From NCBI GenBank assembly GCA_027604185.1, contig JADGKB010000008.1, positions 173,930 to 237,929 of the forward strand: a DNA stretch of 64,000 bases, given 5' to 3'. A program made the translations under genes and the position numbers. Position 1 is the stretch's first letter; every line of letters starts with the position of its first letter. Origin of the DNA: Boothiomyces macroporosus (taxonomy: Eukaryota > Chytridiomycota > Chytridiomycetes > Rhizophydiales > Terramycetaceae). A model generated the notes under the pieces. That model saw only the letters and a program-made list of their open reading frames with translations. It searched no databases and was not told where the DNA came from. Positions 1 to 64,000 of this stretch are shown here, one piece after another.

Positions 1-460
1 CTTTGAAACCCACCAATTGTGCTCTTCTTCAAAGTAACACACTACATTAAACACTAGTTACCTGAAATTAAACGGGCTCCAGATGCAACAGCAAATTTGT
101 CTTCTCTTGGTGACCATCTTACATGTGTAGCGGCTCGATTGATACGTAGCAATACCAATGTTGGATTCCAGGTTTGAGCAGCTGCATCCCAAGTCCATAC
201 ATACGCATTTCTGTCTTGAGAACAGGTAACAATACGATCTTTGTTAGTGAGCAAGTACTAGAGTTTGGCGCCCAGTCAACACAAGTAACAAGTTTATCAT
301 GATCAGTCAACGTTTGGGAGAGTTGCCAAGAAGCGCCTTGCTTCTTGTAAATGGTAACTTCGTTGCTGTTTGGCGATAGGACAAGCTCGGTGCGGTTTTT
401 GTTGAATGAGTGGGATGTAATCGGAGTTCCGATGAGTAATTGATGGTTTTCGATTGACAT
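1..460 (-). CDS. ARPC1: ARPC1/p40, Arp2/3 complex WD40 subunit (partial, 3' end off window)
   Basis: This is the WD40 subunit of the Arp2/3 complex, which nucleates branched actin at the cortex. Exons on the minus strand are 460-259, 238-62 and 41-1; the C-terminal half lies left of the window. The two introns (239-258, 42-61) are each exactly 20 nt. Removing them restores the family strings [20 protein letters not shown] and GARLISVCYFEEE, which are broken in every unspliced frame. ATG at 458-460 begins MSIENHQ, a normal start for the family. The recognisable blades are [14 protein letters not shown] and the block around [19 protein letters not shown]. Its neighbour encodes an IQGAP-type actin regulator on the same strand, 124 bp away. 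Confidence 0.93.
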
Positions 461-584
461 TATTCAGAGGACTCTGTGCAGTCAACAACTTAAGATTTTC
501 CAATCTTGAAATTTGGCTTTGGGTATGCGTGGCTTAGCAAAACAGAACGCAAAGCCAGAAAATGTCAATATGCGATTGTATATA

Positions 585-3026
585 TTATTTCTTTGAAAAA
601 GTATTATTCAATAGTTGTATAGTTCTGCCTACATCAAATTTCACAAAGTCCAAATCAAGCATTGCCACACCCAGCTGCTGCTTTTCCAACAGGTCATCCA
701 GCTTTAGATCCATTTCAAGGATCGGCTGGTCCCTTCCCTTGTAGTTTAACGAAATCACGTAAACGCTTGGGAAAGGCGTGCTAATCACAAAGTAAATGTT
801 CTCTCGTCTGAAATTAGCAATCAATTTACCTATTTTCTGGAACAGTAGATTCAATAATCACTCTGGATTCTTCCAATTTCTTGTGGGTGAACTTTACTGG
901 TGCCTGAGTCTTTACTGCTTTTTGCTGTGGAGCACTCTGGATACGGACGTTTTGCAAGTAAGCTTTGTAAGTCTCCAGCTGTGCCCGAAGATAATCATTA
1001 TGATCTTGGATATTTTTGTACACAATTGACAAACTATTGATTTCGCTAGCTACTTTTTCTGCCAGATTGCCCAAGTGTGTTAGCTCAGCAGAAATTTCTT
1101 CTTTCAAAAGAGCGTATCCGTCACTTTTGCTGATTTGCCCCAATCTAATCAACTCTTGCATCATGTCACCAAGCTTGAGGCCTTTTCGTACAAGCAATTG
1201 ATCCCGCGAGGTGGATGCTAATTCTACTATTTTATCCAAATCTAGTGGTTTCATTTTAGCCATGCTTGGAGAAAGACGCAGTATTTGAACAAAGATGGAT
1301 TTGGCATCATAGCTAAATTAAGCGGTAATTACTATAAGAACTCGGCTCTTGTAAGCTGATCCGCAGCGGCAGAAGAGGTAGTGTCAATATTGGTTTGATC
1401 CCAACGGGAAAAGAGCTCCAAGTTGATTTGCTTATTTTCCGATCTTGGAAGCTGTGGTTGAGGAGTTCCAAGGTCATTTAAGCAAATTCTCAGTCTATTA
1501 TCCGGTTCAGGACACTATAATTAGTGAAATTCTACCAATTTGTCCATGCAGTTGTACAACAGCGAGTGTGTGCTGTAGATTTCATTCAACGTAATCTTCA
1601 ATTGCATATCTGTTTTTGACAGGGCAATATATTGTTCCATCTACGATTAAAAATTAAAAACCTCCAGTGCATCAGTGAATTCGCCAACTTCACACAAATC
1701 ATTCAAGAATCGTTGGAAACGGGCTTCGTTGTGCTCAATGAATGGATTCAGCACAGACATAAAAGGCTCTTTGGTGTGGGAAGGCTTGTTGGCCAAGTTT
1801 TGCAACAACTTTGCGACTAATGTAAAAGTCCTTCTAGGATTCTTTTTTGGATCCGAATCGACTGTCATATAATGCTGTGGAGTAACAATAGCAGGATTGA
1901 CGAATCGCAGCATGAAAAACCCTCCAATTAACGAGCATTTTTGGGCTTCAGTAGAATCTGGATATTTTCTCTGAGGATTAATTATAATTACCTTGGTCAA
2001 TGAACGAATTTGTTTACAAATCCATCTAATACCGTACGGAACTTGGTCAATGGAGCTCATAATGATACTGAGGAAACTTGCCCCAATTTCCATAAGAGTT
2101 TTCACCCTTGGGGCAATAATTGCCTGGACATCAGGATTTCTTGCTGCTTCTTCTGCACTAACTGATTTTGGCAAATTGGTAGGCTGGTTAGTGGCATTTT
2201 CGATATCCTGAATCATTTGGTCGTAAACTTTGACAGGATTGATTTCCAGGTCCAAATCATGTAATCCAATGAGCTTATTGACACGCTCCGATAATATGCT
2301 TTTGAGATAAGTTTGACCAGGACCACGTCTGGTGTATGTAGTCATCATTCTGCTTACCGGTGTATTTGCTCTCATCAAGTTGGAGAAATTAGTAGCGCTT
2401 TCAAACTCGGCAGCAAGCACGTTCTGAATTAAAAGAATATTACTTGAAACATGGATAACAGCAAATATTCTTCTCTGGTTTCGTACTGGTTTCCAAATAA
2501 TGTGAACATTACAGTTTGCAGCAAAGTGTCGATTTCAGATAGCGTAACAAATCTCGTTAACCCCGCGATATATCTTGGTTCAGACTGTAGCAAATGGAAG
2601 AGGTTTCCGTATAATTTACGCTTTCTATCATCTGGCAAGTGGCCTTCGGCCGTTTCCAATTCTTCTAATTGAGCAGCGACTTCTTGTTGCTACTATTAGG
2701 TTGGTATTACTTCAGACAAGGCCATTCTATTTTGAATCAGCAATGCAATTCTGGAATCCAAATACCGCTTATCCCTTTCTAAAATGAAGTTGCGTTTGGA
2801 CTGAGAAGATATTTTCAATTTCATTTCCCTTAACCTCCTTTGCGCTAAATATTAAGCTGGATTTACAATGAGTAAGTTCATCTTCTACTTCAGCATCGTT
2901 CTCTGCAGCCATTGACCATAGAGCTGCTACTGAAAATCTTCCGGATCTAGTCTTGCCTTCCATTCCATTTTGTGTTGCAACCAATGCCGCTTTCGCAACA
3001 TCCGAGGGTTGATATTGTTGAGACAT
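585..3026 (-). CDS. IQGAP/Gap1-type RasGAP-domain protein, 757 aa
   Basis: The protein has an IQGAP-like RasGAP domain followed by the RasGAP C-terminal domain. It lacks the calponin-homology and IQ regions of full IQGAP, so it resembles the short fungal Gap1/Sar1 form. Exons: 3026-2867, 2844-2711, 2689-2444, 2423-1992, 1970-1662, 1640-1536, 1514-1333, 1312-830, 807-585, total 2274 nt. The eight introns are 20-22 nt. Diagnostic strings after splicing are [18 protein letters not shown]-like [23 protein letters not shown], and [13 protein letters not shown] leading into [11 protein letters not shown]. Intron 1971-1991 is 21 nt with no in-frame stop; an uncut reading inserts seven residues absent from IQGAPs. 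No ATG exists upstream in the same exon frame, so ATG 3026 is taken as the start. Expected role: cytokinesis and small-GTPase or actin scaffolding. Confidence 0.9.
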
Positions 3027-3334
3027 CAATTGCTTTTGGTAAATTGTCAAAGCAAGAAATTGATTGCTCTGCAGTTGTGGCGTTTGCGGCGTACGGTTTG
3101 AAACGAACGATGAGAAAAAAACAGGGGCTCTGAGATTTTACTGGAGTTTAAATGACAATGGGACACCAAAGAGAATCAAAGAATTCCTCCGCCGTTTCAA
3201 GCCTTTGAACCTTTGCTAGTACATCTGACTGTGAATTTGTATTAAGTGTTAACCCTGTAATCTATATTGCAATTACTAGGCAACGTGCCACCTCAATGAA
3301 AGCTCTGCTTTTTTACTTACAATATTTAAACAGT

Positions 3335-6300
3335 TTATTGCTCTTGTGGTACCAGCACCTTTGCTAACTCAACCAATGGCTCAATTTGAGTGTTGCGACG
3401 AGGAAAGAATGAAAGAAATGAAACAAACGGTGCAATCTAGAGTTAGAAAAATATTACCCAAAAGTTATTGGGTGTGATGAAAGATGGCAGCAATCCTCTT
3501 GATGCGGTGAACAGCGATCTAGTATTAAATTCAATTACTTGAATAACAATGATCCCAGATGTAAATATCTATAGGCAGCTTGCTCCCGCGTCCCATAGTG
3601 TATAAGCTCATCAACTATGTATCGGTACAAGAAAAATGCATCAGAATCAATATCATTTAGAAGGCCTGGCAAAGTTGCTATTTGCCGGAGAAGACGAATA
3701 CAGTGACTTTCAAGAATATGGAAATGGTTCAGGGAATCAGAGGCAAACTAATTTAGAAATAAATTACTTGGAATGTCTTCAAGTGGCCAAAACTTAATCT
3801 GACGTATAGTCGCTGTCTCTCATGTGGCTTCTTTTTGTTATATAGTACAAAGTGATCCATGATGTATTTTTGCTAGGTTACGTTAAAAATACCTTTCGCA
3901 GTTGCTCAATATGCTTATTGATATTATTTAGCAACGGTATTATTCTATACTTTTTAGTCGCCTTTGGCTCTAGAGTGCATGTGATTAATCCTTGGTGGCC
4001 ATGGGAAAATGAAAGCTTTGAAAGACTGCTTGTGTTTGCTGTTGGCGTATCTTCATCAGAATCCGAGGAATCGTCATTGTTGCGTTTTTTACCAGATAGG
4101 TAATGCAGTACCCTTGACGTAAATGTGTTGTAACTTCGGTGATGCGGGCTTGTTGCTTTTGCAGCTGGCCCAGGATTATGCAACTCAATGTCAAAATATA
4201 TCGAATCGCATATAATGTGAAACTCCAAAGTCTTGTCCGAACTATTAGTGATTGCCAATATGTCATTATCACATTGAATTTGTTGCGGAGTCAGCGCTTC
4301 GATTTCGTTGTTTGCTTTCTTTGATACAGCACACGAAAAAACAAAGTCATTTGGCGAAACGGTCATCTGAAGCGGAGTACATAAAGCTTTTAATGGGATT
4401 ACTTTTTGATAGTCCTTAACAAGCCTGCAATTCACATAAATTTCAATATCCTTGTGTTCTACATAGTCTTCTAGCTGGGCACCAATTTTTGAAGATGGCA
4501 TCAAGAGTAGCCTGAGAAATACTTGACAGCTAGACCCTCCTTCAATTCTAATTGTCGAAAAAAGTTTCGCCCCAGATCTAGAGAGGGAGAAAATCAATTC
4601 GCTTTCGTCATCTCTGGGAAGATTACTAGTTACAGAAAACTCTAGTGGTGTAAGTTCATGGTTGAATATCACCAAACTCTTTGTAACATAAAATGCCCCG
4701 AAAGAGAGCATCCCCATGTCAATCGTTGAGCTTTTGGATTCAATCGCGTGCGTATAAACCTGGAAAACCTTGTTGTTATTCAAATCAGCTTTGTACGGTG
4801 CTGCTACTTCGGTTTGGGTAGTGTTGGTAGAGCGTTTCAAATTTTGCTTTGCAACAACCTCCATTGTAACCCGAACAAATTTTGTGTCCATATAGTTATC
4901 CAAATTTTGGATCATAAGATAAGCATAGTACGTTCCTCTAAGAGCAACCATCAAACTTAATGTAATCTGTTGTGAAGATGCGGAAAATGAGTTTGACCGC
5001 GACATTTCCAATAACCCTTCATATCTGTTGCACACTATCCAATCAGAGTCTTTTTCATTAACTGGGCAAATCCGATACGATGCTTGAGAGCCCGTGGTGA
5101 GTTCTATGGTGATTTTTTTAGATAATGCGGTGGGCGACAAATCCTGTTGGCCAAGATCAAGTTCGTAAAAGCCTTCAAATTTGCCACTGGTGATATCATA
5201 GAGCTTCTTGCATCCCTTGATTTCAAGCACTGGTGGAACTGGGGCACTATAGGATATAGCAGATTCTTGTTTCAAAGAAAAGTTTTGAATTTCTGGTGAT
5301 AGCGTTAATTCATCTCGAACAATAGGAATATCTTCAGTACCCCTGTTCTGATATACATCAGCCATCACTCGCGAAGTTCTAGTTTCAAATAGCTTTGTTG
5401 GGACATCGTCGGTGTAATCGGTAGTACTTTGCAACATTCCAGTGTTGTCTTCCAACAACTTTATCGAAACAGTCTGCCCTTTCTTTGACAAAGAATTCTT
5501 GTCAATGAAATGCACTTTGATGTCGTCGGAAATCCCGTAAATCTTGGAATCCCTCAAAGAGAACGTAATCGTAATTTGACCACCTGCTTCAACTTGAAAG
5601 GTCCCATCCTCCTTCAGAGGGGATATTTCGATAATGTTTTCTGCTGCAGAAGCAAATTCTATGGGATATTCTATGGCAACTTTCAAGTCAAGGGTGTAAT
5701 TATTTGACAAATTTGTTACACTGATATTTTGCTTCTGGATCGTCAAGGCAGGCTGTGTGGATTGCGGCTTTTTATCGTCATCACTGTCTGAAAGGACAAT
5801 TGTTTTAAAAGTAAGCGAGCTCTCTGATAGGGTAAATGTTGGCCCTTCCACAAAGACACCCCGCAAAGCGACTGATTCTACAAGCTTCAAAGTGTTCTCC
5901 TTGTCTCCATCTATGCTCTGTTTAACCTTTGAAGTCAGCCAAAACGTTCCCAAAGTTACTCCTGCAGGATTGGTCAAGTACGAAGAAGCTATCATCCCTT
6001 GTGACAAACGAATGGCATCTTTTGCGGCGATTCTAATTTTCACTTCAATTGAGCCTTTAGAAGGTAATGATACGCTTGTTCCAATGGGCGAATTTGAATT
6101 GCGGGAGAGTATTTCAGTAGAAATCAAACTTTCAACATCAGGCGTAAGGGTACAGCCAATATCAAACTTAACATCTTGATCTGCTACATTTGTAATGACA
6201 AACCAATTATCGCAAGGCAAAGCTGACGGAGAGGAAGGAAAAATCAGTGGGGGAAGCTGCAATTCTCCAGAGTTTAATCGGTCAAATTTCAACTCGAACT

Positions 6301-9300
6301 GGGTCATAAAATACTTGAGCGTCACAGTCAAATCATTGGATGGATTGAAGATGTTTTTAATCGTGATTGTTCCAGATTGAGCTCCAGATATTCTTTCTTG
6401 CACTTGTCTTGGATTAAACTGGCATTCAATAACTTGATGACATCCAGGTTCGATCTTTCTCTTGGAAGGAATATTTTCATTTTCATTACCAATTGAAGTG
6501 ATTTCAACATAATCCGGAATTTCAAAATCATACAAATACGTAATTTCGGATGGGTTGTGGATTTTGAATTGAAATTTTACTTCTTGCCACATATTGATGT
6601 GGCCCACTTTTCCCAAATCAATGATGTTCGTTTCAATTGACCCAACGGACTGACAGTATCCTACAGACAACTCGAAAGCTGCAACGTCTACCTGCTTATC
6701 AACATTCTTAAACACCAAGATCCCGTCCTGTATAAACCTTTTACCCAAATTAACTGTGCTAGCGTTATTTTCATCCAACAGCATGTTAAGCGATGTAACC
6801 GATATTACTGCGATTGCTTTTTCCTTTGGCTGTAACAGCAATGCGGAGCCAAGTACAGCCAATTTGTTGTTCACTCTAGAGTTTTCCACTTCGGAAGTAT
6901 TTTGGATCAAATTGTCCACCACGAATCCTGATCCAACATTAATCATCCAGCGAAAATTCAGGCCAATGTCACTGTATGCCTGCAAGTGTATGAGTTCATC
7001 AGTATTGTTTTTTAACTCTACACTGTTTTCGTACAGTGGCATGCTGTCTGTCCTCGATTTCTTCTGCAGTCTCAAATAACTGGCACCGCCATCCTGAACA
7101 ACCGACGAGTAAACATTTTCCCATCGTATTATATCCATCGTATCGTCTTCTACTCTTTTTTGATTCAATACTGAACAGGACACGAAGGTTGGATTACAAA
7201 ATGCTCTGACAGAGACTTCAAAGTTTTGATTCAAATTGTTCATATTCTTGCAAACAATTGATTCGTTGTAAAAGCCGTATTTTGCACACATTAAGGAAAA
7301 TGTAACACATTCGCCCTGAATATTGCTTCCAGTTTGTGATGAGGACTCGACTGGACCGATACACCCCTTGAAATCTTCAATTATAATTCCACTGGAGGGC
7401 TGAAGCTGAAATTGCAAAGGCATTGATGACGTAAGATTATACACCCAGAATTTTCCTCTAACAAGCTGGCCTTTTGAACACTTTGAACCAAAATTAATAA
7501 CTTTGTCGGAAACTGCAAAAAACGATTGTCCTATCGCGGCATTGAATTTTAGAGTATGGGTGAACACATTCACAAAATTATCTGGATTGGATACCACTTT
7601 GGAAGAGGCTGGATAGCTGTCGAGTTCCTTGATATTATCTTTCACAAAGATCATAAATCTAATTCCTCCAATCAAGTTCCTGCAGTCTATTTGAGACGCC
7701 AGCTTTGCATCTGTTTGAATGTTGAACGGTTTTTCCAACTTTTTCAATAGCGAAGCGCTTCCGGTGCTAACTAATCCTGGTTGTAAAGCTATATAAACAA
7801 TAACTTTTTCATTCCCATTTAAAGTAATCGGATTCGAAGAAAGGGAATTTTCCAACAAGTTATCGGCAAATATATAACACTGCTGGCTCAAGTTTGAAAT
7901 GGCTGAGAGAACTATGGGGTTATCGGTAATATTTTCTACTTCAATTGGAACTACTTTGGCAAATCGTTTTTGATAATCTATATAGCAATAACCAAAATCA
8001 AGCTCGTAATTTCCTTGTTTAACATCTGCAAGGCCAAAATGATTGATTCTTTCATGAGAATTGAAGTTTAGTCTGAGATAGGACGATAATGTAGCATAAT
8101 AGATATACGTTATTGATATCTTTTGTGATTTCCTGGAGTCTTGCACATGAATAGTCGCTTTCAGTCTGCCCAAGCTTCGTGGTATTAGAGTAAGTTCAAT
8201 TTTTCTTGTTTCATTTGCCTTCAAAATTCCTGCCTGTTTCTTTGCGTAAAGAGTTGCTGCCAAATCTCTTGGAATATCCAAGATAAACCGTAAATCCCGA
8301 TCAGATTGATTTATCAATACAAAATAGCAATGTTTCTTTTCTCCAATTTCCAATTTCCCTAAATCAACGAGTTGCATTTCAACAGTGAATTTGGGGGTTG
8401 CAACTTCAGGAATGAAATTTTTGATTGGGGATTGAGGGAGGTTTTGGCTCGTCGTAGTACTTGGCATGGAACTAATTACCGGCGTATCAAATTGGAAGCC
8501 ATTATCAGTCTCGCTTTTGCGACTAACATCTTGTTCTTCCTGCAAGACTCGTAGGTATGCTTGCTGGTCGTAACAGACTGTCGACTTCACAAGGACTCTT
8601 TTAACAATATCCGTATTTTTCTGTTCATGAATGTATATCCTTGCAGTGCATATTTCGCTATCTATCGACCTTGTGTCTTCGGTTCCAACAGCTGAAAGGG
8701 ATGGATTTGAAGGCAGAGAAGAACTTTCAAACTTTGAATAGCTAGTGTCACTTTGAAAGTCTGGGGAACCTCTAATGGATATTCTACTAATGCGAGATGG
8801 CTTGAAAAAGACTTTGACTGTTTTCACACATCTTGGGCCAATCGGAAATATTATCGAGCAGTCCGTGGTTTTTACTTTTGGTACTGTATTAGAAGTAATT
8901 GCTAGCAAATCCTTTGCACTTGTATGGGCAGATTTGGTAGTATTGAGCGCAACAGGTGAGGAATCTTCCTGCTTTTCATTTTCCGATTTTGCCACCTTCC
9001 CTGCTCGTAGTAGCTTCAGCTCTTCCATAATTTTATCGGCTTTATCTTGACGGCCCTTTCGCACAGCAATTTTGTGTTTTTGCTCCAATTGCTCAATTCT
9101 CTCTTCCATTTCTTTCGAAAGCAAAACTTTTTGATTTCCATCCTCATCTTCGCCGGAACTGTCGATTGAAAACCAAATCTCTCCACTGCATTGTTCAAAG
9201 ACTAATTCCTGGGGATCGACTTTAACTTCGAAAATTCTCGTGTGCTTGGTGCTAGTATTTGAAATCACAATATTTTGCACATTTTGACACACTTGGTCGA

Positions 9301-12300
9301 TGAGACATGGGCCAAATGAGAGCAAGAGATTTTCGATAAAGAAATTGGCAGGTTGCCGGATATTTGCTTTTACTATCAGAGTTTGGTTATTGTCGGGATT
9401 TTGGATATTCTCGATTGTTAGGTTTTCTTGGAATAGTCCGGCTAGCGAAGGATCAAACATGAATTCGACTTCGCGCTTTCCATATCCACGAATAACACCG
9501 TATTTCCCTTCTGAAAATATTAAATCTCCTGAAGCTATTGATCCAGATTTTCGGATACCGTATATGAGAGGCACTTCTGATTTGTTTCTAATTACAATCT
9601 TCTTGGTTCTCCTTTCAGTTTTGTCCATATTACCAAAATTGATGTGCTTTTGTCCCAGCTCCATCAACGATTTGGCAACCAAGGATCTGACCATCATTTC
9701 TCTAATTGGGATTTTATCAGCATTTTCCTTTTTCAACAAATAATCAAACTGCATAGCTTTAATAGTCCTGTCGAATTCAATCATTTTGAAGAATACACGG
9801 GCATCGTATTTTCTTGCTTTGCCCTATATATTATCAACAAGGTACCTGAAGCGATGAAAGATTTTGATTATTACTTTTGAACACAAGGATAATTGTCAGC
9901 TGCTTTTGAGGACCAACTGTTACCCGCGATAAAGGAACTAGTTGAGCATCTCGAATGCAGTCATCCAACTCTCTTCGAATTGTCTGCTGGGTCTTTACGT
10001 ATTTCTCTTCAGATTCATAATTAGTAAAGTGCGGACTGATCATTCCGGTTTCTTTTTCTAGGAGTGGTAGAAGAGTATCCATTGCAAACTTTGTTGTTTC
10101 GGCATTTTCCACTTTTTCATCAGGCTTGCATAACAAGTTGTCTGACAATGAGACATCTTCATATGTACCTGAAACATCAGAAACATCGTCATCATTTTGA
10201 GCAGAATTTTTCTTTGTAAAATTGGATCGTAATGATCGCAGTGGTACTGTATAAGTATTCTTGCGTCGACTGGGTGATCTCGGTGGTTCCACTTTATTTG
10301 AAGACGCCAAATCCAAGTAATCTGGAGATGCAACCGCTTGAGTGATATCCCCCATATTTCTCCTTGATTTTAATGTTACCGAGCCAATTGTTATACCAGA
10401 AGTTGATTGTGCAGCTTTCAGCGAGTTGACTTTTGATTCGGTAGAAGGCCGGTTTAATTTTCTACGATCTTCAATAGATTCTAGCAATTTCTCCTTTCTT
10501 TCTGAATTTCTTGGAAGCACAGTAGGGTTATACTCTGCCACGCCATATATTCCAATGTCTCCTGGCATCGAATTTGAAAGCTCTAAAACCAAATCTTGAT
10601 CAGAAATATTTTCAATGATGAATGTACGGACAACTGGCGAATTGATTAATGCTGTGCCAAAATCAATAAAATTTGTTGCTGCTGGAGTCAAAATATTATA
10701 GAATAACGAGTGAAAAGTAACTTTTTGCTGGTCAATGTTTGTCGAGTGTACTTGCACAATCTGGTCATTATCAGGGTTAAAAAGGTTAGCAACAGTGATA
10801 TCCTTTTTGTAATCTGGGTTGACTTTTCTAGGATAGATATCAATTTTAACTTCCACAGATTGCTTTGCAGGTATTACTATTTCTCCCCTGAATGAACTAA
10901 GAACCTTTGATACATATCGAAGTTCTATTAAGGTAGGCAAATCAGACATGTTACGCACAATCAACGGAGCCGATTTGAGCGTGCTGACATTGGTATCACC
11001 GAAATTTATCGTAGAAGGAGACACTTCAATTGCTGATGTACACACTTTGCTGACACACTGAATTATATTCTTTTCGGAGTTGTTCTGTTGTCCAGGTTTG
11101 CAAGAAGATAATGTCACCCTAAAATTTCTTTTTGACAGTCTACATGATCGATAGTCTGAAGTAATTGGATCTCTTTGGGGCAAATAGCAAACTTCAATGT
11201 GCTTCTCTATCCCTGGTCGCAAAATCAATTCTTCGATCCTTGTGATTTCTTCTCCTAGTATTCCAACATCCTTGTTGTATGGAAGGTCAAAGCTTGAAAA
11301 TGAATCGTAGTCTTCAGACATTGTTCTAGATACAGAGTCATGATTTGAACGAAGAGCTTCAACGATATTTGGTAGTGGAACTATGTCAAAGATATAATAC
11401 CGTCTTGATCTTCGCCGTTTGGATATCCTGGTGAGGAACCGACCGAGCTAGAAGAGCTATGCGTACGTGTTATCGACAGTTCACTATGGGTCCTGGATAC
11501 CCCAGATATTTCAGTCAGGCGATCGTGCAAAAGCTTTTCTGGTGGTTCCAGTAGACCGTCCGAAATGTCAAATGAATCTCTATGTAATGGTTCAGACATT
11601 TGTTTAGAGTGCTGTCTAGATCTAATCGGCTCGTATGTTTGCACTTCTTCGCTCTTTAATTGAAATACCACATCCGGAGAGTCACTGGAAAATCCAATTT
11701 CCAACGGGGATTCTGACACATTCCGCAAGATAATAAATTTCTTTTTCATTAATCCTGCACAGCAATCTCCAAAATCCAGCATATTTCCTGTACTGATGAT
11801 TAGCTTTTCTTCTCTCATCACTGATCGCACTATGGCATGAACGTGAGTTTGGACAGTATTACTGGCATCATTCTGGTTTTCAATCTGTAATTCATAGTTG
11901 AATTCACCAACGTCGGTAGGTTTAAATGAAACTCGAATTCTTTTTGGGGTATAAGCTGCAAGAGGTGAAAAATCTAGAGGCTCGCCAGTATCGTAATCAG
12001 TGAACTTGAGCCAGTTTTTATGATTCTTGTTTGATAAATCAACTGATGTTAGTGTCCAGAAAAGCATGATTTCGGATCGGTTGTGAACTGTGAAATCTTT
12101 GAAATACGTTCCGCCAACGACACAGTCATCGAAAATCAACCCTGTAGAAGAAATATCCGTTGTGAATACACTCTTGCAGATCCTTGATTTGAACTTTGTA
12201 GTCACCTTTTGTAAAATTCAGTTTACCTGAAAATCAGGAGGGATGACTACATCACCGTCAATATTCTTTGCGGGATCGGTATTGGTACGTCCAATCTTTG

Positions 12301-12796
12301 GTGATATGATCGGCTTTTCCAGAATGGCTTTTGAATCCTGCTTTACTAGCCCTAGTTTGTCCTTTTTGAAACAGAAAAAGAACAGCAATCCGTTTATCTC
12401 AATAAAGTCGTGCGTCGCATCCTCCTTGAAAATAGTTGGGGTATTTGGTTCCGTAGTTGGTAAAAAGGCAATGATGATTTTCTGAGTTTGAAATGGCTCC
12501 AAATCAATTTGATCAATATGCCCTACAAAGTTGAATAACTGGTTAAAGCCAGTGTTGGTCCTGGCCATACAATACTCGACCGTATTCGTATTCTCAACTT
12601 GGAGTTGGTCTGGAAGATTTTCATTTGATTTTTGGAAGGCGATTTTTGTCAACTGAGGTTAATCATTGATTACGTTTGAACGGAGCTTTACTGTGAGTTT
12701 TAAATCCGTAGTATTTTTAATCTCGAATCTAGTAAGCGAATGTAATCCGTTATCGTACACTTGATCCAATATAATCTTTCCTGTTACTTCAATCAT
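3335..12796 (-). CDS. Giant multi-ASH/MSP-like domain protein, 3098 aa
   Basis: Nine exons total 9297 nt: 12796-12674, 12652-12227, 12205-11401, 11380-9846, 9823-3893, 3872-3768, 3747-3539, 3518-3458, 3436-3335. Introns are 20-22 nt. The protein is built from repeated beta-rich ASH/MSP-like modules recognisable by signatures such as INFGDTNVSTLKSAPLIVRN, FIDFGTALINSPVVRTFIIE, INFGNMDKTERRTKKIVIRN and VINFGSKCSKGQ. A charged coiled-coil stretch lies near residues 1200-1250 (around 9.0-9.1 kb). The last four small exons add a non-ASH tail with helical blocks. They are easy to miss because the large exon reads into a stop at 3878 only if intron 3873-3892 is kept. ASH arrays are typical of ciliary and centrosomal proteins (HYDIN, CFAP47, CEP192, DLEC1). 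No calponin-homology or IQ region is seen, so I do not assign it to one of these. A flagellar or centrosomal role is inference. Confidence 0.82.
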
Positions 12797-12989
12797 GTAA
12801 TTTGTTGGTTCGTCGGGATTTTAATTTTTGAAAAAAATCACAAGGGAGAAGGGGGAAACCGAAATTCATTAGAATTTGCCGATTTTATAAACATATTGAG
12901 TGTATGTCTTTCCGATGGTAGAATCACACCCATTTTGTGTATTCCATTGTTGAAAGTGTCAATTGTTGACACCAGGAAAATTCTTTGTG
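12797..12989. promoter_or_regulatory. Divergent intergenic promoter region
   Basis: This 193 bp gap separates the starts of two divergent genes, the giant ASH gene (minus) and a Galpha-like gene (plus). It is AT-rich and contains a TTTATAAA-like stretch near 12884. The short minus-strand reading here stops before any usable 3' splice site, so I see no extra exon. A shared promoter is inferred from position only. Confidence 0.4.
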
Positions 12990-14158
12990 ATGAAGCAAGG
13001 AATGTAAGTAAAACACTAATCTGAGATCGAAAGAGGAAAGGGAAGAGACAGAGAGGATCGAGGCGTTCCTGAAAGAAGAGAAGAAGAAGTATCTGGCACT
13101 CTCTGCTGAGCCAAAGCTTTTGATTTTGGGGACTTCAGACTCTGGAAAATCAACGTTGCTAAAGCAACTGAAAATACTACATGGAAAAGGGTTCACCGAA
13201 GAAGAGCGATCCTCTGCAAAGCTGGAAATAAAAAAAGCCGTACTCAGTGCTTGCAACGCGCTGCTCAATGAGTGTGACGATCAATTGCAACAGGTTAGCA
13301 TTCACTAATGCAGAATTATTTGGACCTTAGTTTTTATTGCACAAGCTTTATTGATTTGAATGAGCCATTTACAAACTACGCGATTCGAAATATCCTGCAA
13401 ATGTGGAAGGAACCACAGGTCATTGAAAAGTATAATCTATTGGTCGATAAGCTAATTCCTAGAACGACCGAAAGGTATTTGCATCTAATGTAGATTCATT
13501 GAAGAGGTGGAGAGGATTGGGGCTAGGGATTACCATCCAACAAACAATGATATTCTATTACTACGTACAGTTACGCAAACGGTATCAGATACAGTTTTTG
13601 AATTTTCCAAAGTTCGAATTCATTTTTACGATGTGAGTGGGCTACAGCACCACAGAAAACAATGGATAAGTTATTTTGAAGATGTGACAGCCATCTTGTT
13701 TGTAGTTGCTTTATCCTCATACGACCAAACGCTGATAGAGGATCCTTCTATAAACCGCATGGCGGATGCAATTTCGCTCTTTGATCAAATCTCGAATCAC
13801 CCGCTACTTGTCAAACCTGATATCATTCTATTCTTCAACAAAAAGGACATTTACGAAAAGAAAATACTAAAGTCGAATATTGTTAATTATTTCCCAGAGT
13901 ATAAAGGTAAATGATATTAATGAAAGGAAAAGCGGGAAGTTTTTCACAAGGATATAGCTTCTTTGTAACACATTTCTAACAATAGAAAAAAACATTTATT
14001 GCCATACCTAAAGCTCAAAAGAAGACGCTCTATGTTCATCTTACCTGCTGTACCGACACGGAAACCATGAAAACCATCTGTTCCAACCTATTGTAATTGA
14101 TGCTAATTGTAGTGAGAGCATAATTAAGAGAGATGCCAGCGAATTTGGTCTTATTTAA
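12990..14158 (+). CDS. Heterotrimeric G-protein alpha-like subunit, copy 1 (348 aa)
   Basis: Exons 12990-13003, 13026-13293, 13314-13474, 13494-13906, 13927-13964, 13986-14092 and 14113-14158 total 1047 nt. The six introns are 22, 20, 19, 20, 21 and 20 nt. The 348-residue product is full length for Galpha. The P-loop is GTSDSGKS at residues 40-47 (canonical GAGESGKS), so Gly42 is Ser and Glu43 is Asp. Switch I keeps Arg (172) and Thr (175) in ILLLRTVTQ. Switch II reads DVSGLQ instead of DVGGQR, replacing the catalytic Gln with Leu. NKKD is intact and the TCAT box is TCCT; the C-terminus ends FGLI. There is no N-terminal MG myristoylation motif (MKQG). GTP binding looks possible but hydrolysis is expected to be poor. 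Two sister genes lie at 50.6 and 52.4 kb. Confidence 0.9.
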
Positions 14159-14187
14159 AATAAAGTCTTTGATTATAGGTTATTTTA

Positions 14188-15212
14188 TTAAAAGTCTTCG
14201 TCCAATGTGAACTTTGTAGGTTGGGATCTGGTACTGTTCATCACACCAGATTTTTGGTATTCACCAACCTTCTTTTCAAAGAAATTAGTCTTGCCTTGCA
14301 AAGAAATCATTTCCATAAAGTCAAATGGATTGGTGGCTTTGTAGTGCTTTTCAACACCCAACTCAACTAGCAAGCGATCTGCTACAAATTCAATGTAGGT
14401 TTTCATCATTGTGCTGTTCATGCCAATCAAATCTACGGGAAGAGAATCAGTCAGGAACTCTTGTTCAATAGAAACAGCCTCAGTGATGATTTCCAAAATT
14501 CTTTCGGTTGATGGCTTCTTTTGCAGCAAGTTGAACAAGAGACAAGCAAAGTCGCAGTGCAATCCTTCATCTCGGGAGATCAGTTCGTTGGAGAAAGTCA
14601 ACCCAGGCATCAACCCTCTCTTCTTTAACCAAAAGATGGCAGCGAATGAGCCAGAAAAGAAAATACCTTCTACCGCAGCAAATGCAATCAATCTTTCAGC
14701 AAAGGAAGAAGTACTATCAAAGATCCATCTCAAAGCCCAGTCAGCCTTCTTTCTTACACAGGGAACTACATTAATGAAAAAGTACTTGTATCTAGAGCAT
14801 CAAAAAGATTATTTCTGGTTTCAGGATCTTTGATATAAGTATCAATCAATAAAGAATACATTTCACTGTGGATATTTTCAATCATGATTTGGAAACCATA
14901 GAAGCATCTGGCTTCAGGAATTTGAACTTCATTCGAAAATCGAGCGACAAGGTTTTCATTGACGATACCATCAGAAGCTGCAAAGAAAGCCAGCACGTTC
15001 TGAATAAAATAGCGCTCGTCGTCATTAAGTTTCTCTTCCCAATCAATAGTATCCTTGCTGAGATCAACTTCTTCGACAGTCCAGAAGGAAGCTTCGGCTT
15101 TCTTGTACATCTGCCATACCTAGGTCAGTAAGAGTGTTACCTGGTTGTATTGAATCGGGAATAAAACTAATCGCTTCAAATTTGGGGTCAAGATTGGTTC
15201 AGTTTCAGTCAT
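14188..15212 (-). CDS. RNR2: Ribonucleoside-diphosphate reductase small subunit R2 (327 aa)
   Basis: This is the class I ribonucleotide reductase radical subunit, which works with R1 to make dNTPs in the cytosol. Exons 15212-15141, 15119-14786 and 14765-14188 total 984 nt; the introns are 21 and 20 nt. Family landmarks are [48 protein letters not shown] (which carries the radical Tyr), [10 protein letters not shown] and the R1-binding tail ending FTLDEDF. The N-terminal extension is short: about 20 residues precede RLVLFPIQY, whereas many eukaryotic R2 proteins have 40-60. The gene converges on Galpha copy 1 with 29 bp between the stops. Confidence 0.95.
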
Positions 15213-15423
15213 TTGAGATCAGGAAAGATTCTTTTTAATTTAGAAAGTAATTCTGTTCGGACTTTCTGGACTACTGTGATGTAACTTAGTAACTTTTTTT
15301 TGAGGAAAATTTCAATTGAGGTTGCGCAACGGAAAATGTAAGGACCAGAGTCATTTCCGCGCAGTATTATTACAGATGAAGGCTGTCTAGGATAGGATTG
15401 TCTTTGCATGAGTCATCACCCGC

Positions 15424-15792
15424 ATGTGCGGCCACCACCTTGGAAAAACTCTCTTTATGAAAAATCTGGCAGAGCATATCCGAGTCGAAATGCTTGAGCG
15501 GGATAAATATATACAAGATCGCAGCTACAAATATAATGCAGATATTCAAAGTGCTTCTTTAAGTGTGAAACCGCACTCGGGTGACTTTATGTACATGTCT
15601 CCGCATATGGGCTGGGAGGGAGAAATGTGGTCGTGTTGCTTAAACGACGATCGATCTACTACTCATTGCCCTCCCAAAGCAGTAGCGAAACCACCAAATA
15701 CAGTCCCATGTGCTGGTTGTAAAGTTAACATAGACCAAACCAAAGTGCGCTGTCAAAAATGCATGACTGAACTTGAAAAACTGTTTAAATAA
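15424..15792 (+). CDS. Small protein with C-terminal zinc-ribbon-like CxxC pair (122 aa)
   Basis: This is a single-exon ORF starting MCGHHLGKTLF. It has a charged helical segment (residues 15-40, around HIRVEMLERDKYIQDR), a Cys/His-containing middle (WSCCLNDDRSTTHC) and a C-terminal CAGCKVNIDQTKVRCQKC knot resembling a small zinc ribbon. I do not recognise a named family. An overlapping reading that starts at 15410 (MSHHPHVRPPP) meets a stop after about 30 codons with no usable short intron, so it was not chosen. The stop lies 12 bp from the stop of the convergent GH31 gene. Confidence 0.6.
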   Translation: MCGHHLGKTLFMKNLAEHIRVEMLERDKYIQDRSYKYNADIQSASLSVKPHSGDFMYMSPHMGWEGEMWSCCLNDDRSTTHCPPKAVAKPPNTVPCAGCKVNIDQTKVRCQKCMTELEKLFK

Positions 15793-15804
15793 ACCAAATT
15801 TATT

Positions 15805-18530
15805 CTAGAAATTGAAAACAAAGACTTTATCGGTGGTTGCGCTCACAAACGAAGAGTATGCTACAGCGACAAGGTTGTTTTCAGTAAACGTATATCCAGA
15901 CTGCCCATTCAAAACAAAGCTGTTTGAGCCAAGTGGAATAAATGCTCCGTTAACAGTTACACTGGTGAATGGAGTGTTTGCTTGTGGCAGCACGACTTCT
16001 ACTCCATACTGTCTGGATTGCGGCATGCCAGTAAATGATCCAGTAGTGCCCTTGATAGTAACAGTGACTGAAGTAGCACTTTGCACTTGAGATATAGCAG
16101 TGGTGGCTCTGGTTCCATTCAAATACGCACTGGTTACGCCGTCATCTTCAACATGAACAAAGGAAGACCCAGCTTTTGTAGGCCACACTCGTGTAATCAA
16201 AGTGTTAATCACAGTACCATTAGCTTGAAGCCCTTGAGAGTTGTAAGTGTTGTCATCAACGTATGCTTTCGTAACAATCCCCCCTGCAAGTGCCAGCACT
16301 GGTGTTGTTGAAACTGTGACTCCATTCACATTTTGGGTCAATGGCCTCGAAATAGACTGTCCAGTGCTAGTGAATTTCTCATGGGTGTGGTAATCAAACC
16401 AAGTACCTGAAGGCAGATAAACGTTTATACTTTGAGTACCATAATTTGCGTCGATTGCAACCATCAAAGAGTTGCCCAACATGAATTGAGAGCCCAAACT
16501 CCAAGTATTAGAATCATTTTGGAAGGCCAAGAACATTGGACGGAATATTGGTTCACTGTTCATATTTGCGTGATGAGCCAATGCATAATAGTATGGAACA
16601 AGCTGGTATCTTTGAACCAGGTTGAATTTGTTTGAAGGAATATCCCCAATTTGAGATGGATTAGTTTCAATAGACATATCAGGAGGGTTGTTGATACCAT
16701 TGTTGTACTGACCAGCATGTGGTCTGAGAGGGATGTCCATCCAAGAGGAAACCATGAACCAACGAGTGAAAGTAACTGGTTGACTATTGGTGCACCCGCC
16801 TCGGTTGAAACCACCAGCATCAGATCCGTAAAAGTCAATACCAGCCATAATAATATGCTTTTGAGAGCCAATATGGTTACCCAATACTGGCAGGTTACAA
16901 CTAACATCACCACTCCACATTGTAATCCCATATCTCTGGATGCCTGAGGTACCAGTGCGGACCATGGTAGTTGGGCGACGGCGCAGATTGTGTCTTTGAT
17001 AGCCTTGATACAATCTCTGGGTTGCCAATAATTGGTAAATGTTGTGAACATCACCATGGTTGGTGTGCCAGTTACCCAAATCATCGGGATATCCCCAGTA
17101 TCTAGCTCCATCATTGAATTGTTCCGGCTCACCTAGAGTCAAATACAATTACCCAAATCTATCCAGTGAGCAGTAACATCAACTTGCGGCGTACTTGGGA
17201 CACCGGCACATTTGGTTGCATCTACAACACACCCTTGAATGAAAGCACATCTTTTACAATCCATCCATACATCAGATCCAGGCGAAGTCCAATCAATGTA
17301 CCCACCAACCCCCCACCATGGGTTGTAGTTGAGGATTGAAGGTGGTTGATTATAGCCTGTTGTCGCCAACGCTTGATTTTTTTGAAGTAACTGGAAAGTA
17401 GGATTGTTTTGCCCAATCAGAGGCTCTTCAATCATGGTAACACCGACACCGTATTGACTACGCATCTTGTTTACATTAGTAACCGGATCAGGAAAGTTGG
17501 CCAAGTCCCAAGTCAAACTGCCAAAATTGGTATGGGTTAAGTCTTGACCATTTGGAATTTCGCTAATTAATCCACCAAACCACAGCAGATCTAGAACAAT
17601 TCCATCGACTGGCATATTCGCAGCTTTCAACTTATCCAAGTTTTGGAAGACTTCATTAAAGCTTCTGTATCCAAATAGAGATTGCTGCATACCAAACATT
17701 TCTCTGGAAGGCAGCTTTGGAGGGCCAACCAATGTTAGATACTTTTGACGGAGAGAAAGCAACGATCTACCCTGGAACACAAAGAATCTGATATTTCCCC
17801 ACATATTTACACTATATGTGTTGGAAGTAAAGTCCCAATCGTGCGGATAGATATTGTCAATGAAAAGAGCCCAGTTGTAGTTGTTTGGGCCCAAGGCATA
17901 CATAATGGGAAATTGAGTAGAATCCGAGGCGCCGGAATCAAATGCTTGCATAGCATTGCCATACCTAGTAGCACTTGGATCTCTGCCACGAGCGAGAGGT
18001 TGGGTGTATTTCTTTCCAGCAAAATTGCCGTTAGGAGAACCAAAAGCGCTATCAGCAGCAAAGCCGGTAGCAATACCATAAACAGCTTGAGTTTGTTCTT
18101 TGGTAAACTGCAAAACTTGTAGCCCAGTGTTTAGATTTGCATAGGTAAAAGTGGTCAAAGCAAAGTTTTTCTCCAAGTCAAAAACAGTAATCGCCAACGT
18201 GTTTGGATCAATTGTAACCCTCATCTTTGAAGTGGAAAATTGGTATCCAGATGAGGCGACATTGTACACTGAAGGACCGCAGTTGTAATTCGCTCCAAAG
18301 TTGTCAGAATCAACCATCTACATTAATTAGTAGTGTACCTGGGATAGATAGATATTCCCTGGCGGCTTTGCCCTGTTGGTTGCGGTTTCAAAGTGCAGGA
18401 CATCATCTTTGAGAACTTCGACAGCCAAGTATTGTCCAGAGCTAATTTGCTTTACAAACCGTTGTATTCCAATACAATTGGCGGTGACAGCACCAGTTAA
18501 AAGAAGAGCGTGAATAACTTGGTACAGCAT
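15805..18530 (-). CDS. Secreted glycoside hydrolase family 31 enzyme (894 aa)
   Basis: Exons 18530-18339, 18317-17153 and 17132-15805 total 2685 nt; the introns are 21 and 20 nt. The N-terminus MLYQVIHALLLTGAVTANC is a signal peptide. The GH31 N-terminal beta domain is followed by a TIM barrel with PSREMFGMQQSLFGYRSF. The nucleophile motif WIDLGEPEQ is created only after removal of intron 17133-17152. WSGDV is the probable acid/base site and AGIDFYGSDAGGF is conserved barrel sequence. C-terminal beta domains follow. The DLGEPE form of the nucleophile loop, rather than the DMNE of ordinary alpha-glucosidases, is more often seen in GH31 transglycosylases and related bacterial-type enzymes. The exact substrate (alpha-glucan hydrolysis, transfer or lyase) is open. 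It probably acts outside the cell or in the wall. Confidence 0.9.
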
Positions 18531-19145
18531 TAGCTGTATCCATCTCGATCATCGCTTAAAAACGAATCATAAGAGATCATATGACATATTGCAGTTCTCG
18601 ACCTATCCAAAAAAAGCAAACGAAGTGAACAGCTGACGTGAAAAGGATTATCCTCACTGACAAAAAATGACCAACGCCGAAACGAAAAGAAAACGAATAA
18701 CGAGGATTTCAAATCGAAATGCGCGGTCAATAACTGTCCTGTTGCATTCGGAATATTAGGCTCACTTTGGTTTTTGATGGCAGATATTTTCCTTATACTC
18801 TGACTTTTGAACATGCAAATCATACATGCAGATGATACCTGAGCAATGAACTTTCCAGGCTTGCGAGTCTCAACAACCGTTCATAATTTAACACCACACA
18901 TTGACCAATATGAATGCTTGGTTCTTCCATTACTGAAAAGGAGTTTGTATTAACCTCCTAATTCATAGTTACATCTTATGAAAGCTTGCAACTTTTTGGG
19001 AATTTTCACATGGACGAATGTGTTAGAATACCCGCCTGAATCAAGAATAGTTAAGCGACTAGAGGTAGAAATAAACTCACATAGCCCTACTGAATTCGTG
19101 AGTGAGTTTACAGAGTTGAACCTAAATTGCAAATCAAACATTTAT
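18531..19145. other. 615 bp intergenic region upstream of GH31
   Basis: The region lies between the start of the GH31 gene and the stop of the P450 gene, both on the minus strand. Short frames exist on both strands but none has family-like sequence or joins through a 19-23 nt intron. It probably holds the GH31 promoter. A TGACGTGA element occurs near 18632. Confidence 0.5.
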
Positions 19146-20747
19146 TCAAGCTTTTGGTGTCAATTTTACTTTAACATTTTCAGTTGGCTTTGATAATCCC
19201 GCAAATACTGAAGCGAATGTATAATCAGCCTTTTCAAATTGAAGATCATAAGTACATAGAATGACTGCGCATAAGATCTTGATTTGCAAACTGGCAAATT
19301 TCATTCCTGTACAAACGTGTCTACCTGCTATTAATATTAATTACCTAAACCAAAGCCAACGAATTGCTCAGGCAGCTTATTTCCACCAACGCACTTTCCA
19401 TCTTTTATGAATCTGTATGGATTGAAAGTATTGGAATCTTCATTTACCTTTTCATCATGGTGAATGATTAATTGTGAGTTTAAAACCACGGATCCTTTGG
19501 GAATTGTAACGGATTCAACTTCAATATCGCTGGAAGCTATTCTAGGAACAATACCGGTTGAACTAATTCTCAATGATTCCAATAAGCAGGCATCCAACAG
19601 ATCCAAATCTTCAAGTAACGCAGGGGCAATGGAATCGCAAGCAGTGCCAGGTTTGGTTAGTCCATTGGCTTTGAGAAAATCGGCAAGCGGTTGCAGTGAC
19701 TCTACTACCTTTGCCTTGATTTCTGGGTTTCTGTTCAAGTGAATCAAGAGTAATGTGGTGGCAATATACTGATTTAATACCGCGGCGTCAACTAATCCAC
19801 CAACCGAAGCAATCGCGTAATCCAAATCCAAAAACTGAGCCTTTGGGTCGTATATTCCTTTTACAAGCGAGCTAACCAAATCTGGACCTTCGCGCTGTTT
19901 GCTGGTAGTCATGCTGTTTAATTCGTCAAGATGGCTGTTTACATAGTTTGTAATGATTTCTCCAACAGTAGAAATCATTTTGTGGTAAATCCTTTCTCGT
20001 TCTCGAACTAGTGGATAAAAGTTTGGAATAACCGCATGCCATGGGTTTCTTTGCATCATTGATTCAATATCTGCTTCTCTGATACCTTCCACCAACCTTT
20101 CTTGCTGTTCTTTAGTTGCGGTAGCTTGAGTAAACGTTCTTACAGACATGGTAGAGACAGTGTTGTAAGTAAAGTCCATCAAATTTTCAATAGTGTCCTG
20201 CTGGGCAAGCTTTTCAGTGATAGTAGGAAGTAAGATTCTCCCAGCCCATTCAGACAAATTCTGAGGACGAAGCAATTTGGACAAAATAGATACGGTGTCA
20301 ATTCTTTCCACCTTTCTATGATCTCCTTTGAATATCTTTGCGCGAACACTTCCAAGCAGCCATTCATACCCGTCAGGAAGGGATAACGATGGATGAGAAT
20401 AGAACAGTTTGACACCTTCAGGATCCTTCATCATGTAAGCGGAAAAGAACGGGAAGAGTCGTACACGAATAAGTATATGATTCTTGAACTTTTCAGCTTC
20501 TAGCGCTTGAGAAATAGCCGATCTGCATTAAAATAACTTACCGAAGAGTTGTATCCTTTCGTATTGAAAACCAGACGCTCCACAGGTTGAGAACTGGTAG
20601 ATCCTTGCTAGCTCTTGACCTGTAAAACAATGCGAAAAGGAGAGCAAGAGCAATCCCGATTGCACCTGCTTTCACTTCTTTTGTTAGCTCTGGTAATGGG
20701 AAGGGTAATTCATTGAGCTTCCCCAACCCAACGTTCCACATTTTCAT
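19146..20747 (-). CDS. Cytochrome P450, CYP7/CYP8-like (520 aa)
   Basis: Exons 20747-20542, 20522-19345 and 19324-19146 total 1563 nt; the introns are 19 and 20 nt. An N-terminal membrane anchor (AGAIGIALALLFALF) precedes the catalytic domain. The heme-binding loop FVGFGLGRHVCTGMKFA is complete only after the last intron is removed; the Cys is the fifth ligand. An ESLR-like K-helix (LLESLRIS) is present. The I-helix region lacks a classical AGxDTT and reads YAIASVGGLVDAAVLNQY, as in CYP7/CYP8-type sterol hydroxylases and prostacyclin synthase. I therefore place it in that clade only tentatively; the substrate, possibly a sterol or oxylipin, is unknown. ATG 20747 was chosen because the reading further upstream relies on a TTG. 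Confidence 0.85.
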
Positions 20748-20824
20748 TTGTAGAGGAGTTTTTGGAGTGATGCGGCAGTGGTCAGTGCTCAATGGTTGTA
20801 CAAAAATAGTAATGGATCTAGGTT

Positions 20825-23501
20825 TTATTGTTCAAATAACTGAATACCGTGGCCAACAACTACGATGTTGTTGCCGCTTACATCCATATCGGAAATATCG
20901 GCCACATCCACAAATGTGCGGGATACAAACTCAATTCCATTATTGATTTTGTACTCTACTAGTCTTTGATCAATTCCAACGCTGATCATTCGCCCTTTCT
21001 CTAGGTGTATTCCAGTGACGCTACTTCCGTGATAATTGCCCGAGTATATTGTCTCCCCAATGATGAGAGACACCAAGTTATCATCTCCGCCACTAGCAAC
21101 GCATATTTCATTATCAATCACTTTTACATCCATGGCCTTTACCCCACTTTGGTGTACTTTATATTCAGTAACAAATTCCAGTTTATCTGTTACCCGCCAT
21201 TTGACAATCTTTCCGTCTGTAGCAGCACTATACAAGTACAAACCACCATGCTGAACAAGCCTGGTTTTCTGGACACATTTGTGATGATAATCAGTTTCAA
21301 ATAACAGGTCAAATCCTCGGTTAAATTTGTACAGTCTTATGAATGCATCAGAATTGGCAGTAACGACACAGTCACCATGAACAGTCAAATCCATTATTCT
21401 TGCTTCGGTATCGGACTTCAGTGCTTGAGCTATTTGAATACATGTCAGATTTTGAATATCTAGTTTCCAGCAGTACAATTCTTGCTGAGACCCGCCAGTA
21501 AACAACAGACCGTTCTGGTAATCCAAGCATCTGATGGAAGCTTCATGTTTCTTGCACCATAATACCCTTTTCAAGCTATTTTTGTATGAATGGAAAGTCA
21601 GAATAGAGTCTTCACCACCACTAACAATCAACCCATCGACAAATTTACAAGCCCTAGTTTCTAATGAATGGTAGGGCTCGACCAAATTCATATCGGGAAA
21701 ATTAGTATCAGATAGTTTTTGAACATAGTTGATATGCTTGTGTTTAAAGTAAGCAAACTCTAAATGATTCAATAATTCATCATGGATTTTTAGCTTCCAT
21801 ATTCTCTTTGCATTGCAATTCACTGAAAACATTTCACAGTTTTTGGATTGGTTGAAAATAAAGAATCTGGCGTTAAAGAATCCAGCTAGAAATATGGTCG
21901 AGCCAACTTTAACAATTTGCTCCAGCCACCCTTTTGTAATTCGTGTTTTGTGAATAGTTTCCAAAGTGTATCCTACTGCCAATTCTAAATTTGTTTTCGC
22001 ATCTGATTTGTAGAACAGAAAAGAGTTGAAGAGACCGTCTCTACCAACAGTTGATATCTGATATTTTTCTCCAATTCTTTCCAACAAGATATTTGTTACC
22101 GCATCTGAACCATGTATATGTCTGGCAATTAAGCATGGCTCGATTGGGGCAGGCTTTTCAAATTCTTGGATTTGCATGTATTCTTGGATTTCTAGTTTTC
22201 TAGTTGCTTGAATCTCAAATTCATAACAACAGAGAGCACCCTTCTTTGAGCCACACACAACTATCTTTCCATCATACTTCATTTCAAATACTTGGAAATG
22301 AACTGCAGGACTCAATACTCCTACTAGCTCAATATATTCATTGATTCTAAAACAAAGGATTTCCTTTTCTTTAGAAACAAAGATAATCAAGTCATTTCCA
22401 AATTCAAATCCAAAGATTTGCAAGATTTTCGTCTCAGTTTGTAATTTAAACTATCTTAGTATTTTTTACCTTTCTATTTTGGAACAAAATCAATCCATTG
22501 TTGAAAGCAATGGTGTTTTCATTGACAGTTACAATATGAGAATGCCCTTTAAATTCTGAATCCGTAAAAGTCTTTTTTAGTCCGTCCTTGTAGGAGTAGA
22601 AATTCCCAAGCTCATCAACGATTTCCAAATTCTTTGTGAATCCAAATGACTTTGGCACATTTGGTAATTCAATAGTTTCAACTTGGCTATCGTCATCAAT
22701 TCTATTTTGTTTCAATTCTTCAAGGTTCCATAGTCTAATTCCACCATCTCCACCACCAGTAGCAACTATTCCATCGATTACGTCCACACTCCATACATTT
22801 CTGCTGCCATGTCCTTCCCATACAGTCAGCAAGTCACCTTTTCTATTCCATACTCTGCAAGAAGCATCTTCACTAATACTAACAACATATTCGTTGTAAA
22901 ATATAGCTTTCCAGACTCTTCCTAGGTGGCCATGAAATACAACACAGTCACCAGTTTCTACATTCCAGAGTCTGACAGTTCTATCATCACTAGTAGATAA
23001 AATATAACCATCCTTGTATTCTACACTGAACAGTACACCTTCATGCCCAATAAAAGCCTTTTCATTCCAAATAATTTGATTAAATATAGTCCCAGAAAAA
23101 CAAGAATTATTGTAAACACACCCAGAATAAAGCATACACCTAGAATCATTCTTTTTTTCCGAAATCAAATTCCCATTCCAGTCCCTAATCTGTAAATTAT
23201 TATGGGCAGTAAGAATTGCAATTTCGTTTCCAAATTCAAAATCAATTATCCAGTCATCGATTTCAAAAGAGTGAATGATGTTGAAATCGAGTAGAATGGC
23301 AAGAGATTTCTGGCCAGATACGACAGTGTACTTGGAATGCTTGATTTTCAATATCCTTGCCATTTCAAAGATTTTCAGTTGTTTGGTTTCGTGCGTATGG
23401 ATATTGATCTTTAGAAGAAACGGTCCGCTTCCTACCAGCAATTCGTCCTTGTTGATGAATTTCAGAGCAGTAATTTGGCTCTTGTAATCGATTTTTTTCA
23501 T
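20825..23501 (-). CDS. WDR6: WDR6/Rtt10-like WD40 protein (885 aa)
   Basis: Exons 23501-22470 and 22450-20825 total 2658 nt around a 19 nt intron. The protein is almost entirely WD40 repeats. The most diagnostic block is GHEGVLFSVEY, STSDDRTVRLWNVETG, then HGHLGRVWKAIF and VSISEDASCRVWN, which is the central signature of WDR6/Rtt10. A second propeller follows, with SVDVIDGIVATGGGDGGIRL-like blades. WDR6 partners the Trm7/FTSJ1 methyltransferase for 2'-O-methylation of tRNA position 34 and also affects endosomal recycling. ATG 23501 (MKKIDYKSQ) is used; the longer reading starts at TTG. A tandem repeat tract lies directly upstream. Confidence 0.8.
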
Positions 23502-23528
23502 GAGTTGAAATTTTTTTACTGACAAGAT

Positions 23529-23697
23529 CTGGTATATATTAGTAGTTCTGGTATAGATTAAGAGTTCTGGGATATGTTAGTAGTTCTGGGATATATTATT
23601 AGTAGTTCTGGTATATATTAGTAGTTCTGGTATAGATTAAGAGTTCTGGGATATGTTAGTAGTTCTGGGATATGTTAGTAGTTCTGGGATATATTAG
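23529..23697. repeat. Tandem repeat tract, 18-20 bp units within a 79 bp higher-order repeat
   Basis: About nine copies of a unit like AGTTCTGGGATATGTTAGT follow one another with small changes (GGTATATATT, GGTATAGATT, GGGATATGTT variants). The same run of variants beginning at 23529 begins again at 23608, giving a 79 bp higher-order period. It lies just 5' of the WDR6-like gene and is not coding on either strand. Confidence 0.85.
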
Positions 23698-23785
23698 GCT
23701 GCTCTATGGTTCATACCTTACCGAAATCACACACTCAGATATCTTGTTTAAAATCACCACTCCTCTCTGAAATAAATCTTGTTTA

Positions 23786-24335
23786 TTACGAAAAAAAGGA
23801 GGATCTCTTTAGTTGATCTTGAGCAGATTTCCATACAGATGAAAGGGTTTGATCGGCAATAGGAATACTGTCTTGCTGTTTGGCTATTCTAGAACATACA
23901 ACACTGCTATCTGTCTCTAATATAACCCTGCATTAGGAACACTTACCCATCATCAATAGTTTCATCCAAGACTAATAACACAGTATCCAAGTTATCCATT
24001 AAACTTCTCTTTTCCATTTGGTTCTTTAATAAATTTGAACATGCGTCAATAAAACAATTCAATACTCCAACAAGCATAATTTCATTTTCATCCAGCCCTC
24101 CAACAACATAAATAAACAAATCCACAACCGGTTTGTAGACCACTACCAGATTATCAAATAAAATGATATCCGAATTAGTTCTCCTGGTTTTGTCAAACAG
24201 GTTTTTTTCTAGTTTCTGAGCGTCTTTCGGTTCGATTGGGTAGTAGTATTTGGATAATAGTTTTTTACCTTCAGAGTCGAATATGAAGACGCTTTTGATT
24301 GATTTTAGGGTTAGATTACACCAAGTCTTTACCAT
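23786..24335 (-). CDS. RET3: Coatomer subunit zeta (176 aa)
   Basis: This is the small longin-like subunit of the COPI F-subcomplex, acting in Golgi-to-ER vesicle coats. Exons 24335-23947 and 23927-23786 total 531 nt; the intron is 19 nt. Matching strings are VFIFDSEGKKLLSKYYYP, KNLFDKTRRTNSDIILF, VVYKPVVDLFIYVVG, NELMLMAVLNC-like NEIMLVGVLNCFIDA and LDETIDDGVILETD. The last of these crosses the splice. ATG 24335 (MVKTW) is preferred over an upstream TTG reading. Confidence 0.93.
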
Positions 24336-24397
24336 AAGATTGCTTTTTTTTGATTTAGAAATTCGCAACGTTGAAAAGGGTTGTTAAATAACCACAG

Positions 24398-24468
24398 GGG
24401 TATAAAGTTAAACTAAAACGATTGAGAATACCAGGGTATAAAGTTAAACTAAAACGATTGAGAATACC
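24398..24468. repeat. Two-copy 36 bp tandem duplication
   Basis: The sequence starting GGGTATAAAGTTAAACTAAA at 24398 is repeated directly at 24434, almost without change. It lies between coatomer zeta and a membrane-protein gene and contains TATAAA within each copy, so it could influence transcription of the flanking divergent or tandem genes. Confidence 0.85.
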
Positions 24469-24521
24469 GGGGTCAAATAAGGTTGATCCTCTGGTAACCT
24501 TAATAGAGTATAAATAGCCAA

Positions 24522-25316
24522 TCAAAATAGTAGTTTATTGACAGAATCATAAATAACACAAACGACAGCTATTCTAAAATAAGCCTTGTAGTTCAAGCCA
24601 AATAGGTAGTAAACCAGAAAATGAGCAGCAAGATCCAAACTATTTCTATTTTGAAGATAAAAGTAGAATCTGATTGCAAATACATGGTACTCTAGATTAA
24701 ATTCTGATAGCAATAGTAGATACATTTGGTTTGCAGCATACAACATTGGACAGTTGGTGTAGAATTGGTACAAATCAATTATTTGTTTTACAGTTGATTT
24801 AAGACTGTAATCTTTGTTTTTGATGAATATCACTATAGAAATCACTAGTATGATATCCATTATTGTAAAGTACTGTAAAATATTTAGCACTGGTTCCAAC
24901 AAATCTGCAACACTATCTGTAATCCTGTAGAGATCAAATTCAACACCGAAATAGTCACAGACGAAATAATACAAGTCTGTCCATGATTCAACAATCAAGA
25001 AATACAAATCTAATAGTATTTGATGAATAGAGTAGAAGTGATTGATTTTGTATGAACAATTTGATCCATAGAATCCCATAAAACATACACAATCGAATAT
25101 ATCTATTCCTCCTTTGCATGGGAATAACCTGTACTTGTATAATGTAAACCAATGACCAAGAATTCCAATTTGTAATCCAAATTTGTGGTAGATTGAAAAG
25201 AAAATGTAGTTTTGAGAGTTGAATGTGATTGGATTGCTTAAATAGAGGACGAGTAATATTATGGGGACTAGAGATTTGTACATTAAAATTTCAAACTTTT
25301 TCAATTTGACAAACAT
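24522..25316 (-). CDS. Multi-pass membrane protein, unrecognised (264 aa)
   Basis: This is an uninterrupted ORF from ATG 25316. Hydrophobic segments lie near residues 12-28 (SLVPIILLVLYLSN), 145-170 (FTIMDIILVISIVIFI) and in the aromatic-rich C-terminal third. A Cys-containing loop (CKGGIDIFDCVCFMGFYGS) has EGF-like spacing. Codon use is strongly AT-biased and the protein is rich in Phe, Tyr, Leu and Ile. No family is recognised. It heads a run of five minus-strand membrane-protein genes ending at 28541. Confidence 0.6.
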   Translation of the reverse strand: MFVKLKKFEILMYKSLVPIILLVLYLSNPITFNSQNYIFFSIYHKFGLQIGILGHWFTLYKYRLFPCKGGIDIFDCVCFMGFYGSNCSYKINHFYSIHQILLDLYFLIVESWTDLYYFVCDYFGVEFDLYRITDSVADLLEPVLNILQYFTIMDIILVISIVIFIKNKDYSLKSTVKQIIDLYQFYTNCPMLYAANQMYLLLLSEFNLEYHVFAIRFYFYLQNRNSLDLAAHFLVYYLFGLNYKAYFRIAVVCVIYDSVNKLLF

Positions 25317-25428
25317 CGGTAATCAATTCTGCCTGATAATTCAACTGCGGTATATTTAATACCAGCCAATTTGATAACGGATACACTTGAGCAGAACCCA
25401 TTATAGAGTGCAAGATTATACTAACCAT

Positions 25429-26040
25429 TTATTTCTTTTTCTTGTTCTTTTTGGCAGGTGCTTCCTTCTTTTGTTCCTTCTTTTCGACTTTAGGTTCTTC
25501 CTTTTTCTTTCCATCAAACAGGTAGGCTACTAATCCAGCCAATTGCAACCCAATAAGGATGTAAATCAAATTAAATTTGTACTGGGTAGCCACAGCAGTT
25601 CTAGAAACAAACTGTGGAGTGATTTCAAGCTTTGATCCTACACCTGCCTTCATCATTTTCTGCCAATAGTACAACATGGTAAAGTAGTTCATGTTTTCAT
25701 ACGCATCTAATCCAGCAACGATTAATGGAATATACTGGCTGCCGTACATCTGGGCAACAGAGCTATCGTTTTCTTCATCAAAAGTAATGGAGAATAATTG
25801 TCTGTGTAGAATAGTAGTGCTAATCAAAAGCAAATAATCGACAATCAGATAAATCCCATAGTACAGTCTACCAGTTGGTCCATTGATTTCCAAGAAATGA
25901 ATCATATCATTGTACTTTAGGTAAGGTTGGAAATCAAGGGGAAAGGTAGCAAGGAAACGATCCTTTTCATCTAACGGAACGGTACCGACCTGCAAACTAT
26001 CATGAGTCTGGTAAAAGATTCCAAATTGACTGACAACCAT
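25429..26040 (-). CDS. Multi-pass membrane protein with Lys-rich tail (203 aa)
   Basis: This is a single-exon ORF with ATG at 26040. Membrane segments are predicted around YYGIYLIVDYLLLISTTI and FNLIYILIGLQLAGLVAYLF. The C-terminus is a long Lys/Glu-rich tail ending KKNKKKK, which could act as an ER-retrieval or polybasic lipid-binding tail. I do not recognise the family. It sits 22 bp from the start of the next small membrane gene. Confidence 0.6.
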   Translation of the reverse strand: MVVSQFGIFYQTHDSLQVGTVPLDEKDRFLATFPLDFQPYLKYNDMIHFLEINGPTGRLYYGIYLIVDYLLLISTTILHRQLFSITFDEENDSSVAQMYGSQYIPLIVAGLDAYENMNYFTMLYYWQKMMKAGVGSKLEITPQFVSRTAVATQYKFNLIYILIGLQLAGLVAYLFDGKKKEEPKVEKKEQKKEAPAKKNKKKK

Positions 26041-26062
26041 TTGACTAGATTAGCAAATATTA

Positions 26063-26371
26063 CTAGAACAAGAAACCCATAACACCGACACAGAGAGCAG
26101 ACCAAAAGATGGTCAAGAAAACATCAGTCCAAGTTGCTCTTCTCTTTCTTTTACCCAAAGTGAATAGTAAAAATGCGGTAAAGGAAACGCCAAACAAGAT
26201 GTCAGAGTTGTCAATCAAAAACAAAACTTGTTGTTGCTGTTGGTAAGGCAAGTTGGTGTAAATGTACTGCAAGCTTGACCAAATTTGTAATGCGAGCGTT
26301 TTGACCAAGTAGAGAATCAAGTGTGGGATTTGGTTGTACCAATACCATATCTGTTGAAGTATTTCAAACAT
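26063..26371 (-). CDS. Small three-segment membrane protein (102 aa)
   Basis: The single-exon ORF from ATG 26371 has three hydrophobic stretches: HLILYLVKTLALQIW, FGVSFTAFLLFTLG and VFLTIFWSALCVGVMGFLF. A short polar QQQQQ stretch lies between the first and second, and a basic KRKRR patch between the second and third, giving a probable topology with the C-terminus in the membrane. The family is unknown. Its close spacing with the neighbouring membrane gene (22 bp) may mean shared regulation. Confidence 0.55.
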   Translation of the reverse strand: MFEILQQIWYWYNQIPHLILYLVKTLALQIWSSLQYIYTNLPYQQQQQVLFLIDNSDILFGVSFTAFLLFTLGKRKRRATWTDVFLTIFWSALCVGVMGFLF

Positions 26372-26472
26372 TTGGCAGGAAAAATTTCGTTTGCTTTTTT
26401 CAAGGGCACAAAAATGTGAGACGTGGATGGTAGCACAAACAAGCGTACAGATTTAGTACAAAAAAGTTTATT

Positions 26473-27301
26473 TTACATTGATACTGCAGCCACGTTTGAT
26501 TTCGCAAATACAGAAACGTCTTCTTTTGCAGACATTATCGTCAAGAATTCTCTCTTTGATTCAATCACTCTCTGCAATACTAACGACCAAGTCAAGGCTT
26601 GGAATGGAGCGATAAACGTAGGAATAACGAGCCTCTCTGCTTGGCATGCTACTTGCGCGATAAAGCTGGATGTAATTATAAAGGATAATACAAACGAGTA
26701 GATGTTGATCTTTTTGACTACCTTGGCATCAGATGCAAATTGGCTTCTAATGTGGAAAGTAACAAAGGTTTCAAAGTACAAGATACAAATCAAAGCTGTG
26801 ATATTCATTGCCATTCTAACTACTTGCCTAGATGTTCCAAAAGGTTCCTGCAAACTGTATCCATTAATAGTGCCTAAATCTGCCAAAATGCTATATACAG
26901 TGGTAGCGACGCGAAGTAAAAAGTGAATTATTGCCAAAGGAAAAGTAACGTACCTTGTCCAAGAAAGCATTTTGACACACTTTGCTCGAAGTGTTAGCAA
27001 GTGCAAAATAAAGAACACAGCGATAGTATGAAAGATTGATTCAACAATGTCTACGTACGCTGCTGTAAGGTTGGTGTAAGAATCAACAAAAGAGTTGAGT
27101 ACTGTTGCAACTAATTGGAAAAACAGTGCCAAAGTGACTGAGACAGAATATGGGCTTACTCCTTCCCATTCAATAGTCATCTTGAGCAGAGGAAAGAATA
27201 GGTTGCCTAGATTAGCCAAGTGTACCAACTACACAAGCATTGCAGAAGGCATTGACCATAATATCAACTGCTACGGGATTTGCTGTTCCTGTCTTGACCA
27301 T
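26473..27301 (-). CDS. Seven-TM protein, paralogue A (269 aa)
   Basis: Exons 27301-27226 and 27206-26473 total 810 nt around a 19 nt intron. The N-terminus MVKTGTANPVAVDIMVNAF is nearly identical to that of paralogue B, 0.4 kb away. Seven hydrophobic segments can be placed at about residues 11-33, 47-67, 77-97, 110-132, 156-177, 192-212 and 222-240. Strongly shared blocks include NLFFPLLKMTIEWEG, NSFVDSYTN, DIVESIFHTIAV, LYFETF, YSFVLSFIIT and WSLVLQRVIESK. There is no GPCR DRY or retinal-Lys motif I can point to. A receptor or transporter role is possible but unproven. Confidence 0.75.
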
Positions 27302-27712
27302 TTTTTAAAAGAGATACATTTGAAATTGTTATAAACAAGCAAGTATGACGTAAGCATTCTAATTACCGCTCTCAAATTGGCAGTGGAATTCCAAACCATT
27401 TTTCAATGGATATACTGGAAATGGTTGCATGATAGTAATTGAGAGCTTCATTCAAATGCAATTCGATTTTTGGAGGATACACTGAGATGCTGCAACACTT
27501 TCGCGGTAATAACTCTGCAATATAGCACATATACGGCAAATTAATTAGATTATAATTAGATATTCAGTGATAGTTAACTCTAGTCACGTCCAAGTTTCGG
27601 TATTTAAAGATCTATGGTCGTTTGTCAAACGGTTCCAATTAAGGAAAAGTAGCCAGCCATTTAGTCAAGAATGAAATAAACAAAAACAAGAAGGTTTATT
27701 AAATCATAAATT
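27302..27712. promoter_or_regulatory. Promoter region of 7TM paralogue A, with TGACGTAA element
   Basis: This 411 bp non-coding gap lies between the tandem 7TM genes. A TGACGTAA CRE/ATF-like element lies at 27346-27353, 45 bp upstream of the start codon. Paralogue B has TGACGTCT at 28596-28603, 55 bp upstream of its start. I found no exon here. Confidence 0.4.
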
Positions 27713-28541
27713 TTAATTGGATTTCAAAATACTCGTCATATGGCCAGTATGTACAGATTGGTTCTTTGAAGAAACAATTGTTTTGAATTCAGCCTTTGAT
27801 TCAATAACTCTTTGTAAAACAAGCGACCAGGTCAAGCACTGGAAAGGTGCGATAAAAGTAGGATAGACTAACCGTTCTGCCTGGCATACAACTTGAGCGA
27901 TAAAAGTGGCAGTGATTATAAAGGACAATACAAACGAGTACGTGTGGATTCTGTTCACTACCTTTGCATCAGAGGTAAATTGCGTCCTAATATAGAAGGT
28001 GATGAAAGTTTCAAAGTATAAAATTACCAGTAACGCTGAGCAGTTCATACCCATTCTAATTATTTGTCGTGAAAAAGCAAAGTCACTTCCCAATGTGTAA
28101 CCTCCAATAGTGGCACAATCAGCCATTATACTGTAGATTGTAGTTCCTAGTCGAAGCAGAAAGTGTAAGATAGAGAGAGGGTAATTGATGTACTTTGTCC
28201 AAGTAAGCATTTTCGCACAACTTGCCCTAATAGTCATCAAATATAAAATAAATCCAACGGCAATGGTATGGAAGATTGATTCGACAATATCAACATAGGC
28301 TGCAGTGACATTGGTGTAAGAATCAACAAACGAATTCATTACTGTGGCACACAACTGAAAGAACAGAGCGAGTGTAACGCAAACTGAGTAATGAGTAGCT
28401 CCCTCCCATTCAATAGTCATTTTCAAAAGAGGAAAGAAGAGATTGCCTGGATTAATGTAAAGTACCAACAACGCACGCGTTGCAAAAGGCATTGACCATA
28501 ATATCTACTGCAACGGGATTTGCTGTACCCGTCTTGACCAT
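27713..28541 (-). CDS. Seven-TM protein, paralogue B (269 aa)
   Basis: Exons 28541-28466 and 28446-27713 total 810 nt with a 19 nt intron at exactly the same codon position as in paralogue A. Length is identical (269 aa). The first 27 residues match paralogue A, including the start MVKTGTANPVAVDIMVNAF. Differences cluster in loops and the C-terminal tail (here ending MTSILKSN). Conserved membrane segments and acidic or aromatic motifs (KMTIEWEG, NSFVDSYTN, FETF) suggest a purifying constraint on the core. The tandem arrangement indicates a fairly recent duplication. Confidence 0.75.
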
Positions 28542-29017
28542 ATTCAATGATTAAAGAAAAAGTGATTCGCAACTAGACTTATAATGACAGGTGGATGACG
28601 TCTACCCCGTTATTACCGCCATAAACGTTTTCGATGATATCAATTCTAATTTTTTGATTATTGATATGTTTTATCTATGAAGGGATTCATTCCTACTCGG
28701 CACATTGAGTGGTGTGATGTCAACATTGAAATATGGTATATCAACTATTTGGTTAGGATGATGAAGTATTTTTCCATTCATTCGTGTATTGAGCTGAACA
28801 ATAATTCCTAGTTCATTTTCCATATACCAGATTAGACAAACATTTGAAAGATAACTGATAATATGCCTTGTATAAATCAATAATGAAAATAAAGAAGATA
28901 GAAAACTGTAGGGAATATAACACAACTGCTAATTTTCCCAATGGAATGACCTCTCACCCTTACTGGTTAAGAACTTTTGGGTTTTGTAGGAGCAATTTCT
29001 TGAATTTTTTTTACATC
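28542..29017. other. 476 bp divergent intergenic region
   Basis: It separates 7TM paralogue B (minus) from MRPS41 (plus). It holds the TGACGTCT element at 28596-28603. The frames found here on either strand are not family-like and do not splice cleanly, so I see no gene. Confidence 0.45.
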
Positions 29018-29409
29018 ATGTTCACACTGCTAAAACGAAGTATAAGCACCCTGCAATACATTCAGCTTCCAAGACTGCAGAAAATTAAATATATTCCACC
29101 GCATGCAAAAGGTAGTCTGGGTTAATAGTAGACATCACACCGGAAGAATATTTAAAATCAATTGGAAGAGGGTGCGAGCAGATTGCTGATAAATTTGAAT
29201 CAATGGAACAGCTGCTATCAAAGACGAGCGAGGAGTTAGAAGCGATGGGTGTAAAAACCAGGATGAGAAAGTACTTGTTGGAGAGCTTGGAATGGTTTAA
29301 AAGAGGAAAGGAGCCTGTAAAAGTTGAGCTTCCAAAGAGGAGAAACAAGTATATCAAGGATAAGGAAAGAGTGAAATTGGAAAGAATGAAGAAATTGGGG
29401 TTGGCTTAA
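29018..29409 (+). CDS. Mitochondrial small-subunit ribosomal protein mS41 (IGR motif, FYV4-like; 123 aa)
   Basis: Exons 29018-29111 and 29132-29409 total 372 nt around a 20 nt intron. The N-terminus (MFTLLKRSISTLQYI) looks like a mitochondrial presequence. The IGR motif is explicit: SIGRGCEQIADKFESMEQLL, followed by TSEELEAMGVKTRMRKYLL, the family signature. A basic C-terminal tail follows. The stop is only 6 bp from the stop of the convergent INTS8-like gene. Confidence 0.85.
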
Positions 29410-29415
29410 ATAAAT

Positions 29416-32143
29416 CTATTTTTGATACTTGTCAATTAAAGTGCTTATATACCATACATTCAGCTTGTCCACATAGAACTTGAATCCCTCAAATCCAGGA
29501 ACGAATACAACATTCTTTAGGCGGTTAATGAGTAAATCAACATGATCATTCATTCCTTCCCTTTTGAATAGTGTCACGAAATGCTCAATCAAATGAACAT
29601 CGTAAAGTGCGTACAGTAGACTGGCATCAGTCAAGTTTGTCGGAGGATCTACACTCTGATTTGCATTGAAAGAGTTGACGGGTATTTTCTTTACAATTTT
29701 AAACATCTCGGCGTACAAGTTGGCATCTTTTTCTTGTCCTTGCATAAAAAACAAGGCTGAATAGTAGTCTAGATTAACATTGGATTACCTTCAATCGCTA
29801 ATAATTCTTTGATCAACAATCCAAGGTTAGGAGAGATATAGAATTGCATGTAAAATTTCTTTTTCTGAAAGTAGTTTGTTTCTATAAGAATCCCATTGAT
29901 TATGGATCTAGATTAACAACTGTTTACATGACTGCTTCGCGGTGCTGCTTTAGACCAGATTGCAGGTGAGCAAGCAAGAAATAGCTTGATACATCAATCT
30001 TTGTACCAGCTTCAATCATAGCTTGTGCGGCCGTAATCATAAAATGTGTAATAGGATCGGAAATGAATGGCTTTACTTTCGAGAAATTCATTGGTGGCAA
30101 GTTTAAATCAAGTGTAGACCAATTTTGCTTGCTTGACACTGAAAATATACTAAACTGCCCTAATAATTGAACAGGAATTGCTGGTTTGACATATCCACCA
30201 CAGCAACCGACCATTAGTTTAAACATGTTGATATCTCGTTTAGACAGGTATTCAACCACCAGTTTTTGAACGTTCTAAATTTAAATGGTAATTACCAAGG
30301 TTTCAGTTTCTGGTTCGCACAACCACAACGTAACCTGGTATGCAAAATCAACTACTTCCTGGCAAGTGCTTGGTGAAAGGTCATTAAGATTGTCAATTTT
30401 CTTTATGTTATCCCACATTGCATTGATCAGGAGACAAATTCTTCCAAAATTAAACAAATTCTTATTTTCCAGCATCTGCAAGTTTTGGATATACTGTAAT
30501 GCAAGCTCCGTATGGTTCTTGTTTAGTAATGTAGTAATAATACTTGAACACTGTGTCAAGTTTTGATTTGGGAGTTTTTTAAGGTTTTCCAACAACTGTT
30601 TTGACAACTCTTCCACATTCACTTTGTTTTCATTCAGTGTTATTATAATCTGCGATATCATGCAATTGTTTTTAGCGTCAAATAGTCTTTGTGAATATTC
30701 TGGAGGACAAAACTGTTCAATTTGAGAGGCCAATACCAGAGCATAGTTGTAGGATTTCCTCTCCTGCAATGTTTCGACCAGCTCAACCAACTGTTTGAAA
30801 ATTAATAGAGGATGCTACGTAAATTTAATAATACCAATCCTACAATATTTTTTAATTCGGCCACTTTTGACTCTTCTTTTGTGGATATAAAAGTCATTAA
30901 AATCTCTCTAATTGCAACTTGCTTTCCTGATGGCGACTTTCGTTCCAGTCTGTCAATATCAACTGCCACTCTGTTGATTTGGTGATCAGTAAAATAGCTA
31001 GCGATAAATTCATCATCTTCCAGCGATTTCAAATCCACAATAAACGAAAGTCCAAGTATGATTGTCTGAAACAAATGCTTCCACACATGTAATAGTTCTA
31101 CAGAAGGTGCAGGTTGATATTTACCATTTGTAAAGTCTGTAAGAGCCAACTTGAGAATCATTATTAAAGTCTTGACATTTTCAGTAGTTACTGGTGGTAG
31201 TTCTCTCTTTACATTTAGGTATATTTCCATCAAGTCTGAAATTAGCAAAAGGTACCGTTATTTGATATCGAATCTCCGATTTCAAATATTTTTAAACTTT
31301 GAGTGATACTATTGCAGCAAGCGATGAAAATCGATTCATCTCTCTTTTCTTGCATATCTGCCGTATATTTGATTAATCTTTTTGCATCTAATGGATATTT
31401 GCTTGGCAACAAATCTGCAACAATCGCCGTAAGAGGTTCGTTGAATATACTGCCAGCCATTCCGCAAACTTTGAGCATGTTTTCAATTTGTTTACTAGAG
31501 AAATCCACTATTGGTGTAGGCAGCTCTATATTGAACGCTTTTGCCATTGTCATTGCTAATTCTAATTTTTCTTTTGCCTTGGTATAATCTTCAATAACAA
31601 AATAAAACTTTCCAAGTTCCGCTGCCAAGCATACACACGTTCCATTCGAGTAATTCAAATATGTCTCTGGGACGTTGGTTTGCATAATAACTTCAAGACA
31701 ATCCTCTAAAAAATTGAGCAAATATTGAATTTCCCCATCCATTTGTACTAAACACTGGTCCATAAGTTGGCGGAGGTTGTATCTAGCTAATATTAACTCG
31801 ACATACTGTAAAATAAAACGGGGTTCAGAGCAATTACGCCTTGATCCTGAATTGCTAGTAATAACGGAGCTGTAAGATCTTTTGGGCATCTCTTGCATAT
31901 TTCACTCATTCCTAGCTGCAATGCAACCACAATCTTTGCACACATTGTAAAGTGAGCGTGTTGAGAAGGGGTTGTGTTTATCACCTTGAAATCCTGTCCT
32001 TCTTCTGGTGGATATTTATAGGTATAACTGGGGGCTGCTATTGGTCCGATCAACGATAAATGCTTTGCGAATTCATCCAGTAATTCAACTTTTGTTGTGT
32101 TTTTCAAATAATCCTCCAGCTCCTGTTTTTTCAAGAGCAGCAT
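29416..32143 (-). CDS. INTS8: Integrator complex subunit 8-like protein (about 864 aa)
   Basis: Exons 32143-31838, 31805-31256, 31235-30835, 30814-30296, 30274-29928, 29907-29789 and 29768-29416 total 2595 nt. Six introns are 20-21 nt. The first (31806-31837) is either a 32 nt intron starting GTAATT or a 14 nt intron starting at 31819; both keep frame. The all-helical protein matches INTS8 in order. It has an early LLLKKQELEDYL block, a TPR-like AAELGKFYFVIEDYTKAKEK block, DVSSYFLLAHLQSGLKQHRE, DYYSALFFM, and ALYDVHLIEHFVTLFKREG against the INTS8 YDYIWDVTILEYL region. INTS8 links PP2A to the Integrator complex for transcription attenuation and snRNA 3' processing. The assignment rests on motif order and length, so it is moderate. 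Confidence 0.62.
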
Positions 32144-32766
32144 TTAGATTTCAAAAAAAAGTTAAACTTTAAGGTTAAAGGATCACAAGATATAGAGTTT
32201 CAAGGTTAATGGATCGCAGTATATAAAGCATCTCTTTTCACATTTACAGATAGGATGTAGATCTCGTTGTAACATTAAGACTTTATAAGCAGCGACAAAC
32301 GCAATCAATGAGGTGCTTTGAATGTTCAACAGATATACAGGCTGCTTTAAATCTTTTATCTACTCAGATTCAATGAAGGTCATTGATAATTTAGTAATAT
32401 CCTACGATTGACGTATGTGGGCTTTTGCTTATTCCAACATACATCATAATTGAAAAGGTGGAAAATCCACCAACTGATTAAAAGTGAAAATTAATCGATA
32501 GACTGTCAAGCAAGCATGCTACTCATTCCTTAATCTAAAGTAGGGATGAATCATGTGAGAAAAATCTTGGCAGTGCTGGATTGGAAATATTCAAGAAAAC
32601 GAGCCAGTTATACTTTATGAGCTAGCCAATAATATTAGGTTGGTGATTGCTCAACTACCCAGCCGGAATTTGTTTACCTCAAACAAAAAGCAAAAGCCAC
32701 ACTTTGTAAAGCCCTAATTTTCGACCTTCAAAAGCTTTTAAAGTCCAAAGCCATTCAATAATTCAA
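32144..32766. other. 623 bp divergent intergenic region
   Basis: It lies between the starts of INTS8-like (minus) and the aspartyl protease (plus). A short direct similarity (AAGGTTAAAGGATCACA and AAGGTTAATGGATCGCA near 32171 and 32201) and GTATATAAAG near 32220 may belong to the INTS8 promoter. I see no coding exon or RNA gene. Confidence 0.45.
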
Positions 32767-34111
32767 ATGAGGAATTGGAAGTTACTGGTATTGGCCTTCA
32801 CAGCGGACGCCAAACTATTTGACAGTAACTATGGAGGAATCAACAGCACAGAATACATTACTCCAAGTGAATTAGTTAGAGTTCCCTTTGAAAGAGTTGT
32901 AAATAAGGATGCAGGAGCTCAGTTTGGAGCAATTGGAGCGGATTATGTTTCAGCAACTGTAAACTTTTCTAATTGTAGTTGGTTGGCACAATTGGAGTTG
33001 GCACACCTCCGCAGCCGTTGGTTGTTTTGTTTGATACTGGATCAAGTTTATTCTGGGTGCGATCAAGCCAGTGTACATCTTCATCTTGTGCACAGCAAAG
33101 AAGTTTTAATAATGCAAAAAGGTTCCATATTTCTAATTCAGTTCCACTTACAAAACCACCAATGGTGGAACTCAGCAAGTAACGTATGGCGATGGTACTC
33201 AAGTCATTTGTACAGTTAATTCGGATACAGTTACTATTGGTAACTTTGCAATTCAAGGGCAGCCGCTTTGTGAAGCAACCAGCATACAAACCACAACTGC
33301 AAATCTGGACGGAATTATCGGGCTGGGACCATCAACTGCACAAGGTAATGTTGGATTGACAGGAGATAATTCTGCTGCAGATGTCTTTCAATCCCTTGCA
33401 ACAAAGTTCTCGACAAATAATGCGATTGTTTCATTCTGGTACAACTTGCAGGCTTCTCCAACAGCACCAGCTGGTACTTCGGGCGAAATTACATTTGGAG
33501 GAATAGATCCTAGTAGATATACTGGTCAAATTACATGGTTCGTTATTTTTAATTGTAGGTTTGACTCTGTTTCTGGACAACCACACTGGGCAGTTAATCT
33601 CAATTCAATCAGCATTGGAGGAAATTCCATCTTTTCATCTTCACTAACCACTTTTATTGATACCGGAACCACTGCTTTTGTATTACCAACTGCCATTGTA
33701 AAGCAATTGAACGCCAAGTTTACGTTGACCAACAATGGTTATGTGATTCCATGCTCTCAAGCGGCATCACTCTCTCCGGTTACATTTGGCTTTGGCAATT
33801 CCGGGCTTTCAATTACTCTTTCAGGAAACCAGCAAGTAGCACAAATATCAAACAATATCTGTCTATCAATCTTTTCTTCTCCTCCAGCCACTTTAGGTTC
33901 AACTGGTCAGCAGTACGGTATTGCTGGGGCTCTCTTTATTAATCAATTCTACAACGTCTTTGATTATGGAAACAACAGGGTAGGATTCGCCACTCCCGTT
34001 ACCAGCCTTCCAAGCATCTCCAGCAACTCTTCCCTTCCACAGCAGAAAAATAACCAAGAGGCAACCAAGCCGTGGCTCCTCTTACTGTTTATATCATACA
34101 TATTTCTCTAA
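32767..34111 (+). CDS. GPI-anchored aspartyl protease, yapsin-like (427 aa)
   Basis: Exons 32767-32958, 32979-33121, 33142-33537 and 33559-34111 total 1284 nt; the introns are 20, 20 and 21 nt. The signal peptide is [15 protein letters not shown]. Both catalytic motifs are present: [12 protein letters not shown] and [13 protein letters not shown]. The flap region reads VTYGDGTQV. Intron 33538-33558 is 21 nt without a stop; only its removal gives [13 protein letters not shown], the expected pepsin-family strand. A Ser/Asn-rich linker and a hydrophobic C-terminus ([14 protein letters not shown]) form a GPI-attachment signal, so the enzyme is probably cell-surface. It converges on the NPC2-like gene with 35 bp between stops. 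Confidence 0.92.
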
Positions 34112-34146
34112 ATAAATTGTGGATACTTCAAGTAATATATTAACTT

Positions 34147-34614
34147 TTACATTCTGAAAGTAGCATCCAAGCATGTGATCGGGAGTTGATCTTGGTTGGT
34201 GCCAGTGACGTGAATATTGTATTTACCCTAACATGAAAAAGAAATTACAGGAGGCACTTGAGCCGGAATATCGACAGTATGTTCAACAACCAATTCTCCC
34301 TTTTCCAAAGGACATTCCTTCCCGACTTGTCCAATTTGCTCGCAAAGATCAAACGGTTGATCAACTAATTGAATAAACCCAAGTTTAACTCGTACTTGCG
34401 CTACACTTGATTGATCGACCTTTTCCTTTAACTGTCCTTTTAATTGAATAGTCAATTTTTCCCCTCTTACTGGCGGGTCTGGTAGCAACGCAAGTGTTTC
34501 TGGAATGAAAATGTCTTCAGGAGAAGAGCACCAGGATACTGATTCTAGTGCTGTTATTGGCTGTTGAGAAATACGGTAACTGAATACTGAAAGTGCAAGG
34601 AGGAGGATTTTCAT
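34147..34614 (-). CDS. ML-domain lipid transfer protein, NPC2-like (148 aa)
   Basis: Exons 34614-34249 and 34227-34147 total 447 nt; the intron is 21 nt. A signal peptide (MKILLLALSVFSYRISQ) precedes a compact ML/MD-2-related beta domain. Conserved features are LTIQLKGQLKE, the Cys pair DLCEQIGQVGKECPL, IPAQVPPGKYNIHVTGTNQ and TCLDATFRM. The last two are joined only by splicing. The family binds sterols or phosphatidylglycerol/phosphatidylinositol in the secretory or vacuolar lumen. Confidence 0.88.
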
Positions 34615-34927
34615 TTTGTCAAGTTAAAATTGAGCCACGAGAAGAGTTTAATGAAAACCTAGAACGGCTCATAATTAAAATAAATTGGCATGCGGTTATT
34701 ATTATGCTATAGAAATTTAGAAATCGGGTTTTCAATTGAATGCATAAATTAATGCTCGTGATCTATAACCGTCCATCCGCTCATCTTGGCCAATTCGCGT
34801 TGGTCTTCTTATCCCTTTGGATGTGATTCATTTATCGTAGATCGCATCTTTTGAAGACAGTGCCCACCTTGACTCATGGACAACTGCGGTTGGTGTTTCT
34901 TTAACGCAAAAAAAATCTTTCGAAAAT

Positions 34928-37227
34928 ATGCCTCCAAAGAAAAAGCAGAACAGAAAGAGTAAGGGAAAGAAAAAGGCCTCCGAAAATTCTTCTGTCAATA
35001 CCTCGCCAGAAATCGCAAAACATGATTTTCCTGTGGAAGAGGCACACGATGAAATAGAATCGCCAGAGCATAAAATATCCCTTTCGGTGAAGGCATCTGA
35101 TTACGAAATTGAACCTAGTCGGGCAATCGTTGTTGAGCAGCCAAAGCAGAGCTTGCTCACTCAAGCAGCAGTAAAAATTCAGTCATTGCCAAAGGAAGAA
35201 GGAAGCATGCCTATTCCAAAAACCAAGGCAACATTAGAAACAGAAAAAATATTATCAAAATCATTCGGAAATACAAAGTCCAAGAGTCCAAGCAACTCTT
35301 TATCGAGATCTATTCCAAAATCTATTCCAAGAAGATCATCCACCGCTAAAGGTGCTACACCCTCATCATTATTCCAAGCTGCGCATTTGAAAAATGTTGC
35401 TGCGGGGATTAATAGTGATTCCGACATTGATGAAATTCTAGGGGTGCAGGAAGTCAACAATATTGTCGCTGAACATCTTGTACAGCCGCCAAGTGACTCT
35501 GGCGCTTCATTTGGCTCAATGTCTCATTCCCTAGTAGGAGGTAAGCGCTTTATTGACTGTAGGTGCCATTACTAGGGATATTTACAAGTGGAAGGAAAAC
35601 CGAGAATCCAAAGAAGGACAGAGACAACGAAGAAATTCTGAACCAGATGTGGTTATTCCAGTCTCACCAACTATGCAGACAGCAGCAGATCTTCGGGAAC
35701 CAGGTGGCTTCAGAAGGCATTTTATTCAAAACAAGGCAAGAAGAGAAGGCAAGAGACCACCAAACTTTGTAACTAGTAACTTTATTGATTTTTTGGTTCT
35801 TTACGGATTTTATGGTGGTGATGTTTACCCTAGTGATGATGAAGATGAAGGAGATGAGCTGCCTTCAGTTCCCGGTGACATTGAAAACGAAATTGAGCAG
35901 GAATCTGCTCCACTTTTGCAAAGAGCCAGCTCAACTACCAACAATACAGTAAAAGGCACCTCTGAAGCAAAAGCGTTCTTTATGATGGTAAAGGCTTTTG
36001 TTGGAACGGGGGTACTGTTCCTCCCAAAAGCATTTTCAAACGGAGGTTTATTGTTTTCTGTTATTACAATGTTGGTATTAGGATACATGACATTGCATTG
36101 CATGATTTTGTTGGTGGATACCAGTAGGGCATTAGGACATAAGTCATTTGGCGATATCGGAGAACACATTTATGGAAGTAAGATGCGTAAATTAGTGCTG
36201 GCTTCAATTGCAGTGTCTCAAATGGGATTCTGCTGCGCTTACTTTATCTTTGTAGGTCAGAACTTGCGGGATCTGCTGATGATTACTTCAAATTGCAAGC
36301 TTATTTTGCCAGATTGGTTCTTTATATTACTCCAGTTAATTTTATACATCCCACTTGCCTGGGTAAGAAAAATCAAAAATTTTGGAATCACATCACTTAT
36401 TGCTGATGTGTTCATTCTTCTCGGACTTGGCTACATTTTTGTCTATGATCTTATCCTTGTAGGAGAAAGAGGAGCTCAAAATGTACCATGGGTCAATCTT
36501 CAATCTTTCCCTCTATTTATTGGAACAGCCATGTTTGCTTTTGAAGGAATTTGGTAAATAGTTTCTAATGTAGCCTTATGCTTCCTATTGCCGAATCAAT
36601 GAAACAGCCTGAAAGATTTAACCGCGTATTAACATATGGAATGATTGTTATCGGAGGGGTATTTCTAACAATTGGTACTCTTGGGTATCTTGCACTTGGA
36701 GACGAAGTTGAAACAATTGTGTTTTTGAATCTTCCAAAGTCGCCAGTAGTTTCGGGAATTCAGTTCTTGTATGCTATTGCGATTATGCTTTCTTTCCCGC
36801 TCTGCGTTTATCCTGCAATCAGAATTACAGAACAAGGTACAAATATACTAAATTAGCAATATTTGGACTTTCTACTGGAAAGGCTTCAACTCTGGTTAAA
36901 TGGGAAAAGAACCTGTATCGTGCTGCTTTGACCATGATGCTTGGACTAACTGCTTGGGCCGGCTCAACCAACCTCGACAAGGTAGTGTCCCTAGTTGGTT
37001 GTTTTGCATGTATACCGCTATCGTTCATTTACCCGGCTCTTTTCCATCTTAACGTTTCAAAGAGCAAGTGGGTTATTGCAAAAGACTGGCTTGTGGTTGT
37101 TTTTGGAACACTTGCCATGATTTACACAACATATATCACACTCCAACAGTGGGCAGTCGGCGGTCCTGAAATTCCTAGGGATAGATGTCATGACAGCAGG
37201 GGAAACCTTTTGACTCAACCGATTTAA
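34928..37227 (+). CDS. Vacuolar amino-acid transporter, AVT3/AVT4-like (745 aa)
   Basis: Exons 34928-35540, 35563-36553, 36574-36836 and 36857-37227 total 2238 nt; the introns are 22, 20 and 20 nt. A long hydrophilic, Lys/Ser-rich N-terminal region of about 345 residues precedes an AAAP-type transporter core. The core starts at KAFFMMVKAFVGTGVLFLPK, with GTAMFAFEGICLMLPIAESM at the conserved transmembrane 6-7 region (restored by splicing). Further segments follow, to a short hydrophilic C-terminus. The long N-terminus with acidic clusters is typical of fungal AVT3/AVT4 proteins, which export amino acids from the vacuole. The 313 bp before the start contain no recognisable exon. Confidence 0.9.
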
Positions 37228-37261
37228 CTGTTCTAATATAAAAGTTTCAAATATTACTGTA

Positions 37262-39181
37262 TTATATTATCATGCGTCTGTGGTAGATGTACTCCACTGG
37301 TCCAAGGATTTTGATCATTTGTAATGTTGGGAACATTGCCTTGACTTTTCTTTCGTACTGCCTGTAAATAGCAAACTTTTCCACACTGCTATCTTCACTT
37401 TGAAAATCCAGCTTTTCTTGCAGGATACCGCTTACAGACAAAATGAAAGTCCTAATACGCCTTTTTGCCAACAAGGGCAATACAAAATGAGAATCCAGAT
37501 TCTCATTCAGCACGTCAATCGATTTTTGTCCAGATATGGCCAAAGTTACAAGACTAGTCCAGTGGTCCAGGAAAAGCTGGAGTGAATGTAGCGTAAATCT
37601 GAACTGGAAGCATTTGAATTCTCGTAGTTTGGGACAATTTTCCATTAGTGAGAGCAGTACTTGGTCGTCAAAATAGTAAATGTCACTGTTCATCGCTTCT
37701 ATACTAAGCGATTGCAATTTCCTAGAATTCTTTACCAAGGCTTTGATGGTTGACAAGCATATTGACTGAGCTAAATGTGTTACGCTCTTTATATGCAGAT
37801 ATTCCAGATTAGGGAGGTTGTAGGAGGTATTCTGAGGGGGGTTTAGAGAATAATTAAGCGAAAGTCTTTTCAGATTCATACTATTTGGAGTGATGATAAA
37901 ATCCGGAAATGAATGGTATCCCCAAAGTGAAAGGTTTCGAAGCTTAGGACATACAAAGTCAATCGTTTCTGTGCTTTCGACATATTTGTCACCATCTAGC
38001 TTTCCAAATCTTAGCTCTATAATTTCAGAGCTTGTCAATGTTTTTTGAATCGTCAGTTGATCCTCAATATTTTGCCCTGGAAAATAGTGAGAATTCAGAT
38101 CAATTCTTAGCTTTGACAGGTTTGGAAAGAGCTGAAATATTGCTGCAATCATTTCATCAGTTGGTCTAGTGTTTTGAGTGTCGAATAACTTTAAATATCT
38201 GAGTTTGTAATTTGGCTGGATTACATTTTTCATGTCGCTTGCTTCCCCTATGATTGTACAATGGTTGAAGGATAGCGTTTCTAATAGCTTCAGCCTGTCT
38301 GAGATATACGAGAGGATAACGGCCCAATTTGTGGAGCGTACTGGTATATCGCACCTAGAAAACTTCAGCAACTTGACATTTTTCAACTTTTCACAAATAT
38401 CCTGCAAAGTGTCTGAATGCAAATATCCATATTTCAACTGCAGTTTACACAAATTTGGGCACGCAACTTGAAGAGCATCTACAAAATCCTTTCCCAAATT
38501 GTAATGACAAAAATCTATAATGAGATGCTGTAGCTGGAATAGTCTACCGCCATTAAGTAACAAATTAAACATATTTGTAATTGCTAAAGAATCTAGGGAC
38601 TTTAGCACCAGTTTTTTCAGTTTAGAGGAGTTGAAGCGAGCAAGTTCCTCAGGTGGAGGCACTTCAGCCCAAATAGTTGGTGAGTCGATAGAGAGGAATT
38701 CAAGATTAGGCAGCATTGAAAGTAAAAGGCCCAAATGTCTGCGTTTGTAGAGATCAATGGAGCTGTTTCCATCACTATTGAACGCAACTTCTTGTAGTGT
38801 CAGTTGCCGTAAATTTTGACAGTTGAGGGCTCCAGGCACAATTAAATCGCTTGAACTAATTATAGAAGTTAACTTTCGATGTCCTGTAAATTGCTGTGCG
38901 AGTATATGGTGAAGGTATGGATGATTACCCTCGATAAATGACTCACAAACTGTCAACTGCATCCGTTCTAAATTTCCAAATTTATCCAGTATATTCATCA
39001 ATCCAAATTTATCCACTTTTGGAGTTGCTCTGATTACAATATTCTACCGTTAATTACACAATACCTTTGAGTTTTTCAAGATATTATTCCACTGCTTGCA
39101 CACTGGCGACAGTCTGAAAGGCTCTTCAAGGTATGAGAAGATTATTTCATATATTTCTGTAGGTAGCTCATTTATCGACAT
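37262..39181 (-). CDS. F-box and leucine-rich-repeat protein (632 aa)
   Basis: Exons 39181-39065 and 39043-37262 total 1899 nt around a 21 nt intron. The N-terminal F-box reads MSINELPTEIYEIIFSYL with CKQWNNIL. About 15-18 irregular LRRs follow (LRQLTLQEVAF, LKKLVLKSL and similar). ATG 39181 places the F-box at the very N-terminus as in related fungal proteins; in-frame ATGs at 39250 and 39247 would add about 23 residues. It is the likely substrate-recognition subunit of an SCF ubiquitin ligase; the substrate is unknown. Confidence 0.82.
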
Positions 39182-39303
39182 TAGAATTAAAGTGAAACTG
39201 GCCGTCGAAACCATCAGCTGGTCTTGAGCCAATTTTGCAGGTGACATCATCCAGTTTTTGACAACACAAAAGTTGACATTTCAAACATACAATAGCCTGC
39301 GTC

Positions 39304-42300
39304 ATGGTAGCAGACACAAAGCTATACGATGGGATGAATAAATCCACCACCATTCATGATGCACGGAATGACACACCTCAAAGCAGCTATGAAAAAGAAT
39401 TGTTTCCGCTTATCGTTCGCCAAGAGTTAAATGAGAATGCACTATCAAAGGATAAAGTAAAGCAAATCACAAACGAACTGTTAAATGTCAAAAAAGTCAA
39501 ATTGCCAAAAATTGGAATCAGACCTGTCACACATCAAGGGACCCAACCCAACCTTCATAAGAGTAGTATTCCAGGACAGCTCAAACAAGCAATCAATTTT
39601 GTATACTATAAAACAAATTTGCCAGTACTATTAAAAATGGATCCTAATGGGAAGATTCTTGTTCCAACAGAGAAAACAAACCTTGATAACCCTGGGGGAA
39701 TTCAAAATCTGATAGAGCGATGTATAATCCCCCCGCATGCAGATGTGGGTGTTGCATTTACCAGCAAAAATAACGTCCCGCTACTTAATCCTGTCAAACC
39801 AAAGCTGTTTGACCAAGAATTCAAAAAGGAAAGAATTTGGGAATTCCAACCGCATATTTATGATACAACCGTTCGGTTAGTATCTTCGCGTTTGCCAAAA
39901 CGAGCTTTAACTGCTTTGGAATCAGCCATTATAAATTCACCATCCCCAGCAAGTTTAATCCAATCAATTAATGACCCTGCACCATTGGGTGACTATAATG
40001 ACAAGTTCAGGCCGATTCCTGGGAAACAGGCTCCGGGATGGGTGATTATTGTAGAAAATGGCAACATGGATGATACAACGGGAGCATATGCCAAGTTCCA
40101 CACAAAAATAAGAGAAATGGATATTAAATCCATATCATCTTGGATAATTGACGGGATCATCAGTATGAGTATCAAGTATTCCAGTAAAGTGTGATTAACA
40201 AAGTCCCAAGCGTAATTTTGGACTGTGAGACGATTATTAAACGCTGTAAGGATCCTTTAACGTATCCTCTTCCATTCAATGTAATGTTTGATTGTATATA
40301 CAACAAAAAGACTGTATTAAGGAATTAATTTAGGTTAATAGGTTTTTAAATGCTCCAGGACGGCTATTTTTAAACGCTGATATCGGAAAGGAGCTCGCCG
40401 CATCTCTAATTCAGTCTGTATATCGCCATTATCGAACAAGGTTTATAATTTTAACCATAGAGTGCAAAGACATGAATTGCTTGAACTCCACAGGGCAACA
40501 AGAGTATTCAAACACTATTGGTCTCTTTACAAAATCAGAAAACGGTTTTACGGAGTATACAGAGTAACTTTGGATTTATTCAGGCCAAATTAAACACCGC
40601 TTATGAAGCATTTAAAACTATTCAGCAAAATTTCGTGAATTCAAATGAAGAATTGCATGCAAAACAAAGGTAAGCTGTCTCTTACAAGAATCATGATTGT
40701 AATTGTACCTAAAAATTTAAAAAAACCAAACGAGTTTATGGATATTGAACGGTAAATTATTCAAAGTAATATAGGCTGTTTCCGATGGCTTACGACCCGC
40801 ATGTACGAATGATTGTGGTTCTTCCTTTCAAACATGAAAGATTTGAACAAAAATTAAAAGAATATTTTGGTAAGGCATTTTTCTAACAGTTTGACATTGC
40901 ACATTATCCTAACCCACTTGAAACTGGGAAACTACAAGTCATTATTCCAGAGAATGCAAAACATTTCCAGGACCGATCCCTAACAGAAACTACTTTGTAT
41001 TTTAGTCAATTTGCGTTGGAAAAAATTAAAGAGCTGTGCCAGAAAAGGAGCCCTATTGTTATTGCTGATGAATTCTCAATTTTCATTGCTGGAATTTGCG
41101 CGGTAGATTTCGACTAACAATAGTACCTTAATTGCCCTTATTTTGGTCCTAGTGTCTTGGCTGAAGAAAAAATGAGAGAGAACAAGTGTATCGTTTCCAA
41201 ATGGCTAAATGATGCAGAAAGTAATGTTCTGGCGACTGAAAAGTACTGGGTTTCAAAAGCAAAGGAGCTGAAAGAGCTACGTTCACAAATTACAGATATT
41301 TTGAAAGGAAAATCTGAAAGTCTGCTCTGGAAATTTACCAGAGCAAACAATTTCGGCGGGTTGATGGACTTTTTCCCCATAATCTACAGTAAGGATCTCT
41401 AATTCAGCAACAAAAGAAATTCAAGAAACGGTTTTTGATATAGCTTGTGACCAATCTTTGATCATAAATATCTGGGGTAGTGGTGGGATCCTTGAAATTG
41501 TACCCATCTCAAATCGTAATTTCTTTAATGTTGTTGAAGTTGGGTTCTACATTCCACCAGAAGGGAGCTGCAGGTTGATTGCCTCATCTGAAACCATTAT
41601 GGTTGATGAAAAGCCATTTGGTACCTATATCCCCCAGCAATCTATATCACAGTTGAGGATACAAGATATGCTGTATACAATTTCTTCAATCTGCAGATCA
41701 AACGGCATTATTGGCTACATTTCTTTTGAATGCTTATCTCGGGATAAAAGTTTTACAGTACTTTGGATTAAATCATAGGACGTTTACATATCCAGAATTG
41801 TGCCAAGACTGACATATAACGTTTTTAGAGCGGTCACAGTTGCTGTAAAAGCTAGATTGGTCCATGAGCAATCGACTTTTAGCATGAGAACAAACTATAC
41901 TGATTTGCATTGGAATTTGCCCTACTTGTCGAAATCAACATATATAGATAAGGTGCTTATTTTTAATCCAGACTAGAATAGTCGAGGATTATTTGAAGCT
42001 TGTTCCAAAGTATCCATACAGGGTTGCATACTACTCTGATATTGCAGATCACAAGTACATTTGATTAATTTAGTATGACACGTGATTTAAATCCAAGATT
42101 ATGTGCAGTTAAACTAATACATCATGGTGTAACGTTTAATGATTGGGTGATTATTTGGTTAATATTAGACAGTTGATGGAGTAACATTTCCCTACGAAGA
42201 AAAGTCGCTTGCTGTCCTGTAAATCGACATTGATTGTAGATGCATTGCCCAAACTAAAGAACAGGCTTTGGAGTCCTATCTTGCAGTACTCTGCGCAATG

Positions 42301-42863
42301 GAGAGAGTGTTTTTCGATCCTGATATTCATATATCTCACAATCTACTGGTAAACCGAATTGACAATAGCCTGTGAGCCAAATAGTAGCGACAGAGTTGTG
42401 GGAACTGAGAAAGGAGAGTGGAAGCTATCAAGATATTCCTCCCCAACCAGATTTTACATTTGCTCTGAAGAAACTAAAGTATTTGCTTGAGCCGTACATG
42501 AAAGCCTTTTATCCGGAACCAAAGTCGCCCCAACTAAACGAAAATGATGAAGAGCAAGTACCAGTCCTAAAAAGTACCGCAGCTATCAGATTGTTGACGG
42601 AAGATATACCGTCCGTAGTAGCGTATCAAAATGATCACTCGTTAAAGAAGCCCGTTCCTCTCACTAAACTGAATAGGAGAAACACTATGTCAAAAAATAG
42701 CCAAGTTCTTTCTGCACAAAAGCAACTCGAACAAAAACTTGCTAATGATAGGGCAGCGGTCGTGTTGGAAGAGGTTGAACAATTGATGAACAGCGACGAT
42801 CCAGAAATAGAAAAGATACTTGCCACCGTGCGATGGCATAAACTGAAAAAATTAGATGAATAA
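39304..42863 (+). CDS. IQCH: IQCH homologue, IQ motif and ATP-grasp-like domain (about 1084 aa)
   Basis: Sixteen exons: 39304-40183, 40204-40313, 40334-40440, 40461-40563, 40584-40669, 40689-40751, 40775-40869, 40890-41102, 41124-41388, 41408-41757, 41779-41952, 41972-42054, 42074-42146, 42169-42218, 42240-42348, 42369-42863. Introns are 19-23 nt. IQ-like helices (VYRHYRTRVQRHELLELHRA) lie near residues 350-400. The region after them follows IQCH in order: GKLQVIIPENA, LEKIKELCQKRSPIV, LLWKFTRANNFGG, GGILEIVPISNRNFFNVVEV, CRSNGIIGYISF, then a C-terminal domain. Exon totals exceed a multiple of three by one base; the surplus lies at 40869-40870. IQCH is a flagellum/sperm-associated protein absent from most non-flagellated fungi. 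Confidence 0.75.
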
Positions 42864-42895
42864 CAAAAATAAATAATGGTAGCATGATTCTTATT

Positions 42896-44231
42896 TTAAT
42901 TTGTTGGTGTGAAATACTTTTCTCTGAAATTCGAATGTCCTGGTTTATCTACCGATATCGATAATTGATCAAATTCTTCGATATGTTGGATTTTTTCCAT
43001 CGTAATCAACCTTCTAGACCACTTTCCAAAGTTCTGTTCGCTGTTTGAGATTAGTTTCATTTTTGGGTGTGTTGGAATATCGTCAGGCACATATCTAACA
43101 TTAAAAATCTTGTACTCGTCGATTAGTGTTGGTAGCCAAAATACTAATCTGCCAGAAGGTACCAAAAACGTAGCTGCAAACTGGATTAAATCGCTGATAA
43201 CAAGAGACATTTCGTAAGCTTCAGTGGTTGGATACCGTCTTGTTCCATCCCTAGCGTTAATGAAAAATACTTTCTAAATAGAGGTTTATCCGTATGAGTA
43301 ATTTTTCTTGCTCCAGCTCGAACCCCATAAGGCGGATCACAAATAATTCCATCCAGCCATTCGGCATTTCTCCACGGATGGTGCGCAATATCACATACAA
43401 AAGTGCCTAAAACGTACTTTTCCAAATTATACTGTGAAAGATTAGAATTAATGTCTTTTCCGTCGTTTCCTCGTATTTGGCGTCCATCTATGTCACTTCC
43501 AATGGTATATGCGCCAAAATGAGAACAACTAACCAAAAAAGAGCCAGTGCCTACGAATGGATCCAGAATCAACGAGCCAGGTCTGGCCAATACTTGATTG
43601 GCCATGACTAGTGACAATTCTGCATCCATAGAAGTAGTTCCAAGGTACTCTCTCTTCTTTAAATCATATCTGTTCACAATTTCTCTATTTCCAGAACCAA
43701 TATGAAGACCAAAGTAAACTTTGACAGGCGGCAACGTCTTTTTAACTCCCCTAAATTCCTCTCCGCTATAATCCTCAAATAATGTAAACATATACTTTGG
43801 GTTTTTGAGGTCGATTGGTCCATTAAATCCAAGGAATGCGAGCTCTTCAATTCTTGCAATCTGTTCTGCCATTGTGAGCGTATGTTCGAATGCTTCAACA
43901 TGGAATTTAAACGAAGCATTTTGATACTCATCCTTGTCCTTGTTTCCGTCCTTTATCAAAAACTCTTTCAACTTGTCAAAGGTATTTTCTTCTGCCCACA
44001 ATTCAATAATATCCCTTGATTAGAACGAATCTACTTTATCAAAATTGAGCGGCGGATTAATCGTTTTGCCTGCTCATGGCTGGCAATTTGTACTTTGAGA
44101 AACGGATGCTTGTGCGTATACTCTTCCTTGTTGTATTTGATTTCAACGTTTTCAAGTCTTGCTAGCGAGTCGAGTTCTGGTAGACGGAATTCCAAGTGAA
44201 ATTGTGCAAAATGAACCAAGTAATTCTTCAT
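42896..44231 (-). CDS. TRM11: tRNA (guanine10-N2)-methyltransferase catalytic subunit TRM11 (431 aa)
   Basis: Exons 44231-44035, 44014-43271 and 43250-42896 total 1296 nt; both introns are 20 nt. The N-terminal THUMP-like part (YLVHFAQFHLEFRLPELDSL) is followed by a Rossmann methyltransferase fold with ILDPFVGTGSFLVSCSHFGA, the SAM-binding motif. The catalytic DPPY form, GIICDPPYGVRAGARK, comes next. Trm11 with Trm112 makes m2G10 in tRNA. The convergent IQCH stop lies 32 bp away. Confidence 0.93.
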
Positions 44232-44265
44232 TAAAACAAAAAAAATTGACTTTTTTCACGGTTGG

Positions 44266-45081
44266 ATGAAACTCAAGAACCACATCCTAGCGAATATTTT
44301 TGCGTTTACGGGATGTATGGCCATCGCTATGCTTGCGCACTATTTTATTATTCCATCCAACGCCTCTGAAATATTTGATCCCTCCCAGACGTGTACATCG
44401 CCTCCACTATCGTGTTGGGATGGCTTCAACAAACCCCACTACAAATGTGTCACTTATGACAAAGACACAGAAATCAGACCAGGAATTATCGTCAAAGCTG
44501 GATCTAGCAACTGCTACAAATCTGTATATTTTAATCTGGATTCAACCGCTTTCAATATGCTTGGGTTGTTTCTAATCTGGGGAATCACAACATTTAAAGC
44601 CTTTGAACAGATTGTGGTTGGGTTGTTAAAGGACAATATCAGAAAAATATTTATCTTGAACATTCTTCTGGCTCTACCTACAATGTGGTACAGCTTTTCA
44701 GTGCTGATTCATTATTTAAATGACAGATACTTTGTAATGTGGAAATCACAGTTATTTTTCACTATTACAGAGTTGTACACATTTACTACGTGCATGATCC
44801 ACCTGAACAAGAAAACAACAAACTTTCCCCTGTTGATAGGGTTATGTGGTACTTCGCTCTGCCACATGATCCAACTTGCTCTTGATGAATCGTTGATAGC
44901 AGATCAGAAATTAGGAAGAAACTTTCTGTTGTTTGGCTGCGATTTATTTAACTTTTTGACAGCATGGCAAGTAATAGGGTCAAAACAAAAGAAGCTGGTT
45001 AAAATATTAACCGTATGTTTGGTTGAAATGTTGCTCTTTCAATTCTTTTTTTCGGATGAAGCTTCGTTTATCCTATTCTAA
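44266..45081 (+). CDS. Multi-pass membrane protein, unrecognised (271 aa)
   Basis: This is a single-exon ORF. The first hydrophobic segment (HILANIFAFTGCMAIAML) is followed by a Cys-rich luminal or extracellular loop of about 60 residues with five Cys. About five further membrane segments include FNMLGLFLIWGITTF, LNILLALPTMWYSFSVLI and LVKILTVCLVEMLLFQFFF. I do not recognise the family. It starts 34 bp from the start of the divergent TRM11 gene. Confidence 0.6.
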   Translation: MKLKNHILANIFAFTGCMAIAMLAHYFIIPSNASEIFDPSQTCTSPPLSCWDGFNKPHYKCVTYDKDTEIRPGIIVKAGSSNCYKSVYFNLDSTAFNMLGLFLIWGITTFKAFEQIVVGLLKDNIRKIFILNILLALPTMWYSFSVLIHYLNDRYFVMWKSQLFFTITELYTFTTCMIHLNKKTTNFPLLIGLCGTSLCHMIQLALDESLIADQKLGRNFLLFGCDLFNFLTAWQVIGSKQKKLVKILTVCLVEMLLFQFFFSDEASFILF

Positions 45082-45213
45082 GAGTATTCAGGACAGTGAT
45101 ACTTGAATTAAAGTAATTTTTGATTAAACTGATTGCGTTTGACTTTAATTCATCTCATTCCAAAGACAGTTACAATTTTCACCTCCCTGATTTTCTGGTT
45201 TACTAAACAACCT

Positions 45214-45801
45214 ATGCGCGTCTTGTCTGTCGATAGCAACTGCAAATGTATAAGCAACTGCAAACGAGACAGTTTGGAAGCGTTGAGAGGATATTGGAAG
45301 GGAATAAAACCAAAGGAACGATCCTTTCTTCCAAATGAATTGAAGGAATACTTTGTAACCAGAGTCAAACCCCAACACGCAAAAGAGAAGGTAAATTACT
45401 TGAATGTGGATATGAATAAGATGGAAAAACATGCTGCTCGAAAACCCATAGAAAGGCATATTTATGTGGAGGTCAAAAAGTCGGCCAAAGAAATCCAAAC
45501 TCAAACTACAGCAGATATTCAAGACTATTACACGGTATTAAGAACTATTGTCGCTGAAATCAACCCTAACCCATCCCATGAAAGTGAAAACGAAAATATC
45601 AGTGAAATAGGGATTAAGTCTGAACCAGAGTTGAATCTCTCGATTGCTCATGATACTAATTCGTTTGGTTACCATCCAGAAACAACAGAAGAATTCGACC
45701 TTTTGGATGACGCTCATTCATTCAAAAAAACTCGCTGGATATACGAGGCTCACCAAAGGCAAATCAAGAGCATAAGACAAAATATTTTACAGATAATATA
45801 A
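45214..45801 (+). CDS. Uncharacterised hydrophilic protein (195 aa)
   Basis: ATG 45214 begins MRVLSVDSNCKCISNCKRD. The frame is open further upstream but only to a TTG, so an upstream exon cannot be ruled out. The protein is basic in its first half and acidic, Glu/Asn-rich, in its second half (HESENENISEIGIKSEPELN). It contains no membrane segment. No domain is recognised. It is followed closely by TIM54 (31 bp). Confidence 0.5.
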   Translation: MRVLSVDSNCKCISNCKRDSLEALRGYWKGIKPKERSFLPNELKEYFVTRVKPQHAKEKVNYLNVDMNKMEKHAARKPIERHIYVEVKKSAKEIQTQTTADIQDYYTVLRTIVAEINPNPSHESENENISEIGIKSEPELNLSIAHDTNSFGYHPETTEEFDLLDDAHSFKKTRWIYEAHQRQIKSIRQNILQII

Positions 45802-45832
45802 CTTTTTTCTTTAATCCTGAAAAAAAAGAAAA

Positions 45833-46761
45833 ATGAATGCATTTAAATTGCCAAAACTTCCTTCTAGGAATTGGAGTATTTTCTGGACTTCAGTGGGAGC
45901 AGTTTCTGGGATAATTGTATACGATAGATTTGCAGTAAAGAGAATTTTAAGGGAGTATGGTGAACAGGCTTCAGTCAAAGCCAAGGAACCTTCCAGTATT
46001 TCTTCCTAATAGTAGAGTGGAATGAACCAGCAAGAAAGGTTGCAGTATATTTGGATCATAACAACTGGACGCCTTATTGGTTTGACGAATTCGTGAAACC
46101 TATTTTCGATGATGGAGCAGTAGACTATGAACTTATTGACCCAATACACTCTTCTGAAATTATTGCTCAAGTAAGAGACAAGATTTGGGATGGTAAAGAA
46201 TTTGTTTCTGAAAAACTAAAGCCAAAGCCAGCAAAGAAAGCCAGTTGGTTTGGATCTTCGTCAGTTAGTACAGAGGAACAAAAGGATCAATTGATGCAGC
46301 TACATTTTCCCCACTTGCAAAAGCTCAAATATGACCCTTCTATTGGATTAGTTGCTGTTGGCGCAATTGGATGGAGACACTTATTATGCGGACTGATGGA
46401 GGGCCATTTGACGTCGCGAAATGATGTACCGTTCGATCATGAGTTGGAGTATCCAACACTAGGATTTATATCTACGAAAAACCTGTCTGGTTGGGGTTAT
46501 GTTCCGATTAGAATGTACTATTGGTTCAACAGAAGAGAATTGGCAGAAAAGATTGGAAAAGAAGCCCTCGCTGTGGTGCTGGGAAATAAGAGAGGGTTCA
46601 AACAGGAAGATACACTATTGGGAAGTGATAATTATAGACCCCTTGAAAAGAAGAAGGATGCCAGCGAAGCCGTGTTGGAAAAGGAGAAATTATCTGACAT
46701 GGCCGAGTCTATTGCCAAGATTGACGATGGATTGGCATCGAAGCTTTACATTTACAAATAA
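45833..46761 (+). CDS. TIM54: Mitochondrial inner-membrane translocase subunit Tim54 (302 aa)
   Basis: Exons 45833-45995 and 46016-46761 total 909 nt; the intron is 20 nt. The N-terminus LPSRNWSIFWTSVGAVSGI followed by YDRFAVKRILREY is the Tim54 signature of a single N-terminal membrane span. The intermembrane-space domain has RKVAVYLDHNNW, WFDEFVKPIFDDGAVDYEL, GWRHLLCGLMEGH and GWGYVPIRMYYWF. Tim54 is a fungal component of the TIM22 complex that inserts carrier proteins. Its presence supports a fungal affinity for the window. Confidence 0.9.
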
Positions 46762-47105
46762 AGACTGCTTATCACTACTCTTTACCGCCGATTGAAATGC
46801 GGCGATCCAGAATTGATTAGGCAAATAATTCGCCGCCTATTGTGAAAGAGTTAATTTGAATGTTACACCAGAATGATGATTGATTGAGCCACAGTACTGC
46901 CGCTTAGCAAAGAACAAACAGAATGAAAAGATGGTCCAGTGTGGTTTAATCCAATTCCTACAAGATACTACCAGTACCAATAAAAGAAAATGTGCCATCT
47001 ATCTGATATTCATTGGCGGAATTTTTCGTGGAGTGAATTTTTGCCCACCCCAACTCGCCGATTGTCTTGTGCCTTGTGCTACCAAATCTTTACTTTTTCT
47101 TTAGA
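46762..47105. other. 344 bp intergenic region
   Basis: It lies between TIM54 and the SEC14-like gene on the plus strand. It contains pyrimidine-rich DNA just before the SEC14 start. No exon or RNA gene is visible. Confidence 0.45.
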
Positions 47106-47945
47106 ATGTCCACAGCAAATCCGCAAGAATCACTGGTAGCCTTTAAACGTATAATCGAGCAGAAAGAACTGTACGACCCAGCACGACACGACGACCATTT
47201 GCTCTATCGATTCCTTCGCGCTCGCAAGTATGACTTGGAAAAGACTGAATTGATGTTTAGAAATTGTGAAGAATGGAGAAAGGCTCAGAACATAGATGAA
47301 ATCGTGTCTAGTTTTGCTTTCCAAGAAGATTCCCTTGTACATGCTATTTATCCTCGTTTCTATCATAAAACCGACAAACTTGGAAGAACCATTTATATTG
47401 AACAGCTAAAGAACCTGGATGTTCCAAAACTGATGCAGACTACCACTCAAGAGAGGTTGATTACCAAGCATATCAGAGAATTCGAAAAATTCACTAGATA
47501 TCGACTACCGGCTTGTTCTACAAAGAAAGGAACGCACATTGAACAGGGATTAACCATTTTGGATCTGAAAGGAGTGCCGCTATCCCAGTTTAATCAAGTC
47601 AGAAAGATTATTCAATCGCTTTCTGCAATTGCTTCGGATTACTATCCAGAAACTATGGGGAAAATGTGTATTATCAATGCCCCAACTCTGTTTACTGCCG
47701 TGTGGGCCGTAGTAAAGAATATGATTGATGAAAATACAGCCGCAAAGATATCTATAATGGGATCTGGGTATCAAAAACAATTATTAGAGTTAATTGACGC
47801 CGAAAACTTGCCACATTTCTTGGGCGGTGCTTGCAATTGCCCTGGCGGATGCGAATTCTCTGATTTAGGCCCATGGAACGATGGCACTGTTCAAGGCTAC
47901 CCCATAGAAATATGGGAAGACTTTAAGAAAAGAGACAGAGGGTAA
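47106..47945 (+). CDS. SEC14: Sec14-like phosphatidylinositol transfer protein (279 aa)
   Basis: This is a single exon from ATG 47106 (MSTANPQESLVAFKR). The CRAL-TRIO N-terminal helix is YDPARHDDHLLYRFLRARKY, and the lipid-binding core includes RTIYIEQLKNLDV, GLTILDLKGVPLSQ, YYPETMGKMCIINAP and LPHFLGGACNCPGGCE. This LGG-C ending is typical of true Sec14 proteins. The role is PI/PC exchange that supports Golgi phosphoinositide metabolism, in line with the PI-PLC gene nearby. Confidence 0.93.
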   Translation: MSTANPQESLVAFKRIIEQKELYDPARHDDHLLYRFLRARKYDLEKTELMFRNCEEWRKAQNIDEIVSSFAFQEDSLVHAIYPRFYHKTDKLGRTIYIEQLKNLDVPKLMQTTTQERLITKHIREFEKFTRYRLPACSTKKGTHIEQGLTILDLKGVPLSQFNQVRKIIQSLSAIASDYYPETMGKMCIINAPTLFTAVWAVVKNMIDENTAAKISIMGSGYQKQLLELIDAENLPHFLGGACNCPGGCEFSDLGPWNDGTVQGYPIEIWEDFKKRDRG

Positions 47946-48105
47946 ACGTTAACTGATCTCAGCGATTTAAGCACACGTAATAACGGTCCTTCTATTTGAT
48001 AATATTCCAATCTATAAAAACTTGTTATATTAGATTTCGTTTCCATTTTTGACGCATTCATCAATGTAAATCCACCCACGAAAATAAAACGCGAGAGCGT
48101 GGAAA

Positions 48106-48733
48106 ATGACTTTACAAATGCAACTTGTAACTGTTCTTCTTGGTAATACAATTCTTAATGTAGCTTTGGTTACTTCTGTTCTTGGGCAAGCACAGTACTG
48201 CGATGGACAAATCTACTGCGTTTATGCATCCGCTTCTGGGTCAACCATTACATTTACCGTACATTCAGCATCTGCAGGGTAATTGGATTTAATTTAGATG
48301 GGCTGGATTTGGAGTTGGCGTTGGTATGACCGGCAACCCATTATACGTTGGATGGGCAAATTCCACTGGAGGGTATACTGTAGTTAGTGCATTTGCCAAG
48401 TCGCAGGCACAGCCAACACCAGTCAGTCCACAAGATATTACAGTTGTGCCGCTCGGAGTAAGTGCTCCATCATGGGCAAAGGTATCCTTTGCATTTTCCA
48501 GGTCTGCCAATGGTATATCTTCAACGAGCAGCTACGTTTATGCATACTCTGGCACCGCCCCAACCGGAAACAAGGATTCAATCAGTGCTTCCTATACTCA
48601 GCATGATAACACTGGTTCAATTAGTGGTGTCAATTTCTTGTCCAACTCTGCTGCTACTACTTCTTCTGGAGCTCTCTCAATTGCAAGCAGCTTCTGGGTT
48701 TTGTTTACCGCAACTTTTGCCTTGCTTCTTTAA
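48106..48733 (+). CDS. Secreted DOMON-like GPI-anchored protein (195 aa)
   Basis: Exons 48106-48142, 48164-48278 and 48298-48733 total 588 nt; the introns are 21 and 19 nt. The first intron has no in-frame stop. Its removal turns an awkward leader into a clean signal peptide, VTVLLALVTSVLGQA. The mature part reads TFTVHSASAGWAGFGVGVGM with YVGWANSTGGYTVVSAFA, the pattern of a cytochrome b561/DOMON (CDH-cyt-like) fold. The Ser/Thr-rich tail and hydrophobic end (FWVLFTATFALLL) form a GPI signal. It may bind heme or sugar at the surface. Confidence 0.72.
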
Positions 48734-49158
48734 GAATATATTTCCTTACAAATTGATTGATTTTACCTTTGATGTGTGTACAGTTAGCAACAATAGTAAA
48801 TGAAAAAGCAAAGGTTAGCATTCGCGGTAACGCTAGATATTTCATTGATTCGCTTTGTCACGATTCATTAATTTTCATTAACGAGTCGCCCAGCCATTGG
48901 CTAATCTAAACCCCAGCACCACACCTTGGAAAAACGACATACGTGGAAATTGGTCGACACAACCACTCGATATTTAGTCTACAGTTGCACGTTCGTTTTA
49001 CCTGTACCGCCAAGATATTTTTAAAGGCGGGGATAGTTCTCCGGCAAGTCAATGGTGAAACAGTCCCTGTATAGCCAACATCGCGTCAGGGCTCAAAAGC
49101 CACAAGATGGCGCAACATATATAAAGTTTAATTTGTGTAGCATTCCTTCCCTTTCTAA
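48734..49158. other. 425 bp intergenic region
   Basis: No family-like frame or splice pattern is visible on either strand. It is the likely promoter of the following small gene; a TATATAAAG box occurs near 49118. Confidence 0.45.
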
Positions 49159-49473
49159 ATGCCGAATTTAAGTCCTGTACAAGCAACAATTGTAATCAAA
49201 GGCTTTCAACCACAATTCGAGCATCAGTATAAAACTGGTCCATACCGCCGAGCTTCTATTCCAACCAACATCCAGAAACCAATAGTAAGCGACGTTCAAG
49301 TTAGCAAAGATATCGCTAGCAGCTGTCCAGAGCAAGATCTATATCTCGCAGCTCTTAAACATTGCTCGCCTACACAGAAAAAGCAAGTAGAAAAGATGAT
49401 TAATGCGGAAAATGCTCAGAAAGAGATAATTAGGTTTCACAAGCGACGAGACAGCAAATGCTCGAACCTTTAA
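49159..49473 (+). CDS. Uncharacterised small basic protein (104 aa)
   Basis: This is a single-exon ORF, MPNLSPVQATIVIKGFQPQF onward, ending in a charged helix (KKQVEKMINAENAQKEIIRF) and a basic tail. A TATATAAAG box about 40 bp upstream and an AT-rich leader support expression. The family is not recognised. Confidence 0.5.
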   Translation: MPNLSPVQATIVIKGFQPQFEHQYKTGPYRRASIPTNIQKPIVSDVQVSKDIASSCPEQDLYLAALKHCSPTQKKQVEKMINAENAQKEIIRFHKRRDSKCSNL

Positions 49474-50013
49474 ACCCATCATGAAATTGTTATACCTTAG
49501 AGCATCTGTTTTATAAAGTTATTTTTATTCTTTCATTCAAATCGATATGCGTTTTGTATTCACGAGTTTGTACTTTTGGCGAGTCACACACTTCTCTTGG
49601 ATGCTGCATTCAACGTTTTCTGCTGATCTATGGCGTTTCCACAGTTCTTTTGCGCGAAAAAGAAATATCAGTGCGCTCAATCACTTGTTTATACCTGCAT
49701 AAAGTGAGGACCATGATCAAAGCCTTCCGGATTACAAAATTAGTCATTCGACCAGCAACCATATCTCGACAGCGTAACACGAATATAAACTGCTGACATT
49801 CGGTGCGTTAATTTCATGCTGCCTGTGATGAATAGATGGATTAGCTTGATACTGCCTGTGAGGAATATTGACCAGCGACTATACCAAGTCTATCAGGAAA
49901 CGATTGAAAAGCATCCCTCCGCCTCCTGTCGGAATCTCGCTCACTGAATTCTATTTTCAAGCGCATTCGCTCAAGTGAATTTTTCAACTGTTTTTCATTT
50001 CATCACAAAAAAA
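49474..50013. other. 540 bp intergenic region
   Basis: One open frame (49554-49796) has unusual composition and no domain, so it is not called. A near-direct repeat, CTGCCTGTGA plus about 6 nt, occurs near 49819 and 49850. No tRNA or snRNA is recognisable. Confidence 0.45.
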
Positions 50014-50532
50014 ATGTTCAAAGTGATTTCCAGCTAATGATAGAGAGCTTTTTCTTCCACAATCGCATCAAGAGGATTATACAAGGATTACATTGCGAAA
50101 CTCACTCCAACCGTGAAACAAATATCTTTGGCAGGCCTGAAGCAAAAGATTGCTGCTGACCCAATCCACGGCCCACCAAAAACTTTTCATTTACTAGATG
50201 TCCGGTAAGTAAATCCTGACTCAGTGAAACTTATGAGTGGAATGAAGATCATATTCCGTTTGCAACTTATACCGGTCGTGGTAACCTTGAACGTGATATT
50301 GTAAATTTTACTTATTTAGCAACAAATTGTTCCTGATGTTCATGACGAGATTGTATTGTACTGTGCTGGAGGTTTTCGATCAATCATTGCTGCAGACACA
50401 TTGACCAAAATGGGATACAAGAATGTATATTCCTTGAAGGGTGGAATCGGAGCATGGAAGAATGAAGGAAACCACATCGTTACAAATCAAGTAGTGTACT
50501 CTGACAGAGTGGAATACGGAAAACCTGAATAA
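50014..50532 (+). CDS. Mitochondrial rhodanese-domain protein (152 aa)
   Basis: Exons 50014-50022, 50044-50204, 50225-50300 and 50320-50532 total 459 nt; the introns are 21, 20 and 19 nt. The first exon is only nine bases (three codons). The N-terminus MFKRAFSSTIASRGLYK is a presequence. The rhodanese fold shows HLLDVRETYEW, HIPFATYTGRGNLERD, IVLYCAGGFRSIIAADTL (active-site Cys in CAGGFRS) and YSLKGGIGAWKNEG. It is a likely sulfurtransferase in mitochondria, fitting with ISCU at 58.1 kb. Confidence 0.9.
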
Positions 50533-50570
50533 ATACAGTTTTCATGGTCGATTTATTTGGTTTTACATGT

Positions 50571-51703
50571 TCAAAATCCTACCGAGTCAATGTTACCTTG
50601 TACAATGGTTAATCTAGAGTTAGCAATGGTTACAGCATGGAACTGATGAGAACTTTCATTGATTTCGTATCTGTACAGCAGGTAATGTGTACAACCACAT
50701 CCTTATTTGACGGGCACTGGGATAGAAACTTTTTCTTGAAAAAGACTACTCCCTTAGAAGCGCTATTTGGCTTATCTATGTTAGCTACGAGTACCATCAT
50801 ACTCTGGAAAGAATTCCCTAATTCCTACTTGTTTGATTTTCACTTCGTACAGATCCTTCTTGTTGAAAAAGAGTACGAATTGGGGTTTGGCCATTAGTTT
50901 ATGATTAGTGATTTGTTCGAAAAGTACCAGTGAGTCTACCATTCTATTTACAGTTGGGTCTTCAACAAGGTTTTGGTCGTATGATGATATAGATGCTACA
51001 AACAGAACAGTTGTGACATGCTCAAAGTAGCTGAACCAAGCCTTTCTATGATGTCGCAGACCACTAACGTCAAAAAAGTGAAAGTTGCTTCCATTAATGT
51101 TGAATATAGTTTCTGATACGCATTGAGTAACTGTTCTCAAGTTAAGGATATCTATCGTTAAAATCAAATACCTTCGTCAGTGGGAATATATTCTGCTTCG
51201 CTCAGTCTCTCGACAGCGTTAAAAAAGCTTTGATTAACGAGTATTTACAATGGAGTCGTTTCTGGTAACTTTAGCTCTTTGCAGCTTGCTTTTACTTCTG
51301 GTATCTCCCACAGTCGCTTAACCATATCCACGATATCTTTCGGTATGACATTATCCGGAGTAGGCCAATCTTCTGAAAATGACAGGTAATTGGTTTTATC
51401 TGCAGACTGCAATGGAATACTTTTCAACATTTGCGTTAGGGCGTTGATCAAGTTTGTCCTGATATTATCGCGAGCGGCTTTCTTTTCCAATTCAGAAAAT
51501 CCGTTTCCATGTAATATCTTCATTTGCTTTAGTAACGTTGACTTTCCGCAGTCTGATGATCCCAGTATCAGGAGCTTTGGTTCCTTGAGATATTTTTCGT
51601 ACGCTTTCCTTTCTTCCTTCAGATACTGCTCAATCTCTTTGTTCCTCGCTTGAGTACTATCGATTAATCACAATTACTTTTTGCGCTCTAATTTCTCGTC
51701 CAT
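50571..51703 (-). CDS. Heterotrimeric G-protein alpha-like subunit, copy 2 (343 aa)
   Basis: Exons 51703-51678, 51656-51249, 51227-51172, 51151-50795, 50775-50634 and 50613-50571 total 1032 nt; introns are 19-21 nt. The P-loop is GSSDCGKS with the second Gly as Ser and Glu as Asp. Switch I keeps DILNLRTVTQ. Switch II is DVSGLRHHRKAW with Gln replaced by Leu. NKKD is intact and the TCAT box is TCCT. The C-terminus is FESIIK-like but divergent (ending DSVGF), so receptor coupling may differ. Introns just after the EYDG position and near the C-terminus match copies 1 and 3, indicating common descent. Confidence 0.88.
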
Positions 51704-51881
51704 TTTGATTAAAAGGAACTGTGAAATTAGATGCTTTATAATAGGAACAATGGCGCTTGCATTGTTTTTCCACTCCAAATCTAATGGTAATATTCAAGCT
51801 ATTAACTTGATACTTTGCATGGATATATCGGCGGATATGGTTCCCCGATAAATACATTGCTGAAATGTTTGCTTCTAAAAA

Positions 51882-52333
51882 ATGGGAAGCGACGCAATCA
51901 AGAAAGCAAAACAACCAGCGCACCAAAAAACAGCGCAATCAAGAGTAGTCACGAATCTGTATTCAATCGGATGGATTGCTGGATTCTTTATATTCTCATA
52001 TTTGATTGATTTTCTTTCCATTTTGTTGAAAATCAAACATGGCGTTTACTTTTGGTTGGCAGCGGGTTCAATCACTGGGTTTATCTCATGCTTTGTTTAT
52101 TTATCAGTGTACTTGCCAAAGATCAAAGGGATAAAGGTTAATTTTGACAAATGGGAGGAAGAAGGTATTTTTGGCTAACAACAGTTCCTCGCACCATTCA
52201 GATTGCTACTGTATTCTTCTTGACCTCAATCATCTCTTGTAATATCGTACTGTGGCCATACCTTAGTGTGCTGTCCCCAGTATTTCTATTCAATCTCCTA
52301 ATGGCTGCCATAAGTTTTGTAGGATTTTTTTAA
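51882..52333 (+). CDS. TMEM128: TMEM128-like four-TM protein (143 aa)
   Basis: Exons 51882-52164 and 52185-52333 total 432 nt; the intron is 20 nt. Four membrane segments are seen: IGWIAGFFIFSYLIDFLS, FWLAAGSITGFISCFVYLS, ATVFFLTSIISCNIVLW and VFLFNLLMAAISFVGFF. The arrangement matches TMEM128, particularly SCNIVLWPYLSVLSPVFLF against the family's CFNIALW...LTPLLLF. Function in that family is poorly known (endomembrane). It sits between two Galpha-like genes. Confidence 0.75.
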
Positions 52334-52435
52334 TAGCCTAATATAAATCGCTTATCCGTAATGATTTAGTTTTCAAGATACCGCTGGGGATAAAGCTCGT
52401 AGTAACAATCCACGCCATTGTTCCTTGTTTTTTAC

Positions 52436-53629
52436 ATGGCAGAAACAACGATCAAAACTAAAGAAGGAGAGGCATCTGTCGGCACTCCAAAGATGAGTAG
52501 GCGGTAATACTCTATCTCACTCAGCGAACAAGATAAGCAAGCACGCGATATCGAAGCCTATTTATTCAAAGAAAAAGTACCGTTTACTAATCCAGAAAGC
52601 CTTTGAAGAAAAGCAAAAGCAGCCTGTAGTATTGATACTTGGGAGTTCAGATTCAGGCAAATCAACGCTATTAAAGCAATTGCGCATTATTCATGGAAAC
52701 GGATTCACTGCAGAAGAAAAGGAAAGTTACAAACATTTAGTATGGGAGAATATGGCAATATATTGTAAAAAGATCCTGCAGCAGTTTTCAAACATCTCGG
52801 ATATTGCAGATGTAACCTGGTGTTGACTTAGAAATATGCAATATTGGGCACTTTGACCAAAGAAACCGTGACAGGAAAAGGAATAGCATCGTTAATCCTG
52901 GATTTATACAATGAAACCATAGTAATCGACACTATTTTATTTATCAAGGATTTACCTGGGACTGCGTCATTGTAATCATTATTAATGTAGCTTCCTGTCA
53001 AACGCAGAGCGAATATGTACACTAAACTTTCAAATTACAAATGAAGATATAATCTATTTGAGAATTCCAACAGAATCGATTACGGATACTGTGTTTACTA
53101 TTGACAGGCAGATTATGCATTTCATTGATGTCAATGGTAATCCTCGCCACAGAAAATACTGGCTTCCTTACTTTGATAATGCGAATGCAGTAGTATTTGT
53201 TGCTTCGCTGGCCTCATATGACATGATGGTCGAGGACGACATTGAAACTAACCAAATGGCAGATTCAATTTTTCTTTTACAATCACTAGTCACACACCCA
53301 TTACTATCGAAACCCAATTTCATTGTATTCTTGAACAAATCAGACTTGTTTGAAATCAAAGTCAAACTGGTAGACGTAAAAAAGCACTTTCCAGATTTCA
53401 AAGGTAGATTTTACTGACAGAGGCGAATTGAAAGATGCAGGAGCAGCTCTCAAATATTTCAAGAAAAGGTTTTTGGTTGAAGAGCATGCACATCGAGTGA
53501 AGCTGCATGTAACGCGTTGTACTGATACCTCCAATATGCGTATAATCATACACCAAGTGTTGTAAGTCTGTTATTGATGATAGAAAAAATATTCTTACCA
53601 GTGCAATCAACTCTATTCTTCCTCCTTAA
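52436..53629 (+). CDS. Heterotrimeric G-protein alpha-like subunit, copy 3 (357 aa)
   Basis: Exons 52436-52503, 52525-52576, 52596-52811, 52832-52971, 52991-53403, 53423-53561 and 53584-53629 total 1074 nt; introns are 19-22 nt. The P-loop is GSSDSGKS (second Gly to Ser, Glu to Asp). Switch I, DIIYLRIPTE, keeps Arg and Thr. Switch II, DVNGNPRHRKYW, replaces Gln with Asn and a Gly with Asn. NKSD is present; the TCAT box is RCTDT. It is the most divergent copy, with an unusual helical domain (TGKGIASLILDL), and ends NSILPP rather than GLI. Intron positions after FKG and near the C-terminus match the other two copies. Confidence 0.85.
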
Positions 53630-53773
53630 TTTAAATAAATTAAATTCCTCTTGGTGCATCTCAAAACACTAATCAGTCTTGAAACCCGTGCAACGTGCAG
53701 TCTAATAAGGATACTTTTTTTAAATTATATTTGTAGAAATAATTTATGAAAGGACTGTGCATGACTTAACACT

Positions 53774-54277
53774 CTATTTGGGATTTAAACGAGCAAGTAT
53801 TCCTCGGTAAAGAGCGAGATGCGATTCTTTAGCTGTGTTTAGCGTGTATGTCTGAAGGCCCCAAGGCACACCTTCAATAGTAATCTCTTCTGTTATCTTT
53901 CTCTTGCCACCAGCAATTTCACAGACAGTCCAGACGCTCCTTGTTGTCACTGGGAAGACTGACTTTGTTTGAACACTTGATTCCATACCGGTTTCAGTTT
54001 TCGTAAATTTTGCTAGGTATTCCAAAGTAGTGGTCATGAATCCAACTGGAAGACTATCCAATATTTTCCATTTTGCCGTGATGGAAGGGTCGTTCTTTTC
54101 CAGCTCTTCGCATGCAATTACAAGCGGGTTAACTCTAATAAGAAATTCATAATTGTTTATGAGTTGCATGCAGTCTGAAAAACCAGCATCGGTAATAATT
54201 TCACCCGTTATCTTACCATCACGGATTTCAGCGCGAATATCTGAATATTCTAATGGGGTAACTTGTATTCTAGACAT
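53774..54277 (-). CDS. DUF7053-like (SRPBCC-fold) protein (167 aa)
   Basis: This is a single exon from ATG 54277. The core pattern, FSDCMQLINNYEFLIRVNPL followed by VIACEEL, then a beta-rich domain with SLPVGFMTTTLEYLAKF and GVPWGLQTYTLNTAKESHL, resembles the fungal DUF7053 family. That family has the helix-grip fold of lipid-binding START/SRPBCC proteins. The ligand is unknown. Mostly fungal occurrence of this family fits the rest of the window. Confidence 0.6.
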   Translation of the reverse strand: MSRIQVTPLEYSDIRAEIRDGKITGEIITDAGFSDCMQLINNYEFLIRVNPLVIACEELEKNDPSITAKWKILDSLPVGFMTTTLEYLAKFTKTETGMESSVQTKSVFPVTTRSVWTVCEIAGGKRKITEEITIEGVPWGLQTYTLNTAKESHLALYRGILARLNPK

Positions 54278-54674
54278 TGATATTGTTGTGAGGATTATTT
54301 ATAGCAAATCAATTTGTCAGTTTCCACGAAAAACATTGACAGGTCACTTTGCTCTTGTGGATCAACTAACCTAAATATTTCTCGTTGAATTAAAAAAGTG
54401 TTGTAGATGATCAAATTCCTATCTGCTATCTTATCTGGGTATTATCTAGTTTAAATATTTGCGGCAGTAATGAGAAAAATACATTATTATAACATTAAAG
54501 TAAATGCCAAGGTGTCCAAATGCGGTCCAGCTTTAAAGGACGTGTCTGGTAAAAGTCTCGCACATCTCATTCCCAATTAATACCAGGCTGATTCTAAATG
54601 AGGAAATACAAATGTATACACACCATCTGTAAAATATTTCTAACTTTTTTTAACTTTTTTTAACGAATTCAAAC
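54278..54674. other. 397 bp divergent intergenic region
   Basis: AT-rich, with a duplicated TAACTTTTTTTAACTTTTTT tract just before the small gene at 54675. No exon is seen. Confidence 0.45.
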
Positions 54675-54824
54675 ATGAAAATAGTTCGACCACCGTCATT
54701 AAACGGACCAGCCAAACGGTTCTCAATAGCATGGTACTGGTTCCCAATAACAGGAGCAGTCAGTTTCGCTTCAGCAATTTATGCGCTAGACCCAGAGTTC
54801 AAAAAATACTTTTCAAGCAAATAA
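54675..54824 (+). CDS. Small single-pass membrane protein (49 aa)
   Basis: The product, MKIVRPPSLNGPAKRF then IAWYWFPITGAVSFASAIYA with a basic end, has one transmembrane segment and an N-terminal Lys/Arg/Pro patch. The size and layout resemble small subunits of respiratory complexes or ATP synthase, but I cannot name it. Codon use matches its neighbours. The stop is 9 bp from the stop of the convergent Cys-rich gene. Confidence 0.5.
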   Translation: MKIVRPPSLNGPAKRFSIAWYWFPITGAVSFASAIYALDPEFKKYFSSK

Positions 54825-54833
54825 AATAGTTTT

Positions 54834-55139
54834 TTATGTAAATAATGGACATAGAGCAAATACAAAGCACCAGGAGCAGCAATTTACTGTTGTGGGGCTG
54901 CCGCATGCGCCAGAACAGCAGTGTGGTCGTTCATCGTCGGATAATCCCTTTTCGCTGCTTGGTTTCTTGTTATTCAGGAAATCACTGCAGGCTTCACAAG
55001 GTACTGTGCATACATCGCATCCTAATTTTTGCTGTTTGGCTTTAATCGGTGTTCGTCCGTCAACATTTGTATTCATTTGCGGGGTATCTTCTTTGGCTGG
55101 TTGCGCAGAATATGCTGGAGGTGGAGTAGTGATTGTCAT
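54834..55139 (-). CDS. Small Cys-rich protein (101 aa)
   Basis: This is a single exon from ATG 55139. A Pro-rich N-terminus (MTITTPPPAYSAQP) is followed by Cys pairs: GCDVCTVPCEACSDF, HCCSGACGS and the C-terminal CCSWCFVFALCPLF. The final 15 residues could insert in or lie on a membrane, as in CYSTM-type tails. No clear homologue is recognised. Confidence 0.55.
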   Translation of the reverse strand: MTITTPPPAYSAQPAKEDTPQMNTNVDGRTPIKAKQQKLGCDVCTVPCEACSDFLNNKKPSSEKGLSDDERPHCCSGACGSPTTVNCCSWCFVFALCPLFT

Positions 55140-55254
55140 GTTAATTACAGAGTTGTATTTATTTTTGGCAAACTGCAGGGCTACAAGTTGAGGCTCTATC
55201 TCAAAGCCCGTTTAGCTGGGGTACATTGACCATTGATTTATTACAATACAACTA

Positions 55255-57636
55255 CTATACATCTTGGATTGAAACATTAACAAATAATGTCGAAAACCCA
55301 ATACGTTCTCCTTGCTTGTTGTTGAGAGGTATATGGCGATAGCCTGTCTTAGGAAAAACTTACCACACTCTAAACAAGAAAAAGCAATGATGTAACTACC
55401 GAATGTGTCAGCAGTCAACCCGTCCATATCTTCCACGTTGAACCGCAAAAAGCATAAATCATGCAACATGATATTGAACACAAACTCCTTGTTAAATACT
55501 GGGTTGAATCCATTCGATTTAACAACTTGGCTTTTCTGCTTTGCAGTATCTTTAGGATCGCCTATTACTTCAACAGTAACCGCCGATTTTGTACTAGTTG
55601 TTGCTTTTTCTTTACTCCTTACCAACTGCTGAGCAGACAGTACTACAATTCTTAATTTCTTTGGAGATATCTTCACTGGGTCTATAGATCTGAAACGTTC
55701 TGGTTTTAAAACATATCCACACCCGCCATTTGCAGCAAACAGTGCGTTATTGATCTCCATCGCTGTGTCTGGGATTAGTATGAATTACCAAAAGTTTGGA
55801 AATTAAGAGCAGCCATCTGTGTTCCAATTAACCAATGTGGTATTGGGTCATAGTTTGATGAAGTCAACCGCATAATTGAAGGGTATACTCGAATGACATT
55901 ATTTCTAGTTAACTTTAGATATTCGTCTGGTTGTTTCTGCATTAAACCAATCGCTTTATTCTCCGTAAAGGAAAATACTTGATCAAATTTAAGCGTCACA
56001 TCTGCATTAATTGATATTACTTGTTAGACTTTCCACATGTTTAGCTGGCTTGCCTTTAAAGTACACTATTAAACTGGTAAGGGCTTTTGACGTGCTGCCT
56101 GCAATTTTTGACTTTGATCGCTTGATTACTTTATCCGGAGGTGCATCTTGTACTGGGGTCGTTGATATAGTCATCGAATAGGATAATTTCCTATATATAC
56201 CGGAGGGAGATGTGGGAGAAGACCCTGCTTCGCTATTCAAATCTTCATCCGACATGTCTTCTCCCAGTAATGATAAACATTTTCCTTTAATCAATATTTT
56301 GTTTTTCAACTGATTAGGTGAAGGTAATTGACCAGGGTATCTTGTGTTGATCTGTGTCTTTACCAAGGCGTCACCTAATTTTGTCTCTAATATCTCTGCA
56401 ATCACATTCTGCTGATCGAGGGAACATCTAATCTCCAGTGATAGTATTAACGGGGTATCTGTAACTACAAAGGCGTATTTGACTATTGTGTCTATTGCGT
56501 CCTTGAAAGAGATTTTGGATGTTAATGTGCCACCATGATAAATAACTGGCTGACCGTTTGGGCCATCCCAGCAATCTATTTCCAAACATCTGCAACCTTT
56601 AAGTAAAGCTCTGATATATCCTGTTTTAAGATCAAACTACCCTCTACAGAACTTTCACTGGCTATCTGGTCACCCAGCAAGTATGTATTATGAGATGAAT
56701 TGATATAGTAGCAGCACAGCGGATAATCCATATTCTGGTGACATTCGCGATATTCTTTTTTGAATATTGCGTTCCTTGAAGAAAGTAGAAACGATGTAAA
56801 ATGATCAAAATCCATCTCATCCTGCGAATTTAGAAATTTTCTGTAAATCTCCTCAATCCTATGTTCTTCCCATTCCTGCTTTTGTATTTTAATTATAAAA
56901 TCTTTAAATTGCAACAGGCTAATCGTCATTCCATTCGTCGATATTTGAGAAAAAAGAAACGCAATTTCCGGTCTGAATTTTAAATTCCGGTACAATCTTT
57001 CAAACTCTTCAAAAGTAATTGATTCAGTTTTTGAAATGTTTGAGTTTTTAAAAGCGGATTTGATTTGATTTTTGGTCAACAAGATGTTCAATTTTTTCAT
57101 GAGCAGAGTTATATCATCCAAATTCAAAGATCCACTGTTATTTACATCCACCTTGTTCCACATTTCCTTTAACCATTTCGGTAATCCTACTAAATCATGA
57201 ACCGTTGATGCATCTTTAGATAGGAGCATGTTCAAACCTTGAACCCTGCGTTAAAATCAATTAACCATAGCATACACAGCTCTGGAGTAGGCGCAATCAA
57301 ATCCAGGGTCTTGTACCGTCCCTTAACTGAATAAATTATACTGGGATTAATAATACAAACCTAAATGACGATTCGTCATCCGCAGACTTCCCCTGCTGTA
57401 TAAATCTCTCCGTATACTGTCCCAATCTGACTTCAATGATATTATCGAATGAAACTAGATTAATTGCGGGTACTGGAATTGAACGAATTCTTTTTACTTT
57501 CAAACAACAGATTTAACGGGTATAATTCAACTTTCAACATTCTCTGTTCCCTTCCATGCTTCATCAGCTTTGTCATAAGTGTGCCTGTCAGCAGTGCGTT
57601 GTTTGTATTCTTTATTGGGGTTGGCTGACTCTGCAT
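55255..57636 (-). CDS. PLC1: Phosphoinositide-specific phospholipase C, delta type (747 aa)
   Basis: Exons 57636-57474, 57454-57361, 57340-57266, 57245-56641, 56620-56021, 56001-55789, 55768-55364 and 55343-55255 total 2244 nt; introns are 19-20 nt. Domains in order: a PH-like N-terminus (GTLMTKLMKHGREQ), an EF-hand (KVDVNNSGSLNLDDI), the X domain with NSSHNTYLLGDQI, CLEIDCWDGPNG and VIYHGGTLTSKI carrying both catalytic His, an X-Y linker rich in Ser, the Y domain (MRLTSSNYDPIPHW), and a C2 domain ending LFVNVSIQDV. The enzyme cleaves PIP2 to IP3 and diacylglycerol. ATG 57636 is the first available start; the upstream frame relies on TTG. Confidence 0.93.
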
Positions 57637-58087
57637 TTCAGATTTGAAGTTTGGTGACTCAAAAGTCAAGTGACATTTTAGAAATCAAGTTATTAGGTGT
57701 CTCTCAAGCTTTAAAGCTGATAGAAGAATGCGTAAGAGGAGATGGAATGGATTCCACAAAGTGAACGGCCTAGTACCATATGATTTCCATGGTGCAGATC
57801 AAAACTAATCCATAGGTGATCTAAAGCTATATGCGGGTCTCCAACGTTACTGGTGTCAGGTATTTAAGAAAATAGAAATGAGATAGTAAATCGATAGTGA
57901 GATGATAGTTTAATGTCACCCATCAAGATGGAATAATTTAAGCTAATAGTGAACATCGGAGATTTGTTGACAATCCCAAGCATTTAATTGGCTGAAAATT
58001 CCTAATCTTCCAGGCTGGCTCGCTTTCTCGGAGCAGGCTTGGCTTGGTCCATAAAACCTTCGTTTTTCCACTTTCTCCAAAAACTAA
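57637..58087. other. 451 bp divergent intergenic region
   Basis: It lies between PLC1 (minus) and ISCU (plus). No exon is seen. A CTTTCTCCAAAAACTAA tract immediately precedes the ISCU start. Confidence 0.45.
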
Positions 58088-58589
58088 ATGTTCAAACTAA
58101 TAACCAAGAGAATCAGAATACCAGCCAACGCCAGACTATACCACGAAAAAGTTATAGATCACTATGAAAAACCTCGTAACGTTGGCTCATTGAACAAGAA
58201 AGATATTAATGTTGGAACCGGCCTCGTAGGGTACAGAATCATTTTAATAATAGAGCACCAGCTTGTGGTGATGTTATGAAACTACAAATTTTGGTTGATG
58301 ACGAAACCGGTGAAATTAAGGATGTCAAATTCAAGACCTTTGGATGTGGAAGTGCAATTGCATCGTCGTCTTTGGTAACAGAGAAAATCAAAGGGTTGAC
58401 TGTGTGGGACGCAATGAAAATTACCAACGTAGATATTGCCAAAGAGCTTTCTCTACCTCCAGTAAAGTTGCATTGCTCTAGTAAGGATTATTTTTAACTG
58501 TAGTGCTTGCCGAAGATGCTATCAAGAGTGCTGTCAATGATTGGCAATCCAAAAGAAAACCAAAAACCGCTCCATCTCCATCTGCTTAA
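58088..58589 (+). CDS. ISU1: Iron-sulfur cluster scaffold ISCU (151 aa)
   Basis: Exons 58088-58230, 58254-58480 and 58504-58589 total 456 nt; both introns are 23 nt, the longest standard class here. A mitochondrial presequence (MFKLITKRIRIPANARL) precedes VIDHYEKPRNVGSLNKKD. All three scaffold Cys are present, in GAPACGDVMK, FKTFGCGSAIASSS and LHCSMLAEDA, and the chaperone-binding LPPVK motif lies before the last. The first and last of these are restored only by splicing. It assembles Fe-S clusters in the mitochondrial matrix. Confidence 0.96.
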
Positions 58590-60124
58590 TAAACTACTAG
58601 CTTGTATTTTTTATACTCAAAATTGTAGACCCGTTCCGTTTCTGTTCTTACTAGTAAAGTTAACTTGCTGAATTCAGTGGTAATCCAAATGTTTGGCGAA
58701 TTTAACTTTGATTCTATCTTTAGTATATTACTCATCATTACTCATTTTCACAAAGCTGAATGGACCTGGTAACTAAATAATTAGTGCAATTCAATCAATT
58801 AATAACTGATTCATCATTTCAGTTGACAATCTACTCCCAAGGAATGCAAGGTACCATCTTGTAGGAATAAGGAAGAATTGCAGCCCTCCACAGAGGTACC
58901 GTTAAGAACAATACGTTATAGCAATTATTAGTTTTGATTTTGATTGAAATTGATCAAGAAAAGATCCTGCATAGATTTAACGCAAAATAAGCTACCAATG
59001 CCAGGGTGAACGAATACTCCATAGATCAAGCTATCTGACCATCCAATTGAAGAGTAGGGTGCCAGAATTATCCTTAATATGTACCCTCTATGTGTGAGTG
59101 CATGATTTTGGTTTAGATAATTTAATGCAAGCAGCGCCAAGTAGCCAACTATTATAAAACTCTAATCCCAATCATATCCGGAAGAATTTATGATGCACCG
59201 CAGTACTATTATCTTTATAATTCAATAATGTGTCAAATATTTCGTTTTTCCCTCTGGCTTGGTGGTGGCCGTTACAAGGATGAAATCAGAGACCTAGGCC
59301 CACTAATTACACAAAAGAAAACAATTAGTACTTGCGGGAAAAACTCTAGATTTTTTCAAAAAGCGTATAATATCTAACGGAAAGTTGGTTCCACCGGTTT
59401 CCTGAGGAATAATGCAGCGCTGGTTGCTGTTATTCACCTTGACCTGATATTTTTTCCCCCTTTTTTTGTTGGGAATGTGACCAATCAATAAAAAAGTGGA
59501 AATAATGAAGAGATAAAAGTGCTGGAAATCCACACGAGAGGTCGGATACCAGCCAGCATAGTCTTATTTATTTGCTAATAAATTATTTCCGTCGAGGAGC
59601 GAGTTTATTCATCTCTTTTTGGCGGAGATACAGTCGCTTGTGGTGCTCACCTCCAATCGTGGCGTTCAGTGGCAAAGTGAGTCTTCATCTTTGTATTTTC
59701 TTCTCCTTATGTTGGATACAAGCAATAAAATGCAAAAACATACATGTACATGGCTCGTTAACAATAGATTTAAGACTACTTGCCGCTGAACTAAATCCTG
59801 GCTCTGCCATTATTATCACCGACCCCCAAATTTCCCCAAGGTACGATTATCGCTAAAAAATAGTCCAGTGGTGTCCATACAACAAGCCGGGTCTGTACAA
59901 GTAGGTTTGTAGCTAATCAAAGGTCTATGGTGAATTACCGTCTGTGCCGGAAGGTTTTTATATCCCACTTTATCAAATATATCTTTACCCGCATGCAACA
60001 GGGCTGGATAATGTGACATTTAGAACAACTGTAAAGTCAAAAGCATCGAATTTGGAATTGCTAATGTGGGCCAGTAACGAGCCAGTATTTGTTTAATTAA
60101 CAATAGAATGCGCTAAGAGATCAA
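58590..60124. other. 1.5 kb region with no clear gene; possible relics
   Basis: This is the largest gap in the window. On the minus strand, 58928-59155 reads as a membrane-like segment (FIIVGYLALLALNYL) followed by ILAPYSSIGWSDSLIYG, but a stop lies directly upstream and no GT lies within 25 nt of a usable AG. Another minus ORF, 59816-60019 (MSHYPALLHAGKDIFDKVGY onward), starts with ATG but has no recognisable domain and no clean splice partner. These may be decayed fragments or an unrecognised gene. Confidence 0.4.
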
Positions 60125-60716
60125 ATGTCAGAAATCTCTCTAAAGGCATGTTCTGGTGGCCAGCATGCTGGTAAATGGATCACTCTCAGAGGGCCAATGA
60201 TCAAAGTTGGACAGACTACTAGTGTGGATTTTTCGGTTGAAGACAAAACCCCTGACATCAAGACTGGCTTTTTGATTGCCTCAATTAGTCTAGAGCCAGT
60301 ACCTCAAAAACATGATTCCGGCCAATTTAAGTGCCATATTCCAGGCTGTGGAAGACTCTTTACCCGACCATTTAACCTCAAATCGCATTTGGAAACCCAC
60401 AATCCAGCCAGGAATAAGAGCCACGAATGCGCAGAATGCCATGCTCAGTTCTGCAGATCGCAAGGTACATTTTGTTTAAACAATAGATTTGGCCAGACAT
60501 GCACAAATCCATAATCGCACAATGATATTCAACTGTGCCGGCTGCAATCGAACATTTTCTAGAAAGGACGCCCTAAAGAGACACTTGAGAACGTCGAAAT
60601 CTTGTCCAGCTATGACATCGACAGATATTTCCATGAATATCACACACAAATCACCTACTTTACCATTGACCCCACAGGAGCCAACCCAATTGGAAACTCA
60701 AGAAACGGCTTACTGA
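60125..60716 (+). CDS. Three-finger C2H2 zinc-finger protein (189 aa)
   Basis: Exons 60125-60464 and 60487-60716 total 570 nt; the intron is 22 nt. Three C2H2 fingers lie in the middle: FKCHIPGCGRLFTRPFNLKS with HLETH, HECAECHAQFCRSQDLARHA with the second His, and FNCAGCNRTFSRKDALKRHL. The second finger is complete only after splicing. Ser/Thr/Pro-rich flanks follow. It is a probable transcription factor; the target is unknown. Confidence 0.85.
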
Positions 60717-61217
60717 TCGTTTTGGATTTTACGTTAATATATTTATGTTCATGCTTTACCCTTTACCTATTTTTTCACTTTTTTATTTTCCAACCAAAAT
60801 CCTCCAGTGTCCTTTTTGGGCTGTTGACACGTATTTCAAGGGAATTGGTTCAGGGTTCTAAACCTAAATGAATGTTACATTTGCGAAATAGTCACAAAGT
60901 GCCATTGCTGCAATTATATCATTGCAGCTTCATACAATCTACTTTTTTGGAACTTTTGTGAATATACAGCCAAAAGTTTGTTTAATTTTGAAACCCTATT
61001 CTCATACTATTGAATGATACTCTTTCTCATATTATCGAGCTTCACTGTTTCCGCAACAGAGCATTTCCCCAGAGTTACACACGAACAAGCATTAAAGCAC
61101 TATTTATCCGCATCTGGTTCAGGACAGTAAAATTGCAGTGGGATGCTCTATTCAAACTCTGAAATGTGGCGCGGTAAACAAAAATAAAAAAAAATAAAAA
61201 AAAGCTTTCAATTTCTA
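60717..61217. other. 501 bp intergenic region with a small hairpin
   Basis: No exon is seen. A perfect 8 bp inverted repeat, GCTGCAAT/ATTGCAGC with a 6 nt loop, lies at 60907-60928 and may form a hairpin near the zinc-finger gene's 3' end. An A-rich tract lies just before the BUD20 start. Confidence 0.4.
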
Positions 61218-61565
61218 ATGGGACCAAAAGTAGGAAGAAAAAGGTCGCACCATGGTATAAGAGACGTCAAGAGAAGCAAAAAGACGAAAGCAAAAACCAG
61301 GGATTTGGACGAGATATTTGACGATATCGAAAGACCAGAAAAGTTGTTGAATCAACCAGTCAATCCAGATCTACCTGGCCAAGGACAAAACTATTGCATT
61401 CACTGCGCTAGACATTTTATTACAGACGAAGCTCTAAAGACACATGTGAGTGGGAAAATGCACAAAAAACGAGTCAAAGTTTTAAAGACTGAAACAAAGT
61501 ACACACAAAAGGAAGCTGAATTGGCAGCTGGCTTAAAGACTGATAACGGCCCAGGAAGAAATTAA
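61218..61565 (+). CDS. BUD20: Bud20/ZNF593-like ribosome biogenesis zinc-finger protein (115 aa)
   Basis: This is a single exon. The N-terminus is very basic (RKRSHHGIRDVKRSKKTKAK), followed by RDLDEIFDDIERPEKLLNQP and a single UBR-type C2H2 finger YCIHCARHFITDEALKTHVS with HKKRVKVLK. This is the full Bud20 pattern. It acts as a 60S pre-ribosome export adaptor. The stop codon overlaps the stop of the convergent coiled-coil gene. Confidence 0.93.
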   Translation: MGPKVGRKRSHHGIRDVKRSKKTKAKTRDLDEIFDDIERPEKLLNQPVNPDLPGQGQNYCIHCARHFITDEALKTHVSGKMHKKRVKVLKTETKYTQKEAELAAGLKTDNGPGRN

Positions 61566-62140
61566 TTTGGTTTATTTAAATACAAGAGTGTAGCTATTTT
61601 TGATTTTTGTTGCTGTTCTTGTTTATCTAGCTTTGCTTGAATCTCATCCTCTTGTGATTTGAATAACTGATACTCTTGCTCTTGGTCAATCTCGTCTTTC
61701 CCCATAGGGTGCCAATCATCACGGATCCCCATCTGTACAAGGATCTCTTTAAACTCTTCCAGCTCGCTTTCACTAACCATCTTTGAATGCAAGTCAATAA
61801 AATTCTGTAGTGCAGAGTACTTTATCATATTATCTTGAACCATCTTCATCAAGTTGTAGTCGATATTGGTCAAACTGTCCAGGTATTCCAGCTCCGCTTC
61901 CAGTTTCTGCTTTTGCCTCTCGATTTCTTTGAGTGCTCGTAGTTCAGACAGATCGATGTTCACGACAACTTTTTGTTTCAGGTTCAAGTACCGGAGAGAA
62001 AACAAGAGCGATTCCAGCGCGAGTATGTCCGTTGAGTTAAACGCGGGTTTCTTTTCTTTTACTTTTTGTACAGGTTTAGCAGAAGCCTTTTTAATTTCTA
62101 AAGGGCGACTTGATTCTTTCAATCCAGGTTTTTTGTTCAT
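61562..62140 (-). CDS. Uncharacterised coiled-coil protein (192 aa)
   Basis: This is a single exon from ATG 62140. A basic N-terminus (MNKKPGLKESSRPLEIKKAS) precedes a helical region (RALKEIERQKQKLEAELEYL) and two further charged helices, ending with a Gln-rich coil (LDKQEQQQKSKIATLL). No domain is recognised. Its stop shares bases with the BUD20 stop (ATTAATT at 61561-61567). Confidence 0.6.
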   Translation of the reverse strand: MNKKPGLKESSRPLEIKKASAKPVQKVKEKKPAFNSTDILALESLLFSLRYLNLKQKVVVNIDLSELRALKEIERQKQKLEAELEYLDSLTNIDYNLMKMVQDNMIKYSALQNFIDLHSKMVSESELEEFKEILVQMGIRDDWHPMGKDEIDQEQEYQLFKSQEDEIQAKLDKQEQQQKSKIATLLYLNKPN

Positions 62141-62176
62141 TGCGAAAAAACAAAACTTTTATTCAAATTAAGCAAA

Positions 62177-64000
62177 TTATGGGCAAAGTTGGCATCCAAC
62201 GGATCCGCCAGCAAGCTCAACACATCGCTGGCCAGGTCCGCAATCTTGAATGGCGTAGGCAGTGTTCAAAAAGACATCTGTATATTGACAAGTAGCGATC
62301 TGAGTATTTGAGCAGGCGTATGCACCAAATGTACACCCAGTGACATCTGTCAGGTCTGGATACACTGCTGCGCAGCCTGTATTGTTTTGGCATGGGTAAC
62401 CACACATTGCATAGCCCAAGTTGGTGTTGCAAGAAGTTCCAGCAGCACACTGTATTATAACAAACGCGTTATGATCGCATACTGCGATTGCTGAATTACT
62501 TGAGGCAGAGTCTCCTGAACAGGTAGAGTAGCCTTCCGCAAATGCACTGCAATCTTGTCCGTTTGTAATCACTGGGAAAACAGGACAATTGGATGTTGCA
62601 GTTGGAGATGTGGTACTAGTTGTTTGGGTACCTATTGGATTGATGATTTTAGTAGTTGTAGTTCTTGCAGTCGATGAAACTGTACTAATAGATGGTGTCT
62701 TTGTTTTGGTGGGTTTGGTAATGGTGGCTTTAGTTTTCGTTGACACATTTGACGTTTTGGATGCTTTCGTTTTTGTAGTTTTTGTCTTGATTGAAGGAGT
62801 TGTGGTCACAGTTGTTGTTTGAGTTCCTATTGGATTGATGATTTTGGTAGAGGTGATAGTTGAAGTAACTTGCAATGTCGATGTAACTGGGATGATTATA
62901 GTGGTGACTGTTTTGGTAGATGATTTGGTCTTTGGTGGCTTTGTGGTTTTAGACTTTATCTACAGTTAGTCAAAGTTACTTGGGTGACAGAGTTGCTCGT
63001 GAAACTCTCTGTAGTTGAAAAAGAAGTGATAGGCTCGATAGTTGTAGTTGCTGCAAAACTTGCTGTTGTAGTTGGTTGTACAGTTTCCGAGAAGGTTGAA
63101 ACAAACTCAGTGCCTGTAATAGCACTGGAGGTTCCAGTTTCGACTTGGGTTTGAGTGATTTCGCTGGTGGAGAAACTCGAGTAGGTTTGGAGCTTGGTAG
63201 TAGAAGATGGAGTTTCAGTTGCACCACTCGAGGTTAACTCTGAAATTGTGAGTGTATTAGACTCGGAAGTGCTTGTCAGGATGATTTCTATGTTATTTCA
63301 AAAATTACCTGAAGAAGTTTCAACTGAATTGGTAGTAAGAGTAGCTGCAGTGGTAGAAACTTCGAAAGTAGTCTCAAAAGTAGTTGTTAAAGTAATTTCA
63401 ATCGTACTGGATGCAGTTTCTACAGAAGAGAGTTCATTGGTAGTGATTACGTTTGTAGATGACACTTCAGTGGAGGTTTCGGCCAAAGAGCTGGTGACAG
63501 CCTCGACAGTAGTAGTCAATTCCAGTGATGTGGTTGTTTGTTCTGCAGTGGAGGTCGCAGCTTCAGTTGTAGTTGCCTCGACAGTAGTAGTCAATTCCAG
63601 TGATGTGGTTGTTTGTTCTACAGTTGAGGTAGCAGCTTCAGTCGTAGTTGCCTCGACAGTGGTAGTCAATTCAACTGATGTACTTATTTGTTCTACAGTG
63701 GTAGTCAATTCCAGTGATGTGGTTGTTTGTTCTGCAGTAGAAGTAGCAGCTTCAGTCGTAGTTGCCTCGAGTTGCCTCGACAGTGGTAGTCAATTCAACT
63801 GATGTACTTATTTGTTCTACAGTGGTAGTCAATTCCAGTGATGTGGTTGTAACTGATGTACTTATTTGTTCTACAGTGGTAGTCAATTCCAGTGATGTGG
63901 TTGTTTGTTCTGCAGTAGAAGTAGCAGCTTCAGTCGTAGTTGCCTCGAGTTGCCTCGACAGTGGTAGTCAATTCAACTGATGTACTTATTTGTTCTACAG
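62177..64000 (-). CDS. Ser/Thr-rich secreted or wall protein with CBM19-like C-terminal domains (partial, 5' end off window)
   Basis: The visible exons are 64000-63309, 63287-62980 and 62959-62177, with introns of 21 and 20 nt. The N-terminal part is a long Thr/Ser/Val/Glu repeat array (ATTTEAATSTVEQTTTSLEL units). A Thr/Lys-rich linker with a repeated IINPIGTQTT motif follows. The C-terminus holds two Cys-rich modules. One is YSTCSGDSASSNSAIAVCDH with CAAGTSCNTN; the other is CTFGAYACSNTQIATCQYTD with CGPGQRCVE. Both recall CBM19 chitin-binding domains. Two 10-bp duplications near 63767 and 63945 break the long reading frame. Confidence 0.65.
63490..64000. repeat. Coding tandem repeat array with 75-78 bp units and a 178 bp copy
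   Basis: The unit GTAGTCAATTCCAGTGATGT plus about 55 bp recurs several times. A segment starting near 63700 reappears starting near 63878 and includes the GTTGCCTCGAGTTGCCTCGA 10-bp duplication. The array encodes the Thr-rich repeats of the partial secreted protein on the minus strand. Confidence 0.75.

Follow-up and report, generated by a model that had tools for sequence, protein, structure and literature searches.

Introns of 19–23 nt appear to dominate the nuclear genome of the chytrid Boothiomyces macroporosus

The stretch analysed here (the window; 64,000 nucleotides [nt] of B. macroporosus contig JADGKB010000008.1, positions 173,930 to 237,929) was modelled as 35 genes with 117 introns, 99 of which are 19–23 nt in length (17, 43, 24, 10 and 5 introns of 19, 20, 21, 22 and 23 nt, respectively) and are spread over 29 genes. 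The trained model used had a flat length prior of 12–70 nt and splice signals learned from the same data. The result is in line with an earlier note on this DNA, in which 97 introns were placed in 28 genes, 96 of them at 19–23 nt. If retained, 75 of the 99 introns (those of 19, 20, 22 or 23 nt) would shift the frame.

The families named in that note score in Pfam once the introns are spliced out: ribonucleotide reductase (RNR) small chain, phospholipase C (PLC), NifU/ISCU, G-alpha and Tim54, together with IQGAP as RasGAP, TRM11 as a UPF0020 methyltransferase domain and the ARPC1 fragment as WD40. The latter, ARPC1-like by the earlier naming, is a gene model with Pfam support at 1..460 (minus strand; introns 239–258 and 42–61). 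The IQGAP/RasGAP gene follows at 585..3026 (minus strand; introns 2845–2866, 2690–2710, 2424–2443, 1971–1991, 1641–1661, 1515–1535, 1313–1332 and 808–829). Its spliced RasGAP match spans 1–207 of 207 profile positions, and its eight junctions are gap-free in 54–60 of 60 homologues, a lenient measure: identity near these junctions averages 0.28 to 0.82, and the scrambled deposited protein P0001 passes at intron 1. Read-through of intron 1 wrecks a block that ten other chytrids conserve strongly, and P0001 (from Boothiomyces JEL0838) matches this read-through with one difference there. A RasGAP alignment against viral and genome DNA collections found no other chytrid DNA.

Alignments to PDB structures are available for three further genes. 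The G-alpha gene (12990..14158, plus strand; introns 13004–13025, 13294–13313, 13475–13493, 13907–13926, 13965–13985 and 14093–14112) matches positions 3–333 of 333 in Pfam after splicing and also aligns in PDB. The RNR small chain gene (RNR2; 14188..15212, minus strand; introns 15120–15140 and 14766–14785; Pfam 1–281 of 281) and the ISCU gene (58088..58589, plus strand; introns 58231–58253 and 58481–58503; NifU_N 2–125 of 127) both align in PDB without a gap at either junction. Pfam matches also identify the Tim54 gene (45833..46761, plus strand; introns 45996–46015 and 46515–46535; PF11711, 3.5e-27), the UPF0020 methyltransferase gene, formerly TRM11 (42896..44231, minus strand; introns 44015–44034 and 43251–43270), a rhodanese gene (50014..50532, plus strand; introns 50023–50043, 50205–50224 and 50301–50319) and a modelled clathrin-adaptor small-chain-like gene (23786..24335, minus strand; intron 23928–23946).

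The PLC gene (55255..57636, minus strand; Pfam) has introns at 57341–57360, 57246–57265, 56621–56640, 56002–56020, 55769–55788 and 55344–55363, and an additional 19-nt intron (57455–57473) mended from a 43-nt call. A 42-nt segment that the model called an intron is coding, judging from relatives. Two of the six tiny PLC junctions sit among homologue indels; 1 of 55 sequences lacks a gap at one of them, and 2 of 58 at the other. At one PLC junction, a Terramyces protein has seven extra residues, which decode by hand to a 21-nt insert of the form GT..yTNAC..GTNG. This insert and the JEL0838 read-through indicate that introns of this kind occur in related chytrids as well. The IQCH-like gene (39304..42863, plus strand) has 14 introns (40184–40203, 40441–40460, 40564–40583, 40670–40688, 40752–40774, 40870–40889, 41103–41123, 41389–41407, 41758–41778, 41953–41971, 42055–42073, 42147–42168, 42219–42239 and 42349–42368) plus one of 20 nt (40314–40333) mended from a 53-nt call. 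At 13 of the 14 junctions, one or both of two relatives align without a gap, and the deposited protein P0241 runs continuously across four of the 14 introns. At approximately 40861–40895 no GT-AG intron joins the frame, which fits the earlier listing of IQCH as the sole frame exception. The three deposited proteins examined, from B. macroporosus and relatives, are scrambled or shortened because some of the tiny introns are misread, a warning for gene-finding pipelines in which the shortest intron allowed is longer than these.

The remaining genes are known from gene models only. A large unnamed gene of 3099 amino acids (aa; 3335..12796, minus strand) has introns 12653–12673, 12206–12226, 11381–11400, 9824–9845, 3873–3892, 3748–3767, 3519–3538 and 3437–3457. 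It is followed on the minus strand by an 895-aa gene (15805..18530; introns 18318–18338 and 17133–17152), a 1425-aa model that by eye is possibly two joined genes (19146..23501; introns 22451–22469, 20818–20840, 20523–20541 and 19325–19344), three models that look like membrane proteins (25429..28541; introns 26045–26063, 27207–27225 and 28447–28465) and an 857-aa gene (29415..32143; introns 31787–31806, 31236–31255, 30815–30834, 30275–30295, 29908–29927 and 29769–29788). A 124-aa gene lies on the plus strand (29018..29409; intron 29112–29131). Within 32767..34614 are a 416-aa plus-strand gene, by eye an aspartic protease (introns 32959–32978, 33122–33141 and 33538–33558), and a 149-aa minus-strand gene (intron 34228–34248); within 34928..39247 are a 734-aa plus-strand gene (introns 35541–35562, 36554–36573 and 36837–36856) and a 650-aa minus-strand gene (intron 39044–39064). 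A 498-aa plus-strand model (47106..48733) has introns 47942–47962 and 48279–48297. The region 50571..53431 holds two genes that by eye resemble the first G-alpha (one minus, one plus) and a 144-aa plus-strand gene, with minus-strand introns 51657–51677, 51228–51248, 51152–51171, 50776–50794 and 50614–50633 and plus-strand introns 52165–52184, 52504–52524, 52577–52595, 52812–52831 and 52972–52990. The last two models are a 299-aa gene, by eye with zinc fingers (59709..60716, plus strand; introns 59746–59767, 59841–59863, 59901–59922, 60085–60106 and 60465–60486), and a Thr-rich repeat protein gene that is open at the window end (62177..64000, minus strand; introns 63288–63308 and 62960–62979).

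The length class does not depend on trained splice signals. With an untrained gene model whose length prior is flat and whose sole demand is GT..AG ends, 151 of 266 introns in the window and 20 other contigs fall at 19–23 nt: the window contributes 24 of its 54 calls, and the other contigs 127 of 212. The 255 other dinucleotide pairs average 15.2 such calls on the other contigs (sd 7.0) and 3.6 in the window (maximum 15, versus 24 for GT-AG). The top rival on the other contigs, TA-GG (53 calls), is a register echo of the same GT-AG introns. GC-AG gives 12 calls of 19–23 nt and AT-AC, a boundary pair of U12-type introns, 25, near the approximately 19 of an average pair. GT-AG is thus the sole boundary class among 256 pairs with a peak at 19–23 nt, in agreement with the all-GT-AG claim made previously. 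By total model gain it ranks only 8th of 256, the signal sitting in the lengths instead. An initial model (36 kb of training, strict intron penalty), in which GT-AG was 2nd of 256 by gain and 6 of 20 calls were 19–23 nt, was dropped for poor separation; the length peak emerged because training data were increased and the penalty made milder.

Calls outside the class make up 18 of 117 trained-model introns in the window and 84 of 374 elsewhere. Four of the 18 (those of 42, 43 and 53 nt and a 58-nt call) were checked against relatives, and all four are wrong: each holds conserved coding sequence, and in two the terminal part is a GT-AG intron of 19 or 20 nt. The true share of 19–23 nt introns is therefore probably higher than 99 of 117, near the figure in the earlier note. 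Among the other 14 calls, nine have lengths divisible by three. With the limit raised to 300 nt, 321 of 488 calls in the window and 20 stretches are 19–23 nt; the remaining 167 are scattered in length, and many fuse neighbouring genes. A length-informed model returned 146 window introns, including extra 21-nt calls that are in part probably false.

Motif counts made without a gene model give the same picture. Genome-wide, the strict motif occurs 1087 times at 19–24 nt versus 42 for a reversed-pattern control, and 334 versus 311 times at 24–55 nt. Across 264 kb, counts are 266 versus 46 at 19–23 nt, flanked by 21 versus 25 at 14–18 nt and 35 versus 42 at 24–28 nt. Extrapolation from these 264 kb gives approximately 22,000 tiny introns in the genome, which is 15.2 Mb in size. 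The claim of a genome-wide class, which had gone beyond its own evidence, thus holds on 20 contigs and in these counts.

Each tiny intron consists of little beyond its signals: GTA(A/T)TT (GUAAUU is the commonest 5' hexamer), a branch-like yTAAy and a terminal TAG. The branch A has 13–15 nt ahead of it and 5–6 nt behind; the latter spacing is found in 127 of the 151 untrained-model introns, at least 101 of which have strict yTRAy and the others any NTNAN. The G at intron position 5 is lost without any compensating change in U1 or U6. Retained introns in Paramecium are selected to carry stop codons. No sign of such selection is seen here: of the 550 class introns that the length-informed model yields, 313 contain a stop when read in the actual frame, versus 320 and 333 in the other two frames.

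U1, U2 and U6 snRNA genes are present in the genome, U1 scoring 0.7 bits below the curated cut-off. The U1 5' end reads AUACUUACCUG, U2 carries GUAGUA, which is able to pair with the branch site, and U6 carries ACAGAGA. Together with the GT-AG ends and the branch-like motif 5–6 nt before the intron end, these genes bear out the earlier spliceosomal reading. Slu7, Prp18 and U2AF2 matter most at longer branch-to-AG distances. Loss of Slu7 and Prp18 had been expected because this distance is so short, and was rejected, as both are encoded: Slu7 pieces of 154.6 and 94.7 bits rise to 294.0 bits when spliced, and Prp18 was found as a spliced model. The U2AF_lg profile likewise rises from 230.7 bits (best unspliced piece) to 339.8 bits (curated cut-off 310.3). 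The U2AF2 model also contains one 33-nt intron call, possibly exon. RED aids human spliceosomes on short introns; a profile search for it (PF07808) gave no match, which does not show absence. As U1, U2, U6, Slu7, Prp18 and U2AF2 are all encoded, the spliceosome does not look reduced as far as its parts were searched; Slu7/Prp18 loss or such reduction accompanies, rather than defines, ultra-short introns.

We conclude that the Boothiomyces nuclear genome very probably has one dominant U2-type spliceosomal intron class of 19–23 nt, filled with signals from end to end. That the tiny introns are removed from mRNA is inferred from restored frames and domains. Retention in the mRNA instead, as coding sequence or bypassed (e.g. 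by frameshifting), could draw on the 42-nt PLC segment, a model call that is really coding. Most of the tiny introns would shift the frame, however, RasGAP read-through ruins a conserved block and the length peak is specific to GT..AG ends, making retention very improbable. There is some circularity in the trained models, and the four longer calls checked against relatives failed, as might be expected of a modelling artefact. The same peak arises without any gene model, however, also genome-wide against reversed patterns, and assembly errors would not bear GTA, yTAAy and TAG at fixed spacing, so that an artefact of modelling or assembly can be considered a negligible prospect.

A sizeable second class of ordinary fungal introns (50–150 nt) beside the tiny ones is unlikely, though it deserves more weight. 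It would suit the retention of Slu7, Prp18 and U2AF2, the scattered longer calls under the 300-nt limit, and small excesses in the 264 kb at 39–48 nt (82 versus 60) and 139–158 nt (185 versus 147). Against it, ratios are 0.92 to 1.12 in five bins over 49–118 nt and 1.06 at 119–138 nt, and the genome-wide count at 24–55 nt barely exceeds its control, all presupposing the same motifs in longer introns; the four longer calls checked are exon, with or without a 19–20 nt intron.

Within the tiny class, the layout runs from the 5' splice site, GTA(A/T)T(T), through approximately 4–6 nt to the branch yTAAy, then 1–2 nt and (T/C)AG; two short rulers, 13–15 nt before the branch A and 5–6 nt after, set the intron length. 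The tight branch-to-AG spacing proposed earlier stands at 5–6 nt, while the harder limit is probably the 13–15 nt from 5' splice site to branch A. Removal would proceed by intron definition. In human B complexes the U6/5' splice site helix is 17 nt and the U2/branch helix 14 nt, a geometry said, in the available part of PMC6692369, to need approximately 52 nt from 5' splice site to branch A. Since both helices cannot form on 13–15 nt, the two sites may be bound sequentially or in a collapsed form; the gap from branch A to AG is too short for a pyrimidine tract, so that U2AF2 would have to act via protein contacts or on the AG. Whether Terramycetaceae as a whole hold their entire intron set at a physical minimum with a canonical spliceosome we judge an even bet; the B complex would then be collapsed, its sites 13–15 nt apart, in a manner undescribed in yeast or human, and might fail on introns much longer than 24 nt.

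If confirmed, such introns in a chytrid still encoding Slu7, Prp18 and U2AF2 would indicate that intron minimisation is separable from spliceosome reduction. Boothiomyces is probably culturable, and offers a system for asking how little intron a spliceosome needs. We found no report of fungal introns of approximately 20 nt in the open literature as covered by titles, starts of abstracts and passages, and the Boothiomyces papers that mention intron and genome are, by title and start of abstract, on other matters; this is weak evidence of novelty.

The narrow genome-wide range places these introns, which rank with the shortest known, within the ultra-short class (near 15–25 nt). In the literature, as far as available in excerpt, introns this short and uniform are associated with ciliates, with extreme parasites or with nuclei that persist as remnants. 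To the nucleomorphs and heterotrichs listed in the earlier comparison, mikrocytids (16–17 nt; PMC10245619, in part) should be added. Chlorarachniophyte nucleomorph introns (18–21 nt; same source) are similarly uniform and almost identical in length range; the nucleomorph, however, is what remains of a nucleus after extreme reduction of its genome, in contrast to a 15.2 Mb fungal genome retaining Slu7, Prp18 and U2AF2. Mikrocytid introns are likewise tiny and uniform with conserved motifs, but the excerpt reports 224 introns and 17–19 identified spliceosomal proteins in Mikrocytos, against some 22,000 introns (extrapolated) and retained second-step factors in Boothiomyces. Introns of Paramecium and Nyctotherus (approximately 25 nt), whose genomes are said in the part of PMC5014332 available to possess ultra-short introns only, are longer than those of Boothiomyces, which show no sign of selection for stops on retention. 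Stentor coeruleus (15–16 nt; PMC9505925, in part) shares tiny uniform introns, a commonest GUAAUU start and a branch A approximately 5 nt before the end; it reportedly has no strong branch consensus, and the table in that excerpt includes neither Slu7 nor Prp18, whereas Boothiomyces has a clear branch motif and both genes.

On sequence evidence, a class of ultra-short GT-AG introns of 19-23 nt is confirmed at genome scale in Boothiomyces macroporosus, and this fungal form of the class appears to be new. The genome is 15.2 Mb in 216 contigs, with the window at bases 173930-237929 of contig C8. The species is placed in the family Terramycetaceae, order Rhizophydiales, and the earlier note's guess of a fungal lineage, made from the DNA alone, was right: the three window proteins compared are closest to those of Boothiomyces, Terramyces and other chytrids. 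Among the matches listed, the RasGAP protein (585-3026, minus strand) is most similar to that of Boothiomyces sp. JEL0838 (93%), followed by Globomyces (77%), Gorgonomyces (71%) and other chytrids, and the phospholipase C (PLC) protein (55255-57636, minus strand) is nearest to that of Terramyces sp. JEL0728. The IQCH-like protein (39304-42863, plus strand) shares 89% identity with a deposited B. macroporosus protein across 57% of the query by BLASTP; by eye, the spliced model equals this protein in the shared blocks, except at gap edges.

The length class is visible in motif counts made without a gene model. A relaxed motif (GTA ... yTRAy, 1-3 nt, yAG) occurs 266 times at 19-23 nt in 264 kb, vs 46 times in the reversed sequence used as a control, and strong enrichment is confined to this bin: the shorter flanking bin has 21 matches vs 25 and the longer one 35 vs 42. 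Ratios for the 29-158 nt bins are 0.92 to 1.37 (highest at 39-48 nt, with 82 matches vs 60, and at 139-158 nt, with 185 vs 147). Genome-wide, the pattern GTAAN{6,10}CTAATN{1,2}TAG (19-24 nt) has 1087 matches, a count raised somewhat by exact contig repeats, vs 42 for the reversed pattern; when the GTAA..CTAAT..TAG motif is stretched to 24-55 nt, these numbers are 334 and 311. Intron-motif matches also recur at constant offsets of 42596 bases on C2 (269581-305704 vs 312177-348300), 21618 bases on C3 (202919 vs 224537) and 53656 bases on C10 (129535 vs 183191). These repeats are large duplications or assembly redundancy.

An untrained gene finder, which allowed introns of 10-100 nt with an equal prior at every length and knew of splicing only the two end dinucleotides, was run with all 256 end pairs on the window plus 20 stretches of 10 kb, each taken from a different contig outside C8. 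With GT..AG, 151 of 266 introns were called at 19-23 nt. For the 20 stretches alone the count was 127 of 212, vs an average of 15.2 (sd 7.0) across the 255 other pairs, the top of which (TA-GG, 53 calls) picks up the same introns one base later; for the window it was 24 of 54, vs a mean of 3.6 and a maximum of 15. By total score GT-AG ranks 8th rather than first among the 256 pairs: its signal sits in the lengths and not in the total score. A trained model with a flat length prior (12-70 nt) predicted 35 genes and 117 introns in the window, 99 of them at 19-23 nt, and 374 introns in the 20 other stretches (290 in the class); extrapolation of the calls in the class gives about 22,400 such introns for the genome. 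When the length limit was raised to 300 nt, 321 of 488 calls lay at 19-23 nt and the remainder were scattered, without a second peak.

Eighteen window calls fall outside 19-23 nt, and the four compared with homologues all include coding sequence. In PLC, a 42-nt call is coding and encodes VFSFTENKAIGLMQ, which Terramyces shares with one difference, and a 43-nt call consists of eight codons and a 19-nt intron (57455-57473). In the IQCH-like gene, a 53-nt call consists of eleven codons and a 20-nt intron (40314-40333), and a 58-nt call at 40803-40860 is coding. Nine of the 14 calls not compared with homologues are multiples of three. Since these four longer calls resolve to exon, with or without an intron of 19-20 nt, the earlier hand placement of 97 introns in 28 genes, 96 of them at 19-23 nt, is plausible. 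At about 40861-40895 (plus strand) in the IQCH-like gene, the frame cannot be restored by any GT-AG intron, and both flanks match relatives; this frame break could be a one-base assembly indel or an unusual intron.

Splicing out the predicted introns restores conserved proteins. The spliced models cover Pfam profiles for RasGAP (1-207 of 207), G-alpha (3-333 of 333), the ribonucleotide reductase (RNR) small chain (1-281 of 281), NifU (2-125 of 127) and PLC X and Y, and Tim54 scores 95.7 bits. In alignments to PDB structures, both RNR2 junctions and both ISCU junctions are free of gaps. Across 60 of the 120 RasGAP homologues listed, the eight junctions are gap-free in 60, 54, 60, 58, 58, 56, 59 and 59, with mean flanking identities of 0.28 to 0.82. 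Among 59 of the 120 PLC homologues listed, four of six tiny junctions each show a gap in a single homologue, and two, in indel-rich stretches, are gap-free in 1/55 and 2/58. For IQCH, 13 of 14 tiny junctions align without a gap to one or both of two relatives. Three G-alpha-like genes in the window, at 12990-14158 (plus strand; compared with G-alpha structures), 50571-51820 (minus strand; by eye) and 52436-53431 (plus strand; by eye), have DVSGLQHHRK, DVSGLRHHRK and DVNGNPRHRK in place of the switch II motif DVGGQ, so that the catalytic Gln seems to be lost from the predicted proteins. A tandem pair of similar genes at 26473-28541 (minus strand), by eye encoding multipass membrane proteins, starts MVKTGTANPVAVDIMVNAFCNACVVGNLFFPLLKMTIEWEG.

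Public annotation already captures the tiny introns in part. The deposited JEL0838 RasGAP protein (P0001) matches a read-through of window intron 1 except at one residue, and thereby lacks a block that shows strong conservation among ten other chytrids. Introns 2 and 7 are likewise misread in this protein, which agrees with the spliced model at the remaining five. The Terramyces PLC protein has an extra GSLWLTV exactly at a junction, for which decoding by hand gives a 21-nt insert of the form GT...yTNAC..GTNG; at two further junctions, parts of the protein are missing. The deposited protein of the window IQCH locus (P0241) has 834 residues vs 1054 in the spliced model and is continuous over four of the 14 tiny introns. 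The public Boothiomyces and Terramyces models P0001, P0121 and P0241 are scrambled or shortened at tiny introns, which may distort the gene counts and orthology assignments of these genomes. No published text describing these introns was found in the titles, abstracts and passages covered by a literature search.

Intron anatomy was taken from the 151 class introns that the untrained model called. A occupies +3 in 91% and +4 in 55%, and T occupies +6 in 50%; +5 is T in 68 introns and G in just 29. The commonest 5' hexamer is GTAATT (18/151), and GTAAGT is rare (7/151). Branch sites were predicted as the last yTRAy whose A is followed by 4-9 nt, or otherwise any NTNAN: the strict motif was found in at least 101 introns (TTAAT in 39, CTAAT in 28) and no motif at all in five. 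The predicted branch A is preceded by 13-15 nt in 136 introns and followed by 5 or 6 nt in 127. T precedes the terminal AG in 72%, and mean G+C is 0.30 vs 0.385 for the window. No selection for stop codons upon intron retention was seen. The snRNAs are canonical in U1 (5' AUACUUACCUG), U2 (GUAGUA) and U6 (ACAGAGA), so neither U1 nor U6 has changed to match the lost G at +5. The two U2 genes, at C80:60682-60874 and C178:9607-9797, have similar 5' halves and diverged 3' halves.

In the parts searched, the predicted spliceosome does not look reduced. The U2AF large subunit scores 339.8 bits when spliced (cut-off 310.3) vs 230.7 for the best unspliced piece, in a model that includes one 33-nt intron call, possibly exon; spliced Slu7 covers its full profile at 294.0 bits, and its separate pieces score 154.6 and 94.7. 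A search of the genome found no match to RED, a miss that does not show absence. At least eight pyrimidines are said, in a passage of PMC8363638, to be necessary for efficient U2AF-dependent splicing. Here only a few bases separate the predicted branch A from the AG and U2AF2 is nevertheless kept, so it probably acts through protein contacts.

Passages of PMC6692369 describe human B complexes with a U6/5' splice site helix of 17 nt, a U2/branch helix of 14 nt and about 21 nt between them, a geometry requiring about 52 nt from the 5' splice site to the branch; an intron with 46 nt separating these sites is reported not to be spliced in vitro. Boothiomyces introns, in contrast, offer 13-15 nt, which suggests that the 5' splice site and branch would be engaged in turn, or through shortened helices in a collapsed complex. 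Unlike Stentor, for which a table in PMC9505925 marks Slu7 and Prp18 as absent, the Boothiomyces genome keeps both factors.
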